NCBI RefSeq assembly: GCF_009769385.1
Contig: NZ_VKAB01000008.1
Location: 1 to 64,000, forward strand
Reading direction: 5' to 3'
From: Saccharothrix deserti
GTDB lineage: Bacteria; Actinomycetota; Actinomycetes; Mycobacteriales; Pseudonocardiaceae
DNA: 64,000 nt
Positions 1 through 64,000 of this stretch are shown here, piece after piece. Position 1 is the first letter of the stretch. Each line of letters starts with the position of its first letter. Below the pieces are notes generated by a model. That model saw only the letters and a list, made by a program, of their open reading frames with translations, did not search any database and had not been told where the DNA came from. Both the position numbers and the translations under genes were made by a program.

Positions 1-148
1 AGACCTCCGAGTACTCGCGGCGCAACGCCATCAGGCCGGGCATCTCGTGCTCGGCCAGGCGGATCTCCTTGCGGCCGAACTCGGCCAGGGACAGGTCCGC
101 CACGGCGAAGTCGATGCCGTTGCGGGTCTGGAGCCTCTCGGCGGTCAT
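1..148 (-). CDS. ahcY: Adenosylhomocysteinase, N-terminal part (cut by window edge)
   Basis: The first 49 codons of S-adenosylhomocysteine hydrolase are visible; the rest lies beyond the left edge. The enzyme is a cytosolic NAD-dependent hydrolase that splits S-adenosylhomocysteine into adenosine and homocysteine in the activated methyl cycle. The translated start runs from [11 protein letters not shown] into [16 protein letters not shown] and then [13 protein letters not shown], the strongly conserved N-terminus of the family. The ATG at 148 is preceded by GAGGAA seven bases upstream, which fixes the start. In M. tuberculosis sahH also lies upstream of the manA/manB region, so the position fits. 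No SAH riboswitch fold was recognised in the short leader. Confidence 0.93.
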
Positions 149-274
149 CGCGGGTTCCTCCATCTCGGGTTCGCCCGACCCTACCGCCCGCCACGCCGGT
201 CCACGGACGTCGCCTGCATGTGGCTTCGGATGGACCACTATGACGAGGCTGACGTGAGGTTCGCGGGAGGTTTT

Positions 275-3950
<3,676 letters not shown>

Positions 3951-3957
3951 GCAGGCA

Positions 3958-3963
3958 AAACTA
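3958..3963 (-). promoter_or_regulatory. -10 element, leaderless promoter of the MutL-like gene
   Basis: On the minus strand TAGTTT is followed by seven bases and then the ATG at 3950. This is the usual layout of an actinobacterial leaderless promoter; no Shine-Dalgarno sequence is present. Confidence 0.5.
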
Positions 3964-4027
3964 CCGGTGGCGCCGATTGTCGGACCCCACCTCTAGGCTG
4001 ATCGGACCAATCAACGCAGGAGGAGCT

Positions 4028-5548
4028 GTGCCGGGGAACGGGCTGTGGCGCACGAAGTCGATCGAGCAGTCGATCGCCGACACCGACGAGCCGGAGACCA
4101 GACTGCGCAAGGACCTCACCGCGTGGGACCTGACGGTGTTCGGTGTCGCGGTGGTGATCGGCGCGGGCATCTTCACGCTCACCGCGTCCACCGCGGGCAA
4201 CCTCGCCGGACCGTCGGTGTCGTTGGCGTTCGTGCTGGCCGCCGTGGCGTGCGCGCTGGCCGCGTTGTGCTACGCGGAGTTCGCCTCGACCGTGCCGGTG
4301 GCCGGCAGCGCGTACACGTTCTCGTACGCCACGTTCGGCGAGTTCATGGCGTGGATCATCGGCTGGGACCTGGTGCTGGAGTTCGCGGTCGGCGCGGCGG
4401 CGGTGGCCAAGGGCTGGTCGGTGTACCTCCAGACGGTGCTCGGGCAGCTCGGCGTGACGGTGAAGACCACCGCGTCGGTCGGCGGGCTCGACGTCGACTG
4501 GGGCTCGCTGCTGCTGATCGCCGTGCTGACCGTGCTGCTCGTGGTCGGCACGAAGCTGTCGTCGCGGGTCAGCGCGGTGATCACGGCGGTGAAGGTGGCC
4601 GTGGTGCTGCTGGTGATCGTGCTCGGCATCGGGTACATCAAGGCGGCGAACTACACCCCGTACATCCCGCCCGCCGAGTCCGGCGGCACGACCGGGTCCG
4701 GCTTGGAGCAGTCGCTGTTCTCGCTGGTCACGGGCTTCGAAGGCAGCACGTACGGTGTGCTGGGGCTGCTGGCCGCCGCGTCGCTGGTGTTCTTCGCGTT
4801 CATCGGCTTCGACGTGGTCGCGACGACCGCCGAGGAGACGCGCAACCCCCAGCGCGCCGTGCCGCGCGGCATCCTCGGGTCGCTGGCGATCGTGACGGTG
4901 CTGTACGTGGCGGTGTCGCTGGTGATCACCGGGATGCTGCCGTACGACCAGCTCAAGACCCAGCCGGACGGCACCCGGGCCACGTTGGCCACGGCGTTCT
5001 CGCAGAACGGCGTGGACTGGGCGGCCACCGTCATCTCGGTCGGCGCGCTGGCGGGCCTGACCACCGTCGTGATGGTGCTGATGCTGGGCCAGTCGCGGGT
5101 GCTGTTCGCGATGTCCCGTGACGGTCTGCTGCCGCGCGGCCTGGCCCGCACGGGTCAGCACGGCACGCCGTTCCGGATCACCATCGCCATCGGCGTCCTG
5201 GTCGCCATCGCGGCCGGTTTCTTCCCGGCGGGCAAGCTGGAGGAGATGGTGAACGTCGGCACGCTGTTCGCGTTCATCCTGGTCTCCGCCGGTGTCCTGG
5301 TGCTCCGCAAGACCCGCCCCGACCTGCCGCGCGGCTTCCGCGTGCCGTGGGTGCCGGTGGTGCCGATCCTCGCGATCCTGGCCTGCCTGTGGCTGATGCT
5401 GAACCTGACCGCGCTCACCTGGGTCCGGTTCCTGGTGTGGATGGCCCTGGGCGTCGTCGTGTACTTCGCATACAGCCGACGGCACTCCCTGCTGGGCCAG
5501 AAGGGCGCCACCGCCGTGCCCGTGGTGAAGCACGACGAGATCCCGTAA
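4028..5548 (+). CDS. APC-family amino acid permease (cationic amino acid transporter type)
   Basis: A 506-residue integral membrane permease of the amino acid-polyamine-organocation superfamily. The N-terminal segment LWRTKSIEQSIADTDEPE is typical of bacterial CAT-type permeases, followed by the TM1 signature VVIGAGIFTLTAS and about twelve hydrophobic spans. FFAFIGFDVVATTAEETRNP is the conserved TM6-loop region. It probably imports amino acids with protons; the substrate cannot be read from sequence. GTG at 4028 is chosen because AGGAGG begins ten bases before it; an in-frame ATG at 3977 lacks a ribosome binding site. M. tuberculosis Rv3253c, a permease at the same place in the block, is the likely counterpart. 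Confidence 0.9.
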   Translation: MPGNGLWRTKSIEQSIADTDEPETRLRKDLTAWDLTVFGVAVVIGAGIFTLTASTAGNLAGPSVSLAFVLAAVACALAALCYAEFASTVPVAGSAYTFSYATFGEFMAWIIGWDLVLEFAVGAAAVAKGWSVYLQTVLGQLGVTVKTTASVGGLDVDWGSLLLIAVLTVLLVVGTKLSSRVSAVITAVKVAVVLLVIVLGIGYIKAANYTPYIPPAESGGTTGSGLEQSLFSLVTGFEGSTYGVLGLLAAASLVFFAFIGFDVVATTAEETRNPQRAVPRGILGSLAIVTVLYVAVSLVITGMLPYDQLKTQPDGTRATLATAFSQNGVDWAATVISVGALAGLTTVVMVLMLGQSRVLFAMSRDGLLPRGLARTGQHGTPFRITIAIGVLVAIAAGFFPAGKLEEMVNVGTLFAFILVSAGVLVLRKTRPDLPRGFRVPWVPVVPILAILACLWLMLNLTALTWVRFLVWMALGVVVYFAYSRRHSLLGQKGATAVPVVKHDEIP

Positions 5549-5563
5549 CACCTCCGCAAACGC

Positions 5564-5599
5564 CGAAGGGCGACGAGCGCAACGGCTCGTCGCCCTTCG
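5564..5599. terminator. Bidirectional hairpin terminator
   Basis: A perfect 15-bp stem (CGAAGGGCGACGAGC and its complement) around a six-base loop lies 15 bases after the permease stop and before the end of the converging CDF gene. The stem end supplies T-rich tails on neither strand beyond CTTCG, so it is an actinobacterial hairpin without a long U tract. Confidence 0.8.
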
Positions 5600-5610
5600 A
5601 CGTCGACTGT

Positions 5611-5655
5611 GTCTTTGAAGACCGTGTCTTTGAAGGTCTTTGAAGGTCTTTGAAG
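5611..5655. repeat. Short tandem repeat, four copies of GTCTTTGAAG
   Basis: Copies start at 5611, 5626, 5636 and 5646. The last three are directly abutting; the first is separated by ACCGT. The tract is AT-richer than its surroundings and lies between the terminator hairpin and the 3' end of the CDF gene. Confidence 0.9.
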
Positions 5656-5666
5656 GAGGGGAGGAA

Positions 5667-6587
5667 CTACGACTTGGCCAGCGACCGGTCCAGGTCGGGC
5701 TCCAGGTAGATCAGCCGGGCGGCGGGCACCTTGTTGCGCACGCGCTGCTCGGCGTCGTCGATGGCCTCGGCCACCTCGGTGATGCTCAGGCCCGGGTTCA
5801 GTGCGATCTTCGCCGCCACCAGCAGCTCGTCCGGCCCGATGTACTGGGTCCGGATGTGGATGACGCGCTGCACCTTGCCCGCCGCCAGCTCGCCCACGAT
5901 CACGTCCAGCTCCGCCGGCACCGCGCCCTCGCCGATCAGCAGCGACTTCATCTCCACGATCAGGATGACCGCGATCACGCCGAGCAGCACACCGATGCAG
6001 ATGGTGCCGATCGCGTCCCACACCGGGTCACCGGTGATGGTCGACAGCCCCACCCCGAACAGGGCCAGGACCAGGCCGAACAGCGCGCCGGCGTCCTCCA
6101 GCAGCACGACCGGCAGCTCGGGCACCTTCGACTGGCGGATGAACTGCCACCACGTGGCGTCACCCCTGATCTTGTTCGACTCGACGATCGCGGTGCGGAA
6201 GCTGTAGATCTCCAGGCCGATCGCGACGACCAGGATGATCACCGCGACGATCGGGCTGCTCAGCTGCTCGTGGGACTCCAGCTTGTGGATGCCCTCGTAC
6301 AGGGCGAACACCGAGCCCAGGCTGAACAGCATCAGCGCCACGATGAACGAGTAGAAGTACCGGTCCCGACCGAACCCGAACGGGTGGTTGAGGGTGGCCT
6401 TGCGCTGCGAGGTCTTCTGCCCCAGCAGCAGCAGGCCCTGGTTGGACGTGTCCGCCACCGAGTGCACCGACTCGGCGAGCATGGACGACGATCCGGTGAT
6501 CAGGAAGCCGACGAACTTCGCCACGGCAATCCCGGCGTTGGCCACCAGTGCGGCGATGATCGCCTTGGTCCCGCCCCCTGCTGACAC
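5667..6587 (-). CDS. Cation diffusion facilitator (CDF) family transporter
   Basis: A 306-residue membrane protein of the CDF family, which exports divalent metals such as zinc, cobalt, iron or manganese in exchange for protons. Residues around H42 and D46 (SVHSVADTSNQ) match the first metal-site helix, and LNHPFGFGRDRYF is the family hallmark loop after TM2. About six membrane spans are followed by a C-terminal cytoplasmic domain. GTG at 6587 is preceded by AGGGAG at suitable spacing. It lies directly downstream of manA on the same strand but with its own leader, so co-transcription is uncertain. Metal specificity cannot be read with confidence. Confidence 0.9.
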   Translation of the reverse strand: MSAGGGTKAIIAALVANAGIAVAKFVGFLITGSSSMLAESVHSVADTSNQGLLLLGQKTSQRKATLNHPFGFGRDRYFYSFIVALMLFSLGSVFALYEGIHKLESHEQLSSPIVAVIILVVAIGLEIYSFRTAIVESNKIRGDATWWQFIRQSKVPELPVVLLEDAGALFGLVLALFGVGLSTITGDPVWDAIGTICIGVLLGVIAVILIVEMKSLLIGEGAVPAELDVIVGELAAGKVQRVIHIRTQYIGPDELLVAAKIALNPGLSITEVAEAIDDAEQRVRNKVPAARLIYLEPDLDRSLAKS

Positions 6588-6630
6588 GGTTGCTCCCTAA
6601 GCGCCCAAGTCCGATTGGTCGGGTGTGACC

Positions 6631-7854
6631 CTACTCAACCCCGGGGGTGGCGCGGAAAAGCTGGGTGTCGACGTCCGCCGTGACGACCACGGCCGGGTCC
6701 TGCGCGGGCAGCCACACGGACTGGCCGCGTTCCAGCACCAGCGACTCGCGCCCGGTCGACAACCGCGCCCGGCCACGCGTGCAGAGCAGGATCTGCGGCC
6801 CGCTGTGGTCGACCCGGACCTCGGCCGAAGCCGAAGGCCCGACCTCGATCCGCGACAGCTCGAACTCCGGGCACCCCGTCCGGTACGCCCACAGCCCCGG
6901 TGACGTCCGCACACCGCTCTGCACCGGCATGTCGCCGCACCGGAAGTCGAGCACGCGCATCAGCTCGGGCACGTCCACGTGCTTGGGCGTCAGCCCGCAC
7001 CGCAGCACGTTGTCCGAGTTCGCCAGGATCTCCACCCCGGTGCCGTGCAGGTAGGCGTGCAGGTTGCCGGCGGGCAGGTAGATCGCCTCGCCGGGCTGGA
7101 GCACGAGCCGGTTGAGCAGCAGCGCGGCCAGCACGCCCGCGTCACCGGGGTACGCCTCGCCCAGCTCCAGGATCGTCCGGCACTCCAGGTCGAACTCGCC
7201 GTGCTCCTTCACGTGCAGCACGCACGCGTCCAGCACCTGCGGCAGGAGCATGCCCAGCGCGGTCTGCGGCAGCGTGATGAGGGTCGTGAACAGCGCCCGC
7301 AGCCCGCTCGCGTCCGGCTGGGCGGCCAGCAGCTCGGCGTACGGGGCGAAGTCCGGCGCGTCCAACGACCGCAGCAACGCCACCGTGCGCTCCGGCTCGC
7401 GGAACCCCGCCAACGCGTGGAACTCGGTCAACGCGCAGATCAGCTCGGGCTTCGCGGACGGGTCCTTGTAGTTGCGCACCGGCGAGTCCATCGGCACGCC
7501 CGCCGCGTCCTCGGCGGCGAACCCGTTCGCGGCCTGCTCGGCCGACGGGTGCGCCTGCAGGCTCAACGGCTCGTCCGCGGCCAGCACCTTGAGCAGGAAC
7601 GGCAACCGGCTGCCCCAGCGGTCGGCGTGCCGGGTGCCCAGCTGCCCCTCCGGGTCGTCGGTGAGCATGTCGAGCAGCGAGCGGTACTCGCCGTCCGGGC
7701 CCACCACCCGCGACGGGTCACCGGGGTGGGCGCCCATCCACAGCTCGGCCTCGGGGTGCGGCGTCGGCACCTCCCTCCCGAGCAGCTCTGCGATGGCGGT
7801 GCGCGATCCCCACGCGTACGCGCGCACCGCGTTGTGCAGCAGGTCCACAGTCAT
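6631..7854 (-). CDS. manA: Mannose-6-phosphate isomerase, class I
   Basis: A 407-residue zinc-dependent cytosolic isomerase interconverting fructose-6-phosphate and mannose-6-phosphate, the entry step to GDP-mannose and hence mannolipids and lipoglycans. Zinc ligands of the class I cupin fold are visible: LSLQAHPS supplies Gln100 and His102, and KPELICALTEFHALAGF supplies Glu137. Its ATG lies five bases after the TGA of the upstream SIS-domain gene, so it is the last gene of the manB operon. The same order (manB, SIS protein, manA) occurs in mycobacteria. Confidence 0.95.
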   Translation of the reverse strand: MTVDLLHNAVRAYAWGSRTAIAELLGREVPTPHPEAELWMGAHPGDPSRVVGPDGEYRSLLDMLTDDPEGQLGTRHADRWGSRLPFLLKVLAADEPLSLQAHPSAEQAANGFAAEDAAGVPMDSPVRNYKDPSAKPELICALTEFHALAGFREPERTVALLRSLDAPDFAPYAELLAAQPDASGLRALFTTLITLPQTALGMLLPQVLDACVLHVKEHGEFDLECRTILELGEAYPGDAGVLAALLLNRLVLQPGEAIYLPAGNLHAYLHGTGVEILANSDNVLRCGLTPKHVDVPELMRVLDFRCGDMPVQSGVRTSPGLWAYRTGCPEFELSRIEVGPSASAEVRVDHSGPQILLCTRGRARLSTGRESLVLERGQSVWLPAQDPAVVVTADVDTQLFRATPGVE

Positions 7855-7858
7855 CCCT

Positions 7859-8935
7859 TCACATGGCCGGCGCGTACAGGCCGGGCCCGCCCAGCGTGCC
7901 CGCCGCCAGGCCCAGGTACAACGCGGCCAACTCGAACCGCAAGGCGAGCAGCGCGGCGCACACGGCGTCCCCGCCGCTCACCTCCTCGGCCGGTTCGAGC
8001 ACGTCGGCTCCGGACAAGGTCTCCATCGCGACCCGCCGGGCGAACTCGGCCTGCGGGCCCTGGCGCACGGCCAGCAGCATCACGCGGACCATGCCTTCCG
8101 ACTCGTCGTCCGGGTCGGCGAACAGGTCGTCGCCGGACGTGCCGCGCACCGCCCGGCGGTGCAGCACCGACCGGGTCAGTGCCTGAGGATAGCCGGCCAC
8201 GTCGCTCACCACGCCCGCGTAACCGGCCAACGCGCCCGCGCCGTGCACGGCGACGGCCGTCGCCAGGTCGTCCAGACCCCACAGCAGCGGGGTGCGCTCG
8301 GCGACCCGCAGCGCGAGCGTCTTGGCCGGGTTCACGAACGACTCGTGCATCGGGTGGCACCGCTCGGCCTCCCGGTCCAGCTCGTCCGCGATGGCCTGCA
8401 CGTCCACGTCGAGCAGGCCCAACGCCTTCAACGCGACCAGCCACGCGGCGAGGCAGCGGGGGAAGCCGAAGCCCGCCGGCACCGGCACCCGCGGCGGGAT
8501 CAGCAGCGCGTGCTGCGCGGCGGACGCGGCCACCGGGCCGTCCGGCTCGGCGGTCAGCAGCACCCGCGCGCCACGGCGGGCCGCCCGGTGCACCGACTCG
8601 GCCAGCTGCACGTCACCGGGGTCTTCGGTGTGCGCGAGGACCACGTCCAGCGCGCCCACCCACGTCGGCACGTCGTCGGTGACCACGACCGGCACCGGGC
8701 AGCGCGGCCCGAGCAGAGCCGTCACCAGACCGGCCACCGCCGTGCCCACGCCGGGCCGGGTGACCAGCACCAACGCCCGCGGGCGTTCCTGGAACACCCT
8801 GGTGACGCCGAGGTCTTCCGCCGCCTCGGCGGTCGCGCGGACCTGCGCGCCCGCACGTGCGGCCGCGCGCAGCAGACCCTCCCGGTCAGCTTCGCTGAGC
8901 CGGGACTGGTCGTCGAGGAGGCTGTCGTCGAGCAC
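7859..8935 (-). CDS. SIS-domain protein, TobH / phosphoglucose-phosphomannose isomerase-like
   Basis: A 358-residue protein matching the actinobacterial family annotated as TobH or bifunctional PGI/PMI-like, the counterpart of Rv3256c between manB and manA. It has the layout of sugar isomerase (SIS) proteins: N-terminal region with VTRVFQERPRALVLVTRPG, then RAARRGARVLLTAEPDGPVA and a C-terminal helical half containing ALTRSVLHRRAVRG. A sugar-phosphate role is inferred from fold and neighbours; the actual reaction is not established and the protein may be regulatory. GTG at 8935 starts seven bases after the Trm112 stop, with GGTGA providing only a weak ribosome binding site, consistent with translational coupling. 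Confidence 0.8.
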   Translation of the reverse strand: MLDDSLLDDQSRLSEADREGLLRAAARAGAQVRATAEAAEDLGVTRVFQERPRALVLVTRPGVGTAVAGLVTALLGPRCPVPVVVTDDVPTWVGALDVVLAHTEDPGDVQLAESVHRAARRGARVLLTAEPDGPVAASAAQHALLIPPRVPVPAGFGFPRCLAAWLVALKALGLLDVDVQAIADELDREAERCHPMHESFVNPAKTLALRVAERTPLLWGLDDLATAVAVHGAGALAGYAGVVSDVAGYPQALTRSVLHRRAVRGTSGDDLFADPDDESEGMVRVMLLAVRQGPQAEFARRVAMETLSGADVLEPAEEVSGGDAVCAALLALRFELAALYLGLAAGTLGGPGLYAPAM

Positions 8936-8941
8936 TCGGCA

Positions 8942-9148
8942 TCACCCTGCCGTCGGCTCGACAGCTTCGTCGAGCAGCAACACCGGGATGCCGTCCCGAA
9001 CCGGGAACGACCGGCCGCACGAGGTGCAGGTCAGGTAGTCCGCCAGCGGGTCGGACGCGGTGCCGACCTTCAGCGGCGCGTGCTCCGGGCACGGGCACGC
9101 CAGGATCTCCAGCAACTGCGCGTCGAGTTGGACAGCCACGGTGCTCAT
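8942..9148 (-). CDS. Trm112-like small zinc protein
   Basis: A 68-residue Trm112/YcaR family protein. The fold is indicated by LEILACPCPEH near the start and LTCTSCGRSFPVRDGIPVLL near the end, giving cysteines 18, 20, 41 and 44 as a probable zinc site. Trm112 proteins act as partners that stabilise or activate methyltransferases, and bacterial versions are often small solo proteins; which partner is used here is unknown. The ATG at 9148 overlaps the TGA of manB by ATGA, so it is translationally coupled and part of the mannose operon. Confidence 0.88.
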   Translation of the reverse strand: MSTVAVQLDAQLLEILACPCPEHAPLKVGTASDPLADYLTCTSCGRSFPVRDGIPVLLLDEAVEPTAG

Positions 9149-10503
9149 CCCCTCACGATCGACAGGACCTCGTCGCGCAACGCCGCGACCGAGGCCGCGT
9201 CGGCGGCTTCGACGTTGAGCCGGAGCAGCGGCTCGGTGTTGGACGCACGGAGGTTGAACCAGGAGCCGTCCGGCAGGTTCACCGTGAGGCCGTCCAGCTC
9301 GTCCAGCTCGACGCCCTCGCGCCCGCCGAACTCGGCCTTGATGGCGGCCAGCCTGCCCTTCTGGTCGTCCACCGTGGAGTTGATCTCACCGGACGCGGCG
9401 TAGCGGGAGTAGTCGCTGGTCAGAGCGGACAGCGTACCGTCCTGCTCGCCGAGTGCGGCCAGCACGTGCAGCGCGGCCAGCATGCCCGTGTCGGCACGCC
9501 AGAAGTCGCGGAAGTAGTAGTGCGCGGAGTGCTCGCCGCCGAAGATGGCGCCGGTCTTGGCCATCTCCTCCTTGATGAAGGAGTGGCCGACGCGGGTGCG
9601 CACCGGGACGCCGCCGTGCTCGCGGACGATCTCCGGCACGCCGTGCGAGGTGATCAGGTTGTGGATGATCGTGCCGCCCGGGTCCTTGGCCAGCTCGCGC
9701 ACCGCGACCAGGGCGGTGATGGCGGACGGGGACACCGGCTCGCCGCGCTCGTCCACCACGAAGCAGCGGTCCGCGTCGCCGTCGAACGCCACGCCCGCGT
9801 CGGCCTGCTCCTCGCGGACCCTGGCCTGGAGGTCGACGATGTTCTTCGGGTCGAGCGGGTTGGCCTCGTGGTTCGGGAAGTTGCCGTCCAGCTCGAAGTA
9901 CATCGGGACGATGTCGATGGGCAGGCCCTCGAAGACCTTCGGCACGGTGTGGCCGCCCATGCCGTTGCCCGCGTCCACCACGACCTTCAGCGGCCGACTG
10001 GAGCTCAGGTCCACCAGTTCGCGCAGGTAGGCGGCGTAATCGGTGAGCATGTCCTGCTCGGTGACCGTGCCCTTGGTGACGCCCTCGGCGTCCGGGACGC
10101 CCTGCTCGGCGTCCGCTCGGATCTGCCCGAGGCCGCTGTCCTGGCCGACCGGGGCGGCGCCCGCGCGGCACAGCTTGATGCCGTTGTACTTCGCCGGGTT
10201 GTGGCTCGCGGTGAACATCGCGCCGGGCAGGTCCAGCTTGCCGGAGGCGAAGTACAGCATGTCGGTGCTGGCCAGACCGATGCTGATGACGTCGACGCCC
10301 TGCGCGGTGACGCCCTCGGCGAACGCCGCGGCCAGGCCCGGCGAGGAGTCGCGCATGTCGTGGCCGATCACCACGGCGGGGCCGCCGACCAGGCGGGCGA
10401 ACGCCGCGCCGAAGTCGCGTACGACGTCCGCGTCGAGCTGTTCCCCGACGACACCGCGGATGTCGTAAGCCTTGACGATGCCGGACAGATCGCGCACGGC
10501 CAC
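9145..10503 (-). CDS. manB: Phosphomannomutase / phosphoglucomutase
   Basis: A 452-residue alpha-D-phosphohexomutase converting mannose-6-phosphate to mannose-1-phosphate (and often glucose phosphates). The active-site serine lies in FTASHNPAKYNGIK (Ser100), the metal loop is FDGDADRCF, and the sugar-binding loop GEHSAHYYF is present, so all key motifs are intact. It is the first gene of a tightly coupled minus-strand operon manB, trm112-like, SIS protein, manA. GTG at 10503 has GGGAG immediately upstream. With ManA and ManC (20 kb) it completes the path from fructose-6-phosphate to GDP-mannose. Confidence 0.95.
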   Translation of the reverse strand: MAVRDLSGIVKAYDIRGVVGEQLDADVVRDFGAAFARLVGGPAVVIGHDMRDSSPGLAAAFAEGVTAQGVDVISIGLASTDMLYFASGKLDLPGAMFTASHNPAKYNGIKLCRAGAAPVGQDSGLGQIRADAEQGVPDAEGVTKGTVTEQDMLTDYAAYLRELVDLSSSRPLKVVVDAGNGMGGHTVPKVFEGLPIDIVPMYFELDGNFPNHEANPLDPKNIVDLQARVREEQADAGVAFDGDADRCFVVDERGEPVSPSAITALVAVRELAKDPGGTIIHNLITSHGVPEIVREHGGVPVRTRVGHSFIKEEMAKTGAIFGGEHSAHYYFRDFWRADTGMLAALHVLAALGEQDGTLSALTSDYSRYAASGEINSTVDDQKGRLAAIKAEFGGREGVELDELDGLTVNLPDGSWFNLRASNTEPLLRLNVEAADAASVAALRDEVLSIVRG

Positions 10504-10575
10504 ACTCCCAAGTTGGCTCTTGACACTGCCTTGGGAAGCCTACCGGCGCGCGCCTGAGCGTCGTGTCCGGTCCGT

Positions 10576-10935
10576 TCAGTCGTCGTTGGGATCCGGGAGT
10601 ACACGCAGGTGGCCGCGCCTGATGGTGCCCGCGGGCATCTCCGGCACCTCGATCGGCGGGGTGGCCCGGCCGGCCTCGCGGACCGCCTCGGCCAACGCGG
10701 TCAGGTCGTCCACGGTCGGCTCGGGCGCCCGGAACTCGCCCTGGTGCCGCACGACCTCCCAGCCGCGCGGCGCGGTGAGGCGCAGGGCGTGCTCTTCGCA
10801 GAGGTCGTAGGAGTGCGGTTCGGAGTACGTCGCCAGGGGTCCGACCACCGCGGTCGAGTCCGCATAGGCGTACGTGAGCGTGGCGACTGCCGGGTTCGCG
10901 CACCCGGTTCGCGAGCACCGTCTCACGCTCCGCAC
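10576..10935 (-). CDS. DUF3499 family protein
   Basis: A 119-residue protein of the actinobacterial DUF3499 family (Rv3258c in M. tuberculosis), function unknown. Cys7 and Cys12 (CSRTGC), Cys46 and His49 (YDLCEEHALRL) form a plausible zinc-ribbon site; the acidic C-terminus ends in LPDPNDD. It is read toward manB, with about 70 bases between. GTG at 10935 lacks a ribosome binding site; TATCGT seven bases upstream suggests a leaderless mRNA. The neighbouring peptidase-like gene starts divergently about 160 bases away, as in the mycobacterial block. Confidence 0.88.
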   Translation of the reverse strand: MRSVRRCSRTGCANPAVATLTYAYADSTAVVGPLATYSEPHSYDLCEEHALRLTAPRGWEVVRHQGEFRAPEPTVDDLTALAEAVREAGRATPPIEVPEMPAGTIRRGHLRVLPDPNDD

Positions 10936-10942
10936 GGCGGGG

Positions 10943-10948
10943 ACGATA
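10943..10948 (-). promoter_or_regulatory. -10 element, leaderless promoter of DUF3499 gene
   Basis: TATCGT on the minus strand followed by seven bases and the GTG at 10935. A good match to TANNNT with leaderless spacing. Confidence 0.5.
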
Positions 10949-11080
10949 TCGCGTCCCGCACGGCGTGTGTTGGATTACCTCCGGCGCGGCGCTGGAGGTG
11001 GTGCCGGACTTCGGCAAGTTGCCTGGTCGCGGAGGTACCCCGTGCGGTCGGGCGGCGTACGTGGCCCGGCGGCGGACAAC

Positions 11081-11086
11081 TACCCT
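11081..11086 (+). promoter_or_regulatory. -10 element, leaderless promoter of peptidase-like gene
   Basis: TACCCT followed by seven bases and the GTG at 11094. No Shine-Dalgarno sequence precedes the start. Confidence 0.5.
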
Positions 11087-11093
11087 CTACCCC

Positions 11094-11546
11094 GTGGTGA
11101 TGGCTCGGGGTTCACGGCGGCAGGGCACTCCGCGACGACGCAACCGCGACCGGCACGGGCGGGGGTTGCGCGGTCCGCTGTACCCGGCCACGTTGCCCGC
11201 GGCCCGGAGCCGGGCGGAGAAGTTCGACGCGCTGGTGCTGGAGGCGTTGGAGCCGATCGAGGCCCGGTGGCGGACGGAGCTCACGCAGCTGGACGTCGCG
11301 GTGGACGACGTGCCGGACATCGAGCCGCCCGGCGACGACGGTGACGTGGTGGAAGACGGCAACGTGCCGTTGGCGCGCCTGGTCCCGGCCGGCGCGGACC
11401 GCCGTGCCCGCATCGTCCTGTACCGGCGGCCGCTCGAAGCGCGTGCCAAGGACGGCGCCGACCTGTCCGACCTGGTCCACGACGTCCTCGTCGAACAGGT
11501 GGCCAACTACCTGGGCCTGGACCCCGACGTGATCGACGGCGACTGA
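11094..11546 (+). CDS. Metallopeptidase-like family protein (zincin-like, degenerate motif)
   Basis: A protein of about 150 residues resembling the small zincin-like metallopeptidase family, equivalent to Rv3259. The N-terminus is very Arg-rich (MARGSRRQGTPRRRNRDRH). The segment where family members carry HExxH reads DLVHDVLVEQVANYLGL, so the first catalytic glutamate position is Asp and the second histidine is replaced by Gln; peptidase activity is therefore doubtful. Start candidates are GTG 11094, GTG 11097 and ATG 11100; the first is chosen because TACCCT sits seven bases upstream. The stop is 14 bases before repeat array A. Confidence 0.75.
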   Translation: MVMARGSRRQGTPRRRNRDRHGRGLRGPLYPATLPAARSRAEKFDALVLEALEPIEARWRTELTQLDVAVDDVPDIEPPGDDGDVVEDGNVPLARLVPAGADRRARIVLYRRPLEARAKDGADLSDLVHDVLVEQVANYLGLDPDVIDGD

Positions 11547-11560
11547 CCCTCACCCCGCCC

Positions 11561-11692
11561 GTCCTGAACGTAGGACACACCCATCCCGAACGTAGGACAC
11601 GCGCAACCTGAGTGTTCGACTCTCGCGAGAGTCCTACGTTCAGGACGCGAGAGTCCTACGTGCAGGAGGCCTGAGTTCTACGTTCAGGTTGA
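11561..11692. repeat. 22-bp-unit repeat array, locus A
   Basis: Six contiguous 22-bp units at 11561, 11583, 11605, 11627, 11649 and 11671. Read in one direction the consensus is GAGAGTC, then CTACGT (or GAACNC), then TCAGG, then a variable tail. Units 1-3 are inverted and units 4-6 direct, so the array is symmetric about 11626/11627, where GACTCTCGCGAGAGTC forms a perfect 16-bp palindrome (11618-11633). GTCCTGAACGTAGGAC at 11561-11576 recurs as its exact reverse complement at 11631-11646. The array fills the space between the convergent peptidase-like and glycosyltransferase genes. The same units occur in loci B and C. Confidence 0.95.
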
Positions 11693-11695
11693 GCG

Positions 11696-14600
11696 TCAGG
11701 TGCGGCGGCGGGAGGGGATGGCCGTCAGGAGGGTGAAGAGGGCGGCGGCGGCCTGGAGGACCAGGAGGAGTTCGCGCAGGGTTGAGGAGGCTTCTACGCG
11801 GACCTCCGAGGCTGTTGTGGGGACCGTCACACCGACCAGGTGGCCCCACGCTCGGACGACGGTCACCTCGCGGCCGTCGACCCACGCCCGCCAGGTTGGT
11901 TCCTCCTCCGCGGCCAGGACGAGGAGCCGTCCTTCGGGGCCCTCGGAGACGCGGACTCCCACCTCGGGCGGTGCGGCTTCGACGGGGGCGATGCCGGGCG
12001 CGCCCAGCTCCACCGGCGGGTTGCCGCCGGTCCGGGCACGCCGCGCCAGCTCCGGTGACAGCAGCACGGCGTTCCCCGCCGCCAACTGCACCCGCAGCAC
12101 CGGCCGCCCGTCCGACATCGCTGGCGTCACCCCCACCAGGTCACCGACGGCATCACGCAGCCGCTGAGCCGTCCTCAGGTCCGGCACCACGATGAACGCC
12201 ACCCCGGACGCCGCCGCCTGCGCCAACGCGATCCGCGCGGCCTGCGAAGAACCGCCGGTCAGGTCACGCGTCCACCGCTCCAACCGCGTGGTGGCCGTCG
12301 GCACGGGCACGTAATCGTCATCCCCGAACGCCGGCAGCCGCCCCGCCACCAACCGCGTCGGCGTACCCAGGACCAGCACCGACCGCCCGGTCCGCGGCAC
12401 CTCCTGCGCCAGCGTCGACGGCAACCGCACCGCGTCCGCCGTCAACTCCCCCGACCGCAACCCGACGAACCCGGCACCGGCCATCCCGACGACCGACAAC
12501 ACCCCGAGCACCGACATCACCCGCTGGAACGGCACCGGAGCCGAGTCACGCCGGAACGCCGACAGCACCACCCACAGCAGACCCCACCCGACCACCACCA
12601 ACGGCGCACCGGTCCACCCCGGCGACGACGTCCCGCCGGGCAACGGCGTCACCGACACGGTCCGCAGCACGATCACCGTGAACCCGCCCAGCACCACCAG
12701 CCCCAGCCCGGCCAGCATCGACCGGGACGTCCGCAGCACCAGCGCCGCCAGCGCGAACCCGACCACCAGGAGCCCGACGAACGGCAACGCCCCCGTCCCA
12801 CCGGGCCGCAGCGACAGCAGGTCCACCAACCCGACCGCGGGCGACTCCACGAACGCGCCCACCCCGTGCAGCACGACAGACGGGTTCTGCAACACCACCG
12901 CGGGCCACGGCAGCAGCAGCGCCATCGGCAGCAGCACGATCATGAACAACGACGCCACCCGCCGCCGCCCGTCACCGGGCCGTCCGGGCACCGCCACGAA
13001 CCCGACCAGCGCCGTCAACGCCACCAGCCCGTGCACCAACGGCGAGAACGCGCCGACCACCGCCATCGCCAACGCCGTCCCAGACGCCACCGGCAGCCAC
13101 GACGCACCCGCCACACCCCGCAGCACGGACGCCACCCCGGCGAACACCACCGGCGCCATCACGTGCACCACGACGACGTCCAGCCGCCCCTGGCTCACCG
13201 CCGACGTCGCCGCCGGCAGCAACGCGTACGCCGCCGCCACCACCGCGCGCACCGGCCGCGCCACCGGCATCCGCCGGGACGCCACGTACGCGAACAACCC
13301 GGCCAACGGCGCGTCACCGATGAACAGCACCGCCACCAGCACGGCAGGCGACCCGAACAGCACACCGAGCGTCCCCAGCACGGCCAACGCCGCCGGTGCC
13401 GGCGCCGTCGTCCCACCCGCGACCGGATGCCAAGTGGCCAGGTACGACGACCAGGTAGCCGCGAGATCACCCACCGGCAGCAGCCGCCCACCGGCCAGAT
13501 CAAGCCCGATCCGCGACGCGTTGGCCAGAATCCCGAACACGGCGAGCCCGAGGACCAGCAGCAACGGCGGTCCGACCACCACCGACCGCAGCACCCGAGC
13601 CCGGTCGACCTCCAAGAACACGACCCCCGGCGCGGTCGAGCCACGCGGCACCGGTGAAGGCTGCCCCGGTGAAAGACGTGGCCGGGGCGAGGGCCGCAGC
13701 GCGGACGGCGACGCCTCCACCGGCACGGTCACCGCGGGCCGTCGCAACCCACCGGTCGCCCGCACGGGCCGACGCCGTGACAGCACACCGGCGGGCAGCG
13801 CCGCCGGACCCACCCGACGCTCCACTTCGGACGGAAGCGACCACGCGCCCGGCCGCGCGTCGTCCTCCGGCAACCGGCCCAACGCCAGGTCGGCCTCGAC
13901 GCGTCGCCTGATCAACGCCGCCGACGCACCCCGGATCGCGTTGCGGAACCGGGTGATCCTGCTGGTGAACAGGCCGCGCACGACCCCGTGCACCGGCCGC
14001 TCGGCACGTCCGGCCAGCAACCGCGCCCGCCCGCTCAGCAGGTACCGCAGCGCGCCGATCTCGGCGTGCGCGTCGGAAAACCGCCGCAGCAACAAAAACC
14101 CGCAAGAACGCAAGAAAGCGAGCACCGCGATCCGCGGCAGCCCCAAAACGAACGAGAACGTCCCGCAGTTGACCAGGAAAGTCCGCAGCCCGTGCGCCCG
14201 ATCCACGCCCCGCAACGCGGGCCCCGGCCTTGCCGCCACCGCGTCCAACCGCCGCGCACCCCGGCCGGCCGCGCGCGCGTGCCGCATCCGCGCCACCGGA
14301 ACCGACAACACGAGATGACCGGCGAGATTCACGCGCCAGCCGAAATCGATGTCGTCGCGCAACAACGGCATCGTCCGGTCGTAACCGTCGAGCGATTCCC
14401 ACACCGCGCGGCGGATCAGCGACCCCGCCGACGACACCGCCAACGCCTCGGTGCTCTGCTCGAACGACCCGGCCAACTCGACCCGACCCATACCGGTCTG
14501 CCGGTGGCCGGACGCGTCGGTCGACAGCCCCGCCTCCACCACCAGGCGCGGGTCGGTCCAGTCGAGGCTCAACGGTCCCAGCACGGCCGCCGAGGGCGAG

Positions 14601-14980
14601 ACCTCGGCCGCGGTCAGCAGAGCGGACAGGCAATCCGATTCCGGTGCGCAGTCGTCGTGCAGCAACCACAGCCAGGCACCCGGATCGCCCCACCGCTGCA
14701 CGGCGTGCTCGACGGCGGCGTGCACGGCCGCGCCGAACCCCGTGCCCCGAGGCAGGGTGAGCACACCGTCGACCACCTGGTCCGGACCAACGGCGGCCTC
14801 CGCGAGCAGCTTCGCCGTGCCGTCCACCGAACCCGTGTCGACCGCGATCACGTGCCGCGGGCGCGGCTGTTGACGGCGCAGCGCGGACAGCGCCGTGCCC
14901 AGCCACCGGTCGCCGTCGTGGCACACCAGCACCGCCAACACCGGCGCGGTGCGCAGCCGCGGAGTGGCCCCGCTCGTCAA
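11696..14980 (-). CDS. Large membrane glycosyltransferase, GT2 domain fused to polytopic region
   Basis: A 1094-residue protein. Residues 1-280 form a family 2 glycosyltransferase with VLAVLVCHDGDRWLGTALSAL, a nucleotide-sugar motif around WLLHDDCAPESD and a later LRDDIDFGWRVNLAG acceptor motif. A Pro/Arg-rich linker near 400-450 leads to a long region with about ten hydrophobic spans and a C-terminal globular segment. Such proteins sit next to whiB in many actinobacteria and probably act on lipid-linked envelope sugars at the membrane; the sugar is unknown. TTG at 14980 is preceded by AGGAG six bases upstream. Its end lies within four bases of repeat array A. Confidence 0.85.
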   Translation of the reverse strand: MTSGATPRLRTAPVLAVLVCHDGDRWLGTALSALRRQQPRPRHVIAVDTGSVDGTAKLLAEAAVGPDQVVDGVLTLPRGTGFGAAVHAAVEHAVQRWGDPGAWLWLLHDDCAPESDCLSALLTAAEVSPSAAVLGPLSLDWTDPRLVVEAGLSTDASGHRQTGMGRVELAGSFEQSTEALAVSSAGSLIRRAVWESLDGYDRTMPLLRDDIDFGWRVNLAGHLVLSVPVARMRHARAAGRGARRLDAVAARPGPALRGVDRAHGLRTFLVNCGTFSFVLGLPRIAVLAFLRSCGFLLLRRFSDAHAEIGALRYLLSGRARLLAGRAERPVHGVVRGLFTSRITRFRNAIRGASAALIRRRVEADLALGRLPEDDARPGAWSLPSEVERRVGPAALPAGVLSRRRPVRATGGLRRPAVTVPVEASPSALRPSPRPRLSPGQPSPVPRGSTAPGVVFLEVDRARVLRSVVVGPPLLLVLGLAVFGILANASRIGLDLAGGRLLPVGDLAATWSSYLATWHPVAGGTTAPAPAALAVLGTLGVLFGSPAVLVAVLFIGDAPLAGLFAYVASRRMPVARPVRAVVAAAYALLPAATSAVSQGRLDVVVVHVMAPVVFAGVASVLRGVAGASWLPVASGTALAMAVVGAFSPLVHGLVALTALVGFVAVPGRPGDGRRRVASLFMIVLLPMALLLPWPAVVLQNPSVVLHGVGAFVESPAVGLVDLLSLRPGGTGALPFVGLLVVGFALAALVLRTSRSMLAGLGLVVLGGFTVIVLRTVSVTPLPGGTSSPGWTGAPLVVVGWGLLWVVLSAFRRDSAPVPFQRVMSVLGVLSVVGMAGAGFVGLRSGELTADAVRLPSTLAQEVPRTGRSVLVLGTPTRLVAGRLPAFGDDDYVPVPTATTRLERWTRDLTGGSSQAARIALAQAAASGVAFIVVPDLRTAQRLRDAVGDLVGVTPAMSDGRPVLRVQLAAGNAVLLSPELARRARTGGNPPVELGAPGIAPVEAAPPEVGVRVSEGPEGRLLVLAAEEEPTWRAWVDGREVTVVRAWGHLVGVTVPTTASEVRVEASSTLRELLLVLQAAAALFTLLTAIPSRRRT

Positions 14981-15097
14981 GTGCCGCTCCTAGTTGCTCC
15001 GACTACGCCGTGGGACGACCACGGTAAGCCAGAGCGGCTCGCCCACGAGGTCGGACTCCGCCGATCACACCTCGCGGACGATCACCCGCGCTGACGG

Positions 15098-15403
15098 TCA
15101 CACCGCGCGCTTCTTGAGCTTCCTCCGCTCGCGTTCGGACAACCCGCCCCAAATGCCGAAGCGCTCGTCGTGCTGCAAGGCGTACTCCAGGCATTCGGAG
15201 CGCACCTCGCAGCCGAGGCAGATCCGCTTGGCCTCCCTGGTCGAGCCGCCCTTCTCCGGGAAGAACGCCTCCGGGTCGGTCTGCGCGCACAGGGCGCGCT
15301 CCTGCCAGTCCTGCTCATCGGCCGCGTCGAACAGGTCGAGTACGACCGGCTCCGGTGCCGGGACGTCCCCGTCCACGATGCGACCCCCGTCGAATTCCTG
15401 CAT
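15098..15403 (-). CDS. whiB: WhiB family iron-sulfur transcriptional regulator (WhiB/WhiB2 type)
   Basis: A 101-residue Wbl protein. Four cysteines for a [4Fe-4S] cluster lie at 39, 62, 65 and 71 (CLGCEVRSEC), followed by the turn GIWGGLSERERRKLKKR that binds sigma A and DNA. Placement beside fbiA/fbiB identifies it as the WhiB2/WhmD orthologue, which acts with WhiA in septation and sporulation genes. The ATG at 15403 has AGGAGG six bases upstream, favouring this start over a 20-residue in-frame extension. A good sigma-70 type promoter with an overlapping palindrome lies about 80 bases upstream. Confidence 0.95.
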   Translation of the reverse strand: MQEFDGGRIVDGDVPAPEPVVLDLFDAADEQDWQERALCAQTDPEAFFPEKGGSTREAKRICLGCEVRSECLEYALQHDERFGIWGGLSERERRKLKKRAV

Positions 15404-15480
15404 AGTCCGCCTCCTCGCCTTCCGCTCTCCCCGGTTGGCGGACACCACTCGCCGTCCCCACAACGATGAATGACACCGAT

Positions 15481-15512
15481 GTGATTACACCTGTGTCACA
15501 ACACGCGGTCAA
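15481..15512 (-). promoter_or_regulatory. whiB promoter with overlapping palindromic operator
   Basis: On the minus strand TTGACC (15512-15507), a 17-base spacer and TGTAAT (15489-15484) form a near-consensus promoter. GTGATTACACCTGTGTCAC at 15481-15499 is an imperfect dyad (GTGA and ACAC against GTGT and TCAC) covering the -10 and part of the spacer, the expected place for a repressor site. The untranslated leader would be about 75 bases. Confidence 0.6.
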
Positions 15513-15683
15513 GCCGAGTCCACAGGTCGGGGGATATTCGCGCGAATGGCCGGAAAAGCCTTGACTAGCAGTACAGACGGTGAGTACACGACCGCCTTGA
15601 GCGATAACCGCTGCGCGGATCGCCTACAGGGCTGGGTGACGGCGGCCTGTGGAGCACCGGTTCGGGGAGGCCACACTGGAAGG

Positions 15684-16436
15684 GTGAAGCGATCAGCGGT
15701 GCGTCCGAGTCCACTGTTCCTCAGCCTGCTCGCGGTGACGGTGGCAGGCGCCGTGTTGACCCTGTTCGACGGCTCCAGCGCCGCGGTGACCGCGGGCACG
15801 GTGCTGTTCGTGCTGGGCGGCTGGGCGGTTTCCCTGTGCCTGCACGAGTTCGGCCACGCCGTCGTCGCGTACCGCGGCGGCGACTACGCGGTGAAGGCGA
15901 AGGGTTATCTGACCCTGGACATCCGCCGGTACACCGACCCCGTGTTCAGCATCGTGCTGCCGTTGGTGCTGTTGGCGTTCGGCGGCATCCCGCTGCCCGG
16001 CGGCGCGGTGTGGATCAACCACCACGCGCTGCGCGACAAGCGGGTGGAGTCGATGGTGTCGCTGGCCGGGCCGCTGAGCAACCTCGTGCTCGGCGTGCTG
16101 CTGGCGCTGTCCGTGATCCTCTTCACGCCGCCGTTCGGCCTGGCCGCCGCGCTGTCGTACCTGGCGCTGCTCCAGATCCTGGCCTTCGTGCTGAACATCC
16201 TGCCGATCCCCGGTCTCGACGGGTGGGGCGCGATCGAGCCGTACATGTCGTACTCGGCGCGGCAGTTCGGCGCGAAGGCGCGGATGTGGGCGCCGTTCGT
16301 GCTCTTCGCGGTGCTGATCGGGTTCCCGACCATCGGCGCGCTGTTCTTCAACGCCGCCTACTCGGTGTTCGAGCTGATCGGCGGCAACCCGGCCGACGCC
16401 GGGGCCGGCGCGAGGACCTTCCGGTTCTGGCAATGA
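15684..16436 (+). CDS. Site-2 protease family (M50) membrane metalloprotease
   Basis: A 250-residue integral membrane protein with the M50 zinc motif HEFGH at residues 54-58 in a hydrophobic segment and NILPIPGLDGWGAI as the distal zinc-ligand motif (LDG in place of NPDG). About five membrane spans are predicted. Such proteases cut membrane-bound substrates, for example anti-sigma factors; the substrate here is unknown. GTG at 15684 is chosen because the frame becomes family-like there; GGAAGG lies almost against it and CACACT seven bases upstream could be a leaderless -10. It is followed at close distance by fbiA. Confidence 0.85.
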   Translation: MKRSAVRPSPLFLSLLAVTVAGAVLTLFDGSSAAVTAGTVLFVLGGWAVSLCLHEFGHAVVAYRGGDYAVKAKGYLTLDIRRYTDPVFSIVLPLVLLAFGGIPLPGGAVWINHHALRDKRVESMVSLAGPLSNLVLGVLLALSVILFTPPFGLAAALSYLALLQILAFVLNILPIPGLDGWGAIEPYMSYSARQFGAKARMWAPFVLFAVLIGFPTIGALFFNAAYSVFELIGGNPADAGAGARTFRFWQ

Positions 16437-16460
16437 CGCCAGGTGGGAGGATGGCGACCC

Positions 16461-17426
16461 GTGAAGGTCGTCGTACTGGTTGGCGGGGTTGGCGGGGCGC
16501 GGTTCCTGGTCGGGCTGAAGAGCCTCCTGGCCGGTCCGGAGCACGAGATCACCGCCGTGGTGAACACGGGTGACGACGTGTGGATGCACGGGTTGCGGAT
16601 CTGTCCCGACCTGGACACCTGCATGTACACCCTCGGTGGCGGGATCGACGCCGAGCGCGGGTGGGGCCGTGCGGGCGAGACGTGGGCGGTCAAGGAGGAG
16701 CTGGCCGCCTACGGCGCGGACCCGACGTGGTTCGGGCTCGGCGACCGGGACGTGGCCACGCACCTGGTGCGGACCCGGATGCTGCGGGCGGGCTACCCGC
16801 TGTCCGCGGTGACGGAGGCGCTGTGCCACCGCTGGGAGCCCGGCGTGCGGCTGCTGCCGATGTCGGACGACCGCGTGGAGACGCACGTCGTCGTGACGAC
16901 CGAGGAGGGCGAGCGGGCGATCCACTTCCAGGAGTGGTGGGTCAAGCACCGCGCCCAGCTGCCCGCGCGGTCGTTCGCGTCGGTCGGTGTGGAGACGGCG
17001 ACGGCCGGGCCCGGTGTGGTGGACGCGCTGCTCGCCGCGGACGCGGTGTTGATCGCGCCGTCGAACCCGGTGGTGAGCGTCAACACGATCCTCGGTGTGC
17101 CCGGTGTGAAGGACGCGTTGCGCAAGACCGAGGCGGGTGTGGTGGGGCTGTCGCCGATCGTCGGCGGCAAGCCGCTGCGCGGGATGGCGGACGCGTGCCT
17201 GTCGGCGATCGGCGTGGAGACCTCCGCCGAGGCCGTCGGCCGGTTCTACGGCTCGCGCAAGACCACGGACGGCGGCGTGCTGGACGGCTGGCTCGTGCAC
17301 ACCGGTGACCGTTGTGACGTGCCGGGTGTCGCGGTGCGCGCGGTGCCGCTGCTGATGTCCGATGTGGACGCCACCGCGGCGATGGCGCGGGCGGCCCTGG
17401 AGTTGGCCGGTGTCGACGTTGGCTGA
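16461..17426 (+). CDS. fbiA: 2-phospho-L-lactate (phosphoenolpyruvyl) transferase, F420 synthesis
   Basis: A 321-residue CofD/FbiA protein. It joins the lactyl-, or in mycobacteria phosphoenolpyruvyl-, diphospho-guanosine donor to the deazaflavin Fo, giving (dehydro-)F420-0. The start [19 protein letters not shown] is the nucleotide-binding motif of the family, and [19 protein letters not shown] is a conserved Fo-site segment. GTG at 16461 aligns with known starts; GGAGG lies about ten bases upstream. The stop overlaps the fbiB start by 17 bases, so the two are an operon. Confidence 0.95.
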
Positions 17427-18753
17427 CCACGCTTCGCCCTCGGGGATCACGCTGCTGCCGGTGACCGGGCTGCCGGAGTTCCGGCCCGGTGACGACCTGG
17501 CTTCGGCGCTCGCGTCGGCCGCGCCGTGGCTGGAGGACGGCGACGTGGTCGTGGTGACGTCCAAGGTCCTGTCCAAAGTGGAAGGTCGGCTGGTGCCGGT
17601 GCCCACCGATCCGGAGGCGCGGGACGCCGTGCGGCGGGAGTGGGTCGAGGCCGAGTCGGTGCGCGTGCTGGCGCGGCGCGGGCGGACCTTGATCACCGAG
17701 AACAAGCTGGGGATCGTGCAGGCGGCGTCCGGAGTGGACGCGTCGAACGTGGCCGGTGACGAGATCGCGTTGCTGCCGGTGGACCCGGACGGGTCGGCGG
17801 CGGCGTTGCGGGCGGCGTTGGCGTCGAGGTTGGGCGTGTCGGTCGCGGTCGTGGTGACGGACACGATGGGCCGGGCGTGGCGGGTCGGTCAGACGGACGC
17901 CGCGATCGGGTCGTCCGGGTTGGCCGTGCTGCACCGGTACGCCGGGTCGGTGGACCGGCACGGCAACCCGCTGGTGGTGACCGAGGTCGCGGTGGCCGAC
18001 GAGATCGCCGCGGCGGCGGACCTGGTGAAGGGCAAGCTGGGCGCGGTGCCGGTGGCCGTGGTGCGCGGGCTGCCCGTGTCCGACGACGGGTCGACGGCGC
18101 GTGACCTGGCCCGTCCGGTCGAGGAGGACCTGTTCCGGTTGGGCACGGCCGAGGCCGTGGCGCAGGGGCGTGCGGAGGCCGTGCTGATGCGCCGTTCGGT
18201 GCGGTCGTTCACCGGTGATCCGGTGTCTTCGGACGCCATTCGTCGTGCGGTGGCCGCCGCGCTGACCGCGCCGGCGCCGCACCACACGCGGCCGGTGCGG
18301 TTCGTCCGGTTGGACGTCAGGCGTGAGGCCCTGTTGGACGCCATGCTTGATCGCTGGCGGTCGGACCTGCGGGCCGACGGGTGGTCGGACGAGCGGATCG
18401 CCGCTCGGGTCGCGCGGGGTGATTTCCTGCGGAACGCGCCGGAGATCGTCGTGCCGTTCCTGGTGCGGACGGGGGCGCACTCGTACCCGGACGAGCGGCG
18501 GGCGTCGGCGGAGCGGACGATGTTCACGATCGCGGGCGGCGCGGCGGTGCAGGGGCTGTTGGTGGCGTTGGCCGCCGAGGGGCTGGGGTCGTGCTGGGTG
18601 TCGTCCACGATCTTCTGCGCGGACGTGGTGCGTGACGTGCTCGACCTGCCGGCCGACTGGGAGCCGTTGGGCGCGGTGGCGATCGGGCACCCGGAGTCGG
18701 AACTGACGCCGCGCGTTCTGGGTGATCTGGACGAAAGGTATCTGGAACGGTGA
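17410..18753 (+). CDS. fbiB: Bifunctional F420:gamma-glutamyl ligase / dehydro-F420 reductase
   Basis: A 447-residue two-domain FbiB. Residues 1-240 are the CofE-type ligase that adds the poly-glutamate tail, with [36 protein letters not shown] and [17 protein letters not shown]. Residues 250-447 are a nitroreductase-like FMN domain ([20 protein letters not shown] and [11 protein letters not shown]) that reduces dehydro-F420-0. The fused form is typical of actinobacteria, so complete F420 tailing is expected. GTG at 17410 lies inside the end of fbiA; a TTG at 17419 is a possible alternative. The stop overlaps the NUDIX start. Confidence 0.95.
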
Positions 18754-19289
18754 GCCTGCACGCCGACACCGCGTCGACCTTGGGCGCTTGGCGTCCCGCC
18801 GACCGGACGCAGGAGGCGCTGCGGCAGGCCTACCTGGGGTTCCTGGCGGCGCGCGAGGACGCTTGCGAGCGGTCGTGCGAGCCGGGGCACATCACGGCGT
18901 CGGCTCTGGTCTTGAACGCGACGGCGGACCGGACGCTGCTCACCCTGCACCCCAGGGTGGGCCGGTGGCTCCAGTTGGGCGGGCACTGCGAGCCTTCGGA
19001 CACGACTCTGGCGGCCGCCGCGCTGCGTGAGGCGACGGAGGAGTCCGGCATCCAGGGTCTGCGCATCGAGCCGGTGCCGATCCACCTGGACGTCCACCCG
19101 ATCACGTGCTCGCTGGGCAAGCCGACCCGGCACTTCGACGTCCGCTTCCTGGTCCGCGCCCCGGTCAACGCCCAACCACGCCGCAGCGCCGAGTCACTGG
19201 ACCTCCAGTGGTGGCCCCTGGACGCCATGCCCTCGAACGTGGACGACCTCCGCCCCATGATCGAAGCCGCCCTAACCCGCCTCCGCTAA
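18750..19289 (+). CDS. NUDIX hydrolase
   Basis: A 179-residue protein with a NUDIX box [25 protein letters not shown]. The core REATEESGI is intact for metal binding; the upstream glutamate of the consensus is Asp and one residue is inserted, as in an actinobacterial subgroup. Its substrate, a nucleoside diphosphate linked to another group, is unknown. Coupling to fbiB by a GTGA overlap suggests a role tied to F420 or flavin nucleotides, but this is inference. The gene ends ten bases before repeat array B. Confidence 0.88.
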
Positions 19290-19298
19290 CCCACCCCA

Positions 19299-19443
19299 CG
19301 CGAGAGTCGAACCTCCAGGACCCGAGAGTCGAACGCTCAGGTACCCCGAATTCAACGTTCAGGTACCCCACGAACCGACGCGAGTGTTGAACTCAGGGGT
19401 CCTGGAGGTTCGACTCTCGCGGTCTGAGGGTTCGACTCTCGCG
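19299..19443. repeat. 22-bp-unit repeat array, locus B
   Basis: Direct units of exactly 22 bp begin at 19299, 19321 and 19343, then a diverged stretch including CGAGTGTTGAACTCAGG, then inverted units at 19400 and 19422. The first unit plus three bases (19299-19323) recurs as a perfect 25-bp reverse complement at 19397-19421, so the transcript could fold into a long hairpin. The third unit begins CCGAATT instead of GAGAGTC, as does the third unit of locus C. The array lies between the converging NUDIX gene and the small Pro-rich protein gene. Confidence 0.95.
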
Positions 19444-19463
19444 GGGGTGTGGGTGGGGTGGGG

Positions 19464-19850
19464 TCAGGGGTTGCCGTTTAGGCGTTGGGAAAGGCCTGGT
19501 GGGCGTTGGTCCGGGCCGCCCGAGAGGCGTTGGGACAGCGTTGGGCGTGAGGTCGGGACCTGCTGGACCGTCGGCACGGGGCCGGGGGCTACGCGCAGTT
19601 CCGGCTCGGGTTCGGGTGTGGCGGGTGGGTGCGGGGGTGGCGGCGCCGGCTGACCTGCGGCGACGTGCGCGGCCAGCACCATGGTCGAGTCGGGGTCTTC
19701 ACGTGGGTCGACCGCGTTCACCATGGCGCGCGGGATCTGCTGGGTCGCCGAGGAGTCCATCGGCGAGGTCATGTTGTCCGGCGTCACGACGTGGATGCCA
19801 CGTGCACGAGCACGGGCCAGCGCCGCGTCGGCCCGAGCGCGGGGGTCCAT
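19464..19850 (-). CDS. Small actinobacterial conserved protein, Pro-rich C-terminus
   Basis: A 128-residue protein of unknown function often seen next to the GDP-mannose pyrophosphorylase gene in actinobacteria (from memory). The N-terminal half MDPRARADAALARARARG and VVTPDNMTSPMDSSATQQIP then DPDSTMVLAAH looks conserved; the rest is Pro/Glu-rich, ending in two copies of LSQRL (TLSQRLSGG and GLSQRLNGNP). No membrane segment or signal peptide. ATG at 19850 has AGGAG eight bases upstream, preferred over an in-frame ATG near 19953 without one. It is divergent from manC. Confidence 0.75.
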   Translation of the reverse strand: MDPRARADAALARARARGIHVVTPDNMTSPMDSSATQQIPRAMVNAVDPREDPDSTMVLAAHVAAGQPAPPPPHPPATPEPEPELRVAPGPVPTVQQVPTSRPTLSQRLSGGPDQRPPGLSQRLNGNP

Positions 19851-20007
19851 CCGGATCTCTCCTGCGGGTGCCTTGGGCCGGCTGGGGAACGCCGGCGTGC
19901 CGATCGGTGACGCTCGCCGACACGGGACCACTGCCCGTGTCACCCGAGTGCTCATGCCAGAGTATTCGCAAACTACGGGTGGAAGTAAGCGGAGGAGGAA
20001 AAACGGC

Positions 20008-21084
20008 ATGTCGGAGCTGCAAGGCGCCGAGGCAGTGGTTCTGGTCGGGGGCAAGGGAACCCGACTCCGACCACTGACCCTGTCCGCCCCCAAGCCCATG
20101 CTGCCGACCGCCGGGGTGCCGTTCCTCACCCACTTGCTGTCGCGGATCCGGGAAGCGGGCATCACCCACGTCGTGCTCGGCACGTCGTACAAGGCCGAGG
20201 TCTTCCAGGAGCACTTCGGTGACGGCGCGGCGCTCGGCCTGGAGCTGGAGTACGTGGTCGAGGACGTGCCGCTGGACACGGCGGGCGCGATCCGCAACGT
20301 CTCCCACAAGCTGCGCGAACGCGACGTGATGGTGTTCAACGGCGACATCCTGTCGGGCGTCGACCTGCGCGCCGTGGTCGACACGCACCGTAAGGCCGAG
20401 GCCGACGTGACGCTGCACCTGGTCCGGGTGGACGACCCGCGCCGGTTCGGCTGCGTGCCGACGGACGAGGACGGTCGCGTCACGGCGTTCCTGGAGAAGA
20501 CGGAGAACCCGCCGACGGACCAGATCAACGCGGGCTGCTACGTGTTCCGCCGCGAGGTGATCGAGGACATTCCCGCTGGTCGGCCGGTTTCGGTGGAGCG
20601 GGAGACGTTCCCGGGGCTGTTGGCGGCGGGCGCGCGCGTGCAGGGTTACGTCGACGCGTCGTACTGGCTGGACCTCGGCACGCCGGCCGCGTTCGTGCAG
20701 GGTTCGGCGGACTTGGTGCGCGGTGTCGCGCCGACCGCCGCGCTGGCGCTCAAGGGCGACGCGGTGCTGCTCGACGGCGCGAAGGTCGACGGGAGCGCGG
20801 TGGTGACGGGCGGCGCGACGGTCGGTGCGGGCTGCACGGTCGCGCCCGGTGCGGTGGTGGACGGCTCGGTGCTGTTCGACGGCGCGGTGGTCGGCGAGGG
20901 CGCGCGCGTGGAGCGCAGTGTGCTCGGGGTGAACTCGCTGGTCCAGGCCGGTGCGGTGGTGTCGGACGCGGTGATCGGTGACGGCGCGGTGGTCGGCGCG
21001 CGGTGTGAGTTGATCAACGGGGCCCGGGTGTGGCCGGGTGTCGTGCTGCCCGAGGGCGGGGTGCGGTTCTCCGCTGATGTCTGA
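20008..21084 (+). CDS. manC: GDP-mannose pyrophosphorylase-type nucleotidyltransferase (mannose-1-phosphate guanylyltransferase)
   Basis: A 358-residue NDP-sugar pyrophosphorylase. VVLVGGKGTRLRPLT at residues 10-24 is the nucleotide-binding signature; FNGDILSG and the lysine in FLEKTENPPTDQINAG are catalytic features. The C-terminal third is a left-handed beta-helix of hexapeptide repeats. It is orthologous by position to Rv3264c, the GDP-mannose pyrophosphorylase next to wbbL, although rmlA-like specificity cannot be excluded from sequence. The ATG at 20008 has GGAGGAGG upstream. With ManA and ManB it would supply GDP-mannose. Confidence 0.85.
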   Translation: MSELQGAEAVVLVGGKGTRLRPLTLSAPKPMLPTAGVPFLTHLLSRIREAGITHVVLGTSYKAEVFQEHFGDGAALGLELEYVVEDVPLDTAGAIRNVSHKLRERDVMVFNGDILSGVDLRAVVDTHRKAEADVTLHLVRVDDPRRFGCVPTDEDGRVTAFLEKTENPPTDQINAGCYVFRREVIEDIPAGRPVSVERETFPGLLAAGARVQGYVDASYWLDLGTPAAFVQGSADLVRGVAPTAALALKGDAVLLDGAKVDGSAVVTGGATVGAGCTVAPGAVVDGSVLFDGAVVGEGARVERSVLGVNSLVQAGAVVSDAVIGDGAVVGARCELINGARVWPGVVLPEGGVRFSADV

Positions 21085-21115
21085 TGTCCGATGTGCTGGT
21101 GTCTGATGTGTCGTG

Positions 21116-22000
21116 ATGCGTAGGACGTGGTCGCCGACGTTCCCGTTGGACCTCGGCGCGGTGCTGGGGTCGTTGCGGCGTGGGCCGGGCGACCCGACGT
21201 TCCGCGTCGAGGACGGGGTGTGGCTGACCGCCAACACCCCGGTCGGGCCGGGCACCCTGCACGTCCGCCGCACCGATGTGGTGGAGGCGGACGCGTGGGG
21301 TGACGGCGCGGAGTGGCTGCTCGACCGCCTGCCGGCGCTGTTGGGCGCCGGGGACGACGACTCCGCGTTCGAGTGCCACCACCCGTTGATCGCGGAGGTG
21401 CGGCGGCGTCGGCCGGGGATTCGGCTGGGCGCGACGGGACGGGTGTGGGACGCGCTGCTGCCGGCGGTTCTCGAGCAGAAGGTCACCGGCATCGAGGCCT
21501 ACCGGTCGTACCGGGAGCTGTGCCGCCGGTTCGGCACGCCCGCCCCCGGTGTGACCGGCATGTACGTCCCGCCGACACCGCGAGCGATCCTGGGCATCAC
21601 GGATTGGGAGTGGCACCGGGCGGGCGTGGACGGCGGACGTCGACGTGCGCTGATCGCGGCCGCACAGGTGGCGCACCGGTTGGAGGGCGCGTTCGACCTC
21701 GGCGGGGAGGACGGCCGGAACCTGCTGCGGAAGGTGCCGGGCATCGGTGTCTGGACGGCGGCCGAGGTCGCACAACGGGCCTGGGGCGACCCGGACGCGG
21801 TGAGCTTCGGCGACTACCACCTGGCCGGACATGTCGGGTGGGCGCTGACGGGCGGGCCGTTGGACGACGACGGCATGGCCGAAGTGCTGGCCCCGTACGC
21901 GCCCCAACGCCACCGCGCAGTCGTCTACATCCTCGCCTCAGGCGTCACGAAACCCCGCCGAGCCCCCCGCTTCTCCCCCCGCGACTACCGCGCCATGTAA
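21116..22000 (+). CDS. HhH-GPD DNA glycosylase (AlkA/3-methyladenine type)
   Basis: A 294-residue base-excision repair glycosylase. The helix-hairpin-helix with catalytic Asp is LLRKVPGIGVWTAAEVAQRA followed by DAVSFGDYHLAG, where the Asp of FGDYHL is the expected catalytic residue; AVLEQKVTGIEAYRSYREL is the conserved helix of the family. No iron-sulfur cysteines, so it is AlkA/MPG-like rather than Nth-like. Start is ATG 21116 (GTG 21113 also possible); no ribosome binding site, and the leader is made of short TGATGTC-like repeats after the manC stop, so re-initiation or coupling is likely. Confidence 0.85.
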   Translation: MRRTWSPTFPLDLGAVLGSLRRGPGDPTFRVEDGVWLTANTPVGPGTLHVRRTDVVEADAWGDGAEWLLDRLPALLGAGDDDSAFECHHPLIAEVRRRRPGIRLGATGRVWDALLPAVLEQKVTGIEAYRSYRELCRRFGTPAPGVTGMYVPPTPRAILGITDWEWHRAGVDGGRRRALIAAAQVAHRLEGAFDLGGEDGRNLLRKVPGIGVWTAAEVAQRAWGDPDAVSFGDYHLAGHVGWALTGGPLDDDGMAEVLAPYAPQRHRAVVYILASGVTKPRRAPRFSPRDYRAM

Positions 22001-22021
22001 TCCCCCATACCGGCCGTGTAA

Positions 22022-22389
22022 TCATCCATACCGATCGAAGCCACCGAGGAAGTCGATGAACTCATCGACCATGGTCCGGTAGAAAACGAGACTTCCCTGA
22101 CGATGACGTCCGGTGGTTGTTCGGCGCTCGGCAGCGGAGTCGCGGTGCCCAGCAGGGCCCTGACCAGGTCCGACCTGCGCTTCGACCCGGGCCGGCCAGC
22201 GCCGGCAAGGGTGAGTTGCTCGCCCTTGCCGATCTTGATCTTGAACGGGGGCCCCACGTCGTCGATCGCCTCGAAGAACGAGGTCATCACGAGGATGCCG
22301 TGTGCGGCTTCGAGCAGCCGGGTCCGGTCGACGCGGTGCAGTCCGCCCAGCAGCTTCACCGCGTCGCCATAGGAGAAAGAGCGGCGCAT
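22022..22389 (-). pseudogene. Remnant of a NACHT/STAND protein N-terminal helical domain
   Basis: The start MRRSFSYGDAVKLLGG and the block RVDRTRLLEAAHGILVMTSFFEAIDDVGPPFKI resemble the N-terminal helical domain of large actinobacterial NACHT-type STAND proteins (from memory of the family). Between LLGG and HRVDRT a stretch of some tens of residues present in intact members is missing. Near 22081-22087 the frame breaks: the current frame gives low-complexity Ser-rich sequence, while a minus-one shift continues as FYRTMVDEFIDFLGGFDRY and then stops at 22022. No NACHT ATPase or C-terminal repeats follow. A decayed defence or signalling gene is the best reading. Confidence 0.65.
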
Positions 22390-22426
22390 CGGGTCATCCA
22401 CTGAACGACCCAAAGCGAAGGCGCAG

Positions 22427-23278
22427 TTAGCGGGTCATCAGGCGAAGCCGCAGGGACAGGCCCGCGCGCACGGCCAGCATCAACGGCGCCCAGAACAGGC
22501 CGCGGTGGCGGTCGGCCAGGTACCGGTACGCGCTGGAGTGGTGGGCGGCCAGCATGCGTCCCGAGGTGCGCTGGGTGGAGTGGCCGCCGATGTGCACGAC
22601 CTCCGCCTCCGGCACGTACACGTTCAGCCAGCCGGCGCGGCCGAGGCGGTCGCCCAGGTCGACGTCCTCGAAGTACATGAAGTACCGGGGGTCGAAGCCG
22701 TCGACCGAGTCGAACGCCTCACGCCGCATCAGCAGGCACGACCCCGACAGCCACTCGGCGGTGCGCTCCTCCGGCGACGCCGCCGCCTGCCGGTAGTCGC
22801 GCGACCACGGGTTCGACGGCCAGACGTGCGCGAACACCGCGTGCCCCAGACCCCGCCCCAACGACGGCAGCAACCGTGCCGACGGGTAGACGGCCCCGGA
22901 CGGTTCCCGGATCAGCGGGCCGAACGCGCCACCGCGCGGCCACCGCTTGGCGGCCTCCAGCAGCGCGTCCAGGCTCCCGACGCCCCAGGACAGGTCCGGG
23001 TTGGCCACCACGACCCAGCCGACCGACGGCGGCAGCGACGCGACACCGCGGTTCGCGCCCGCCCCGTACCCGAGGTTCCCGCCGGTCGGCACGAACGTCA
23101 CGTTCGGGTGCTCGGCGGCGGCACGTTCCGGTACGCCGTCGGTGGACCCGTTGTCCGCCAGCACCACCGACACCGGTCGTGTGGTCGCCGCGGAAAGGGT
23201 GGACAGGAAGGTGTCCAGGGTCTCACCGGGCGAGTAGGTGACGGTCACCACCGCCAGCTCGTCTCCGTAACGCGTCAC
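22427..23278 (-). CDS. wbbL: Rhamnosyltransferase WbbL-type (GT2), galactan linker synthesis
   Basis: A 283-residue family 2 glycosyltransferase matching WbbL, which moves L-rhamnose from dTDP-rhamnose onto decaprenyl-PP-GlcNAc to build the linker between peptidoglycan and cell-wall polysaccharide. Motifs: VVTVTYSPGETL, LADNGSTDG, VVVANPDLSW (donor metal site) and YFMYFEDVDLGDRLGRAGW (catalytic acidic pair). Position next to manC, as in Rv3264c-Rv3265c, supports the call. GTG 23278 has no ribosome binding site; TAGGGT seven bases upstream indicates a leaderless mRNA. Whether this organism makes true arabinogalactan is not shown by the window. Confidence 0.88.
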   Translation of the reverse strand: MTRYGDELAVVTVTYSPGETLDTFLSTLSAATTRPVSVVLADNGSTDGVPERAAAEHPNVTFVPTGGNLGYGAGANRGVASLPPSVGWVVVANPDLSWGVGSLDALLEAAKRWPRGGAFGPLIREPSGAVYPSARLLPSLGRGLGHAVFAHVWPSNPWSRDYRQAAASPEERTAEWLSGSCLLMRREAFDSVDGFDPRYFMYFEDVDLGDRLGRAGWLNVYVPEAEVVHIGGHSTQRTSGRMLAAHHSSAYRYLADRHRGLFWAPLMLAVRAGLSLRLRLMTR

Positions 23279-23285
23279 GCCGGCC

Positions 23286-23291
23286 ACCCTA
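23286..23291 (-). promoter_or_regulatory. -10 element, leaderless promoter of wbbL
   Basis: TAGGGT on the minus strand, seven bases before the GTG at 23278. It lies at the very end of the upstream DUF4396 gene (stop 23289), so wbbL has its own start point. Confidence 0.5.
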
Positions 23292-23732
23292 GTGGTGGTG
23301 TGCGTGGTGCACGACGGCATGTCCCTTGCCGCGCGAGATCAACCACCGGTTCACCGGCACGGTCAGCACGAACGCCACCGCCAACGAGAACGCCAGCGCA
23401 CCCCAGAACAGCAGGCTCGACACGCCCGCCTCCATCGCGCCCGGCACCACCAGCATGATCGCGTTGTCGACGATCTCCATGACCGTGATCGACACGGTGT
23501 CGGCGGCCAGCGCCACCTTCACCGCCGCACCGAAGCCCAGACCGGTTTTGAGCACGCCACGCAGGGTCAACGCGTAGCCGAAGAAGAACGCCAGCGCCAC
23601 GGCCAGCACGACGGTCCCCCAGTTCGGGAGGCCGATCGCGGTGCCGATGACCATGCCCAGGACCTCGCCGATCGCGCAGCCGGTGAGGCAGTGCAACGTC
23701 GCGGAGATTGCCATTGACCAGGTTGCCTTCAT
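23289..23732 (-). CDS. DUF4396 integral membrane protein with His-rich C-terminus
   Basis: A 147-residue membrane protein of the DUF4396 family with four hydrophobic spans (about residues 8-30, 33-55, 58-80 and 95-125). It contains LHCLTGCAIGE near the start and ends in RGKGHAVVHHAHHH, clustering histidines that could bind a transition metal. Function is not established for the family. The ATG at 23732 has no Shine-Dalgarno; TATTAT seven bases upstream makes it leaderless, and a G-tract palindrome of CsoR type lies in the promoter. A role in copper or related metal handling is therefore inferred, not shown. Confidence 0.8.
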   Translation of the reverse strand: MKATWSMAISATLHCLTGCAIGEVLGMVIGTAIGLPNWGTVVLAVALAFFFGYALTLRGVLKTGLGFGAAVKVALAADTVSITVMEIVDNAIMLVVPGAMEAGVSSLLFWGALAFSLAVAFVLTVPVNRWLISRGKGHAVVHHAHHH

Positions 23733-23739
23733 GCGGAGG

Positions 23740-23770
23740 ATAATACCCCTAGGGGGTATCCAGAAGGCAA
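23740..23770 (-). promoter_or_regulatory. Leaderless promoter with CsoR-type palindrome
   Basis: On the minus strand: TTGCCT (23770-23765), a 19-base spacer, TATTAT (23745-23740), seven bases, ATG. The spacer and first bases of the -10 are occupied by ATACCCCTAGGGGGTAT (23743-23759 on the plus strand), a dyad of ATACCCC and GGGGTAT. Such G-tract palindromes are bound by CsoR/RcnR copper or nickel repressors; the long spacer also fits a MerR-type activator. No regulator gene is adjacent. Confidence 0.65.
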
Positions 23771-23799
23771 GAGCGGAACCAGCCCGAAGAAACAGAAAC

Positions 23800-24945
23800 T
23801 TAACGACGGTGCGAGCGCGCGGCCCGCTCGTAGGCCAGCCGGTGCCGGGCCGCCGACGTGGACCACGAGAAGTCCTTCGCCCGCACCACCGCCGCCGCGG
23901 CCAACTCGTCACGCCGGGCGGGATCGTCCAGCAGCTCACCGAGAGCAGCCGCGATGTCACCCGCGCCGACACCGCAGTACGCCACCGCGTCGCCGCCCAC
24001 CTCGGGCAGGCTCAACCGCCGGGTGGTCAGCACGGGCGCGCCGCAGGCCATCGCCTCCAGCACCGGCAACCCGAACCCCTCGCCGAGCGACGGGTACGCC
24101 ACCAGCTCCGCGCCGCCGAGGAACCCGGCCAGCGACGAGAACGGCAGGTAACCGGCCCGGATCACGCGGATCCGGTGCGGCACGGCGTCCAGCGCCCGTT
24201 CCACCTGGCTGTCCCAGCCGGGCTGACCGGCCAGCACGAGCGCGGGCGGGTTCGGCCGGTCCCGGCACGCCTGCGCGAACCCGCGGATGAGCGCCGGAAC
24301 GTTCTTCCGCGGTTCCAGAGCACCCAGAAACGCCACGTAGGGCGCGTCCCCGAGCGACAGCATCCGCCGGACCGAGGCGACTTCCTCGGGCGTCGGCGGG
24401 TGGAACCGCTCGGTCTCCACGCCGTGCTGGGCGATGTGCAGGAACCGCCGATCCGCACCGGCCACCCGCGCCAACTCGTCCGCCGTCGCCCGCGACGGCA
24501 CGACGCACAGCGATGCCCGGCGCAGCGAAGCCCTGGTCCAGGCCCGGAAGAAGCGCGCCTTGACCGACGAGTGCAGCACCGCGTCGGTGAAGAACGTCGC
24601 GTCGTGCAGCGTCACGACCGACGCCGCGCGGTTCGCCAGCGGCACGGTGTAGTGCGGCGAGTGCACGACGCCCACACCCAGCCGGGCCACCAGCCGCGGC
24701 AGGGTCGTCTGCTCCCACGTCAGCCGGGCCGTGCGGGTCGCCACCGCGTCCGCCGCCGGGATGATCCGCGACCCCGGCGCCAGGGACGTGTAGAGCGCGG
24801 CGTCACGGGGTTGGCACACGACGCTGAGCCTGGCCCCGTCCGCGTCCAGCGCGGCCACCAGGGAATCCACGTACCGTCCGACGCCACCTCGGTCGGCTGG
24901 GACGGCGGTGGCGTCGATCAGCACGCTGGGTTCGACGGGTGACAC
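23800..24945 (-). CDS. Glycosyltransferase, GT4 family
   Basis: A 381-residue retaining GT-B glycosyltransferase. The N-terminal domain starts VLIDATAVPADRGGVGRYV, the glycine-rich acceptor loop; the C-terminal domain has VAFLGALEPRKNVPALI and the donor-binding motif AYPSLGEGFGLPVLEAMACG with the E(x7)E signature. The sugar is unknown. GTG 24945 is chosen because TACCCT lies eight bases upstream and the frame becomes family-like there. It follows another GT4 gene on the same strand, so the pair likely serves the same envelope polysaccharide as wbbL. Confidence 0.88.
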   Translation of the reverse strand: MSPVEPSVLIDATAVPADRGGVGRYVDSLVAALDADGARLSVVCQPRDAALYTSLAPGSRIIPAADAVATRTARLTWEQTTLPRLVARLGVGVVHSPHYTVPLANRAASVVTLHDATFFTDAVLHSSVKARFFRAWTRASLRRASLCVVPSRATADELARVAGADRRFLHIAQHGVETERFHPPTPEEVASVRRMLSLGDAPYVAFLGALEPRKNVPALIRGFAQACRDRPNPPALVLAGQPGWDSQVERALDAVPHRIRVIRAGYLPFSSLAGFLGGAELVAYPSLGEGFGLPVLEAMACGAPVLTTRRLSLPEVGGDAVAYCGVGAGDIAAALGELLDDPARRDELAAAAVVRAKDFSWSTSAARHRLAYERAARSHRR

Positions 24946-25004
24946 AACGGTGAAGGGTACGGTGGCGGGCCGCCGGGTTGACCGGGAATGGCGCAAACGG
25001 TTCG

Positions 25005-26039
25005 TCAACGAAACAGTCCGAGGTGGATGTCCCACACCGATCTCGCGGCGTTTTCCCAGGTGAACACCTCGGCGCGAATCCGGCCGGCGGCGACCGAACG
25101 GTCAACCAGGGCGGAATCGGACAGCACCGAGCGCAGTCCTGTGACCAGCGCCGCACGGTCGCCGCGCGGCACCGCGACCCCCGCACCGCCGGCCACCTCG
25201 ACCAGCGCCGGAGCGTCCGAGTGGACCACCGGCACACCGGCCGCCATCGCCTCGACCACCGGCAGCCCGAACCCCTCGGCCAGGCTCGGCGCGGCGAGCA
25301 CTGCGGCCCGCCGCAGGACGAAGGCCAGCTGGGCATCGCTCAACCGTCCCAACAAGTGGACGTGCGGCGCGCGCAGGTCCACCCCGCCCCACCCCTGCGG
25401 CCCGACCACGACCAGCGGCACGTCCAGCTCGGCGGTCGCGGACGCCAGCAGGTCGAAACCCTTGCGCGGCTCGATCGTGCCGATCGCCAGCACGTACCGG
25501 GGCGGGACGTCCACCGGCTCCTCCGGCGGGAACGCCGTCACGCCGTTGCCCACCACGTGGACGGGGACCGGTCCGGGCGCGTACCGCCGGAGCTCGGCGG
25601 CCACCACCGACGTCGGCACCACGATCGCCCCGGCACGTGACGTGGCGCGGCTGATCACGCGCTGGTGCCACGCCACCCCGCGCGGCGTCAACGTCGACGG
25701 GTGGGTCCACGGCACGGTGTCGTGCACGGTCACCACCACCCGCCCGCGCGGTGGCGCGAACGGCGTGAACGCGTGCACGGAGTCACCACCGGGCCAGTAC
25801 GGCACACCCCGCTCCCACGCCGCGATCAGCGCACGTCGGGGCAACGGCAGCACGCGGGGTCCGAGCACACCGGGCACCACGGCCGCCGAGACGTCCGGGT
25901 GCCTGCTCACCACCCCGGTCACGGTCCACCCGGCGGGCGCGGTCGCGGCCAGCGCGGCGGCCAGCTCACGGGTGTACCGGCCGGTGCCGCCGGGCACCGG
26001 CGCCAGCAACTGCTCGGTCAGCACAACCAGGTCGGGCAC
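25005..26039 (-). CDS. Glycosyltransferase, GT4 family
   Basis: A 344-residue GT-B enzyme of the mannosyl/rhamnosyl type. LLAPVPGGTGRYTRELAAAL is the N-terminal acceptor loop; YVLAIGTIEPRKGFDLL starts the donor domain; AAPSLAEGFGLPVVEAMAAGVPVV holds the E(x7)E motif. Together with the neighbouring GT4 it resembles pairs that extend rhamnan or mannan chains, but the substrate is not readable. GTG 26039 faces GTG 26060 of the next gene across only 20 bases, so both are probably leaderless and share a promoter region. Confidence 0.88.
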   Translation of the reverse strand: MPDLVVLTEQLLAPVPGGTGRYTRELAAALAATAPAGWTVTGVVSRHPDVSAAVVPGVLGPRVLPLPRRALIAAWERGVPYWPGGDSVHAFTPFAPPRGRVVVTVHDTVPWTHPSTLTPRGVAWHQRVISRATSRAGAIVVPTSVVAAELRRYAPGPVPVHVVGNGVTAFPPEEPVDVPPRYVLAIGTIEPRKGFDLLASATAELDVPLVVVGPQGWGGVDLRAPHVHLLGRLSDAQLAFVLRRAAVLAAPSLAEGFGLPVVEAMAAGVPVVHSDAPALVEVAGGAGVAVPRGDRAALVTGLRSVLSDSALVDRSVAAGRIRAEVFTWENAARSVWDIHLGLFR

Positions 26040-26059
26040 GTCGCGTACCGTCTCACGCC
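26040..26059. promoter_or_regulatory. Minimal divergent promoter region between two glycosyltransferase genes
   Basis: Only 20 bases separate two start codons pointing outward. On the plus strand TACCGT (26046-26051) is followed by eight bases and GTG 26060. On the minus strand GACGGT is followed by seven bases and GTG 26039. The -35 regions must lie inside the opposite coding sequence. Confidence 0.45.
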
Positions 26060-26980
26060 GTGTCGATCCCCAGCACGACGGTGGTCGTGGTGACGTGGCG
26101 GGGCCGCGAGCACATCACCGCGTGCCTCGACGCCCTCGCCCGGCAGCGTCCACACCGGACACTCGTGGTGGACAACGCCTCCGACGACGGCACGGCCGAG
26201 CTGGTCGCCGCGCACCCCAGCCGCCCGGAGACCCTCCGCCTGCCCGTCAACCGCGGTTACGCGGGCGGTCTCGCGGCGGCGTTGCCGAAGATCACCACCG
26301 AGTACGTGGCCTGGCTCAACGACGACGCGGTGCCCGACGACGGCTGGCTCGCCGCCCTGGAAGACGCCCTGGACGCCACCCCCGACGCCGCCGCCGCGAC
26401 CCCCTCCATGCTGCTGGCCGACGGCTCGACCCAGTCCGTGGGCGTCAAGCTGACCGCCGACGGTCACGGCGCTGACCTGGTCCTTGCCGGTCGGGAGGTG
26501 TTCGGGTTCTGCGGCGGCGCGGCCCTGATCCGCTGTGCGGCGCTCGACCACGTGGGCGGCGTCCCGGGCGGTTTCTTCTGCTACTACGAGGACACCGACA
26601 CGGCGTGGCGGCTGCGACTGGCCGGTCACCGGGTGTTGTCGGTCGGCCCGGCCCGCGTCCACCACCGGCACGGCGCCAGCACCAACCCCGGCTCCCGGCT
26701 GTTCCACCGCTGGAACGAGCGCAACCGGCTGTTGATGCTCCTGCGGTGCGCGCCCCTCGCCACGGCTCTCCGGGAACTGGCCAGGTTCGCGGTGATCACC
26801 GCCCTGCTGCCGTTCCGGAAGCACACCCCGGACGCCGGGAACTTCCGCGTCCCGCTCCGCCTCCAGGTGCTGGCGGAAGTGCTCCTCAGGCTGCCGATCA
26901 CGCTCGTTCAGCGGACGGAGATCGGCCGACGTGCCAAGGTGGCCAGGCGCGTGGTGTGGCGCGAGTGGGCCGGCCGCTAG
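26060..26980 (+). CDS. Glycosyltransferase, GT2 family (rhamnosyltransferase-like)
   Basis: A 306-residue GT-A enzyme. VVVVTWRGREHITACLDAL, LVVDNASDDGTAEL and YVAWLNDDAVPDDGWLAAL (the DXD-type site) form the nucleotide-sugar domain; FFCYYEDTDTAWRLRLAGH carries the catalytic acidic pair seen in WbbL-like transferases. The C-terminal 60 residues include a hydrophobic segment (ARFAVITALLPF) that may anchor it to the membrane. It begins a plus-strand series of glycosyltransferase genes running to 31 kb. Sugar specificity is not readable. Confidence 0.87.
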   Translation: MSIPSTTVVVVTWRGREHITACLDALARQRPHRTLVVDNASDDGTAELVAAHPSRPETLRLPVNRGYAGGLAAALPKITTEYVAWLNDDAVPDDGWLAALEDALDATPDAAAATPSMLLADGSTQSVGVKLTADGHGADLVLAGREVFGFCGGAALIRCAALDHVGGVPGGFFCYYEDTDTAWRLRLAGHRVLSVGPARVHHRHGASTNPGSRLFHRWNERNRLLMLLRCAPLATALRELARFAVITALLPFRKHTPDAGNFRVPLRLQVLAEVLLRLPITLVQRTEIGRRAKVARRVVWREWAGR

Positions 26981-27038
26981 TCAGCCCGCGTGAACACCGA
27001 CCGCCGGGGTCCGTGGACGAGGACTGGAGAGGACTGGG

Positions 27039-27443
27039 ATGGCCGAGTACGTCGAGGTGCGCACGGAGAACGGTGAGCTGCTGCCGTTCGAGCTGGACGA
27101 CGAGGACGACGGCCTGGTGCGCGCCGGCCGGCGGTGGGACGCCGCCGTCGAGCGGGCCGAGGAGACGCTGGAGAGCGGTATCGAGCGGGCGAAGAAGGTC
27201 GCCCAGTCGGTGGCGGCGAAGATCGGCAGCATGCCGTCGCCGCGACCGGACAAGGTGGCCGTGGAGATCGGCCTGAAGGTCAGCTCCAGCGCCGCGCTGG
27301 CGATCGCCAAGTCCTCCGCCGAGGCCCACGTCAAGATCACCGTCGAGTGGCACCGCGACAGCCTGCCCGCCGAAACCCCACCCGAGGACAACGAGTCGAA
27401 ACCCGACCAGGAGCCCGACCGGGACCCCGGCGCAGAGGCGTAA
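27039..27443 (+). CDS. Trypco1 (trypsin-co-occurring domain 1) family protein
   Basis: A 134-residue soluble protein, annotated in databases as CU044_2847 or Trypco1 type (from memory). An N-terminal beta-strand pair (YVEVRTENGELLPFEL), a helical middle and the signature DKVAVEIGLKVSSSAALAIAKSSAEAHVKITVEW are clear. The acidic Glu/Asp/Pro tail is low complexity. Trypco1 domains usually occur beside trypsin-like proteases, NTPases or TIR-type effectors in bacterial conflict systems; here no such gene is adjacent. It sits between two glycosyltransferase genes with a GAGAGGA-type ribosome binding site. Confidence 0.8.
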   Translation: MAEYVEVRTENGELLPFELDDEDDGLVRAGRRWDAAVERAEETLESGIERAKKVAQSVAAKIGSMPSPRPDKVAVEIGLKVSSSAALAIAKSSAEAHVKITVEWHRDSLPAETPPEDNESKPDQEPDRDPGAEA

Positions 27444-27490
27444 GACACCTTCACCGCCCGCTGCGGAGCGTGATGAGGCAGAGTTAGCGC

Positions 27491-29983
27491 GTGGAGCAAG
27501 GGAGCCTGCCCGAAGTGTCGGTGGTCGTGGTCAACTACCGCGGCGCCGACGACACGATCACCTGCCTGCGCGCGTTGTTCGGCGACCTCGACTACCCGGG
27601 GGACAAACTCCAGGTCATCGTGGTCGACAACGCGTCGGGCGACGGCAGCGCGGACCGCATCCGGGCCGCCGCGCCGAACGCGGACGTGGTCGAGGCGCCG
27701 GCCAACCTGGGCTTCGCGGGCGGCTGCAACCTGGGCGTGCGCGGTGCGCGCGGCTCGGTCGTCGCGTTCCTCAACAACGACGCCCGCCCGCACGCCGGGT
27801 GGCTGCGCGAGGCGGTGCGGGTGCTGCGCGCCGAGCCCGCCGTCGGCGCGGTGGCGAGCAAGGTGCTCGACTGGGACGGCCGCCAGATCGACTTCGTGGA
27901 CGGCGGCCTGACCTGGTTCGGCATGGGCTACAAGCGGCACGCGGGCGAGCCGGACGACGGCACCCACGACACACCGCGCGACGTGCTGTTCGGCACCGGC
28001 TCGGCACTCGTCGTGCGGACCGGCGTGTACCGCGAGCTGGGCGGGTTCGACGAGCGGTTCTTCATGTTCTACGAGGACGTCGACCTCGGCTGGCGGATGA
28101 ACCTGCGCGGCTGGCGCGTCCGGTACGTGCCCACTTCCCTGACCTACCACAAGCACCACGCCTCGATGTCCAGTGTGGACACGAGCCGTGAGCTGTACCT
28201 GTTGGAGCGCAACGCCCTCGCGTCGCTCTACAAGAACTTCTCCGACGAGACGCTGGCCAAGGCGCTGCCCGCCGCGCTCGCCCTGGTGGTCCGCCGGGCC
28301 ACCGCGCGCGGCGAGTTGGACGCCACCCAGCTGGAGATCACCCGCCGTCCCGAGAACCCCGCCAACGACCGCGCGCCGGTGCCGGTGTCGCGGCAGGCGC
28401 TGGCCGGGTTCCTCGCGATCGACCAGTTCGTGGAGCTGCTGCCGGAGCTGGCCGAGTCGCGCAAGCAGGAGCAGGCCGCGCGCCGGGTGTCGGACGCCGA
28501 CCTCGTGCCGCTGATGCGCAAGGCGATGGAGCCCGCCTACCCGCTGCCCCGCTACCTGGCCGCGCACGACGTGCTGGTCGACGTGTTCGGGCTGGAGGAG
28601 GTGTTCGGCCGGCCGCGCCGGGTGCTGGTGATCACCGGTGACGCCATCTCGGAGAAGATGGCCGGTCCCGCGATCCGGGCCTGGAACATGGCCGACGTGC
28701 TGGCCGGCGAGCACGAGGTCCGGCTGGTCACGATCAACCCGCTGTGCGAGCCGCCCGAGTCGTCGTTCCCGGTGACCCGCGCCGCGCCGCGCGAGCTCGT
28801 CGAGCACGCCCGGTGGGCCGACATCGTCGTGCTCCAGGGCCACGTGCTGGAGAACCTGGGCTTCCTCAAGGAGCCCGGCAACACCAAGATCGTCGTCTGC
28901 GACATCTACGACCCGATGCACCTGGAGCTGCTGGAGCAGGGCAAGGACTCGACCGACGAGCAGCGCGAGCTGGACCTGGTGGGCGTCACCCGGATCATCG
29001 ACAACCAGCTGCGGCGCGGCGACTTCTTCCTGTGCGCCTCCGAGCGGCAGCGGCACTTCTGGCTCGGCCACCTGACCGCGATCGGCCGGCTCACACCCTC
29101 GCTGTACGACAACGACCCCACCACGCGCTCCCTGCTGGCCGAGGCGCCGTTCGGGCTGCCCGGCAAGCCGCCGCAGCGCACCGGGCCGGGGTTGCGCTCG
29201 ACGTTGGGCATCGACGACGCGGACAAGGTCGTGCTGTGGGCTGGCGGCGTCTACAGCTGGTTCGACCCGCTGACCCTGCTGCACGCGGTGGACCGGCTGC
29301 GGACCCGCCGGTCGGACGTGCGGCTGGTGTTCCTGGGCATGAAGCACCCGAACCCCGAGGTGCCGGACATGGACATCGCCGGGCAGACCCGCGCGCTGGC
29401 CAAGCGGCTCGACCTCGTCGGGACGCACGTGTTCTTCAACGAGACGTGGGTGCCCTACCACGAGCGGCAGAACTGGCTGCTCGACGCGGACGCGGGCGTG
29501 ACCACGCACTACGAGCACGTGGAGACGACGTTCGCGTTCCGGACCCGGGTGCTGGACTACCTGTGGGCGGGGCTGCCGATCGTGACCACGGACGGCGACT
29601 CGTTCGCCGACCTCGTGCGGCGCGAGGGGTTGGGCGTCGTGGTGCCGTCGGAGGACGCCGCCGCGTTGGCCGACGCGCTGGAGAAGGTCATGTACGACGC
29701 CGAGTTCGCCGCCGGCTGCGTCGAGCGGATCGCGGCCGTGCGGGAGCGGTTCACCTGGGAGAACGTGCTCGCGCCGCTGACCGAGTTCTGCCGCAACCCG
29801 CGGCCCGCCGCCGACCGCCTGCCGGGGTCGTCGTTCATGGTGCCCAACCGGCCGCTCGGACGGCGGGAGAAGGTGCAGCGGGACGTGCAGCTGGTCAAGG
29901 AGTACTTGAGCGCGGGCGGCGCGGGCGAGGTGGCACGTCGGGCGACCGGTCGGGTGCTGAAGAAGTTGCGCGGCCGTGGCTAG
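27491..29983 (+). CDS. Two-domain glycosyltransferase, GT2 fused to GT-B
   Basis: An 830-residue protein with two catalytic modules. Residues 1-320 are a GT2 domain: VSVVVVNYRGADDTITCL, VVDNASGDGSAD, VAFLNNDARPHAGW and FFMFYEDVDLGWRMNLRGW. Residues about 370-780 are a GT-B domain: RRVLVITGDAISEKMAGPAIR, VVLWAGGVYSWFDPLTLL and TRVLDYLWAGLPIVTTDGD. This pairing suggests sequential addition of two sugars at one membrane site, as in bifunctional galactofuranosyl or capsule synthases; that is inference. GTG 27491 has no clear ribosome binding site. The stop overlaps the next glycosyltransferase by eight bases. Confidence 0.87.
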   Translation: MEQGSLPEVSVVVVNYRGADDTITCLRALFGDLDYPGDKLQVIVVDNASGDGSADRIRAAAPNADVVEAPANLGFAGGCNLGVRGARGSVVAFLNNDARPHAGWLREAVRVLRAEPAVGAVASKVLDWDGRQIDFVDGGLTWFGMGYKRHAGEPDDGTHDTPRDVLFGTGSALVVRTGVYRELGGFDERFFMFYEDVDLGWRMNLRGWRVRYVPTSLTYHKHHASMSSVDTSRELYLLERNALASLYKNFSDETLAKALPAALALVVRRATARGELDATQLEITRRPENPANDRAPVPVSRQALAGFLAIDQFVELLPELAESRKQEQAARRVSDADLVPLMRKAMEPAYPLPRYLAAHDVLVDVFGLEEVFGRPRRVLVITGDAISEKMAGPAIRAWNMADVLAGEHEVRLVTINPLCEPPESSFPVTRAAPRELVEHARWADIVVLQGHVLENLGFLKEPGNTKIVVCDIYDPMHLELLEQGKDSTDEQRELDLVGVTRIIDNQLRRGDFFLCASERQRHFWLGHLTAIGRLTPSLYDNDPTTRSLLAEAPFGLPGKPPQRTGPGLRSTLGIDDADKVVLWAGGVYSWFDPLTLLHAVDRLRTRRSDVRLVFLGMKHPNPEVPDMDIAGQTRALAKRLDLVGTHVFFNETWVPYHERQNWLLDADAGVTTHYEHVETTFAFRTRVLDYLWAGLPIVTTDGDSFADLVRREGLGVVVPSEDAAALADALEKVMYDAEFAAGCVERIAAVRERFTWENVLAPLTEFCRNPRPAADRLPGSSFMVPNRPLGRREKVQRDVQLVKEYLSAGGAGEVARRATGRVLKKLRGRG

Positions 29984-31061
29984 GCCGTTGCGGGTGCTGA
30001 TCGACGGCACGCCGCTGCTCGGGCAGCGGACCGGGATCGGCCGGTACACGGCGGCGTTGGCCGAGGAGCTGGCGTCGATGCTGGACGAGGTCGACGTGCG
30101 GGCGGTCGCGTTCACCCTGCGCGGGTGGCGTGCGCTGCGGACCGTGCTGCCGCACGACGTGGTGGCGCGCGGGTTGCCCGTGTCGGCGCGGTTGCTGCGG
30201 GAGTTCTGGCTGCGCATGCCGTTCCCGCCGGTGGAGTTCCTGGCCGGGCCGACCGATGTCATGCACGGGACGAACTTCGTCCTGCCGCCTGCCCTCAGGG
30301 CGGGTGGCGTGACGACCATCCACGACCTGGCGTTCCTGGACACGCCGGGCGACCTGCCGCCGTCCGACCGGAGGCTGCCGGAGCTGGTGGAGCAGTCGGC
30401 TTTGCGCGCGGATGTCGTCTGCACGCCGACGCGTGCCGTGGCCGAGGTGGTGATGGACCGGTTCGGCGTGCCGGAGTCGAAGATCGTGGTGACGCCGCTG
30501 GGCGTCGACCCCGCGTGGTTCGCCGCCAGGTCGCCGTCACCTGCTCTGCGTGCGCGGTTGAAGCTGCCGTCGGAGTACTTGCTGTTCGTGGGGGCCGGCG
30601 GGCCGCGCAAGGGCTTGGGGACGCTGCTGACCGCCCATGCCGCGCGGCCGTCGTTGCCGCCGTTGGTGCTGGCCGGGCCGCACGCGGTCGGTTCGGATGG
30701 TCGCGTGATGCGGACCGGGTACCTGAACGACGTCGACCTGCGGAGTGTCGTGGCGGGGGCGGCGGCGTTGGTGCTGCCGTCGCGTGACGAGGGGTTCGGG
30801 CTGCCGGTGCTGGAGGCGTTGGCGTGCAACGTGCCCGTGGTGTGCACGGATGTGGCGGCGTTGCGCGAGGTGGCCGGTGGGCACGCGGTGCACGTGCCGG
30901 TCGGTGACGTGGAGGCGTTGGCTTCGGCCATGGTCGACGCGGTGGAGGCCCCGCCCACGCCCGCCGACCAGGCGGCACGGCGGACGCACGCGGCGGAGTT
31001 CACGTGGCGGAAGACGGCGGAGCTGACCGTCTCGGCTTACCGGCGTGCCGCCGGGCAGTGA
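29976..31061 (+). CDS. Glycosyltransferase, GT4 family
   Basis: A 361-residue GT-B enzyme: LIDGTPLLGQRTGIGRYTAAL at the N-terminus, GVTTIHDLAFLD, YLLFVGAGGPRKGLGTLL and VLPSRDEGFGLPVLEALACN. GTG 29976 overlaps the upstream gene by eight bases, so the two are translationally coupled. The last 25 bases overlap the convergent small Cys-rich gene. The acceptor and sugar are unknown; by context it completes the set of envelope glycosyltransferases in this region. Confidence 0.88.
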   Translation: MARPLRVLIDGTPLLGQRTGIGRYTAALAEELASMLDEVDVRAVAFTLRGWRALRTVLPHDVVARGLPVSARLLREFWLRMPFPPVEFLAGPTDVMHGTNFVLPPALRAGGVTTIHDLAFLDTPGDLPPSDRRLPELVEQSALRADVVCTPTRAVAEVVMDRFGVPESKIVVTPLGVDPAWFAARSPSPALRARLKLPSEYLLFVGAGGPRKGLGTLLTAHAARPSLPPLVLAGPHAVGSDGRVMRTGYLNDVDLRSVVAGAAALVLPSRDEGFGLPVLEALACNVPVVCTDVAALREVAGGHAVHVPVGDVEALASAMVDAVEAPPTPADQAARRTHAAEFTWRKTAELTVSAYRRAAGQ

Positions 31062-31327
31062 CAAGCGCGGTTGCCGACCGAGCCAGGCGCCATGGGGACC
31101 CACTGCTCGCCGGTGTCGAGGCAGTCGTCGCAGTCGTAGCCGGCGGGGTCGAGGACCTTCAGCTCGCGCTGGACGGCTTCGAGCAGCCGTGACGCGCCGC
31201 TGATGGTGAGGCCGAGCACGACCTGCCCCGGCGGTGGACCGACGGAGAGACACACGGTCTCACTCTCGTCGTCCACCCACACGCGCAACGGCGTGTCCCC
31301 TCGCAGATAGGCCACTTCAACAGCCAC
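31037..31327 (-). CDS. Small Cys-containing hypothetical protein
   Basis: A 96-residue protein, not recognised as a named family. The N-terminal half MAVEVAYLRGDTPLRVWVDDESETVCLSV is beta-rich; the C-terminal half has CDDC and CHC (YDCDDCLDTGEQW and GNRACHCPAARR), a possible metal site or redox pair. GTG 31327 has GGGAGGG five bases upstream, which supports translation. It is divergent from the Scr1-type regulator gene with an AT-rich palindromic intergenic region, and its 3' end overlaps the glycosyltransferase gene antisense by 25 bases. It may be part of the Scr1/DUF397 accessory group. Confidence 0.6.
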   Translation of the reverse strand: MAVEVAYLRGDTPLRVWVDDESETVCLSVGPPPGQVVLGLTISGASRLLEAVQRELKVLDPAGYDCDDCLDTGEQWVPMAPGSVGNRACHCPAARR

Positions 31328-31397
31328 AACACCCTCCCCGATCGACGGAATTTGGTTCTGCTAGGTTGCTCGCGCCCTCTTCTGGATGCAAGCATCA

Positions 31398-31414
31398 TTG
31401 GAATCAAATTCCAA
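31398..31414 (+). promoter_or_regulatory. Palindromic operator candidate upstream of Scr1-type regulator
   Basis: TTGGAATCAAATTCCAA is a perfect 7-bp dyad around CAA, 28 bases before the regulator start. The half-site CAAATTCC also occurs inverted as GGAATTTGG at 31347-31355, nearer the divergent small gene. The region is conspicuously AT-rich for this genome. Autoregulation by the adjacent helix-turn-helix protein is the simplest reading. Confidence 0.55.
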
Positions 31415-31441
31415 ATCTTCACTCGATCGAGGGAACGCCCG

Positions 31442-32293
31442 ATGACTCCGAAACAACGCCGCCTGGCCCGCCGCCTCCGCCAGCTCCGGGTCAACTCGGG
31501 CACGTCCCTCGAAGACGCCGCCAACCACCTCGGCTGCAAGCAGCCCAAGATCACCAAGATCGAGATCTGCCAGTTGGGCGCGAAGCCCGATGAGGTCCGG
31601 ATGCTGTGCGAGCTGTACGGCGCGGGTCGGGCCACCGTCGAGAGCATGGTCAACCTGGCGCGGACCGCGAAGACGCGCGGCTGGTACCAGGTGTACGACG
31701 AGTCGGCGAACCCGGAGAACATCGACTTCGTGGAACTGGAGACCGACGCGGTAGCGGTGTCCAACTTCGAGATCGACCTGATCCCGGGCCTCCTCCAAAC
31801 CGAGGACTACGCCCGCGCGGTGTTCCAGGTCGGACTTCCCGACATCAGCGCCGAGATCATCGACCAACGAGTCAAACTGCGGATCGCGCGCCAGCAGCGA
31901 GTGCTCGATGGCTATCTGTCCCTGTGGGCGGTCGTAACCGAAGCGGCTTTGATCCGCGCGGTGGGCGGCCGGGATGTGCACCTCAACCAGCTCACGCGCC
32001 TGCTCGAACTCGCCACCCTGCCGAACGTGCAGTTCCAGGTCATCCCGACCCGTGCCGGGGAGTACATGGCGATGGGTGTGCCGTTCTGGTGCTTCAGGTT
32101 CGACGACAACTACGGCACGGTGGCCCTGGACCATCTCAGCGGCACCACATTTCTCGAAGAAGAGGGCGATGTTGAGCGGTATAGGCTGGCGTTCCAGCAC
32201 CTGTGCAGCACGGCGTTGAGCAAGCAGGACTCGCTTGCACTGCTGCGCAAGTACGTCAAGGAGGAGCACAGCGAATGGGAGCGTCGGAGCTGA
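31442..32293 (+). CDS. Helix-turn-helix regulator with DUF5753 domain (Scr1 family)
   Basis: A 283-residue protein with an N-terminal XRE-type helix-turn-helix (RRLRQLRVNSGTSLEDAANHLGCKQPKITKIE, residues about 8-40) and a C-terminal DUF5753 domain starting FEIDLIPGLLQTEDYARA. Such proteins are described as antitoxin-like or Scr1-type regulators and are paired with small DUF397 proteins throughout filamentous actinobacteria, influencing development and antibiotic production. ATG 31442 has GAGGGA upstream; upstream in-frame codons are AT-rich and look non-coding. The stop overlaps the DUF397 start by 19 bases. Confidence 0.9.
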   Translation: MTPKQRRLARRLRQLRVNSGTSLEDAANHLGCKQPKITKIEICQLGAKPDEVRMLCELYGAGRATVESMVNLARTAKTRGWYQVYDESANPENIDFVELETDAVAVSNFEIDLIPGLLQTEDYARAVFQVGLPDISAEIIDQRVKLRIARQQRVLDGYLSLWAVVTEAALIRAVGGRDVHLNQLTRLLELATLPNVQFQVIPTRAGEYMAMGVPFWCFRFDDNYGTVALDHLSGTTFLEEEGDVERYRLAFQHLCSTALSKQDSLALLRKYVKEEHSEWERRS

Positions 32294-32463
32294 CCTTCGG
32301 GGTGTGGCGCAAGGCCAGCTACAGCGGTGCAAACTCCGGCTGCGTCGAGGTGGCGCACTCCTCCACAGGTGAAGTCGGCATCAGGGACAGCAAGGCACCG
32401 ACCACCGGCGCCCTCACCGTCTCCCGTGCGGCCTGGACGGCCTTCCTGACTTCCCGGCTATGA
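32275..32463 (+). CDS. DUF397 small protein, partner of Scr1-type regulator
   Basis: A 62-residue DUF397 protein: LTFGVWRKASYSGANSGCVEVA, IRDSKAPTTGALTVSRAAWTAFL, the complete domain. DUF397 proteins act with the neighbouring helix-turn-helix protein, in some models as toxin-like partners. GAGGAG lies in the end of the upstream gene about nine bases before ATG 32275, and the 19-base overlap gives translational coupling. Confidence 0.92.
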   Translation: MGASELTFGVWRKASYSGANSGCVEVAHSSTGEVGIRDSKAPTTGALTVSRAAWTAFLTSRL

Positions 32464-32741
32464 ATGGCCGCCTGGCTGCCGGTCGACCTGATGAGGGTTC
32501 TTGAGCTCGCTCCACGAGATCTGCCGTGAACCCGTCACGGCACAGACGCGACGCAGGAACCGCTGCCGCTCGCCATCAGGACGAGGTGCGGTCGCTTCAG
32601 GGGATCTCCCCAGCGCGGACATGGGCGAAAGGTTCTCGCACTGCTTGAGCGCAAAACCAGTGCGTTAATCCGAGTCCACCCCAACGGCCCAACAGACCCC
32701 TCGGGTGGTCACTCAGCGCGTCCACTGCGATGATGCCGGCC

Positions 32742-33182
32742 ATGAGTTTCACGGCTGTGTGGCCGATCACCGACGAGAACGACGCCGACGCGGCCGACGA
32801 GCTGACCGTCAGCACGCCAGAGGACGTGGACACGCTCCTGAGCCGCCTGGCCGACCCCGGCGCGGGTCCGGCCGTGATCGAACACCAGGACCGCGAGCTC
32901 ATCACCGACACCGAGGGCCTGCTGGGCGAGCCCGGCACCACCAAGATCCCCGACCACGACGTCGCCGCCGCCATCCACAACGGCTACGGCTACCTCACCT
33001 ACGCCGACCCGGAGCACGACTACTCGACCCTGAAGGGCGAGCCGTCCTCCCCCGAGTACCGCTCCGAGTACGTCGACTACCCGGCCGGCGCGGGCGTCCA
33101 GCCGGAAGTCCTGGCCGCCGCCCTCAAGGACTTCCTGGCCACCGCCCAGCGCCCCACCTGCGTGGACTGGCAGCCCGCCTGA
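32742..33182 (+). CDS. Imm1-type immunity protein (orphan)
   Basis: A 146-residue acidic protein resembling the Imm1 family of polymorphic toxin immunity proteins: an N-terminal strand MSFTAVWPITDEN, VDTLLSRLADPGAGPAVIEHQDR, NGYGYLTYADPEHDYSTLKGEP and SSPEYRSEYVDYPAGAGVQPEVLAAALKDFL. No toxin gene lies within several kilobases, so its target, often a deaminase-type toxin, is not visible. ATG 32742 has no ribosome binding site; GATGAT seven bases upstream may be a leaderless -10. The 278 bases before it hold no gene I can support. Confidence 0.75.
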   Translation: MSFTAVWPITDENDADAADELTVSTPEDVDTLLSRLADPGAGPAVIEHQDRELITDTEGLLGEPGTTKIPDHDVAAAIHNGYGYLTYADPEHDYSTLKGEPSSPEYRSEYVDYPAGAGVQPEVLAAALKDFLATAQRPTCVDWQPA

Positions 33183-33202
33183 GCCGGCGCGCCGTGTCGA
33201 CC

Positions 33203-33683
33203 ATGGTCAGGGCAGCCGTGCGAGAGGACGTGCCCGCGCTCATCCGCCTGCGTCTGGCGAACGCCGAGAGGCACATCCGGCTCGACCCGGCCGTCTACCG
33301 ACTGCCCGACGTCGACGCCGTCCGAAGGCACTTCGAGGACGTGCTCTCGGGCGGGTCGGACGTCCTGATCTTCGTAGCCGACGTGGGCGGCGAGATCGCG
33401 GGCATGGCGGAACTGGTCCCCCTGCCGGATCCGCCCGACCACCAGATCGCCGTGCCACGCCGCGCGGCTGACGTCCACACGGTCGTCCTGGACGGGATAT
33501 CGCGGTCGCGGCGTGGGAAAGGCCTTGCTCGGAGAGGCGGAACGAGCCGCCTCGGAACGAGGTGTGTCGGTTCTCCACGCCGGCATCCTCACGCTCAACC
33601 AGGACGCCGTCGGCTTCTACGCATCGGCGGGGTACGGACCGCGCGGGACGATGCTGCGCAAGGAACTGGGCACCCCCGGCTGA
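33203..33683 (+). pseudogene. GNAT acetyltransferase disrupted by a frameshift
   Basis: The first frame reads MVRAAVREDVPALIRLRLANAERHIRL, then VLIFVADVGGEIAGMAELV and VHTVVLDG. After GACGGG at 33491-33496 the frame shifts by one base (extra A at 33497): the acetyl-CoA loop continues in the next frame as YRGRGVGKALLGEAERAASERG, then VSVLHAGILTLNQDAVGFYASAGYGPRGTMLRKEL, ending with TGA at 33681. Both halves are well conserved, so the lesion is recent or a sequence error. Unshifted, the reading frame runs on through unrelated sequence. The intact protein would be about 160 residues, substrate unknown. Confidence 0.85.
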
Positions 33684-33688
33684 CGCGC

Positions 33689-34840
33689 TCAGGACACCAA
33701 CGTCGGCCGTTCGACGTCCCAGCGTTGCTGCGAGAACGCCTTCATGCCGGTGACCAGGCGTTCCACGTCCGCCTCCGGCCGCACGACAAGTCTCAGGAAC
33801 TGGCCGCTCAACCCCAGCTTGTTCGAGCACTCCCGCACGAACACCTGGTGCTTGAGCAGCAGGTAGTCGCGCATCTCCGCCCCGGTCACCTCACCCGACA
33901 GCTTCACCAGGATGAAGTTCGCCTGCGACGAGAAGACGTCCAGCTCCGGGATCCGCCCCAGCTCGATCCCCATCCGGTACCGGTCCATCGACAGCTTGAC
34001 CAGGCTCTCCGCGTACTCGTCCAAGTGCTCCTTGAACATGAACACCACGGCCTCGGCCAGCGAGTTCAGGTTCCACTTCGGCAGCGACGAAGCCATCTTC
34101 CGCGCCAGCCCCGGGTTCGCCACCATGTACCCGAACCGGATCCCGTGCAGCCCGAAGTTCTTCCCCAACGACTTCAGCACCACCACGTTCGACCGGATGG
34201 CCGCCTCCGACGCCACCGAGGGGTTCCGCTCCACCTCGACGAAATCGATGAACGACTCGTCGACGATCACCAGGTCCAGGTCGGACAACTCGTCCAGGAA
34301 CCGCACGACCTCGCGCCGCGGCAGGTACCCGCCGTCGGGGTTGTTCGGGTTGCACAGCACCGCCACCCGCGACCCGCGCGACCGGATGAACTTCACGTAC
34401 GCGTCCAGGTCCAGCTCGAACCCGTCGCTCTCCGGCAGCAGGAACATGTCCACCCGCTTGCCGGTCTCCAGGAACTGGTCGGTCCACCGCCCGAACGTCG
34501 GGATCGGCACCGCGATCGAATCGTGCACCCACAGGTGGTCTATCCACGTGATCAGCTCGGTCGACCCGTTCGACATCGCCACCGTCGCCGGGTTCAACCC
34601 CAGCACCGACGACAGCTGCCCGGCGATCGCGCCCGCGTCGCTCGGGTAGAACTTCAGCACCGATTCGAGGTTGCGCCCCAGGAACTGGAACATCTCCTGA
34701 CTGGGGAAGTACGGGTTGCACGGGATGCAGAAGTCCACCAGCTCCCGCGCGCCCTCCCCGAGTTTCCGGCTCAACTCGAAGTACGACGGGCTGTGGGCGG
34801 TCTGCCGAAACACGTCCGTGTCCATGCTGCTGTGCCGCAC
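33689..34840 (-). CDS. PLP-dependent aminotransferase, class I/II (HisC/CobD-like)
   Basis: A 383-residue fold-type I aminotransferase. FCIPCNPYFPSQEM at the start, VAMSNGSTELITW, VLCNPNNPDGGYLP (substrate-carboxylate loop), LVIVDESFIDF (pyridine-binding Asp) and VVLKSLGKNFGLHGIRFGY with the PLP lysine are all intact; FLRLVVRPEADVERLV holds the C-terminal arginine. It resembles histidinol-phosphate aminotransferase relatives and threonine-phosphate decarboxylase, so substrate is open. GTG 34840 has GGGAGG four bases upstream. It lies just after rmlD on the same strand; no other amino acid genes are near. Confidence 0.85.
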   Translation of the reverse strand: MRHSSMDTDVFRQTAHSPSYFELSRKLGEGARELVDFCIPCNPYFPSQEMFQFLGRNLESVLKFYPSDAGAIAGQLSSVLGLNPATVAMSNGSTELITWIDHLWVHDSIAVPIPTFGRWTDQFLETGKRVDMFLLPESDGFELDLDAYVKFIRSRGSRVAVLCNPNNPDGGYLPRREVVRFLDELSDLDLVIVDESFIDFVEVERNPSVASEAAIRSNVVVLKSLGKNFGLHGIRFGYMVANPGLARKMASSLPKWNLNSLAEAVVFMFKEHLDEYAESLVKLSMDRYRMGIELGRIPELDVFSSQANFILVKLSGEVTGAEMRDYLLLKHQVFVRECSNKLGLSGQFLRLVVRPEADVERLVTGMKAFSQQRWDVERPTLVS

Positions 34841-34910
34841 GCGACCTCCCAGCTCATCCGTGAATCCGTGAATGACTCACTGGGGTGTACGGCCCGTTCA
34901 CACCGCCGGT

Positions 34911-34948
34911 TCAGGACCTCAGGACCTGAGGATCTCAGGGACCTCAGG
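34911..34948. repeat. Short tandem repeat of TCAGGACC-like octamers
   Basis: TCAGGACC, TCAGGACC, TGAGGATC, TCAGGGACC, TCAGGG in succession, overlapping the last codons and stop of rmlD. CCTCAGG and CCTGAGG form a short dyad within it, which could act as a weak hairpin after rmlD. Confidence 0.75.
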
Positions 34949-35837
34949 GCACGGCGTGCGCCGCCACCGCGGCGGCCAACGCCTCCTGCCAGTGCCGCAG
35001 CGGCGTCAGCCCCGCGTCCGCCCACGCCCGGCCGGACAGCACCGAGTACGCCGGGCGCGGAGCGGGCCGGGGGAAGTCGGCGGTCGTGCACGGGCGCACG
35101 CGTTCCGGGTCCAGGCCCAGCTCGGCGAAGATCGCGCGGGCGAACCCGCACCACGTGGTCTCGCCGCCGCCGGTCGCGTGCAGCACCCGTGCCGGCGTGC
35201 CGCCGGAGGACACCAGTGCGGCCAACGACAGCAGGCCGTGCGCCAGGTCGAGCGACCACGTCGGCGAGCCGACCTGATCGTCCACAACGGACAACGTCTC
35301 GTTGGTGGCGGCCAGGCGCGCCATCGTCTTCACGAAGTTCGCGCCGTGCTCGCCGTAGACCCAAGCGGTGCGCACCACCCACGCACGGTCCCAAGTGGAC
35401 AGAACGCGTTCCTCGCCGGCGAGCTTGGTCCGCCCGTAGGCCGAACGCGGCCCGGTCTCGTCGGACGGCTCGTACGGCCGCGTCCCGTCACCGGGGAACA
35501 CGTAGTCCGTCGACACCTGCAGCAGCGGCACGTTGTGCTCACGGCAGCTCGTGGCCAGGTACCCCGGCCCCAGCGCGTTGACCGCGAACGCCCGGTCGAA
35601 GTCGGTCTCCGCCGCGTCCACCGCCGTGTAGGCCGCCGCGTTCACGACCACCGGCCGGAACCCGGCGTCACGCGCGGTCGAGGCGAACACGGCCACCGCG
35701 TCCGCCACCGCCGACGGGTCGGTCAGGTCCAGCTCGGCCGACGACGGCGCGTGCACCAGACCGTCCTCGGGCGCCGCCGCCACGATGTCCTGCCCGAGCT
35801 GCCCGCGACCGCCGGGCACCAGGAGTGCGAGCGCCAT
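34944..35837 (-). CDS. rmlD: dTDP-4-dehydrorhamnose reductase
   Basis: A 297-residue short-chain dehydrogenase catalysing the last step of dTDP-L-rhamnose synthesis with NADPH. VPGGRGQLGQDIVAA is the Rossmann glycine motif, VVNAAAYTAVDAAE the conserved second strand, STDYVFPGDG and YGRTKLAGE the catalytic Thr/Tyr/Lys region. ATG 35837 shares one base with the TGA of rmlB, so the two are coupled. In mycobacteria rmlD (Rv3266c) sits next to wbbL; here a block of glycosyltransferases separates them. Confidence 0.95.
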   Translation of the reverse strand: MALALLVPGGRGQLGQDIVAAAPEDGLVHAPSSAELDLTDPSAVADAVAVFASTARDAGFRPVVVNAAAYTAVDAAETDFDRAFAVNALGPGYLATSCREHNVPLLQVSTDYVFPGDGTRPYEPSDETGPRSAYGRTKLAGEERVLSTWDRAWVVRTAWVYGEHGANFVKTMARLAATNETLSVVDDQVGSPTWSLDLAHGLLSLAALVSSGGTPARVLHATGGGETTWCGFARAIFAELGLDPERVRPCTTADFPRPAPRPAYSVLSGRAWADAGLTPLRHWQEALAAAVAAHAVP

Positions 35838-36829
35838 CAGCCGGCCAGGGCCGCGCGCTGCTTCAGCGGCTCCCACCACGACCGGTTGTCCCGGTACCAC
35901 TGGACGGTGGCCGCCAGGCCCTCGGTGAAGTCGACCCGCGGCGTGTACCCCAGCTCGGTGCTGATCTTGGTGATGTCGACCGAGTACCGCCGGTCGTGGC
36001 CCTTGCGGTCGGTGACCGGCTCGACGAACGAGTCCCAGTCGCGGCCGGTCGCCTCCAGCAGGCGCTCGGTCAGCTCGCGGTTGGTCAGCTCGGTGCCGCC
36101 GCCGATGTTGTAGATCTCGCCACCGCGACCGCCCTCCAGCACGAGCTGGATACCGCGGCAGTGGTCGTCCACGTGCAGCCAGTCGCGCACGTTCAGCCCG
36201 TCGCCGTACAGCGGCACCTTCTTGCCGTCCACCAGGTTGGTGACGAACAAGGGGATGACCTTCTCCGGGAACTGGTACGGACCGTAGTTGTTCGAACACC
36301 GGGTGATGCACACCGGCAGTCCGTGCGTGCGGAAGAACGACCGGGCCAGCAGGTCGGACGACGCCTTGGACGCCGAGTACGGCGAGTTCGGCTCCAGGAT
36401 GTGGTCCTCGGTCCACGAACCCTCGTCGATCGTGCCGTAGACCTCATCCGTGGACACGTGCACGAACTTCGCCACGCCGGCCTCCAGCGCGCCTTGCAGC
36501 AGCGTCTGGGTGCCCAGCACGTTGGTCAGCACGAAGTCGGCCGAACCGGAGATCGAACGGTCCACATGCGACTCGGCGGCGAAGTGCACCACCACGTCCG
36601 TGCGGCTCATCAGGTCGGCGACCAGCTCGCGGTCGCAGATGTCGCCGCGGACGAAGGTCAGCCGGGGGTCGTCCGCGACCGGCGCCAGGTTCTCCTCGTT
36701 GCCCGCGTAGGTGAGCTTGTCCAGCACCACCACCTCGGCGTCGGCGTAGGCCGAATACGCGCCGCCCACCAATTCCCGCACGTAGTGCGAACCGATGAAC
36801 CCGGCCCCACCCGTAACCAGTACGCGCAT
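35837..36829 (-). CDS. rmlB: dTDP-glucose 4,6-dehydratase
   Basis: A 330-residue NAD-dependent dehydratase converting dTDP-glucose to dTDP-4-keto-6-deoxyglucose. MRVLVTGGAGFIGSHYVREL is the NAD motif; VVVHFAAESHVDRSI, HVSTDEVYGTI (catalytic Thr-Asp-Glu) and PYSASKASSDLLARSF (YxxxK) are intact, and VRDWLHVDDHCRGI is the C-terminal substrate loop. ATG 36829 has GGGAGG about nine bases upstream. rmlA and rmlC are not in the window. The gene is divergent from the first LCP gene. Confidence 0.96.
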   Translation of the reverse strand: MRVLVTGGAGFIGSHYVRELVGGAYSAYADAEVVVLDKLTYAGNEENLAPVADDPRLTFVRGDICDRELVADLMSRTDVVVHFAAESHVDRSISGSADFVLTNVLGTQTLLQGALEAGVAKFVHVSTDEVYGTIDEGSWTEDHILEPNSPYSASKASSDLLARSFFRTHGLPVCITRCSNNYGPYQFPEKVIPLFVTNLVDGKKVPLYGDGLNVRDWLHVDDHCRGIQLVLEGGRGGEIYNIGGGTELTNRELTERLLEATGRDWDSFVEPVTDRKGHDRRYSVDITKISTELGYTPRVDFTEGLAATVQWYRDNRSWWEPLKQRAALAG

Positions 36830-36998
36830 GCTCAGTGCCCTCCCGCAAAGCGTTGCCCGATGAAGTCTGTCACGAGGCTTAACCGTGCAACCCACCCGGT
36901 TGTTACAACGTCTCCCGTATAAGAGGAGTGTCGGGTGCGGTTCGCCGCTCCGCCACAGATCTCGATCAGACGGCCTGAGCGCACGGGGGAGGCAGGCA

Positions 36999-38528
36999 GT
37001 GGACCGGAGTCCGCCTGGAACAGCCGGTGGATCGACTGCTCTTCGTGTGCTCGCGCTCACCGGTCGTTCACTGTTGGCACTGGTGTCGGCGGCTGTGCTC
37101 CTCGTCACGTGGTACGGCTGGTACCACCTGAGCGATATCGACGACGACATCACGACGACGGACGTCATCGCCTCCTCGGTCACCGAGCAGAGCGACGGCG
37201 AGACCCGCAAGCCGCTCGACGGCGCGGTCGACATCCTGCTGGTCGGCGTCGACAGCCGCACGGACGCGCAGGGCAACCCGCTGTCCGACGAGGTGTTGGC
37301 GCTGCTCAACGGTGGTGTGGCGGACGGAACGCTGAACACCGACACGATGATCCTGGTGCACATCCCCCAGGACGGCACGCGTGCGGTGGCCATCTCGTTC
37401 CCGCGCGACGCGTACGTGGAGATCGCGGACGGGTTCGGCAAGCACAAGCTGAACTCCGCGATGGCCCGGCAGAAGAACGAGACGGCGCAACGGCTGCGCA
37501 ACGAGGGCGTGACCGACGAGGCCCGCATCGAGTTGGAGTCGACGCTGGCCGGGCGCCGGACGTTGATCAAGACGATCGAGGGCATGACCGGCGGCTCCGT
37601 CACCGTCGACAACTACGCCGAGGTCAACCTGGCCAGCTTCTACGAGGTCACGAAGGCCATCGGCGGCGTCGAGGTGTGCCTGAACCAGCCGGCGCGCGAC
37701 CGCGCGTCGGGTGCGAACTTCCCGGCGGGCCGGCAGACCATCGCGGGCGCGCAGGCGCTGTCGTTCGTGCGCCAGCGCAGCGGGCTGCCCGGCGGCGACC
37801 TGGACCGGATCGTGCGGCAGCAGGTGTTCATCGGCGCGCTGGCCCGCAAGGTGCTGTCCACCGGCACGCTCACCGACCCGGCCCTGCTGTCCGGGCTGAT
37901 GGACGCGGTGAAGAAGTCCGTGGTGCTCAACGAGGGGTGGAACATCACCGAGTTCGCCGGTCAGATGCAGGGGCTGGTGTCGGGCAACATCCAGTTCCGC
38001 ACCATCCCGGTCGGCGACCCGACGGACACCTGGAGCGACGGCAACGTGCTGCCGGTCGACCCGGCGCAGGTGCGGCAGTTCATCAAGGGCCTGGCGACCG
38101 ACAACAACCCGTCGAAGGCGCCCACCACCACGACCCCGGTCGGGCCGCCGAACTCGGCGGTCACCGTCAACGTCTACAACTCCGCCGGGGTGAACCGGTT
38201 GGCCGCGAGCGTGCTGGACATGTTGGCGGAGAAGGGGTTCCGCCGGGGTGACGCGGACAGCGCGGCGTACGCGGACACGACGTCCGTGCGGTACGCGCCG
38301 GGTGAGCGGTCGAGCGCCGACAACGTGATCTCCGCCCTGGGCGGTAACGCCGAGGCCGTCGAAGACGACTCCGTGCCAAGAGGGCAGGTTCAGGTGTACG
38401 TCGGTGCCGACTACGCACCGCCGGACCAGTCCGACCCGGCGTCGGCAGGCGACACCGGGACGAAGATCACGCCGACGACCACCTCCGCCCCGCCGATCAC
38501 GGCCGACGGTGTGGTCTGCGTCAACTGA
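36999..38528 (+). CDS. LytR-CpsA-Psr (LCP) cell-wall glycopolymer ligase with LytR_C domain
   Basis: A 509-residue type II membrane protein: short cytoplasmic N-terminus, one membrane span (about residues 14-36), then an extracytoplasmic LCP domain with DILLVGVDSRTD, NTDTMILVHIP, AVAISFPRDAYVEI and SFVRQRSGLPGGDLDRIVRQQ, the acidic and arginine residues that bind the prenyl-pyrophosphate. Residues about 380-470 form a LytR_C domain (VTVNVYNSAGVNRLAASVLDML). LCP enzymes transfer lipid-linked polysaccharides to peptidoglycan, as does the Rv3267 product. GTG 36999 has GGAGG upstream. The protein ends in VVCVN with a cysteine three residues from the end. Confidence 0.93.
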   Translation: MDRSPPGTAGGSTALRVLALTGRSLLALVSAAVLLVTWYGWYHLSDIDDDITTTDVIASSVTEQSDGETRKPLDGAVDILLVGVDSRTDAQGNPLSDEVLALLNGGVADGTLNTDTMILVHIPQDGTRAVAISFPRDAYVEIADGFGKHKLNSAMARQKNETAQRLRNEGVTDEARIELESTLAGRRTLIKTIEGMTGGSVTVDNYAEVNLASFYEVTKAIGGVEVCLNQPARDRASGANFPAGRQTIAGAQALSFVRQRSGLPGGDLDRIVRQQVFIGALARKVLSTGTLTDPALLSGLMDAVKKSVVLNEGWNITEFAGQMQGLVSGNIQFRTIPVGDPTDTWSDGNVLPVDPAQVRQFIKGLATDNNPSKAPTTTTPVGPPNSAVTVNVYNSAGVNRLAASVLDMLAEKGFRRGDADSAAYADTTSVRYAPGERSSADNVISALGGNAEAVEDDSVPRGQVQVYVGADYAPPDQSDPASAGDTGTKITPTTTSAPPITADGVVCVN

Positions 38529-38616
38529 ACACCCGCCTGCCGGTGAACCCGGACGTCCGACCGGCTGAAGGTGGTTAGCCTGACCGGACATCCCCATCCG
38601 TAGGAGGAACGCGTCG

Positions 38617-39813
38617 GTGAAGGCCGCGGTGATCGTCGGACGCACGCTGGTCGTGCTGCTGTCCGCGGCTGTGTTGGCGGCGGCCGGGTACGGGTGGTCG
38701 ACGTTGAAGCGCGTCCAGGAGAGCGTGAACACGACGGACGTGCTGGCCGAGCTGTCGGACGTGCCCAACGCGCCGCCCGTGGCCGACGGCGCGACCGACA
38801 TCCTGCTGGTCGGCAGCGACAGCCGCACCGATGCCCAGGGCAGGCCGTTGCCGGATCGGGTGCTGCGGCAGTTGCGCACCGAGGCGACGGACACGCTCAA
38901 CACCGACACGATCATCGTCATGCGGGTGCCGCACAACGGCGGCAAGGCGCGCGCCGTCTCCATCCCGCGGGACACTTACGTGCCCATCCCGGACCACGGC
39001 GAGGAGAAGATCAACTCGGCGTACGGGCTGACCAAGTTCTTCACCATGCAGCGGCTCCAGGCGGAGGGCGTGGGCGACCTGGAGGAGCGGTCGAAGCAGG
39101 GCGACCAGGCGGGGCGCCGGGCGTTGGTGCAGGTGGTGCAGGACCTGACCGGGGTGCGGGTCGACCACTACGCGGAGATCAACCTCTACGGGTTCTACCT
39201 GCTCACCGAGGTGATCGGCGGCGTCGACGTGTGCCTGAACCAGGCCACGTCCGATCCGGACTCCGGTGCGAACTTCCGCGCCGGTGTGCAGTCGATCTCC
39301 GGTGGTGACGCGCTGGCGTTCGTGCGGCAGCGCAAGGGCATCCCGAACGGTGACCTCGGGCGGATCACCCGGCAGCAGGTGTTCATGTCGGCGGCGATGA
39401 CGAAGCTGATGTCGGCCGGGACGCTCACCGACCCGGCGCGGCTGTCCGGGCTGCTGGACGCGGTGAGCAAGTCGGTCGTGGTGGACGAGAAGCTGGACCT
39501 GGCGACGTTCGCGAACCAGGCGCGTGGGCTGGCCGGCGGGAACGTCGAGTTCGCGACCATCCCGGTGACCGGCGTCGGCGCGCGCAACGAGCGCGGCCAG
39601 AGCGTCGTCACGGTGGACCCGGCGCAGGTGAAGGCCTTCGTAGCCCAACTCCTGGGCGAGAAGACCACCACCCACACTCCCCCTCCCACAACGGCCCCCA
39701 CCACCGTCCCCACCACGGCTCCCACCACCCAAAAGCTCACCGGAGACCGCCTGGTGACCCTGGACGGCCGCCCCCGCGCAACCGCCCTCCAATCCCCACC
39801 CTGCATCGACTGA
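38617..39813 (+). CDS. LytR-CpsA-Psr (LCP) ligase, short form
   Basis: A 398-residue LCP protein, paralogue of its upstream neighbour. One N-terminal span (VGRTLVVLLSAAVLAAAGYGW), then DILLVGSDSRTD, NTDTIIVMRVP, ARAVSIPRDTYVPI and AFVRQRKGIPNGDLGRITRQQ. It lacks the LytR_C domain and instead has a Thr/Pro-rich tail ending PPCID, again with a cysteine third from the end. GTG 38617 is preceded by AGGAGG nine bases upstream. The 88-base gap after the first LCP gene contains no clear terminator, so co-transcription is likely. Repeat array C starts immediately after its stop. Confidence 0.93.
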   Translation: MKAAVIVGRTLVVLLSAAVLAAAGYGWSTLKRVQESVNTTDVLAELSDVPNAPPVADGATDILLVGSDSRTDAQGRPLPDRVLRQLRTEATDTLNTDTIIVMRVPHNGGKARAVSIPRDTYVPIPDHGEEKINSAYGLTKFFTMQRLQAEGVGDLEERSKQGDQAGRRALVQVVQDLTGVRVDHYAEINLYGFYLLTEVIGGVDVCLNQATSDPDSGANFRAGVQSISGGDALAFVRQRKGIPNGDLGRITRQQVFMSAAMTKLMSAGTLTDPARLSGLLDAVSKSVVVDEKLDLATFANQARGLAGGNVEFATIPVTGVGARNERGQSVVTVDPAQVKAFVAQLLGEKTTTHTPPPTTAPTTVPTTAPTTQKLTGDRLVTLDGRPRATALQSPPCID

Positions 39814-39970
39814 CCCGAGAGTCGAACCTCCAGGTACCGAGAGTCGAACCCTCAGGTGCGCCGAATTCTGCGTTCGGGTGGGTCGAGGCGCGGGTGCCGG
39901 TGTTGTCCGAACGTGGAGTTCGAGGTACGTGAGCGTTCGACTCTCGGCACCTGAGCGTTCGACTCTCGGG
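39814..39970. repeat. 22-bp-unit repeat array, locus C
   Basis: Direct 22-bp units at 39814-39835 and 39836-39857, a third diverged unit starting CCGAATT, then inverted units at 39927-39948 and 39949-39970. The core CCGAGAGTCGAAC then NCTCAGGT is common to all four good copies. The order, two GAGAGTC units, one CCGAATT unit, a spacer, then inverted copies, matches locus B. The array begins on the base after the TGA of the second LCP gene and ends 56 bases before the next plus-strand start, so unlike loci A and B it lies between co-directional genes. Confidence 0.95.
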
Positions 39971-40026
39971 AGGGCGTGGGCCAGGGCCGGCGGGTGTGCG
40001 CGGGCGGGGCGTGGCAAGGTTGGCGC

Positions 40027-40722
40027 ATGACCGTCACGGATGCCCTGTTCGCGCCGCTGTTCGCGGCGAATCCCGGCCGTCCCCTGATCACGCACTACGA
40101 CGACGCGGCGGGCACCCGGGTGGAGCTGTCGCGGGCCACCGTCCGGAACTGGGCGGCCAAGACGGCGAACTGGCTGCGTGACGAGCACGACGTGGAGCCG
40201 GGCGACCCGGTGGCCGTGCTGCTGCCCGCGCACTGGCAGACGGCCGGTGTCCTGCTGGGCGCGTGGTGGTGCGGCGCGGCGGTGACGAACGACCCGGCGG
40301 GCGCGAAGGTGGCGGTCGTGGCACCCGGCGGTGAGGCGCCCGGTGCGCTGGTGACGGCCGTGGCGTCGTTGCACCCCATGGGGTTGGGCAGCGGCGCGCC
40401 GGTGGACTACAACGACGACGTGCGCGTGTTCGGTGACGATTTCGCGCCGTGGGAGCCGGTTCCCGGCAACACCCCGGCACTGCTGCAGTCCACTGTGGAC
40501 GAGGTGGTCGAGGAGGCGCACCAGCGGGCGGCGACGTTGGGCATCACCACGACGTCCCGCGTGCTGTCCACTGTGGAGTGGACGCTGCCGGACGGGGTGC
40601 TGAACGGTTTCCTCGCCGTGCTGGCGGGCGGCGGTTCGCTGGTGCAGTGCAGCAACGCCGCACCGGACCTGCTGGCCGCACGCCGCGCCGGCGAGCAGAC
40701 GACCCTCGACCTGGTCGGCTGA
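40027..40722 (+). CDS. TIGR03089 family protein
   Basis: A protein of about 231 residues from the actinobacterial TIGR03089 family (Rv3268 in the mycobacterial block). It resembles the N-terminal part of AMP-forming acyl-CoA synthetases (PLITHYDDAAGTRVELSRATVRNWAAK, DPVAVLLPAHWQTAGVLLGAW) but lacks the catalytic AMP-binding motifs, so its role is unknown. ATG 40027 has AAGG eight bases upstream. It is followed at ten bases by the convergent DoxX pseudogene. Confidence 0.85.
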   Translation: MTVTDALFAPLFAANPGRPLITHYDDAAGTRVELSRATVRNWAAKTANWLRDEHDVEPGDPVAVLLPAHWQTAGVLLGAWWCGAAVTNDPAGAKVAVVAPGGEAPGALVTAVASLHPMGLGSGAPVDYNDDVRVFGDDFAPWEPVPGNTPALLQSTVDEVVEEAHQRAATLGITTTSRVLSTVEWTLPDGVLNGFLAVLAGGGSLVQCSNAAPDLLAARRAGEQTTLDLVG

Positions 40723-40731
40723 CTCCCGCCG

Positions 40732-41140
40732 TCAGGCGGGCTGCTCGGCCTTCTTTGCCCTTGACCAGGCGGCCGACGGTCAGCGACCCGCCGTTGAACC
40801 CGACCGCGATCGCGGCCACGCCGAGCACGAGGACCAGTTCGTAGCCACCCTGCCCGAGCAGACCGTTCGGCAGGTGCACGAGGACCAGCGCGCCGAGCAT
40901 GTTCGCGGCCAGCAGCACGGCCACCACCGGCATCGCGACGCCGAGGACCAGCAGTGCGCCGCCGGCGAGTTCGACGATCGCGGCGAACCAGGCGGACAGC
41001 GTCGGCAGCGGCACGCCCATGCCCGCGAAGGCGGTGGCGGTGCCGTCGAGCCCCCACTCGGTGACCTTCTACCAGCCGCGGGCGATGAACACCACGCCCA
41101 CGCCGAGCCGGCCGATGAGTGCTGCCACGTCCTTGAGCAT
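40732..41140 (-). pseudogene. DoxX-family membrane protein with in-frame stop and frameshift
   Basis: Reads MLKDVAALIGRLGVGVVFIARGW, then TAG at 41071-41069, then KVTEWGLDGTATAFAGMGVPLPTL, the four-span DoxX body and LTVGRLVKGK. DoxX relatives have HGWQK here, so the stop replaces a Gln codon (CAG to TAG). Near the end, one extra A in GGCAAAGAAGGCC breaks the frame; removing it gives KGKKAEQPA and a TGA at 40732, a normal family ending. Two independent lesions point to a real pseudogene rather than read-through. A downstream ATG at 41020 could at most produce a truncated product. Confidence 0.82.
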
Positions 41141-41222
41141 GTGCGATTTCCCCTTCGCATTGACGATCAGTCACGACGAAGTTATATGAAATTTCAACCA
41201 ATCCGCGCGCCGAGAAGGGGTG

Positions 41223-41279
41223 TTGACAGCCAGTCGGCAGGCGCGTAGAAAACCAATCAGTTAGATAACCAAGTGGTTA
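41223..41279 (+). promoter_or_regulatory. arsR promoter and operator
   Basis: TTGACA at 41223-41228, a 17-base spacer and TAGAAA at 41246-41251 form a strong promoter. TAACCAAGTGGTTA at 41266-41279 is a perfect dyad (TAACCA and TGGTTA around AG) ending seven bases before the arsR ATG; a related AACCAATCAGTTA precedes it. A repressor bound here would block transcription just after initiation. Confidence 0.7.
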
Positions 41280-41286
41280 GGTAGAC

Positions 41287-41619
41287 ATGGCGGACGATCC
41301 ACTGAGCATCACCTTCGCGGCCCTGGCCGACCCGACGCGCCGAGCCATCCTGGCCCGACTGGCCGAGGGTGCGGCCACCGTGAAGGAACTCTCCGAACCG
41401 TTCGCGATGAGCGGCCCGGCGGTCTCCAAACACCTGCGGGTGCTGGAGCGGGCCGGTCTGATCACGCGCGGTCGTGATGCGCAGTGGCGGCCTTGCACGC
41501 TCGACGCGACGCCGTTGCGCGAGGTCACCGAGTGGGCCGACGGCTTCCGCCGGTTCTGGGACGACAGCTACCGACGCCTGGACACCTACCTGGAACACAT
41601 GAAGGAGAAGGGGACATGA
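41287..41619 (+). CDS. ArsR-family transcriptional regulator
   Basis: A 110-residue winged-helix repressor: ITFAALADPTRRAILARLAEG, TVKELSEPFAMSGPAVSKHLRVLERAGLI (recognition helix) and GRDAQWRPCTLDATPL. It has no ArsR-type cysteine pair for metals, so it belongs to the non-metal subgroup that is typically coupled to an SRPBCC protein. The stop overlaps the SRPBCC start by ATGA. Autoregulation through the upstream dyad is likely. Confidence 0.92.
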   Translation: MADDPLSITFAALADPTRRAILARLAEGAATVKELSEPFAMSGPAVSKHLRVLERAGLITRGRDAQWRPCTLDATPLREVTEWADGFRRFWDDSYRRLDTYLEHMKEKGT

Positions 41620-42092
41620 CCACTAAGACCGCGCTGTGGACCACGCCGTCCGACGTGGAGGTGGCCGCTACGAGGACGTTCGACGCGCCGCAGGAGCTCG
41701 TGTTCGACGCGTTCACCAAGCCGGAGCACATCGTGCACTGGATGCTCGGCCCCGAGGGCTGGACCATGCCGGTGTGCGAGATCGACCTGCGGCCGGGAGG
41801 TCGGTGGCACATGGTGTGGCGGCGGGCCGACGGCACCGAGATGTCGATGACCGGCGAGTACCTGGAGGTCACGCCGTCGTCGCGGACCGTTCAGACCGAG
41901 TCGTGGGGCCCGGAGTGGCCGTCGACCGTCAACACGACCGAGTTCATCGCCGAGGGCGACCGCACCACCGTCGTCCAGACGATGAAGTTCCCGTCCAAGG
42001 AAGCCCGCGACCGTGCGACCGAGACGGGCATGAAGGACGGCGCCGACATCAGCTACGACCGGCTGGCGACGTACCTGGCGACGCTGTCCTGA
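41616..42092 (+). CDS. SRPBCC (AHSA1-like) domain protein
   Basis: A 158-residue START-like hydrophobic-ligand-binding protein: VEVAATRTFDAPQELVFDAFTKPEHIVHWMLGPEGWTMP, CEIDLRPGGRWHMVWRRADG and TEFIAEGDRTTVVQTMKF. Proteins of this kind next to an ArsR regulator are common; the ligand is usually unknown. ATG 41616 overlaps the arsR stop, with GGAGAAGGGG upstream, so both are made from one mRNA. A strong hairpin follows five bases after the stop. Confidence 0.9.
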   Translation: MTTKTALWTTPSDVEVAATRTFDAPQELVFDAFTKPEHIVHWMLGPEGWTMPVCEIDLRPGGRWHMVWRRADGTEMSMTGEYLEVTPSSRTVQTESWGPEWPSTVNTTEFIAEGDRTTVVQTMKFPSKEARDRATETGMKDGADISYDRLATYLATLS

Positions 42093-42096
42093 TCAC

Positions 42097-42140
42097 GGCC
42101 TGGAGGCGGCCTGATCAAGGAGATCAGGTGCCTCCAGGCC
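42097..42140. terminator. Bidirectional hairpin terminator
   Basis: GGCCTGGAGGC, two bases, CCTGATC, a five-base loop, GATCAGG, one base, GCCTCCAGGCC: 18 paired bases with one small internal loop, between the convergent SRPBCC and acyl-CoA dehydrogenase genes. Confidence 0.85.
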
Positions 42141-42159
42141 GCGTGGCGAAGGGGCCGGG

Positions 42160-43320
42160 TCAGCCGAGCAGTGAGCGTGACATCACAACCCGCTGGATCT
42201 GGTTCGTGCCCTCGTAGATCTGGGTGATCTTGGCGTCACGCATCATGCGCTCCACCGGGAAGTCGCGGGTGTAGCCGGCGCCGCCGAACAGCTGCACGGC
42301 GTCCGTCGTCACCTCCATCGCCACGTCCGACGCGAAGCACTTGGCCGCCGCGGTGATGAAGCTGATGTTCGGCTCGCCCCGCTCGGCCTTCGCGGCGGCC
42401 ACGTAGACCATGTGCCGGGCGGCCTCGATCTTCATCGCCATGTCGGCCAGCATGAACTGGACGCCCTGGAACTCGGAGATCGACTTGCCGAACTGCTTGC
42501 GGTCCTTGACGTAGGCGACGGCGGCTTCCAGGGCGCCCTGCGCGATGCCCACGGCCTGCGCGCCGATCGTGGGACGCGTGTGGTCCAGGGTCCGCAGGGC
42601 CGTCTTCAGGCCGGTGCCGGGTTCGCCGATGATGCGGTCCGCCGGGATCGTGCAGTTCTCGAAGTGGATCTCACGGGTCGGTGAGCCCTTGATGCCGAGC
42701 TTGCGCTCCTTCGAACCCACCACGAAACCGGGGTCGTCCTTGTGCACGACGAACGCCGAGATGCCCTGGGACTTCTTCGGGGCGTCGGGGTCCGTCACCG
42801 CCATGACCGTGTACCAGGTGGATTCACCCGCGTTGGTGATCCAGCACTTGGTGCCGTTCAACACCCAGTGGTCGCCGTCGAGCCGGGCCCGCGTGCGCAT
42901 CGACGCGGTGTCCGAACCGGCCTCCCGCTCCGACAGCGCGTACGACGCCATGGCCTCGCCCGACGCGACGGACGGCAGCACCTGCTGCTTCAGCGACTCC
43001 GACGCCGACAGCAGGATCGGCATCGTGCCCAGCTTGTTCACCGCCGGGATCAGGGACGACGACGCGCACACGCGCGCCACCTCCTCGATCACGATGCACG
43101 TCGCCACCGAGTCGGCACCCTGGCCGTCGTACTCCTCGGGCACGTGCACGGCCGCGAAACCTGACTTGACCAGCGCGTTCAACGCCTCGACCGGGAAGCG
43201 CTCCTGCTCGTCCACGTCCGCCGCGTGCGGTGCGATCTCCTTGTCCGCAAGCGACCGGACCGCCTCGCGCAGCGCCTCGTGCTCCTCGGCGAGCTGGTAG
43301 GTACCGAAGCTCGGGTCCAC
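42160..43320 (-). CDS. fadE25: Acyl-CoA dehydrogenase (FadE25-like)
   Basis: A 386-residue FAD-dependent dehydrogenase oxidising acyl-CoA to enoyl-CoA. Intact motifs: YALSEREAGSDTASM (FAD/substrate), WVLNGTKCWITNAG, and QIYEGTNQIQRVV with the catalytic glutamate near the C-terminus. Position beside purE and purK matches Rv3274c, fadE25. Substrate chain length is not readable. GTG 43320 has GGGAGG eight bases upstream. Its end faces a strong bidirectional terminator. Confidence 0.93.
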   Translation of the reverse strand: MDPSFGTYQLAEEHEALREAVRSLADKEIAPHAADVDEQERFPVEALNALVKSGFAAVHVPEEYDGQGADSVATCIVIEEVARVCASSSLIPAVNKLGTMPILLSASESLKQQVLPSVASGEAMASYALSEREAGSDTASMRTRARLDGDHWVLNGTKCWITNAGESTWYTVMAVTDPDAPKKSQGISAFVVHKDDPGFVVGSKERKLGIKGSPTREIHFENCTIPADRIIGEPGTGLKTALRTLDHTRPTIGAQAVGIAQGALEAAVAYVKDRKQFGKSISEFQGVQFMLADMAMKIEAARHMVYVAAAKAERGEPNISFITAAAKCFASDVAMEVTTDAVQLFGGAGYTRDFPVERMMRDAKITQIYEGTNQIQRVVMSRSLLG

Positions 43321-43372
43321 GTTAAGTTACCTCCCGGTAGGGCGTCCTGCCAGGATGTTAGCGCGCGTTCAC

Positions 43373-43879
43373 TCAGTTGTCCGCTGTGCCGTCCGCAACA
43401 GCCCGCAGCGCCTCGTCCTTCTCCAGCACGAGGTCCGAAAGGGACGCCTGGAACGCCGCCATCCGCTTCTGCAGGACCGGGTCGGAGGCCGCCAGCACCC
43501 GCACGGCCAGCAGCCCCGCGTTGCGCGCGCCACCCACGGACACCGTGGCCACCGGCACACCCGCCGGCATCTGCACGATCGACAGCAGCGAGTCCATCCC
43601 GTCCAGGTACTTCAACGGCACCGGCACGCCGATCACCGGCAGCACCGTCGCCGACGCCACCATGCCCGGCAGGTGCGCCGCCCCGCCGGCACCGGCGATG
43701 ATCACCTGCAACCCGCGGGACGCGGCGGAAGACGCGTAGTCCAGCATCCGCTGCGGCGTGCGGTGGGCCGAGTACACGCCGACCTCGTAGGTCACGTCGA
43801 ACTCGGCCAGCGCCTCGGCCGCCGCCTTCATCACCGGCCAGTCCGAGTCGCTGCCCATGATCACGCCGACCTGCGTCAC
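43373..43879 (-). CDS. purE: N5-carboxyaminoimidazole ribonucleotide mutase
   Basis: A 168-residue class I PurE that moves the carboxyl of N5-CAIR to give CAIR in purine synthesis. [14 protein letters not shown] at the start, [15 protein letters not shown] and [14 protein letters not shown] are the active-site loops. GTG 43879 overlaps the purK stop by GTGA and has GGAGG six bases upstream inside purK, preferred over longer in-frame starts. Confidence 0.96.
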
Positions 43880-45063
43880 TGCTGTCCTCCGTGGATGTCG
43901 TACCCGTCCAGCCACACGCCGTCGGACAGCCAGTGCGCGGCGAGCCGAGCCCGCTCGCGCACCTCGTCCATCCGCTCACCGAGCAGCGTCACGTGACCGA
44001 TCTTGCGTCCCGGCCGCTCCGCCTTGCCGTACAGGTGCACGTGCGCGTCGGGGAACCGGGCGAACAGGTGGTGCAGCCGCTCGTCCGGCCCCATCTCGGG
44101 CGTGTCCGAGGCGCCCAGGACGTTCGCCATCACGACGGCGGGCGCGGCGAGGTCCGTCGCGCCGAGCGGGTAGTCGAGCACGGCACGAAGGTGCTGCTCG
44201 AACTGCGAGGTCCGGGCGCCTTCGATGGTCCAGTGGCCGGAGTTGTGCGGGCGCATCGCCAGCTCGTTGACGACCAGCCCGTCGGCGGTGTCGAACAGCT
44301 CCACCGCCAGCAGCCCGACCACGCCCAGCTCGGCGGCGATCTTCAACGCCAGCTCCTGCGCCTGCTCGGCGGGCCCGTCCGGGGCCGGGGCCAGCACCTC
44401 GACGCAGATCCCGTCCGCCTGCACGGTCTGCACCAGCGGCCACGACGCGCCCTGCCCGAACGGCGAGCGCGCGACCAGCTGGGACAGCTCGCGGCGCATG
44501 GGCACGCACTGCTCGACCATCAACGGCGTGCCGGCGGCCAGCAACTCGGGGACGACCCGCTGCGCGCTCTGCGGCGTGTTGAGCATCCACACACCACGAC
44601 CGTCGTAGCCGCCGCGCACCGCCTTCAGCACGCACGGCCACCCGTGCTGGGCGCCGAACTTCAGCACGTCGGCCGCCTCCAGCACGGCGGAGAACGGCGG
44701 CACCGGCGCGCCCATCTCGGCCAGCCGCACCCGCATGACCAGCTTGTCCTGCGCGTGCACCAGGGCGTCGGGCCCGGGGAACACCTTCACGCCGTCGGCG
44801 ACCAGCGCGTGCAGGTGCTCCTGCGGCACGTGCTCGTGGTCGAACGTGACGACGTCACACGACTTGGCGAACGCACGCAGCGCGTCCAGGTCGGTGTGCT
44901 TGCCCAGTTCGACATCGCGCGCGACGAGTGCGGCGGGGTCGGAGTCCGACTCGGCGAGCACCCGCAGCGACTGGCCGAGGGGGATGGCGGCCTGGTGCGT
45001 CATGCGGGCGAGCTGGCCGCCACCGATCATGCCGACGACGGGGAGACGAGTTCGGGAGTCCAC
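43876..45063 (-). CDS. purK: N5-carboxyaminoimidazole ribonucleotide synthase
   Basis: A 395-residue ATP-grasp enzyme making N5-CAIR from AIR, ATP and bicarbonate. [48 protein letters not shown] (ATP loop) and [17 protein letters not shown] are intact. GTG 45063 has no ribosome binding site; TAGACT nine bases upstream suggests leaderless expression. It is the first gene of purK-purE, the same pair as Rv3276c-Rv3275c. Confidence 0.96.
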
Positions 45064-45173
45064 GGTTCGGTGAGTCTACCTGCACAAACACAACGCGCCG
45101 CAGCGGAGGCGTCGGCACGCTCCCCCGTTGGGGAAGTCCCGCACGCCCGGAAGCGTGCGAGACCCCCTCAGCA

Positions 45174-45203
45174 GGGCCGCCGCGGTGCGAAGGCGGCAGG
45201 CCC
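45174..45203. terminator. Hairpin after the ABC transporter operon
   Basis: GGGCCGCCGC pairs with GGCGGCAGGCCC (one bulged base) around a short loop, just beyond the TAA of the permease gene at 45212 on the minus strand and before the purK start region. Confidence 0.5.
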
Positions 45204-45211
45204 GGTGCTGA

Positions 45212-46210
45212 TTAGACCCCACGTGACCGGCGCACCCACACGAAGGTCAGCGCGAACAGGCCTGCGGCGAGCAGGGCGAAGACCCCGAACTCGAACCACT
45301 GGAACGACACGAGCCGGTCGGCCGGGTGGTAGTCGCTGAAGGTCTGCACGCCGTTGTCGGCCATGCACTTCGCGTACTCCGTGTTCGACTGGGTGCCGCC
45401 ACACACCTGGGGAAAATCGATCTCGTTGCCCGCGGCGTCGGCGTAGCCGGAGTTCACCGTCCAGGAGCCGTCGTTCCCGGCGCTCCAGTACAAAGGCGAT
45501 TCGTCATACGGCTCCACCTTGCGCAGCGGCTCCTGGAAGTACGGCCGCCAGAACCCCGCCACGAAGGCCCGCACCAGGAAGAACCCGCCGAGGGCGAGCC
45601 CCATCGACAGCACCGTGCGCCGGGTGATCGCGCTGAACGCCAGGCCGAGCGCGAAGCCGAACACCGCGTACCCGACCTGCACCTGCGGCGCCGCCTCGAA
45701 CGCCGCGCCCTCGAACGGCCGGAACGGCACGTAGTCCGTCGTGACGGCGTTCATGCTGTTCATCAGCTTGATCAACGCCGTGCCGAGGCCGGCGGCGAGC
45801 ACCACGGTGATCGCACCGAGCAGGACGACCTTGCCCACCAGCCAACGGATCGGGGTGAGGTCCTGGCTCCACACCACGAGGTGCGTGCGCTGCTCGTACT
45901 CGCGGGAGAGCAGGGGCGCGGTCCAGAACACCGCGATGACCGCGCCCAGCGCCATCGGCGTCAGCGTCAGCATCTGGCTCACGTCGAGGTAGCTCCACCG
46001 GCCGAGCAGGTCGTGCTTTTCGCCCGTGGCGTCGGTGTGCCAGGCGATGCCGAGCGCCACGGCGGCGGCACCGACGACGACCACGGCCGTGCCGAGGATC
46101 GTCCAGCGGTGCTGTCGCCAGGTCAGCCACAGCAGGTCACCCCAGCCGACGCGGGTGCGCGTGGCCACCGGTGCGGCGGTCGTGACGTCGGTCGTCGTGA
46201 TGGTGGTCAT
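45212..46210 (-). CDS. ABC transporter permease subunit
   Basis: A 332-residue membrane protein with about six spans (for example WTILGTAVVVVGAAAVALGIA, LTLTPMALGAVIAVFWTAPLL, VVLLGAITVVLAAGLGTALI and FGVFALLAAGLFALTFVWV) and an extracellular loop with two cysteines (PQVCGG, AKCMADNG) near residues 255-285. It resembles ABC-2 type exporters of actinobacterial GntR-controlled operons. ATG 46210 overlaps the ATPase stop by ATGA. Substrate unknown; such systems often respond to envelope-active antibiotics. Confidence 0.85.
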   Translation of the reverse strand: MTTITTTDVTTAAPVATRTRVGWGDLLWLTWRQHRWTILGTAVVVVGAAAVALGIAWHTDATGEKHDLLGRWSYLDVSQMLTLTPMALGAVIAVFWTAPLLSREYEQRTHLVVWSQDLTPIRWLVGKVVLLGAITVVLAAGLGTALIKLMNSMNAVTTDYVPFRPFEGAAFEAAPQVQVGYAVFGFALGLAFSAITRRTVLSMGLALGGFFLVRAFVAGFWRPYFQEPLRKVEPYDESPLYWSAGNDGSWTVNSGYADAAGNEIDFPQVCGGTQSNTEYAKCMADNGVQTFSDYHPADRLVSFQWFEFGVFALLAAGLFALTFVWVRRSRGV

Positions 46211-47079
46211 GCGCGGGCCCCCTTCCTGGTGGCTTCGAGCTGCGCGAGCACGTAGTCCTCCAACGTCAGCGGGCGCTCGGTCCACTGCCCCGCCACCACC
46301 GGCCGCGGCTGCCCCTCGGGCAGTTCGACCAGGAACGTCGACTGGTTGCCGGTGTGCCGCGCCTCCACGACGTCGCCCAACGCGGGCGGCACGTCCGAGC
46401 GCGGGCCGGTGTAGCTGACGTGCCGGCCGAGCAGTTCGTCCAGGTCACCGCCCGCCAGCAGCCGACCGTGCGCGAGCAGCAGCAGGTAGTCGGCCACGCC
46501 CGCCAACTCGGCCACGACGTGCGTGGACAGCAGCACCGTCATGCCGGTCTCGTCGACCTCGCTCAGCAGCTCGGCGGTCACCTCGCGGCGGGCCAGCGGG
46601 TCGAGGTTGGCCAGCGGCTCGTCCAGCATGAGCACGCTCGGCCGCGAGCCGATGGCCAGCGCGAACGCCACCTGGGCCTGCTGGCCGCCGGACAGCTTGC
46701 CGCACGCCTTGTCCAGCGGGATCTCGAAGCGCGCCAGCCAGCGGCGGGCACGCGCCTCGTCCCACACGACGTTGAGGTGCGCACCCAGGCGCAGCATGTC
46801 GGCCGCGGAGAAGTGCCGGTAGACCGGCTTCTCCTGCGACACGAACGCCACCCGGCCCGTCGCGCCCGCCGACCCCTCGTCGGCGTCGAGAAGGCCCGCG
46901 AGGACGGTCATCAACGTCGTCTTGCCGGCGCCGTTCGCGCCGACCAGTGCCGCCACCCTGCCCGCGGGCAGGTCGAACGTGCACTCCCGCAACGCCCACT
47001 TGTTGCGGTACCGCTTGCCCAGCGCCTGCGCGCGCACCGCGATCGCGGTGCGGTCAACAGGCTCGACCGCAGTAATCAA
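46207..47079 (-). CDS. ABC transporter ATP-binding subunit
   Basis: A 290-residue ATPase. Walker A GANGAGKTT at residues 48-56, signature LSGGQQAQ at 129-136, Walker B SVLMLDEP near 148-155 and the switch LSTHVVAE are intact. TTG 47079 overlaps the GntR stop by TTGA, an unusual start that depends on coupling. With the downstream permease it forms an exporter at the cytoplasmic membrane, co-expressed with its regulator. Confidence 0.92.
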   Translation of the reverse strand: MITAVEPVDRTAIAVRAQALGKRYRNKWALRECTFDLPAGRVAALVGANGAGKTTLMTVLAGLLDADEGSAGATGRVAFVSQEKPVYRHFSAADMLRLGAHLNVVWDEARARRWLARFEIPLDKACGKLSGGQQAQVAFALAIGSRPSVLMLDEPLANLDPLARREVTAELLSEVDETGMTVLLSTHVVAELAGVADYLLLLAHGRLLAGGDLDELLGRHVSYTGPRSDVPPALGDVVEARHTGNQSTFLVELPEGQPRPVVAGQWTERPLTLEDYVLAQLEATRKGARA

Positions 47080-47492
47080 AGGACCGCCACCCCATCCCCC
47101 GCTGTTATCTGATTGCCGTCTTCGTCGGCGGCGAGGACAGACCGCACCAGCGCGTCGATGTCCTCGATGTCCAATCCGGCCTCACGCGCTTCGCGGACCC
47201 ACTCGGCCAGGCGCGCCCTGAGCGCCGCCATCACCTCGGGGTCGGTCGAGCCGAGCCCGGCCTTGATGAACGTGCCCGAGCCCTGGCGTGCCTCCACCAG
47301 GCCGGACAGTTCCAGTTCGCGATAGGCCTTGAGCACGGTGTTCGCGTTCACACCACTCCTCGCGACGACGTCGCGGACGGTCGGCAACCTGTCTCCTGGT
47401 CCCAGCCAGCCCAGGCGCAGCGCTTCGCGCACCTGTCGCACCAGCTGGAGGTACGCGGGGAGGCCACTGGACCGGTCGATGCGGAACTCCAC
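47076..47492 (-). CDS. GntR-family regulator (YtrA type)
   Basis: A 138-residue repressor with an N-terminal winged helix: FRIDRSSGLPAYLQLVRQVREAL, DRLPTVRDVVARSGVNANTVLKAYRELELSGLVEARQGSGTF. The short C-terminal helical tail identifies the YtrA subfamily, which controls neighbouring ABC exporters. GTG 47492 has GGAGG six bases upstream, preferred to an in-frame start nine codons earlier. First gene of a three-gene coupled operon; a dyad upstream is a probable autoregulatory site. Confidence 0.92.
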   Translation of the reverse strand: MEFRIDRSSGLPAYLQLVRQVREALRLGWLGPGDRLPTVRDVVARSGVNANTVLKAYRELELSGLVEARQGSGTFIKAGLGSTDPEVMAALRARLAEWVREAREAGLDIEDIDALVRSVLAADEDGNQITAGDGVAVL

Positions 47493-47505
47493 CCGGCGCC
47501 TCCAA

Positions 47506-47532
47506 AGTGTTCTAGTCAACTAAGACACTAGA
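47506..47532 (-). promoter_or_regulatory. Operator candidate for the YtrA-type GntR regulator
   Basis: AGTGT (47506-47510) and ACACT (47525-47529) flank the centre, and nested within is TCTAGT (47511-47516) with ACTAGA (47527-47532). YtrA-type regulators bind AGTGT-like inverted repeats just upstream of their own gene. The site lies 14-40 bases before GTG 47492. Confidence 0.6.
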
Positions 47533-47600
47533 AGACCATCACGCCCGGAAGGCTGTCAAACGCGCAGGCACGGCGTGTCGCCCGATCGGGTACAGAAAGT

Positions 47601-47639
47601 GAGAAGCCCGGTGCACTGGGGGGAGGCACCGGGCTTCTC
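47601..47639 (-). terminator. Strong hairpin terminator
   Basis: A perfect 14-bp stem, GAGAAGCCCGGTGC with its complement, around an 11-base G-rich loop. On the minus strand it lies after the GGDEF-like gene and before the GntR operon, and is followed by ACTTTCTG. Confidence 0.85.
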
Positions 47640-47716
47640 GGGGGGAGGGGAGTTGGTGACGGACGCCGGACAGGGGATCGGTGTGCTCGGCGCCCGACGT
47701 TCAGCGCCCGAGGTCG

Positions 47717-48523
47717 TCAGCGTCCGAGGTCGGCGACCAACGCCACCGCGTCCTCGCACGTCTCGGGCAGTTCCTCCAACCAGACCCGGACGGGTCCGGT
47801 CGGCGCGATGTGCGGGTCGACGGCCAACCGGTCCGCCGTGAGCACCCGCAGGTTGGCCAGGGCCCGCGCCAGGTGCCGGTCACGGCGCAGCAGCACGCAC
47901 GCCACCGACGGCCCGACCGAGGCCACCGTCTCGCCCGCGTCGAACACCTCCATCAAGACGTCCGCCAACAAGGTCATCGCCACCACGCGCGACCAGCCGG
48001 ACGTCCTGGTCAGGTCGAGCGCGACCAGCACCAGCACGTGCTCCTGGCGGCCGACCGTCCGCGTCTCCGCGTACACCTCGCGCAGCCTGGTCCGCAGGTA
48101 CGCGGCGGTGGCCAGGCCGGTCAGCGGGTTGTCCGCCGCGCAGTTCCCGGCCTGCTTGCTCATCACGTCACCCCAGCCCAGCGCGGTGACCCGGAGCATC
48201 CGCGCCGGGATCGCGTCGACGTTCGGCGACACCATCCCGGTCGACCCCGGTGGCTCCGCCAGCACCGCGTGCAACGCCGCCAGGTCCAGCAGCGTCTCGG
48301 CCAACCCGGCGCCCGCCTCGGCGCGCGCCTTGCCCAGCCGGTACAACTGCGCGCTCGGATCGCCCGGACCCAGCACCGCCCGACAGACTTCGTCCACCTC
48401 GGCCAGCGGCCAGTCCGCCGGGAACGCCCAGCCCGCGGCCATCGTGGCGGTCCGCCACCTCGACCGCAGTGCGCGCGACCCGTCAGCGCCGGAACGCCGT
48501 GCGACTGCTTCCCGAACACCCAC
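47717..48523 (-). CDS. Degenerate GGDEF-domain-like protein
   Basis: A 268-residue soluble protein. The segment NPLTGLATAAYLRTRLREVYAE matches the start of GGDEF domains, and the later FDAGETVASVGPSVACVLLRRDRHLARAL occupies the place of the GG(D/E)EF site but without that motif, so diguanylate cyclase activity is not expected. The N-terminal 110 residues are helical. It may be a nucleotide sensor or a protein-interaction module; function unknown. GTG 48523 has GAGGAGG seven bases upstream. It is divergent from the sigma factor fusion gene, which may indicate a regulatory link. Confidence 0.65.
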   Translation of the reverse strand: MGVREAVARRSGADGSRALRSRWRTATMAAGWAFPADWPLAEVDEVCRAVLGPGDPSAQLYRLGKARAEAGAGLAETLLDLAALHAVLAEPPGSTGMVSPNVDAIPARMLRVTALGWGDVMSKQAGNCAADNPLTGLATAAYLRTRLREVYAETRTVGRQEHVLVLVALDLTRTSGWSRVVAMTLLADVLMEVFDAGETVASVGPSVACVLLRRDRHLARALANLRVLTADRLAVDPHIAPTGPVRVWLEELPETCEDAVALVADLGR

Positions 48524-48669
48524 CCGGATGCCTCCTCGACGTCGGTTTCCGAATACGGGACGTCGCCGCGCCTAGTCCATGACGGCATCAGGCCACCCCG
48601 GTTGGGCGGTTTCAGGTGACGATCCGCGATCCGGTGCGTCAGACTGGCGCCGCGCGAGGAGGGAAACAC

Positions 48670-51024
48670 GTGGCGACCGTTCCTGCCGAAGTCCAGGGAC
48701 CGAGCGACGCGGAGCTGATCGACTCCGTGCGCGACGGCGCGATCGACGCCTACGGGCAGCTCTACGAACGCCACGTGTCCGCCGCCTACAACCTGGCCCG
48801 CCAGCTCGCCAGGTCCACCGCCGAGGCCGACGACCTGGTCTCGGACGCCTTCGCCAAGGTCCTCGACGCGCTGCGCGCGGGCCGCGGCCCCGACTCGGCG
48901 TTCCGCGCCTACCTGCTCACCGCGCTGCGCCACACCGCCTACGACAAGACCCGGCGGGACAAGAAGGTCGAACTGTCCGACGACGTCGCCGAGGTCGCCC
49001 CCGAGGCGATGAGCGTGCCGTTCAAGGACACCGCCGTGGCCGGGCTGGAGCGGTCGCTGGCGGCGAAGGCGTTCGCCCGGCTGCCCGAGCGCTGGCAGAC
49101 CGTGCTCTGGCACACCGAGATCGAGGGCCAGTCGCCCGCCGACGTCGCGCCGCTGCTCGGCCTGACCGCCAACGGCGTGTCCGCCCTGGCCTACCGGGCC
49201 CGTGAGGGCCTGAAGCAGGCCTACCTGCAGGTGCACCTGGCCGAGACCCAGGCCGAACGCTGCCGCGCCACCGTCGACAAGCTCGGCGCGTGGACCCGCG
49301 GCGGCCTGTCCAAGCGGGAGACCACGCAGGTCGAGGCGCACCTGGACGAGTGCACGGACTGCCGCGCGCTGGCCGCCGAACTGGCCGACGTCAACGGCGC
49401 GCTGCGCGGGGTCATCGCACCGCTGGTGCTCGGGGTCGGCACGTCCGGCTACCTGGCCGCCGCCGGGGCGGGCACCGCCAAGGCCGCCACGGTCGCCGCC
49501 GCCGCTGCGGGTACGGGTGGTGCCGCGAGCACCGCCAATGCCATCACGTCCGCACCGCGCCAGTTCCTCGGCGCCGCCGCCTCGGTCGCGGCCCTGGCGA
49601 TCGCGGTGGTGATCGGCCTGGCCTCCGGCGGTAGCGACCAGGATGCGCCCGCGGCGCAGATCGCGCCGGCTCCGACGACGCAGATCGACTCGACCACCCA
49701 GCCCCGGATACCCACCCCGCTGCCACCACCGCCGGAGCCGGAGCCCACGCCGGAACCCACGACCGAACCGGCACCTACCACCGAGCCGGAGCCCACCACC
49801 GAGCCCGTGCCGACCACCGAACCGACGCCCACCACCGAACCCGTGCCGACCACCCAGCCCGCACCGGTCCCGACGCCGGAGCCCGAGCCGGAGCCTCAGC
49901 CCGAACCTCCGCCGGAGCCGGCGACCCTCGTGCCGACCGTGCCCAGCGGGTTCGCGCTGACGCCCGGCGACGAACCGGTGGACCTGCCGATCACCGTGCG
50001 CAACTCCGGTGAGACGGCCTCGGAGCCGGTGAGCGCCGCGCTGGACCTGCCACCCGGCGTCCGGTCCGTCGGCGCCGCGTCGTCGTTCACCGGCACGCGC
50101 CTGGCCAGGCTCGACGGCGCCCCCGACCAGTCCGTGACCTGCCCGGCGGGCGCCGGCGCGGTGACGTGCACGACCACGCAGGGCATCGCGCCCGGCGGCA
50201 CGGCGACGTTCGTGTTCCGGCTCCAGGCCGACTACGAAGCGATGAGCGGCCGGATCTCCGGCACGGTCAGCGCGGGCACGTCGCTCAGCGTGTCGATCGA
50301 GTTCGCGGTCGAGGTGCGGCCGGTGCACGACAACCTGGAACTGCTGGTCCGCAAGTGGCACCACGGGTTCTGGGACCCGCGCCTGGACATCAAGGCCACC
50401 AACACCGGCGGCCGGGCGGGCAACCTGCGGCTGGTCGTGGAGTCCGACGAGCACGTGACGCTGGTCGCCCTGTGGTCCGGCTGCGAGCGGTCGCTGCACC
50501 GGGTGGTGTGCGAGGTGCCGCTGGCGCGCGCCGAGTCGTTCCGGCTGATGGTGTGGGCGTTCGGGTCGCCGTACCGCGACGGGGTGGTGCGGGTCAGCGC
50601 CACGCTCGGCACCGCGTCGAGGAGCGTCGAGGTGCCCGTCTCGCTGCGTCCGGGCGGTGGTGACGGTCAGCTGCCCGAGCCGCCGATCAACTGGCCGACG
50701 ACGCCGCCGCGGCCGACCACCCCGTGGCCGCTGCCGACGACGACCAACCCCACGACGCCCAAGCCGACCACACCGACGACACCGACGACACCGACGACAC
50801 CGACGACGACCACCGAGCCGCCGCTGCCCACCGAACCGTCAACGCCCGGGTCGACGCCGAGGATGGAACCGATCCCTGCCGACCCTGCCGACCCTGCCGA
50901 CCCGACCGACCCGCCCCCGACGGAACCGCCACCGACCTCGAGTGAACCGTGTCAGCCCAGGTCACCGCTGCTGCCACCGTTGCTGGACGACCTGCTCCCT
51001 GATCAGTGCCGCACCCCTTCGTGA
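48670..51024 (+). CDS. ECF sigma factor fused to anti-sigma zinc finger, membrane span and extracytoplasmic domain
   Basis: A 784-residue fusion. Residues about 12-80 are sigma region 2 (AYGQLYERHVSAAYNLARQLARSTAEADDLVSDAFAKVL), 125-180 region 4 (FARLPERWQTVLWHTEIEGQSPADVAPLLGLTANGVSALAYRAREGLKQAYL). Residues about 215-245 are a zf-HC2-like finger HLDECTDC as in anti-sigma factors. A hydrophobic span near 298-318 is followed by a Pro/Glu/Thr linker (344-417), a beta-rich region with DUF11-like character (424-663) and a Thr/Pro tail. Sigma factor, its inhibitor and a sensor thus share one chain, as in the large C-terminally extended ECF groups. GTG 48670 has GGAGGG seven bases upstream. Confidence 0.85.
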   Translation: MATVPAEVQGPSDAELIDSVRDGAIDAYGQLYERHVSAAYNLARQLARSTAEADDLVSDAFAKVLDALRAGRGPDSAFRAYLLTALRHTAYDKTRRDKKVELSDDVAEVAPEAMSVPFKDTAVAGLERSLAAKAFARLPERWQTVLWHTEIEGQSPADVAPLLGLTANGVSALAYRAREGLKQAYLQVHLAETQAERCRATVDKLGAWTRGGLSKRETTQVEAHLDECTDCRALAAELADVNGALRGVIAPLVLGVGTSGYLAAAGAGTAKAATVAAAAAGTGGAASTANAITSAPRQFLGAAASVAALAIAVVIGLASGGSDQDAPAAQIAPAPTTQIDSTTQPRIPTPLPPPPEPEPTPEPTTEPAPTTEPEPTTEPVPTTEPTPTTEPVPTTQPAPVPTPEPEPEPQPEPPPEPATLVPTVPSGFALTPGDEPVDLPITVRNSGETASEPVSAALDLPPGVRSVGAASSFTGTRLARLDGAPDQSVTCPAGAGAVTCTTTQGIAPGGTATFVFRLQADYEAMSGRISGTVSAGTSLSVSIEFAVEVRPVHDNLELLVRKWHHGFWDPRLDIKATNTGGRAGNLRLVVESDEHVTLVALWSGCERSLHRVVCEVPLARAESFRLMVWAFGSPYRDGVVRVSATLGTASRSVEVPVSLRPGGGDGQLPEPPINWPTTPPRPTTPWPLPTTTNPTTPKPTTPTTPTTPTTPTTTTEPPLPTEPSTPGSTPRMEPIPADPADPADPTDPPPTEPPPTSSEPCQPRSPLLPPLLDDLLPDQCRTPS

Positions 51025-51044
51025 TCGTTCGATCACGGTGTCGG

Positions 51045-51050
51045 TAGCCT
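51045..51050 (+). promoter_or_regulatory. -10 element, leaderless promoter of first gtrA-like gene
   Basis: TAGCCT followed by six bases and GTG 51057; it lies 20 bases after the stop of the sigma fusion gene. Confidence 0.5.
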
Positions 51051-51056
51051 GCCCCG

Positions 51057-51575
51057 GTGCTGCCACTCGTGCGCAGGGTTTTGGGCCTCCTACCGGAACC
51101 GGTCCGCTTCCTGATCAACAAGCACCGTGAGCTGATCCGGTTCGCCGTCGTCGGCGGCACGACCTTCGTGATCGACAACGGTGTCTGGTACGCGCTGAAG
51201 CTGACCGTCCTGCAGGACAAGGTCGTCACGGCCAAGGCCATCGCGGTGCTGGTGGCGGTCATCTCGTCGTACGTGCTGAGCCGGGAGTGGTCGTTCCACA
51301 CCCGCGGCGGCCGTGAGCGGCATCACGAGGCAGCGCTGTTCTTCCTGGTCAGCGGCATGGGTATCGGGGTGAACCTGCTGCCGCTGTACGTCTCGCGGCA
51401 CGTGTTCGACCTGCACTCGGAGATCGCGGACTTCGCCAGCGGGTCGGTGATCGGGATGCTCCTGGCCACCGGGTTCAAGTTCTGGGCGATGCGGAAGTTC
51501 GTGTTCCCCGAGGCCGACGCGCGGCCGTCGGTGGAGCCGCTGCACGTCGTCGCGGAGCAACGCGAAGTCGCCTGA
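51057..51575 (+). CDS. GtrA family membrane protein
   Basis: A 172-residue protein with four membrane spans: LIRFAVVGGTTFVIDNGVWYAL, VTAKAIAVLVAVISSYVLSREWSF, HHEAALFFLVSGMGIGVNLLPLYV and FASGSVIGMLLATGFKFWAMRKFVF. GtrA proteins are thought to help move lipid-linked sugars across the membrane (Rv3277 occupies this place in mycobacteria). GTG 51057 lacks a ribosome binding site; TAGCCT six bases upstream implies a leaderless mRNA. A second, related gtrA-like gene follows. Confidence 0.9.
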   Translation: MLPLVRRVLGLLPEPVRFLINKHRELIRFAVVGGTTFVIDNGVWYALKLTVLQDKVVTAKAIAVLVAVISSYVLSREWSFHTRGGRERHHEAALFFLVSGMGIGVNLLPLYVSRHVFDLHSEIADFASGSVIGMLLATGFKFWAMRKFVFPEADARPSVEPLHVVAEQREVA

Positions 51576-51598
51576 ACAGGCCTTTTCACCCGTTTCCG

Positions 51599-51604
51599 TA
51601 CACT
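51599..51604 (+). promoter_or_regulatory. -10 element, leaderless promoter of second gtrA-like gene
   Basis: TACACT, six bases, GTG 51611. The same arrangement as the first gtrA-like gene. Confidence 0.55.
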
Positions 51605-51610
51605 GCCAGG

Positions 51611-52162
51611 GTGTCCGTAGTCGAAAACGTCGTCCTCCGCCTGCCCGAACCGCTGCGCTCGCTGGCCCTCAAGCACAGAGAACTGCTGAAGTTCGCCCTG
51701 GTCGGCGGCACCTGCTTCGTGATCGACACGGCCATCTTCCTCGGCCTCAAGACGCTCGTGCTGAGCGAGCACCCGGTCACCGCGAAGATCGTGGCGACGC
51801 TGGTGGCCACCATCGTGTCGTACGTGCTCAACCGCGAGTGGTCGTTCAAGACCAGGGGCGGACGTGAACGCCGCCACGAGGCGGCGCTGTTCTTCCTCGT
51901 CAACGGCATCGGCATCGCGCTCAACTCGCTGCCGCTGTGGGTGTCGCGGTACGTGCTGCACTTCCAGGAGCCGAACGTGAGCAGGCTCGGCGAGGAGATC
52001 GCCGACTTCGTCAGCGCGCAGATCATCGGCATCCTGATCGCCATGGCGTTCCGCTGGTGGGCCTACAAGAAGTGGGTCTTCCCCGAGGCCGACTTCCGGC
52101 CGCGCCGCGTGACCAGGGCTTACGACCGCCCGGACGACGAGGAAGCGCTCGGCCGCTCCTGA
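51611..52162 (+). CDS. GtrA family membrane protein, tandem paralogue
   Basis: A 183-residue GtrA protein closely related to the previous one: LLKFALVGGTCFVIDTAIFLGL, SYVLNREWSFKTRGGRERRHEAALFF, IGIALNSLPLWVSRYVL and IGILIAMAFRWWAYKKWVF. Shared blocks (REWSF-TRGGRER-HEAALFFLV) show tandem duplication. It carries an insert LHFQEPNVSRLGEE between spans three and four. Own leaderless promoter (TACACT), so the two copies can be expressed separately. Role in glycan lipid export is inferred. Confidence 0.9.
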   Translation: MSVVENVVLRLPEPLRSLALKHRELLKFALVGGTCFVIDTAIFLGLKTLVLSEHPVTAKIVATLVATIVSYVLNREWSFKTRGGRERRHEAALFFLVNGIGIALNSLPLWVSRYVLHFQEPNVSRLGEEIADFVSAQIIGILIAMAFRWWAYKKWVFPEADFRPRRVTRAYDRPDDEEALGRS

Positions 52163-52168
52163 CCGGTT

Positions 52169-52954
52169 TCAGCGGCCCTGGCCGAGCACCTTCAGCGCCG
52201 CGTCGTGCAGGTGCCCGTTGCTCGACAGCACGTTGCCGCCGTCGAAGCGCTCCACGCCGCCGAGGTCGCTGAACCGGCCACCGGCCTCCGTCACCAGCAC
52301 CTGGAACGGCGCCACGTCCCACGGGTTCACGATCGGCTCGGCGGCCACGTCGATCGCGCCCTCCGCGACCAGGCAGTGCTGCCAGAAGTCGCCGAACGCC
52401 CGGTTCTCCCAGCACGCGTCGACCAGCGCCAGGTACGCCTCGCGGGAGTGGTACTCGACCCACGTGCCCAGGTGCGTGGTGGACAGGTAGGCGTCGGACA
52501 GGTCGCGCACGCCGGACACGCTGATCGCCCGCTCGCCCGACGCGTCCGAGGTGTGTGCTCCGCCACCCGTCGAAGCCCACCAACGGCGGCCCAACGCGGG
52601 CGCGCTGACCACACCGACGACCGGCACACCGTCCGCTACCAGCGCGATCAACGTCGCCCACACGGGCAAGCCGCGCAGGAAGTTCTTCGTGCCGTCGATC
52701 GGGTCGACCACCCACGCCCGCCCGGCGCCCGCCGTGCCGCCCCGCTCCTCGCCCGCGACCTGGTCTTCCGGCGCCTCGACCGCGAGCACGGCGCGGATCG
52801 CGTCCTCGACCGCCACGTCCGCGTCCGTCACCGGTGTGCGGTCGGGCTTGCGCTCCACCACGAGGTCCCGCGCGCGGAACCGCGCGGTGGTGATCTTGTC
52901 GGCCTCGTCGGCCAAGCGGAGGGCAAGGGACAAATCGGCACGTAGGTCTGACAC
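52169..52954 (-). CDS. hisN: Histidinol-phosphatase / inositol monophosphatase family
   Basis: A 261-residue metal-dependent phosphatase: GEERGG (Glu site), WVVDPIDGTKNFLRGLPVWATLIAL (the main metal motif) and NPWDVAPFQVLVTEAGGRF. The actinobacterial HisN type, with WASTGGGAHTSD, fits best, giving histidinol from histidinol phosphate; inositol phosphate activity is an alternative. GTG 52954 has no ribosome binding site and faces GTG 52988 across 33 bases; CACGAT seven bases upstream may be its -10. Confidence 0.87.
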   Translation of the reverse strand: MSDLRADLSLALRLADEADKITTARFRARDLVVERKPDRTPVTDADVAVEDAIRAVLAVEAPEDQVAGEERGGTAGAGRAWVVDPIDGTKNFLRGLPVWATLIALVADGVPVVGVVSAPALGRRWWASTGGGAHTSDASGERAISVSGVRDLSDAYLSTTHLGTWVEYHSREAYLALVDACWENRAFGDFWQHCLVAEGAIDVAAEPIVNPWDVAPFQVLVTEAGGRFSDLGGVERFDGGNVLSSNGHLHDAALKVLGQGR

Positions 52955-52987
52955 GAAACGGATCGTGCCACGCCTACGCTTGGCGAC
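52955..52987. promoter_or_regulatory. Compact divergent leaderless promoters of hisN and response regulator
   Basis: TACGCT (52975-52980) is seven bases before GTG 52988 on the plus strand; CACGAT is seven bases before GTG 52954 on the minus strand. Neither gene has a Shine-Dalgarno, and only 33 bases separate the starts. Confidence 0.5.
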
Positions 52988-53659
52988 GTGAGCGTGGTCT
53001 TGTTGGCCGAGGACGATCCGGCTATCGCGGAACCGCTGTCCCGTGCGCTGCAGCGGGAGGGGTACCAGGTGCTCGTGGTCGGCGACGGTCCGGGCGCGTT
53101 GGACGCCGCCGCGCACGGCGGCATCGACCTCCTGGTGCTCGACCTCGGCCTGCCCGGGATGGACGGGCTGGAGGTGTGCCGGCGGCTGCGCGCGGGCGGG
53201 CGGGGCATCCCGGTGCTGATGCTCACCGCCCGTTCCGACGAGGTCGACTTCGTCGTCGGGCTCGACGCGGGCGCGGACGACTACGTGGCCAAGCCGTTCC
53301 GGCTGGCCGAGCTGATGGCCCGCATCCGCGCCCTGCTCCGCCGCCGCGCCCCCGGCACGTTGGAGGTCAACGGCGTGCGCATGGACCTCGCCGCCCGCCG
53401 CGTCACCGTGGACGGGCTGGAGGTGCAGCTGGCGAACAAGGAGTTCGAGCTGCTGCGCGTGCTGATCCAACGCGCGGGCCAGGTGGTGCACCGCGACGAG
53501 ATCCTGTCCGAGGTCTGGAACGACCCGGAGCTCAAGAGCAGCAAGACGCTCGACATGCACATGTCCTGGCTGCGCCGGAAGCTCGGTGACGCCCGCTCGG
53601 TGGAGCGCCGCATCGCGACCGTGCGCGGCGTCGGCTTCCGCTTCAACACCGCCGACTGA
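52988..53659 (+). CDS. OmpR-family response regulator
   Basis: A 223-residue two-domain regulator. Receiver domain: acidic pair AEDD (8-10), phospho-acceptor Asp52 in LLVLDLGLPGMDG, ADDYVAKPF lysine near 101. C-terminal winged helix: NKEFELLRVLIQRAGQVVHRDEIL and KTLDMHMSWLRRKLGDA, RGVGFRF. The stop TGA overlaps the kinase ATG by one base, so the pair is a coupled two-component system. The stimulus is unknown. Confidence 0.94.
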   Translation: MSVVLLAEDDPAIAEPLSRALQREGYQVLVVGDGPGALDAAAHGGIDLLVLDLGLPGMDGLEVCRRLRAGGRGIPVLMLTARSDEVDFVVGLDAGADDYVAKPFRLAELMARIRALLRRRAPGTLEVNGVRMDLAARRVTVDGLEVQLANKEFELLRVLIQRAGQVVHRDEILSEVWNDPELKSSKTLDMHMSWLRRKLGDARSVERRIATVRGVGFRFNTAD

Positions 53660-54933
53660 TGCGCAGCCGGATCCTGCGGGCCATCCTGCTCGCCGTCGCG
53701 GTCACCGGGTTCGCCCTGGGCATACCCCTCGGCTACACGGCACTCCGGCTGGTGGACGACGGCGCGCGCACCGACCTGGCCGCGCGGGCGCAGCGGATCG
53801 CCGCGTCCATCGACGACCAGATCGCCGGCGGCCGGCCGATCGACCTCGGACCGGTCGAGGTGGGCGTGCCCGAGGGCGGGCACCTCGTGGTCACGTCGTC
53901 CAGCGGGACGCACGAGTTCGGCAAGACACCCGGCCCCGACCCGTTGGCGGTCGAGGTGCCGATCGCGCAGCAGGGCACGGTGCGGCTGGAGGTGTCGTCG
54001 GCCCCGATGCACACCGCGCAGTACCAGGTCGCGGCGCTGGTGGTGCTGCTGGTCGTGCTGTCGGTGAGCACCGGCACGGTGGTGGCCACGGTGACGGCGC
54101 GCAAGCTCGCCAAGCCGTTGCGGCACGTCGCGGCGCGGGCCGCCCGGCTGGGCGCGGGTGACTTCCGGGTGGACGAACGGCGGCACGGCGTGCCGGAGCT
54201 GGACCTGGTGGCGGACGCGCTGGACAAGTCGGCGGGCGCGTTGGCGGAGCTCGTGCAGCGGGAACGGGAGCTGGTCGGTGACGTCTCGCACCAGCTGCGC
54301 AGCAGGCTGACCGCGTTGCAGCTGCGCCTGGAGGCGTTGTCCCTGCACCCGGAGCCGGACATGGCCGTCGAGGCGCGGGCCGCGTTGGAGCAGGCCGAAC
54401 GGCTGGCGGAAGTGCTCAACGAGATGCTGGCCGCCGCTCGGGCCGCCCGCGCGGTCGGCGCCGAACCGCTCGACCTCGGCGCGGAGTTGTCGGCCATCAC
54501 CGAGGAGTGGCGTGAACCGCTGCGCAGTGTCGGGCGCGCGCTGCGGGTGAAGGTGCCGGACGGTCTGCTGGCGCGCGCCACGCCCGCACGGCTGCGCGAG
54601 GCGATCGGCGTGCTGCTGGACAACGCCCTGCGGCACGGTGAAGGTCAGGTCGTCGTCTCCGCGCGCCGTGATGACGGCACGGTGGTGGTCGAGGTCGCGG
54701 ACGGCGGCGCGGGCGTGCCGGACGAGTTGGCGCACCACATCTTCGAACGCGGTGTGTCCGGCGGCGGGTCCACCGGCGTCGGGCTGGCGTTGGCGCGGGC
54801 CCTGGTGGACGCCGACGGCGGGCGGCTGGAGCTGTCCGCCGCCCGGCCCGCGACGTTCGCCGTGTTCCTGCCCGTGCCGAAGGCCGAGGACGTGGTGGGC
54901 GTGTCCTGGCGGACCGACCTCACGCCTCGGTAG
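53659..54933 (+). CDS. Sensor histidine kinase
   Basis: A 424-residue membrane kinase: span 1 (about 7-28), an extracytoplasmic sensor of about 95 residues, span 2 (about 123-145), HAMP, H-box LVGDVSHQLRSRLTALQ with His211, N-box LLDNALRHGEG and G-boxes VADGGAGVPDEL and STGVGLALARALV. All catalytic features are intact. It partners the response regulator just upstream. The 3' end overlaps the convergent candidate immunity gene by 14 bases. Confidence 0.93.
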   Translation: MRSRILRAILLAVAVTGFALGIPLGYTALRLVDDGARTDLAARAQRIAASIDDQIAGGRPIDLGPVEVGVPEGGHLVVTSSSGTHEFGKTPGPDPLAVEVPIAQQGTVRLEVSSAPMHTAQYQVAALVVLLVVLSVSTGTVVATVTARKLAKPLRHVAARAARLGAGDFRVDERRHGVPELDLVADALDKSAGALAELVQRERELVGDVSHQLRSRLTALQLRLEALSLHPEPDMAVEARAALEQAERLAEVLNEMLAAARAARAVGAEPLDLGAELSAITEEWREPLRSVGRALRVKVPDGLLARATPARLREAIGVLLDNALRHGEGQVVVSARRDDGTVVVEVADGGAGVPDELAHHIFERGVSGGGSTGVGLALARALVDADGGRLELSAARPATFAVFLPVPKAEDVVGVSWRTDLTPR

Positions 54934-55273
54934 GCGCCGTCTCCGGTCGTGTGGCCTGTGACTGTGCGACCTCTGGCTGGGTGGCCTCTGGCTGTGCGGC
55001 ATCCGACTGGGTGGCCTCTGGTTGGGGCAGCACCCCGACCGCGCCGCGCACGACCTGCGCCCACACCAGCCGGCCGAACAGGTAGTGGCAGGCGACGTCC
55101 TCGCTGGTGAACGCCGCCCAGTCGTACCGGTTGCCCTGCTCGCGCCAGAAGACCTCGAAGCCCTCCTCGGTGGGCAGCAGGCACCACGTGTTGTCGGCTT
55201 CCGCCCCGATCGACACGACCTCGGCGGGCACGCCCACGGCCAGCAGCCAACCCTGGATCGACTCGGCGTTCAT
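54920..55273 (-). CDS. Candidate immunity protein for the TNT toxin
   Basis: A 117-residue protein with a compact acidic N-terminal domain (MNAESIQGWLLAVGVPAEVV, SIGAEADNTWCLLPTEEGFEVFWRE, YDWAAFTSEDVACHYLFGRLVWAQ) and a degenerate tail of PEATQ-like repeats (encoded by GTGGCCTCTGGCTG-type repeats at 54950-55025). It is not recognised as a named family. ATG 55273 overlaps the toxin stop by ATGA and has GGAGG seven bases upstream. The last gene of a toxin operon, small, acidic and coupled to the toxin: immunity factor is the natural inference. Confidence 0.65.
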   Translation of the reverse strand: MNAESIQGWLLAVGVPAEVVSIGAEADNTWCLLPTEEGFEVFWREQGNRYDWAAFTSEDVACHYLFGRLVWAQVVRGAVGVLPQPEATQSDAAQPEATQPEVAQSQATRPETAPTEA

Positions 55274-57963
55274 CCCATCTCCTCCAGGTAGCCCAGCGCG
55301 AGCAGGTCGGCGACCGGGTAGGTGGTGCGGAACCGGACGCCGCCGCCGGGCTGTCCGAACCACTCGGCGGACAGCGTGAACCACACCGGCAGGACCTTGA
55401 CCACCCGGTAGCGGTGGTAGCCGGCGTCCACCAGCGCGGGCGGCAGCGAACGTGCGGAGTACGCGGTGCCGAGCTGGGACAGCACCCGGCCTTCCGGCGC
55501 GCCGAACCGGTCCAGCTCCACGCCGACGGCGAGCACACCGGCCTGGCCCGCCTCGTAACCACCCTCGGGGAACAGCTCACCGGGCGGCCAGGCGTACTCG
55601 GGCGGGTCGGCGCGGACCAGGAACCGGCGGTCCCAGTCACGTTCGTGCATACCCGCCAACGGGTCGTAGCCGTCGAGCAGCGCCGGGTCGGGCGCCGTGC
55701 CGGGCGTGAGGACGAGGCGCGGACGGTTGCGCGCGGGCACCGGGTCGGTCGACACCGGACCTTGAGCCGTGGTCGGAGCCGCGCCGGAGAGCCGTGACCG
55801 CAGCCCGTCCTGGCCGGGGGTCCGGAGGTCCAGGCCGAATTGGGCGGACGCGTCCACCAGGTGGCCGTCCGGGTGCCCCTGCGGCTCGAAGCGGAGGCCT
55901 GCCGCGAACGTCTCGTCCTCGGACGGCGGCGGCAGCTGGCGGGCGGGCTTGGTGCTGGGCTGCGGGAGCGTCCCGCCGGGGAACATGTGCAGCAGGAACA
56001 ACGCGGCCACCTCGGTGGTCGGCTGCGCGGTCTGCGCTGCCTTGACCGGGGGTGGCGGCGGGGTGGCGGCCGTTTCCGTCGGCAGGACCGCCGACGTCGG
56101 GCCGGACAGCAGCGGCGAGCCGCCGATGGTGTCGCGACCGCCGGCCGGGACGGGGATGATCGCGAAACCGAGGTCGCCGTCCTTGGTCTGCTGGGCGATG
56201 GCCGCCAGGGCGTCCTTGAGGTCCTTCGGCTGGGCGTCCTTGACCTCGCCCTTGGCCGCAGCCTCGCCCTTCGCCGCACCGTCGCTCTTCGCCTGGCCTT
56301 CCGCCTTGGCCTGGCCCTCCGCCTTCGCGGCGGCCTCGCCCTTGGCCTGACCGGCACCGGCGTCCTTGGCCTGGCCGCCCTGCCCCTGCCCCGACTGGCT
56401 CTGGCCCGACTGGCCCGACTGTCCTTGGCCGGACTGCCCTTGACCCGCCGGTGCCTGACCGGGCTGAGGCTGTGCGGCTTGCGCGGCCTGGGCAGCACGC
56501 GCCTCGGCCTTCTGCGCGGCCTGCTGACCGGACTGCTGAGCCGGGGCCTGGGTGTTCGCGGCGGCGTTGGCGGCGGCATTCGCGGCCGGGTTCTGCGCTA
56601 CGGCGGCAGCAGCCGCAGCAGCCGGGGCCGCAGCGGCGGGTCCGCCACCGAGAGACGGGCCGCTGAAGTTGGGTCCCTGCGGCGCGGGCTGGTTCGCGGC
56701 CGGAGCCGCAGGTTGCGCGGGCGCGTGCGGGGCATCGGTGGTGGGCAGCAGCGGACGGTCGAGAACCGCCGCCGACGACTGGGTGACCGTGCCCTCGGTC
56801 CGGGTGACGGCGTCCACGACCGGAGCCGCAGCGCCCGGGACGGCACCGAGGACCGGGTTCACCACGTCACCGAGCCGGTTGCCCAGGCCGGGCGGTGTGC
56901 CGCCGTGGCCGGGCGCGTTGTCACGTCCGGGTGCCACGGGGTCGGTAACGCCTTGGACCGTGTCCGCCGCACCCTGAACCGTGCGGCCGACCGTGTCGTC
57001 GACGGTGTCGCCGACGTCCTGCACGACCTCGCCGGCCGTGTCCAGCACCGGTTCCACCACGGCCGCGACCGGTGGCACGACCGCGCCGACCGTCTCCACG
57101 ACCGGCTGGGTCACCGCGCCGACCGTGTCCGTCACGGCACCGAGGAGCCCACCGACCAAGCCACCCGACTGGCCACCACCAGGCGCAGCCCCACCAGCGG
57201 GAACGCCGCCGGGAACCCCACCTGGAACGCCACCGCCGCCACCGGCGGCACCGCCGTCGGACCCACCGGGCAGCAGACCGTTCAGCAGCCCACCGCCCTG
57301 GCTCGGCCCGCCACCCAGCAGACCACCGCCACCCAGCAGACCACCGCCACCGAGCAAGCCACCCGACCCCTGACCAGCGCCGGGACCTTGCGCCGGGCCG
57401 GCGTCACCAGGCGCGTGCACGCCGGGGTTGGCGTTGACCGGGGGCTGGTGCCCGCCGATCTGCACGCCGCTGTCCAACCGCACCGCGCTGGTCAACGTGT
57501 CGGTCAGGTGGGCGACGTTCGCCGCCGCACCGCGCACCGCCGTGTCCAGCCCGAGCAACGCGGTCGGGTGCCCCGCACCAGCCGCCTGCTGCGCGGCGTC
57601 GTTGTTCTTGGCCAGGTTCACCAGCTCGCGGACCAGCTCGACCTTGGCCGCGCCGACCTGCTCGGCCGCGTGGTCCAACCGGTCGGCCGCCGCGTTGCAG
57701 CCGCGCACCACCGAGTTCAACGTGCCGTCCGGCGCGGTGAACTTGCTCCAGTGGCCGCGCGCCGACTCACCGGTCGCCCCGGACATGGCGGCCAACGCCT
57801 TGCTCGCCGAACCGTCGGACTCGCCCGCCAACGTGGACAGCTTCGTGCCCGCCTCCCGCCAAGCGGTCGCGGACGTGCGGAGGGCGTCCTCGTCGGCCTG
57901 CGGCCAGGACACCCCGGCTTTCGCGGCGACCTCGGCCAGTTCGGCCGGCAGCTCGATCCCCAT
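55270..57963 (-). CDS. Type VII-associated toxin with C-terminal TNT (NAD glycohydrolase) domain
   Basis: An 897-residue polymorphic toxin. Residues 1-165 are helical and WXG100/PPE-like (TAWREAGTKLSTLAGESDGSAS, SARGHWSKF). Residues about 170-640 are Gly/Pro/Ala/Gln-rich with GQSGQ-type repeats, a flexible arm. Residues about 765-897 match the TNT domain of CpnT, which destroys NAD: RDWDRRFLVRADPPEYAWPP, VELDRFGAPEGRVLSQLGTAYSARSLPP, YHRYRVVKVLPVWF and EWFGQPGGGVRFRT. ATG 57963 has AGGGGG upstream. Operon: YbaB, WXG100, toxin, immunity. Secretion through a type VII system elsewhere is expected. Confidence 0.85.
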   Translation of the reverse strand: MGIELPAELAEVAAKAGVSWPQADEDALRTSATAWREAGTKLSTLAGESDGSASKALAAMSGATGESARGHWSKFTAPDGTLNSVVRGCNAAADRLDHAAEQVGAAKVELVRELVNLAKNNDAAQQAAGAGHPTALLGLDTAVRGAAANVAHLTDTLTSAVRLDSGVQIGGHQPPVNANPGVHAPGDAGPAQGPGAGQGSGGLLGGGGLLGGGGLLGGGPSQGGGLLNGLLPGGSDGGAAGGGGGVPGGVPGGVPAGGAAPGGGQSGGLVGGLLGAVTDTVGAVTQPVVETVGAVVPPVAAVVEPVLDTAGEVVQDVGDTVDDTVGRTVQGAADTVQGVTDPVAPGRDNAPGHGGTPPGLGNRLGDVVNPVLGAVPGAAAPVVDAVTRTEGTVTQSSAAVLDRPLLPTTDAPHAPAQPAAPAANQPAPQGPNFSGPSLGGGPAAAAPAAAAAAAVAQNPAANAAANAAANTQAPAQQSGQQAAQKAEARAAQAAQAAQPQPGQAPAGQGQSGQGQSGQSGQSQSGQGQGGQAKDAGAGQAKGEAAAKAEGQAKAEGQAKSDGAAKGEAAAKGEVKDAQPKDLKDALAAIAQQTKDGDLGFAIIPVPAGGRDTIGGSPLLSGPTSAVLPTETAATPPPPPVKAAQTAQPTTEVAALFLLHMFPGGTLPQPSTKPARQLPPPSEDETFAAGLRFEPQGHPDGHLVDASAQFGLDLRTPGQDGLRSRLSGAAPTTAQGPVSTDPVPARNRPRLVLTPGTAPDPALLDGYDPLAGMHERDWDRRFLVRADPPEYAWPPGELFPEGGYEAGQAGVLAVGVELDRFGAPEGRVLSQLGTAYSARSLPPALVDAGYHRYRVVKVLPVWFTLSAEWFGQPGGGVRFRTTYPVADLLALGYLEEMG

Positions 57964-57977
57964 CACGGCCCCCTGAG

Positions 57978-58286
57978 TCAGATCGCGCCGAGCGCGTTGC
58001 GGTTGCCCTCTTCGACTTCGCGGTACGTGCGGGCGGTCTCGGCGAAGCGCTGCCCGACTCCCCCGAACCCGGCGCTCAACCCGTTCAACCCGCCCAGCAC
58101 GTCACCCGACGGCTGCACGTGGCTCGCCGCGAAGCTCTGCCCGATCGCGTCGCCGCCCCAGCAGTCGCCCAGCGAGTCCAGCAGGCCACCCAGGTCTCCC
58201 GCGATCTTCCCGGCGCGCTCGGCGAACGTGGTGAAGTCGTCGGCCCCTTCGGCGAGGCGGGCGAGGTCGGTGTTGAAGCCGTTCAT
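57978..58286 (-). CDS. WXG100-like type VII secretion protein
   Basis: A 102-residue helical protein with LGDCWGGDAIGQSFAASH at its centre, the helical-hairpin WxG position of ESAT-6/WXG100 relatives. No signal peptide. ATG 58286 overlaps the YbaB stop by ATGA with GAGGAG upstream; the toxin starts 15 bases after its stop. It probably pairs with the toxin N-terminus as a secretion partner. Confidence 0.85.
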   Translation of the reverse strand: MNGFNTDLARLAEGADDFTTFAERAGKIAGDLGGLLDSLGDCWGGDAIGQSFAASHVQPSGDVLGGLNGLSAGFGGVGQRFAETARTYREVEEGNRNALGAI

Positions 58287-58777
58287 CTCGTTCTCCTCGC
58301 GCTCGTCCTGCTCGGGCCGGCGGCGTCGGTCTGGAGCCAGTCGCGCTGCTCGAAGTCCTCGTCATCGTCAACGACCGGACGCCGTCGAGGTCGCTCCGGC
58401 GGCTGGACCTCTTCGGGCTGGATCTCCTCCGGGCGGAGGTCGGCGGTGCCCCGCAACAACGCCTCGGGGTCCGTGCCGGCGGGCAGCACCGGGCTCAACG
58501 TCCGGTAGGTGCCCTCGGCGGCCTTCGCCACCGCCTCCTGCGTGGTGCGCAGGATCAGCTGGGCGAGCTGGGTGGGCCGCAGCCGGTACGCGTTGTCGCT
58601 CAGCTCCAGGTCGGTGAGCGTGCCCTTGGCGTCGACCACGGCGGTCACGGAGCCGTCCGGGCTGGTGGCGGACCCGGACACCCTGGCCAGGTCGCGCTGC
58701 ACGGACGCCAACTGGTCACGACTGCGCCGGTAGTCGGCGAGCAGTTCGTCCACCTGGGCGCGGTGATCGGTCGTCAC
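58283..58777 (-). CDS. YbaB/EbfC-like protein of a type VII toxin operon
   Basis: A 164-residue protein: helical VDELLADYRRSRDQLASVQRDLARV, then the YbaB strand core SVTAVVDAKGTLTDLELSDNAYRL and RTTQEAVAKAAEGTY. The C-terminus is Pro/Glu/Arg rich. YbaB-like proteins of this size are frequent first genes of WXG100 operons in actinobacteria, with an unclear role. GTG 58777 is chosen because GGAGG lies five bases upstream; the GTG at 58783 is too close to it. Confidence 0.8.
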   Translation of the reverse strand: MTTDHRAQVDELLADYRRSRDQLASVQRDLARVSGSATSPDGSVTAVVDAKGTLTDLELSDNAYRLRPTQLAQLILRTTQEAVAKAAEGTYRTLSPVLPAGTDPEALLRGTADLRPEEIQPEEVQPPERPRRRPVVDDDEDFEQRDWLQTDAAGPSRTSARRTR

Positions 58778-58888
58778 GGCCACCTCCGGTCTTCGCCGTC
58801 GCCAGTCCGATTTGCCGCCTCCGGCGGCGGTGGCATGGTCGTCGGTCGCGCGTTGGACGTTACGACCGTTCCCCCGGTTCCCGGCGAA

Positions 58889-59452
58889 TCACGGCACCAG
58901 ACGGACGAGTGCCCGGTTCGTGCCGCGCCGTTCCACCACGTCGAAACCCGCGTCGGTGAACATGCTCAACGTGCCGTGGTAAAGATCGCCGGACCCCTTC
59001 TTCCCACCGCCGGTGTCCACGGGATACCCCTCTACGGACCGCGCGCCGTGTTCGCGGGCGAACCGCACGGCGTGCTCCAGCAACACCGCGCCCAAGCCCT
59101 GGCGGCGGGCGGTGCGGTGGATGAAGAAGCAGACCACCGACCACACGTCGGTCAGGTCGTCGTCCACCGGGGCGGCCACTTTGGTGCGCGCCAACCTCGA
59201 ATAGCTCAGCCGTGGCGCGACCGCGACCCACCCGACCGGCCGCTCGTCGTCGTCGACCGCGATCAGGCCGACCGGCGCTTCGGAACGGACGCGGGCGCGC
59301 AGCAGCTCCTTGTTGCCCGCCGAACCGTTGTCGCGCATCTGGGCGTTCGTCTGGAGGAACCACGTGCACCAGCAGCCGGACTGCGCGCCGTTCGGCCCGA
59401 ACAGCTCCTCCAGCAGCGGCCACGTCTCGGCCGTCAGCTCCACGACCCGCAC
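58889..59452 (-). CDS. GNAT family N-acetyltransferase
   Basis: A 187-residue acetyltransferase: VVELTAETWPLLEELFGPNGAQSG, CWCTWFLQT, VGWVAVAPRLSYSRLART, VCFFIHRTARRQGLGAVLLEHAVRFAREHGA (acetyl-CoA loop RRQGLG) and FDVVERRGTNRALVRL. The CWCTWF segment typifies a subgroup of unknown substrate. GTG 59452 lies four bases after the TAG of the HMG-CoA lyase gene, so it is the last gene of the birA-PH-lyase series. 3' end is followed by about 110 bases without a gene. Confidence 0.87.
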   Translation of the reverse strand: MRVVELTAETWPLLEELFGPNGAQSGCWCTWFLQTNAQMRDNGSAGNKELLRARVRSEAPVGLIAVDDDERPVGWVAVAPRLSYSRLARTKVAAPVDDDLTDVWSVVCFFIHRTARRQGLGAVLLEHAVRFAREHGARSVEGYPVDTGGGKKGSGDLYHGTLSMFTDAGFDVVERRGTNRALVRLVP

Positions 59453-59456
59453 GCCA

Positions 59457-60386
59457 CTACCCCCGCAACGCCCGCACCACCCGCGACGGGCTCGGCCGGC
59501 CCAGCCGCTCCGCCATCCACGCACTCGTGTCGGCGAGCTTGTCCAGGTCGACGCCGTGTTCGACACCGAGCCCGTCGAGCATCCACACCAGGTCCTCGGT
59601 CGCCAGGTTGCCGGTCGCGGACTCCGCGTAGGGGCAGCCGCCGAGGCCGCCCGCCGACGAGTCGACCGTGGTCACGCCCGCCTGCAACGCGGCCAACGTG
59701 TTCGCCAACGCCTGCCCGTACGTGTCGTGGAAGTGCACCGCCAGCCGGTCCACCCCGTCGAAACCCGCCAGCAGCGCCGTCACCTGGCCCGGCGTGGCCA
59801 CGCCGATCGTGTCGCCCAACGACAGCTGGTCGCAGCCCATGTCCAGCAGCCGCTTGCCGACGCCGACGACCTGATCACGCGGCACGGCGCCCTCCCACGG
59901 GTCGCCGAAGCACATCGACACGTACCCGCGGACCAGCAGGCCCTCGGCCTTGGCGCGGGACACGACCGGGTCGAACATGGCGAACTGCTCGTCCAGCGAC
60001 CGGTTCAGGTTGCGCCGGGCGAAGGTCTCGGTGGCGCTGGCGAAGATCGCGACGTGCTCGACGCCGGCCAGCAGCGCCCGCTCCAGCCCGCGTTCGTTGG
60101 GCACCAGCACCGGGTAGCTCACGCCGGGCCGCCGGACCAGCCCGGCCAGCAGCTCCTCGGCGTCCGCCAACTGCGGCACCCACTTGGGGTGCACGAAACT
60201 CGTGGCCTCCAGCACCGTGCCGCCCGCGTCGGCCAGCCGGTCCAGGAACTCCAGCTTGGTGGCGACCGGCACCACCTCGGACTCGTTCTGCAGACCGTCC
60301 CGCGGGCCGACCTCCCAGATCGTCACGCGGTCCGGGAGCCCGTTCGCGCCGACCGTCTCCGGCAGGCCTGCTTCACGCGCGCCCAT
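59457..60386 (-). CDS. Hydroxymethylglutaryl-CoA lyase
   Basis: A 309-residue TIM-barrel lyase splitting HMG-CoA to acetyl-CoA and acetoacetate in leucine degradation. [15 protein letters not shown] is the N-terminal metal/catalytic motif, [15 protein letters not shown] the metal histidines and [28 protein letters not shown] the signature with the catalytic cysteine. ATG 60386 overlaps the end of the PH-domain gene by 14 bases. Citramalate or related lyase activity is less likely given the GGLGGCPYA signature. Confidence 0.93.
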
Positions 60387-60903
60387 CGATGACCCTGCCC
60401 TCCGGCTGGTGGTCGTCCTCGGGGTTGTCGTTGATCTCCCGGTAGAGCATCGAGTGGACCTTCTCCACGCCCGGGATGTCGTCGAACTCCAGCGGCTCGT
60501 CCGAAGCCGACTCGATGATCAGCGTGCCGCAGCCGAGCAGCCGGTCCAGCAGGCTGTGCTCGAAGCGGACGCTGTTGATGCGGCCCAGCGGGATGTCCAG
60601 GCCGGTGCGCTTGAACACGCCGATCCGGTACATCACCCGGTCGCTGGTGACGATGAAGTGCGTGGTGCGCCAGCGGACCACCGGCGCCAGGGTCAGCCAG
60701 GTGACCAGCACCACGACGACGGCGGCGAGCGCGATCCAGGCGATCGACGACCACGTCTGCCCCGACACCAGCGCCGCGAGGTAGGCGCCACCGCCGACCG
60801 CGACGAGGAGCACGAGCACCGGGACGAGCAGCATCTTCCAGTGCGGGTGCTTGTGGATCACGACGTGCTCGCTGGGGCTGAGCAGGTCGTCCGGGTAGGC
60901 CAC
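60373..60903 (-). CDS. Bacterial PH-domain membrane protein
   Basis: A 176-residue protein with two adjacent membrane spans ([21 protein letters not shown] and [19 protein letters not shown]) followed by a bacterial PH (YdbS/bPH2-like) domain: [52 protein letters not shown]. Rv3278c is the positional counterpart. Function is unclear, membrane associated. GTG 60903 has AAGGGA upstream and follows birA by 45 bases. Confidence 0.9.
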
Positions 60904-60948
60904 GGCGGTCCCTTCGGTGGCTGGGCAGGCCTCGGACTGGGGCAGGCC

Positions 60949-61737
60949 TCACCGTACCCGCAGGTGCACCACGTCTCCGGCGGAAATCGAGTGGTCGGTG
61001 CCCGCGTCGTCGCTCACCACGAGCGTGCAGTCGGACTCCAGGTAGCGGGCCGTGCCGAGCAGCACCTCGCCCTTGGCCAACTCCACCCGCACCGGGCGGC
61101 CGAGCGTGGCGCAGTGCTTGCGGTACTCCTCGCGCAACGACGGGTCGTCACCGCCCGCGCGCCGCCACTGGGCTTCGAGCGCGGCCAACTCGCTGAGCAG
61201 CGTGATCGCGACCTCCGTGCGGTCCAGCGGACCGGCGTGGTCTTCGAGGCTGGTCGGCATGAGGCCGCCCGCGCCGGGCTCGACGTCGTCGGGCAGCCTG
61301 GCCACGTTGAGCCCGATGCCGACGATCACGGCCTGCACCACGCCCGCGGTGACGTCGGCCAGCACGCCTGCCGCCTTGCGGTCACCGATGAGCAGGTCGT
61401 TCGGCCACTTCAGGGCCGCGTCGACGCCGACGCTCTTCGCCGTACGGACCAGCGCGACCCCCGCGAGCAGCGTCAACCACGGCAGCCGCCCCGGCGCCAC
61501 ACCGCTCGGTCGGAACAGGACGCTCAGGTAGAGGCCACCGGTCGGCGACACCCAGCCCCGGCCGCGTCGTCCCTGGCCGGCGGTCTGCTGCTCGGCGATG
61601 AGGACGGTCCGGTCGAGCGCGCCCCGGATCGCCGCGGCACGCAGGTCGGCGTTGGTGGAACCGGTGTGGGCGACGACGTCGAGAGCCGCGTAGGGGCCGA
61701 TGAGCTTGTCGCGAAGTGCCGCAGCGTCGAGGGTCAC
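60949..61737 (-). CDS. birA: Biotin--[acetyl-CoA-carboxylase] ligase (class I, no DNA-binding domain)
   Basis: A 262-residue biotin protein ligase that biotinylates the carrier subunits of acyl-CoA carboxylases. [37 protein letters not shown] (ATP/biotin loop, 55-76) and [20 protein letters not shown] are intact; no N-terminal helix-turn-helix, so it does not repress transcription itself. GTG 61737 has TAACCT seven bases upstream and no ribosome binding site. Divergent from accD5, its functional partner, as in Rv3279c-Rv3280. Confidence 0.95.
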
Positions 61738-61944
61738 GGTCCGAAGGTTAGAAGCGACCCGCCCCACGCGCTTTGTCGGAGCGGTGTGGATGGTGGGGCG
61801 GGTCGCCGTGATCAAGCCTGCAACCTCCACCGCACTAGAGGTCAACCACCCGCGAAGTCACGTTGGTCACCCGGTCGATGCCACGCAGTGAGCTGGGCTA
61901 CTACCCCCGGCCGTGTTGTGACGACCTGGTTAAGCTGCCGCGCT
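61738..61944. promoter_or_regulatory. Divergent birA-accD5 promoter region
   Basis: Both genes appear leaderless. On the minus strand TAACCT (61750-61745) is seven bases before GTG 61737. On the plus strand TAAGCT (61931-61936) is eight bases before ATG 61945. The intervening 180 bases hold no other gene I can support. Confidence 0.55.
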
Positions 61945-63576
61945 ATGAGCAGTGCGACCGCCCCCATCGGCGAGGAGCCGGACGTCCACACCACCGCCGG
62001 GAAGCTGGCCGACCTGTACCGGCGCAACGACGAGGCCGTGCACGCCGGCTCGGCGCGCATGGTGGAGAAGCAGCACGCCAAGGGCAAGAAAACGGCCCGC
62101 GAGCGCATCGAGCTGCTGCTCGACCCCGGCTCGTTCGTGGAGCTGGACGAGTTGGCACGGCACCGCTCGACCAACTTCGGCCAGGAGCGCAACAAGCCCT
62201 ACGGCGACGGCGTGGTGACCGGCTACGGCACCGTCGACGGCCGCCCGGTGTGCGTGTTCAGCCAGGACGTCACCGTCTTCGGCGGCTCGCTCGGCGAGGT
62301 CTACGGCGAGAAGATCGTCAAGGTCATGGACATGGCGATCAAGACCGGCCGGCCGATCGTCGGCATCAACGAGGGCGGCGGCGCGCGCATCCAGGAGGGT
62401 GTCGTCTCGCTCGGCCTCTACGGCGAGATCTTCCGCCGCAACGTGGCCGCGTCCGGCGTCGTCCCGCAGATCTCGCTGATCATGGGCGCGAACGCGGGCG
62501 GGCACGTCTACTCGCCCGCGTTGACCGACTTCGTCGTCATGGTCGACCAGACCTCGCACATGTTCATCACCGGCCCGGACGTGATCAAGACCGTCACCGG
62601 CGAGGACGTCGGCTTCGAGGAACTGGGCGGCGGGCGCACGCACAACACCAAGTCCGGCAACGCGCACTACCTCGCGGGTGACGAGGAGGACGCCATCTCC
62701 TACGTCAAGGACCTGCTGTCCTACCTGCCCGCGAACAACATGTCCGAGCCGCCCGTCTTCGACGCGCCGGACGACGTGGTGCACGGCTCGGTCGAGGAGT
62801 CGATCACCGACGAGGACCGCGAACTGGACACGCTGATCCCGGACTCGGCGAACCAGCCGTACGACATGCACGAGGTCATCACCCGGGTGCTGGACGAGGG
62901 CGAGTTCCTGGAGGTCCACCCGCTGTTCGCGCCGAACATCCTGGTCGGGTTCGGCCGGGTCGACGGCCACTCGGTGGGCATCGTGGCCAACCAGCCCACC
63001 CAGTTCGCGGGCTGCCTGGACATCGACGCCTCGGAGAAGGCCGCGCGGTTCGTGCGGACCTGCGACGCGTTCAACGTCCCGGTGCTGACGTTCGTGGACG
63101 TGCCCGGCTTCCTGCCCGGCACCGACCAGGAGTGGAACGGCATCATCCGGCGCGGCGCGAAGCTGATCTACGCCTACGCCGAGGCGACCGTGCCGCTGGT
63201 CACCGTGATCACCCGGAAGGCGTACGGCGGCGCGTACGACGTGATGGGGTCCAAGCACCTGGGCGCGGACATCAACCTGGCGTGGCCGACGGCGCAGATC
63301 GCGGTGATGGGCGCTCAGGGCGCGGCGAACATCGTGCACCGCAAGACGTTGGCGAGCGCGTTGGCCGCCGGCGAGGACGTGGACGCGCTGCGGGCCCGTT
63401 TGCAGCAGGAGTACGAGGACACGCTCTGCAACCCGTACGTGGCGGCGGAACGTGGTTATGTTGACAGCGTGATCCCTCCATCCTTCACGCGCTCCTACGT
63501 CGCCCGCGCGTTGGCGATGCTGCGCGACAAACGCGAGGTGCTGCCGCCCAAGAAGCACGGGAACATCCCGCTGTGA
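61945..63576 (+). CDS. accD5: Acyl-CoA (propionyl-CoA) carboxylase beta subunit
   Basis: A 543-residue carboxyltransferase with two crotonase-like halves. [24 protein letters not shown] opens the chain; [19 protein letters not shown] and [15 protein letters not shown] line the acyl-CoA site, [16 protein letters not shown] and [41 protein letters not shown] the second half. It transfers carboxyl from biotin to propionyl- or acetyl-CoA, giving methylmalonyl-CoA for lipid synthesis. ATG 61945 has no ribosome binding site (TAAGCT eight bases upstream). The stop overlaps accE by GTGA. Confidence 0.95.
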
Positions 63577-63785
63577 GCGGGGCACCGCACCTCCGGGTGG
63601 TGCGCGGCAACCCGGACGACGTGGAGCTGGCCGCGGTGGCTGCGGTCGTGGCCGGTCTGGCCGCCAACGGTGAACCGCCTGGGGACGAGCCGCGCCGTTC
63701 GGCGTGGGCGGACAAGTCGCGCCTGGTCAGGCGCACGCTGCCGCGCGGCCCCGGCGCCTGGCGGGCTTCCGGCCTACCCGGCTGA
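63573..63785 (+). CDS. accE5: Acyl-CoA carboxylase epsilon subunit
   Basis: A 70-residue AccE-like protein: [25 protein letters not shown], the conserved first half, and [26 protein letters not shown] at the end. Epsilon subunits bridge alpha (biotinylated) and beta subunits in actinobacterial acyl-CoA carboxylases. GTG 63573 overlaps accD5 by four bases (GTGA), so translation is coupled. A hairpin follows 24 bases after the stop. Confidence 0.9.
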
Positions 63786-63809
63786 GCCCCTTTCGGGTTC
63801 TTCTTCCGG

Positions 63810-63839
63810 CCACCGCCGGGCTTCCGGGCTCGGCGGTGG
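63810..63839. terminator. Hairpin terminator after accE
   Basis: CCACCGCCG and CGGCGGTGG form a perfect 9-bp stem around a 12-base loop, between accE and the converging partial gene. Confidence 0.7.
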
Positions 63840-63860
63840 TTCGGCTGGTCAGCTCGGTCT

Positions 63861-64000
63861 TCAACAGTCCACTCGACGTGAGTTGACCTGCACGCCCGTG
63901 TCGCCCAGCACGAAGACCTCTCGGCAGCGGGTCCCGTCCGGCACGTGCAGGCGCACCCGCATCCACATGTTGCCGACGCCGACCCGCGCCTCCAGCACCT
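63861..64000 (-). CDS. C-terminal end of an unrecognised gene (cut by window edge)
   Basis: The minus strand is open from the right edge to TGA at 63863-63861, giving 45 residues: VLEARVGVGNMWMRVRLHV, then PDGTRCREVFVLGDTGVQV and NSRRVDC. The codon use is normal for the genome and the position, converging on accE with a hairpin between, suits a real gene end. Too little is visible to name a family. Confidence 0.55.
   Translation of the reverse strand, partial: VLEARVGVGNMWMRVRLHVPDGTRCREVFVLGDTGVQVNSRRVDC

Follow-up and report, generated by a model that had tools for sequence, protein, structure and literature searches.

Iteron arrays at plasmid replication origins consist of direct repeats spaced by about 22 bp, or two helical turns, which a sequence-specific protein reads, and protein-bound Sal-box/TTF-I repeats behind eukaryotic rRNA genes serve as polar roadblock terminators that stop polymerase. 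REP/BIME elements of the GTAG and CGTC super-families, as portrayed in PMC3733652, are high-copy short repeats lying behind genes, mainly convergent or tandem ones, with a patchy distribution between species. The 22-bp arrays described here belong among such dispersed gene-end repeats, with variations of their own. As in iterons, direct repeats recur every 22 bp; here, however, there are many arrays at chromosomal gene ends, often as inverted pairs, with no link to a replicon seen, and a plasmid search with array C gave no match. The likeness to Sal-box/TTF-I is one of working only, with no common ancestry claimed, as the 22-bp arrays are bacterial, genome-wide and phased, and their binder is only putative. 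With REP/BIME elements the arrays share dispersal behind genes, alternating orientation, head-to-head and tail-to-tail pairs and patchiness, whereas they differ in a unit that does not fold on itself, direct runs that reach 8 units at a fixed 22 bp, a special tail unit, typed positions and extreme closeness to stop codons (at most 10 nt for 55 of 71 arrays). Membership of the REP/RAYT family fails: the unit is no hairpin, and the Y1 transposase (PF01797), which only 4 of the 12 tested genomes with arrays contain (one match being partial), is not required, although the data lean in that direction. CRISPR, which likewise consists of short direct intergenic repeats, is ruled out by contiguous units without spacers, the same-run step being equal to the 22-bp unit length. 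The original prediction had set both systems aside, and on these features rightly so. No description of the family was found in the open-access literature searched, which does not prove its absence in print; the portion of the Saccharothrix espanaensis genome paper compared (PMC3469384) makes no mention of repeats, palindromes or terminators, and the literature covered also includes the genome paper on Kutzneria albida (PMC4210621).

Repeat arrays in the window

Three loci of the window, that is, the whole 64-kb stretch analysed, had been predicted to share a 22-bp unit. The family is real: the window holds 14 unit matches with at most three mismatches, whereas 100 shuffled versions averaged 1.38 and never exceeded 5, and this Saccharothrix-group genome contains 263 near-exact units and none of the reversed pattern. 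Arrays A, B and C were found where predicted, although their ends lie a few bases away from those first given (Table 1). Likewise, units of the same orientation follow each other without spacer, at steps of exactly 22 bp, and each array switches orientation once, with a step of 20 bp in A, 33 bp in B and 67 bp in C, where the gap appears by eye to hold one degenerate tail-like unit. The predicted GAAC and CTAC cores and the CCGAATT/GAGTT variant are also real, and the GARTT of the latter proved to mark, in this genome, a tail unit that is confined to the TCAGG end of runs. Stop codons precede the array starts by 14, 10 and 1 nt, within the roughly 15 bases predicted, according to gene calls from our own codon-usage caller, which are not an annotation. 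This caller missed the candidate gene behind array B, which has no Pfam match, and array B is consequently counted as tandem below. Rfam 15 gave no match above the gathering score within the window, and no T run follows any of the three arrays.

Table 1. Arrays A to C and the genes beside them (window coordinates)
Feature	Position	Strand	Basis or remark
Array A, minus units then plus units	11561-11690		loci read and unit-profile scan
Array A, minus run, three units (starts 11561, 11583, 11605)	11561..11626	-	profile scan and sequence
Array A, junction between runs	11625 (start of plus run)		head-to-head, 20-bp step
Array A, plus run, three units (11625, 11647, 11669)	11625..11690	+	sequence, profile scan; last is GAGTT tail unit
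Array B, plus units then minus units	19300-19442		loci read and unit-profile scan
Array B, plus run, three units	19300..19365	+	sequence, profile scan; last (19344-19365) is GAATT tail unit
Array B, 11-bp tail-to-tail spacer	19366..19376	.	profile scan
Array B, minus run, three units	19377..19442	-	sequence, profile scan; first (19377-19398) is GAGTT tail unit
Array C, plus units then minus units	39815-39969		
Array C, plus run, three units	39815..39880	+	sequence, profile scan; last is GAATT tail unit
Array C, 45-bp centre	39881..39925	.	sequence; probable degenerate tail-like unit on minus strand by eye, under profile threshold
Array C, minus run, two units	39926..39969	-	sequence, profile scan
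Zincin-like metallopeptidase gene (PF06262)	10965..11546	+	ends 14 nt short of array A
Family 2 glycosyltransferase gene	11696..14980	-	convergent; stop codon 5 nt past array A
NUDIX domain gene	18750..19289	+	ends 10 nt before array B
Candidate small convergent gene past array B	19464..20528	-	by eye, 3' end seems conserved among relatives; start uncertain
LytR-CpsA-Psr family gene	38617..39813	+	ends 1 nt before array C

Array grammar and location at gene ends

The units found by the profile scan form 78 chains, of which 7 are single hits and were left out, giving 71 arrays. Head-to-head junctions measure 20 bp in all 37 cases and tail-to-tail junctions 33 bp in 18 of 33. The tail unit occupies 118 of 135 run ends and none of 353 other positions, a count for which, as in later analyses, the better of two overlapping units was kept and the other dropped. 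The same-run step is 22 bp in 697 of 705 cases among the collected loci, some of which overlap, and at 30 loci of 14 further genomes, 13 of them from other genera, the step measures 22 bp 59 times and 21 bp 27 times; a step of 21-22 bp corresponds to about two turns of DNA. Tail-to-tail spacers show a peak of vector strength near 10.5, but as the 33-bp class dominates, this helical periodicity is suggestive only. Across the 376 units of this genome that are not tail units, one base accounts for 98-100% at each of columns 3, 5, 7, 8, 12, 13 and 17, and columns 10-11 read GA in 200 units and CT in 174, with 2 exceptions. One array (C1:516027) contains identical neighbouring units. The frequency of GAGAGTC is inflated in the 57 stretches and the named loci, both of which were picked by exact hits of the GAGAGTC type; the stretches from genomes G019 and G022 were chosen without such hits.

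The predicted enrichment at gene 3' ends is strongly borne out. By the gene calls of the same codon-usage caller, on which the other counts at gene ends also rest, a facing stop codon is present for 70 of the 71 arrays and lies within 10 nt for 55, as compared with 4.3% of the intergenic DNA without arrays on contig C5; in the same comparison, 41 arrays lie between convergent genes (17% of array-free DNA) and only 1 between divergent genes (29%). By eye, this sole divergent array (contig C25, locus L233) has a response-regulator-like gene on one side. Tandem settings (28 of 71) place arrays a median of 4.5 nt from the upstream stop and 90.5 nt from the downstream start. In one-way arrays the units run in the sense of the nearest facing gene in 13 of 15 cases, and in 23 of 32 for those of genome G181 and 14 further genomes. 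Hairpins with a T tail occur at 3 of 19 gene ends that have an array and at 32 of 225 that do not; this similar frequency led us to reject the idea that arrays replace ordinary terminators. Arrays are unevenly spread, with 14 in 464 kb of C5 and 0 in 400 kb of contig C2.

This uneven spread, the convergent enrichment and the 21-22-bp phasing would also suit arrays that serve gyrase or a chromosome-architecture protein in absorbing supercoils between convergent genes, a role reportedly proposed for BIMEs. A symmetric sink, however, would not be expected between tandem genes, where 28 arrays lie, nor to consist of one-way arrays that are mostly polar, and the type switching described below would be surprising for a conserved enzyme such as gyrase. 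We regard this explanation as very unlikely.

Folding and base pairing

Folding depends on array pattern. Tail-to-tail arrays (19 arrays, mean z -12.0) and head-to-head arrays (22 arrays, mean z -11.8) fold strongly, whereas the folding of 15 one-way arrays does not surpass that of shuffled sequences (mean z -0.5); mixed-pattern arrays and arrays longer than 260 nt were excluded. An intrinsic terminator, meaning a GC-rich hairpin followed by a T run, was rejected on the unfolded one-way arrays and on the missing T run behind the three window arrays. The two-way arrays at gene ends could nonetheless be RNA elements, with the dyads, once transcribed, forming long hairpins that would end transcription or shield the 3' ends of mRNAs. 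In line with this, an alignment of 24 tail-to-tail dyads from several genomes, restricted to the 33-bp step, gave a covariation score of 0.184 versus 0.148, above all 500 column shuffles, and a paired-cell share of 81.5% versus 79.4%, above 499 of 500; a second alignment held 52 head-to-head dyads. This excess may come from relatedness and a common unit type among the dyads. Within this genome, by contrast, Watson-Crick pairing stays close to that of arm-swapped controls, both for tail-to-tail dyads (0.755 versus 0.750, p = 0.34, 18 dyads) and, with a slight excess, for head-to-head dyads (0.697 versus 0.675, p = 0.03, 31 dyads). The excess is confined to type columns 10-11 and, weakly, 4 and 6, most variable positions show no co-variation across dyads, and G-U and A-C mismatches are about equally frequent. 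RNA pairing as the main constraint was therefore rejected as a common property on the arm swaps and folding, though the multi-genome covariation leans towards it, and RNA elements appear an unlikely explanation overall.

Variation between genomes and a possible protein reader

Arrays occur in several genera of Pseudonocardiaceae. A two-unit profile, R1, built from 124 of 663 unit pairs, matches 54 of 390 genomes of the family, and in 32 of these it does so at five places or more; 16 candidates were scored per genome and R1 misses distant types, so these counts are not true totals. The same profile found nothing in 9 of 25 genomes of the genus or in two wider samples outside the family. From the multi-genome contig scan only the Saccharothrix rows among the matches listed were used, matches in other phyla being taken as chance. 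Exact unit matches were also seen in 17 viral contigs.

The original prediction had allowed for an element that spreads into gene ends. Presence/absence differences with intact flanks do exist between relatives, for instance at the address of array A, where G002 and G014 lack an array, but most comparable arrays keep their addresses (9 of 10 in G019, 9 of 12 in G022), and empty sites inspected by eye show no clear target-site duplication. Together with the array-free 400 kb, the conserved addresses make active hopping look unlikely. The types at positions 4, 6, 10 and 11, on the other hand, differ between species and change at fixed array addresses, while other positions stay diverse; positions 1 and 15, which are not type positions, also differ. 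Genome G001 is NRRL B-16348 and was counted twice in the first between-species comparison and in one analysis of array location and spacers; redone with one set per genome, the comparison of types gives the same picture. In this genome, the only one where the GTGTG/CT type is common, units of that type are nearly as diverse between arrays at free positions as all units (0.415 versus 0.469), and thus recent copying alone does not account for the type switch here. Some types are clearly more uniform elsewhere (G019 main type, 0.279; G022 TA/GA, 0.184 from 8 units; G181 main type, 0.283; NRRL B-16348 AA/CT, 0.309), and these values, together with the identical neighbours within some runs, show that copying of units contributes.

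Much of this could come from a non-autonomous selfish repeat resembling REP/BIME, settling behind genes, where insertion does no harm, amplified in bursts by some enzyme and then kept and homogenised by copying between arrays. High copy number, patchiness, paired orientations, presence/absence with intact flanks, identical neighbours in C1:516027 and the uniform types of some genomes all accord with this, as does the gene-end location published for REPs (PMC3733652). A weak lean comes from the Y1 domain, present in 4 of the 12 genomes with arrays and in none of the 12 without (Fisher p = 0.09); at the threshold used, it was not found in the other 8 array-bearing genomes. The unit also lacks a REP-like hairpin, the conserved addresses speak against it, and free positions are hardly homogenised within types in this genome. 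We hold such an origin to be tentatively possible, and the uniform types of other genomes and the Y1 lean raised its weight at the expense of the protein-binding reading.

That reading, to which we give a probability of roughly 0.38, takes the arrays to be helically phased, polar clusters of binding sites for a putative sequence-specific DNA-binding protein, placed at gene 3' ends as a boundary or roadblock. The constraint, the phasing and the type switching point indirectly to protein-binding sites. Of the three options in the original prediction, which was partly supported as a whole, the protein-binding array fits best with the fixed spacing, the invariant positions beside free ones, the types that differ between species and the scarcity of pairing co-variation at free positions. 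A trans-acting reader would be favoured by type differences between species, also where the address is shared. The putative protein would occupy phased, direction-sensitive sites and most likely mark the boundary between genes, such that RNA polymerase leaving one gene would be stopped or slowed before entering the next, especially between convergent genes. Observed in favour of this reading are the location at stop codons, the strict spacing and grammar, the pattern of constraint, the occurrence in several genera and the species-differing types at the same addresses. A simple polar roadblock is weakened by head-to-head arrays, which place antisense units beside the gene. Against the reading also stand the similar frequency of T-tailed hairpins at gene ends with and without arrays, the 9 of 25 genus genomes where the profile found nothing, the array-free 400 kb of C2, the more uniform types of other genomes and the differences between species at positions 1 and 15.

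More speculatively, and on balance doubtfully, the arrays may represent a class of gene-end boundary in Pseudonocardiaceae, with polar arrays of typed 21-22-bp sites and a head/tail grammar, in which a putative fast-evolving reader would shift its specificity from species to species and dozens of fixed sites would follow. Should the arrays be a selfish repeat instead, they would be a family of repeats whose grammar is unusual and for which no mobilising enzyme is known. If gene ends are indeed read by a protein, the family would separate convergent genes in a site-specific and polar way that is rarely considered beside hairpin and Rho termination, and orthologous arrays at the same address in related species would let one follow, as a natural experiment, how specificity shifts jointly in a DNA-binding protein and its dozens of sites.

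Arrays of 22-bp units in the genome

The original prediction described three intergenic loci built from 22-bp units that switch orientation, and all three read that way in the sequence of the window, as collected in the table.

Unit arrays in the window
Array	Position	Unit order	Basis
A	11561-11690	three - units, then three + units	sequence reading
B	19300-19442	three + units, then three - units	sequence reading
C	39815-39969	three + units, then two -; degenerate unit in centre (by eye)	sequence reading

Allowing three mismatches, the GAGAGTCSWACNNTCAGG unit matched 14 times in the window, whereas 100 shuffles gave 1.38 on average and never more than 5. With one mismatch allowed it matched 263 times in the 10.83-Mb S. 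deserti genome versus 0 for the reversed pattern, so the genome-wide search proposed with the prediction does recover further copies. Scaling these 263 matches at 26 per 14 arrays gives an estimate of ~140 arrays per genome, and a density pooled over 864 kb (14 arrays) gives ~175. Arrays were spread unevenly and may favour one part of the chromosome: 14 lay in 464 kb of contig C5 and none in the 400 kb scanned on contig C2 (1-400000), and the exact unit matches listed include a single one on each of C3, C6 and C9 but none on C2, C7 or C11. An 11.5-kb piece of C2 was itself found, in fragments, in all 25 genus genomes. The window also contains tandem repeats of 12, 18 and 36 bp (49749-49919), which probably encode a proline-rich stretch.

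To describe the units we analysed 60 stretches of the genome, 57 picked by exact unit matches and three as controls. A 22-column profile trained on these stretches and the window gave 495 matches above 11 bits and 0 in reversed sequence, a count that includes the overlaps between stretches twice and scores the profile on the DNA it was trained on. When chained, these matches formed 71 arrays of at least two units and left seven single matches, six of them inside genes. The arrays follow a strict geometry. Head-to-head junctions measured 20 bp in 37/37 cases and tail-to-tail junctions 33 bp in 18/33, the remainder being 32-35 bp (5), 54-55 bp (3), 44 bp (1) and six scattered values; in a wider, partly overlapping set of loci, steps within a run of like orientation were 22 bp in 697/705 and head-to-head junctions 20 bp in 60/63. 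A variant with TT at positions 8-9 (GAGTT or GAATT) marks the tail end of 118 of the 135 runs with at least two units and none of 353 other positions. In the 376 non-tail units a single base occupies each of positions 3, 5, 7, 8, 12, 13 and 17 in 98-100%, position 9 is always C (which partly follows from how tail units are defined), and positions 10-11 read GA in 200, CT in 174 and otherwise in two; adjacent non-tail units share their type in 82% of cases. At positions 10-11, core units in S. deserti are GA or CT, and tail units are mostly CA (80/119). Avoidance of CA in the core was rejected as a general rule, as ALI-22-I favours CA in both core (31/58) and tail (16/24).

Position at gene ends

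Using a codon-usage gene caller built for this analysis, we assigned 41 of the 71 arrays to convergent gene pairs, 28 to tandem pairs, one to a divergent pair and one to a contig end. A stop codon faces 70 of them, within 20 nt in 61 and within 10 nt in 55, whereas in the array-free intergenic DNA of C5 only 4.3% of bases come within 10 nt of such a stop (binomial p = 1.6e-60), so the enrichment at gene 3′ ends that had been proposed is borne out. In the same background 17.4% of bases were convergent and 29.2% divergent, making convergent settings more frequent (p = 2.6e-14) and divergent ones rarer (p = 6.7e-10) in arrays. The 464 kb of C5, which include the window and its three arrays, hold six convergent, eight tandem and no divergent arrays, with 58/392 gene junctions convergent and 58/392 divergent. 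Both stops lie within 20 nt in 19 of the 41 convergent arrays and one stop in 18; in tandem pairs the median distance is 4.5 nt to the upstream stop and 90.5 nt to the downstream start. In 13 of the 15 one-way arrays the units read in the same direction as the nearest gene that faces them. At ten gene ends (nine arrays) the stop codon falls within a unit, 7 nt in, as CCTGA (seven), TCTGA (two) or CCTAG (one). Terminator-like hairpins were equally frequent at array-bearing (3/19) and array-free (32/225) gene ends.

Occurrence and turnover in the Pseudonocardiaceae

The search of related Pseudonocardiaceae proposed alongside the prediction uncovered further copies. A two-unit profile, R1, scoring 16 candidates per genome, matched 54 of the 390 family genomes, spread over 20 of 46 genera, with at least five matches in 32 (12 genera) and one to three in 22. 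Sixteen of 25 genomes within the genus matched, among them G010 with two matches only, and deeper scoring of 14 chosen genomes gave 27 to 123 matches each. In the order sample R1 matched 13 of 397 genomes, all in the family, and in the class sample one of 394, S. deserti itself, leaving no match outside the Pseudonocardiaceae in either sample; given strict filters and an R1 trained mainly on one genus, this is a lower bound. In the 200 family genomes drawn for the one-mismatch pattern, the only high counts outside the genus were those of G181 (49) and G060 (12); the others there were 1-3, as in the reversed control. Across 30 loci from the 14 more deeply scored genomes the layout recurs (59 steps of 22 bp, 27 of 21 bp), and 80 kb of G069 hold five arrays with 22-bp steps. 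In the loci of these 14 genomes and G181, 48 of 50 arrays face a stop (at no more than 20 nt in 29), two are divergent and polarity agrees in 23/32, figures that rest on crude gene calls trained on S. deserti and carry no chance control.

Presence/absence differences at orthologous sites, which the prediction had also raised, hold for array A, which G002, G014, G008 and G010 (this one with almost no arrays at all) lack between intact flanks, but not for most comparable arrays, which are shared. Of the 12 other-genome rows with both flanks found, 10 carry array B. Over longer stretches, S. deserti arrays are present at 9/10 comparable sites in G019, of the same genus, and 9/12 in G022, and in reverse 9/10 and 8/11, after excluding sites with missing flanks (4/14 and 2/14; in reverse 0/10 and 2/13). 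Unit number and orientation often differ between orthologous arrays, and in nine arrays compared with G019 the array sequence is 68-86% identical versus 84-98% for the flanks.

The array A gap also holds other sequences. In three array-free genomes of the genus (G006, G009 and G016; L166, L171 and L181) a different long dyad, CCCGTATGGCC...GGCCATACGGG with variants, lies between the same two convergent genes, and G011 (L169) has one copy of its motif; it may represent a second family of gene-end repeats in this niche. In G229 (L165) the gap spans 1,119 bp and, by eye, the beginning of an array unit is followed by a segment resembling an insertion sequence.

Pairing of dyads and possible recognition of units

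One reading of the arrays is that they act as RNA, with pairing of the transcribed dyads under selection. Very good folding is indeed seen in two-way arrays (mean z about -12) but not in the 15 one-way arrays (mean z -0.5). Selected pairing should match variable positions across each dyad; however, swapping arms among 18 tail-to-tail dyads of S. deserti left Watson-Crick pairing at 0.755 versus 0.750 in the control (p = 0.34), and among 31 head-to-head dyads there was little excess (0.697 versus 0.675, p = 0.03). The tail-to-tail excess sits at positions 10-11 (0.93 versus 0.75; 0.85 versus 0.65), with a weak contribution from 4 and 6, and positions 14, 15, 21 and 22 fall below the control. 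The strongest point for pairing comes from including the relatives' dyads: 81.5% of cells pair versus 79.4% in shuffles (reached by 1/500), and the covariation score is 0.184 versus 0.148 (0/500), with both-sided changes at several columns. We read this excess as shared unit type and relatedness, because adjacent units so commonly share a type.

Known systems were also set aside. The predicted lack of a match to CRISPR stands, since the units have no spacers, and Rfam gave no match within the window. In location and pairing the arrays resemble REPs (PMC3733652). By defining features they are not REP/RAYT elements, because folding is absent from one-way arrays and the RAYT transposase domain Y1 (PF01797) occurs in just 4 of the 12 array-bearing genomes tested (one match partial) and in none of 12 array-free ones. 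The one full-length Y1 (IS200/RAYT-like) domain of S. deserti (C5, 141004-141369) was not tied to the arrays.

Unit types, set by positions 4, 6, 10 and 11, differ between species, also at the same addresses. S. deserti uses GAGAG and GTGTG with GA or CT; the commonest type is GCGTG (35/50 units) with CA (30/50) in G019 and GAGTG (22/60) with GA (52/60) in G022, and G181 has GCGAG (49/54) with CA (51/54). GTGTG accounts for 99/375 units in S. deserti and for no more than 3 in any of seven other genomes. Units copied from a new master should be uniform at the free positions within a type. This does not hold in S. deserti, where the GTGTG/CT units (106 units, 41 arrays) differ on average by 0.415 at nine free positions, compared with 0.469 for all units, and same-type pairs by 0.395 within and 0.441 between arrays. 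Some types are more uniform in G019 (0.279, 30 units; all units 0.388), G022 (0.184, eight units), G181 (0.283) and NRRL B-16348 (0.309), and copying therefore plays some part. Across eight genomes, between-species differentiation is high (0.26-0.46) at positions 1, 4, 6, 10, 11 and 15 and low (0.01-0.10) at 14, 16, 18, 19 and 22. The simplest account of the type differences would be selection by a putative sequence-specific factor that acts in trans and has a drifting preference.

This gene-end repeat family of the Pseudonocardiaceae is real, large and rule-bound. Its arrays are best explained as polar, phased putative binding-site arrays for a candidate protein, for which the likeliest function would be that of a boundary or roadblock.
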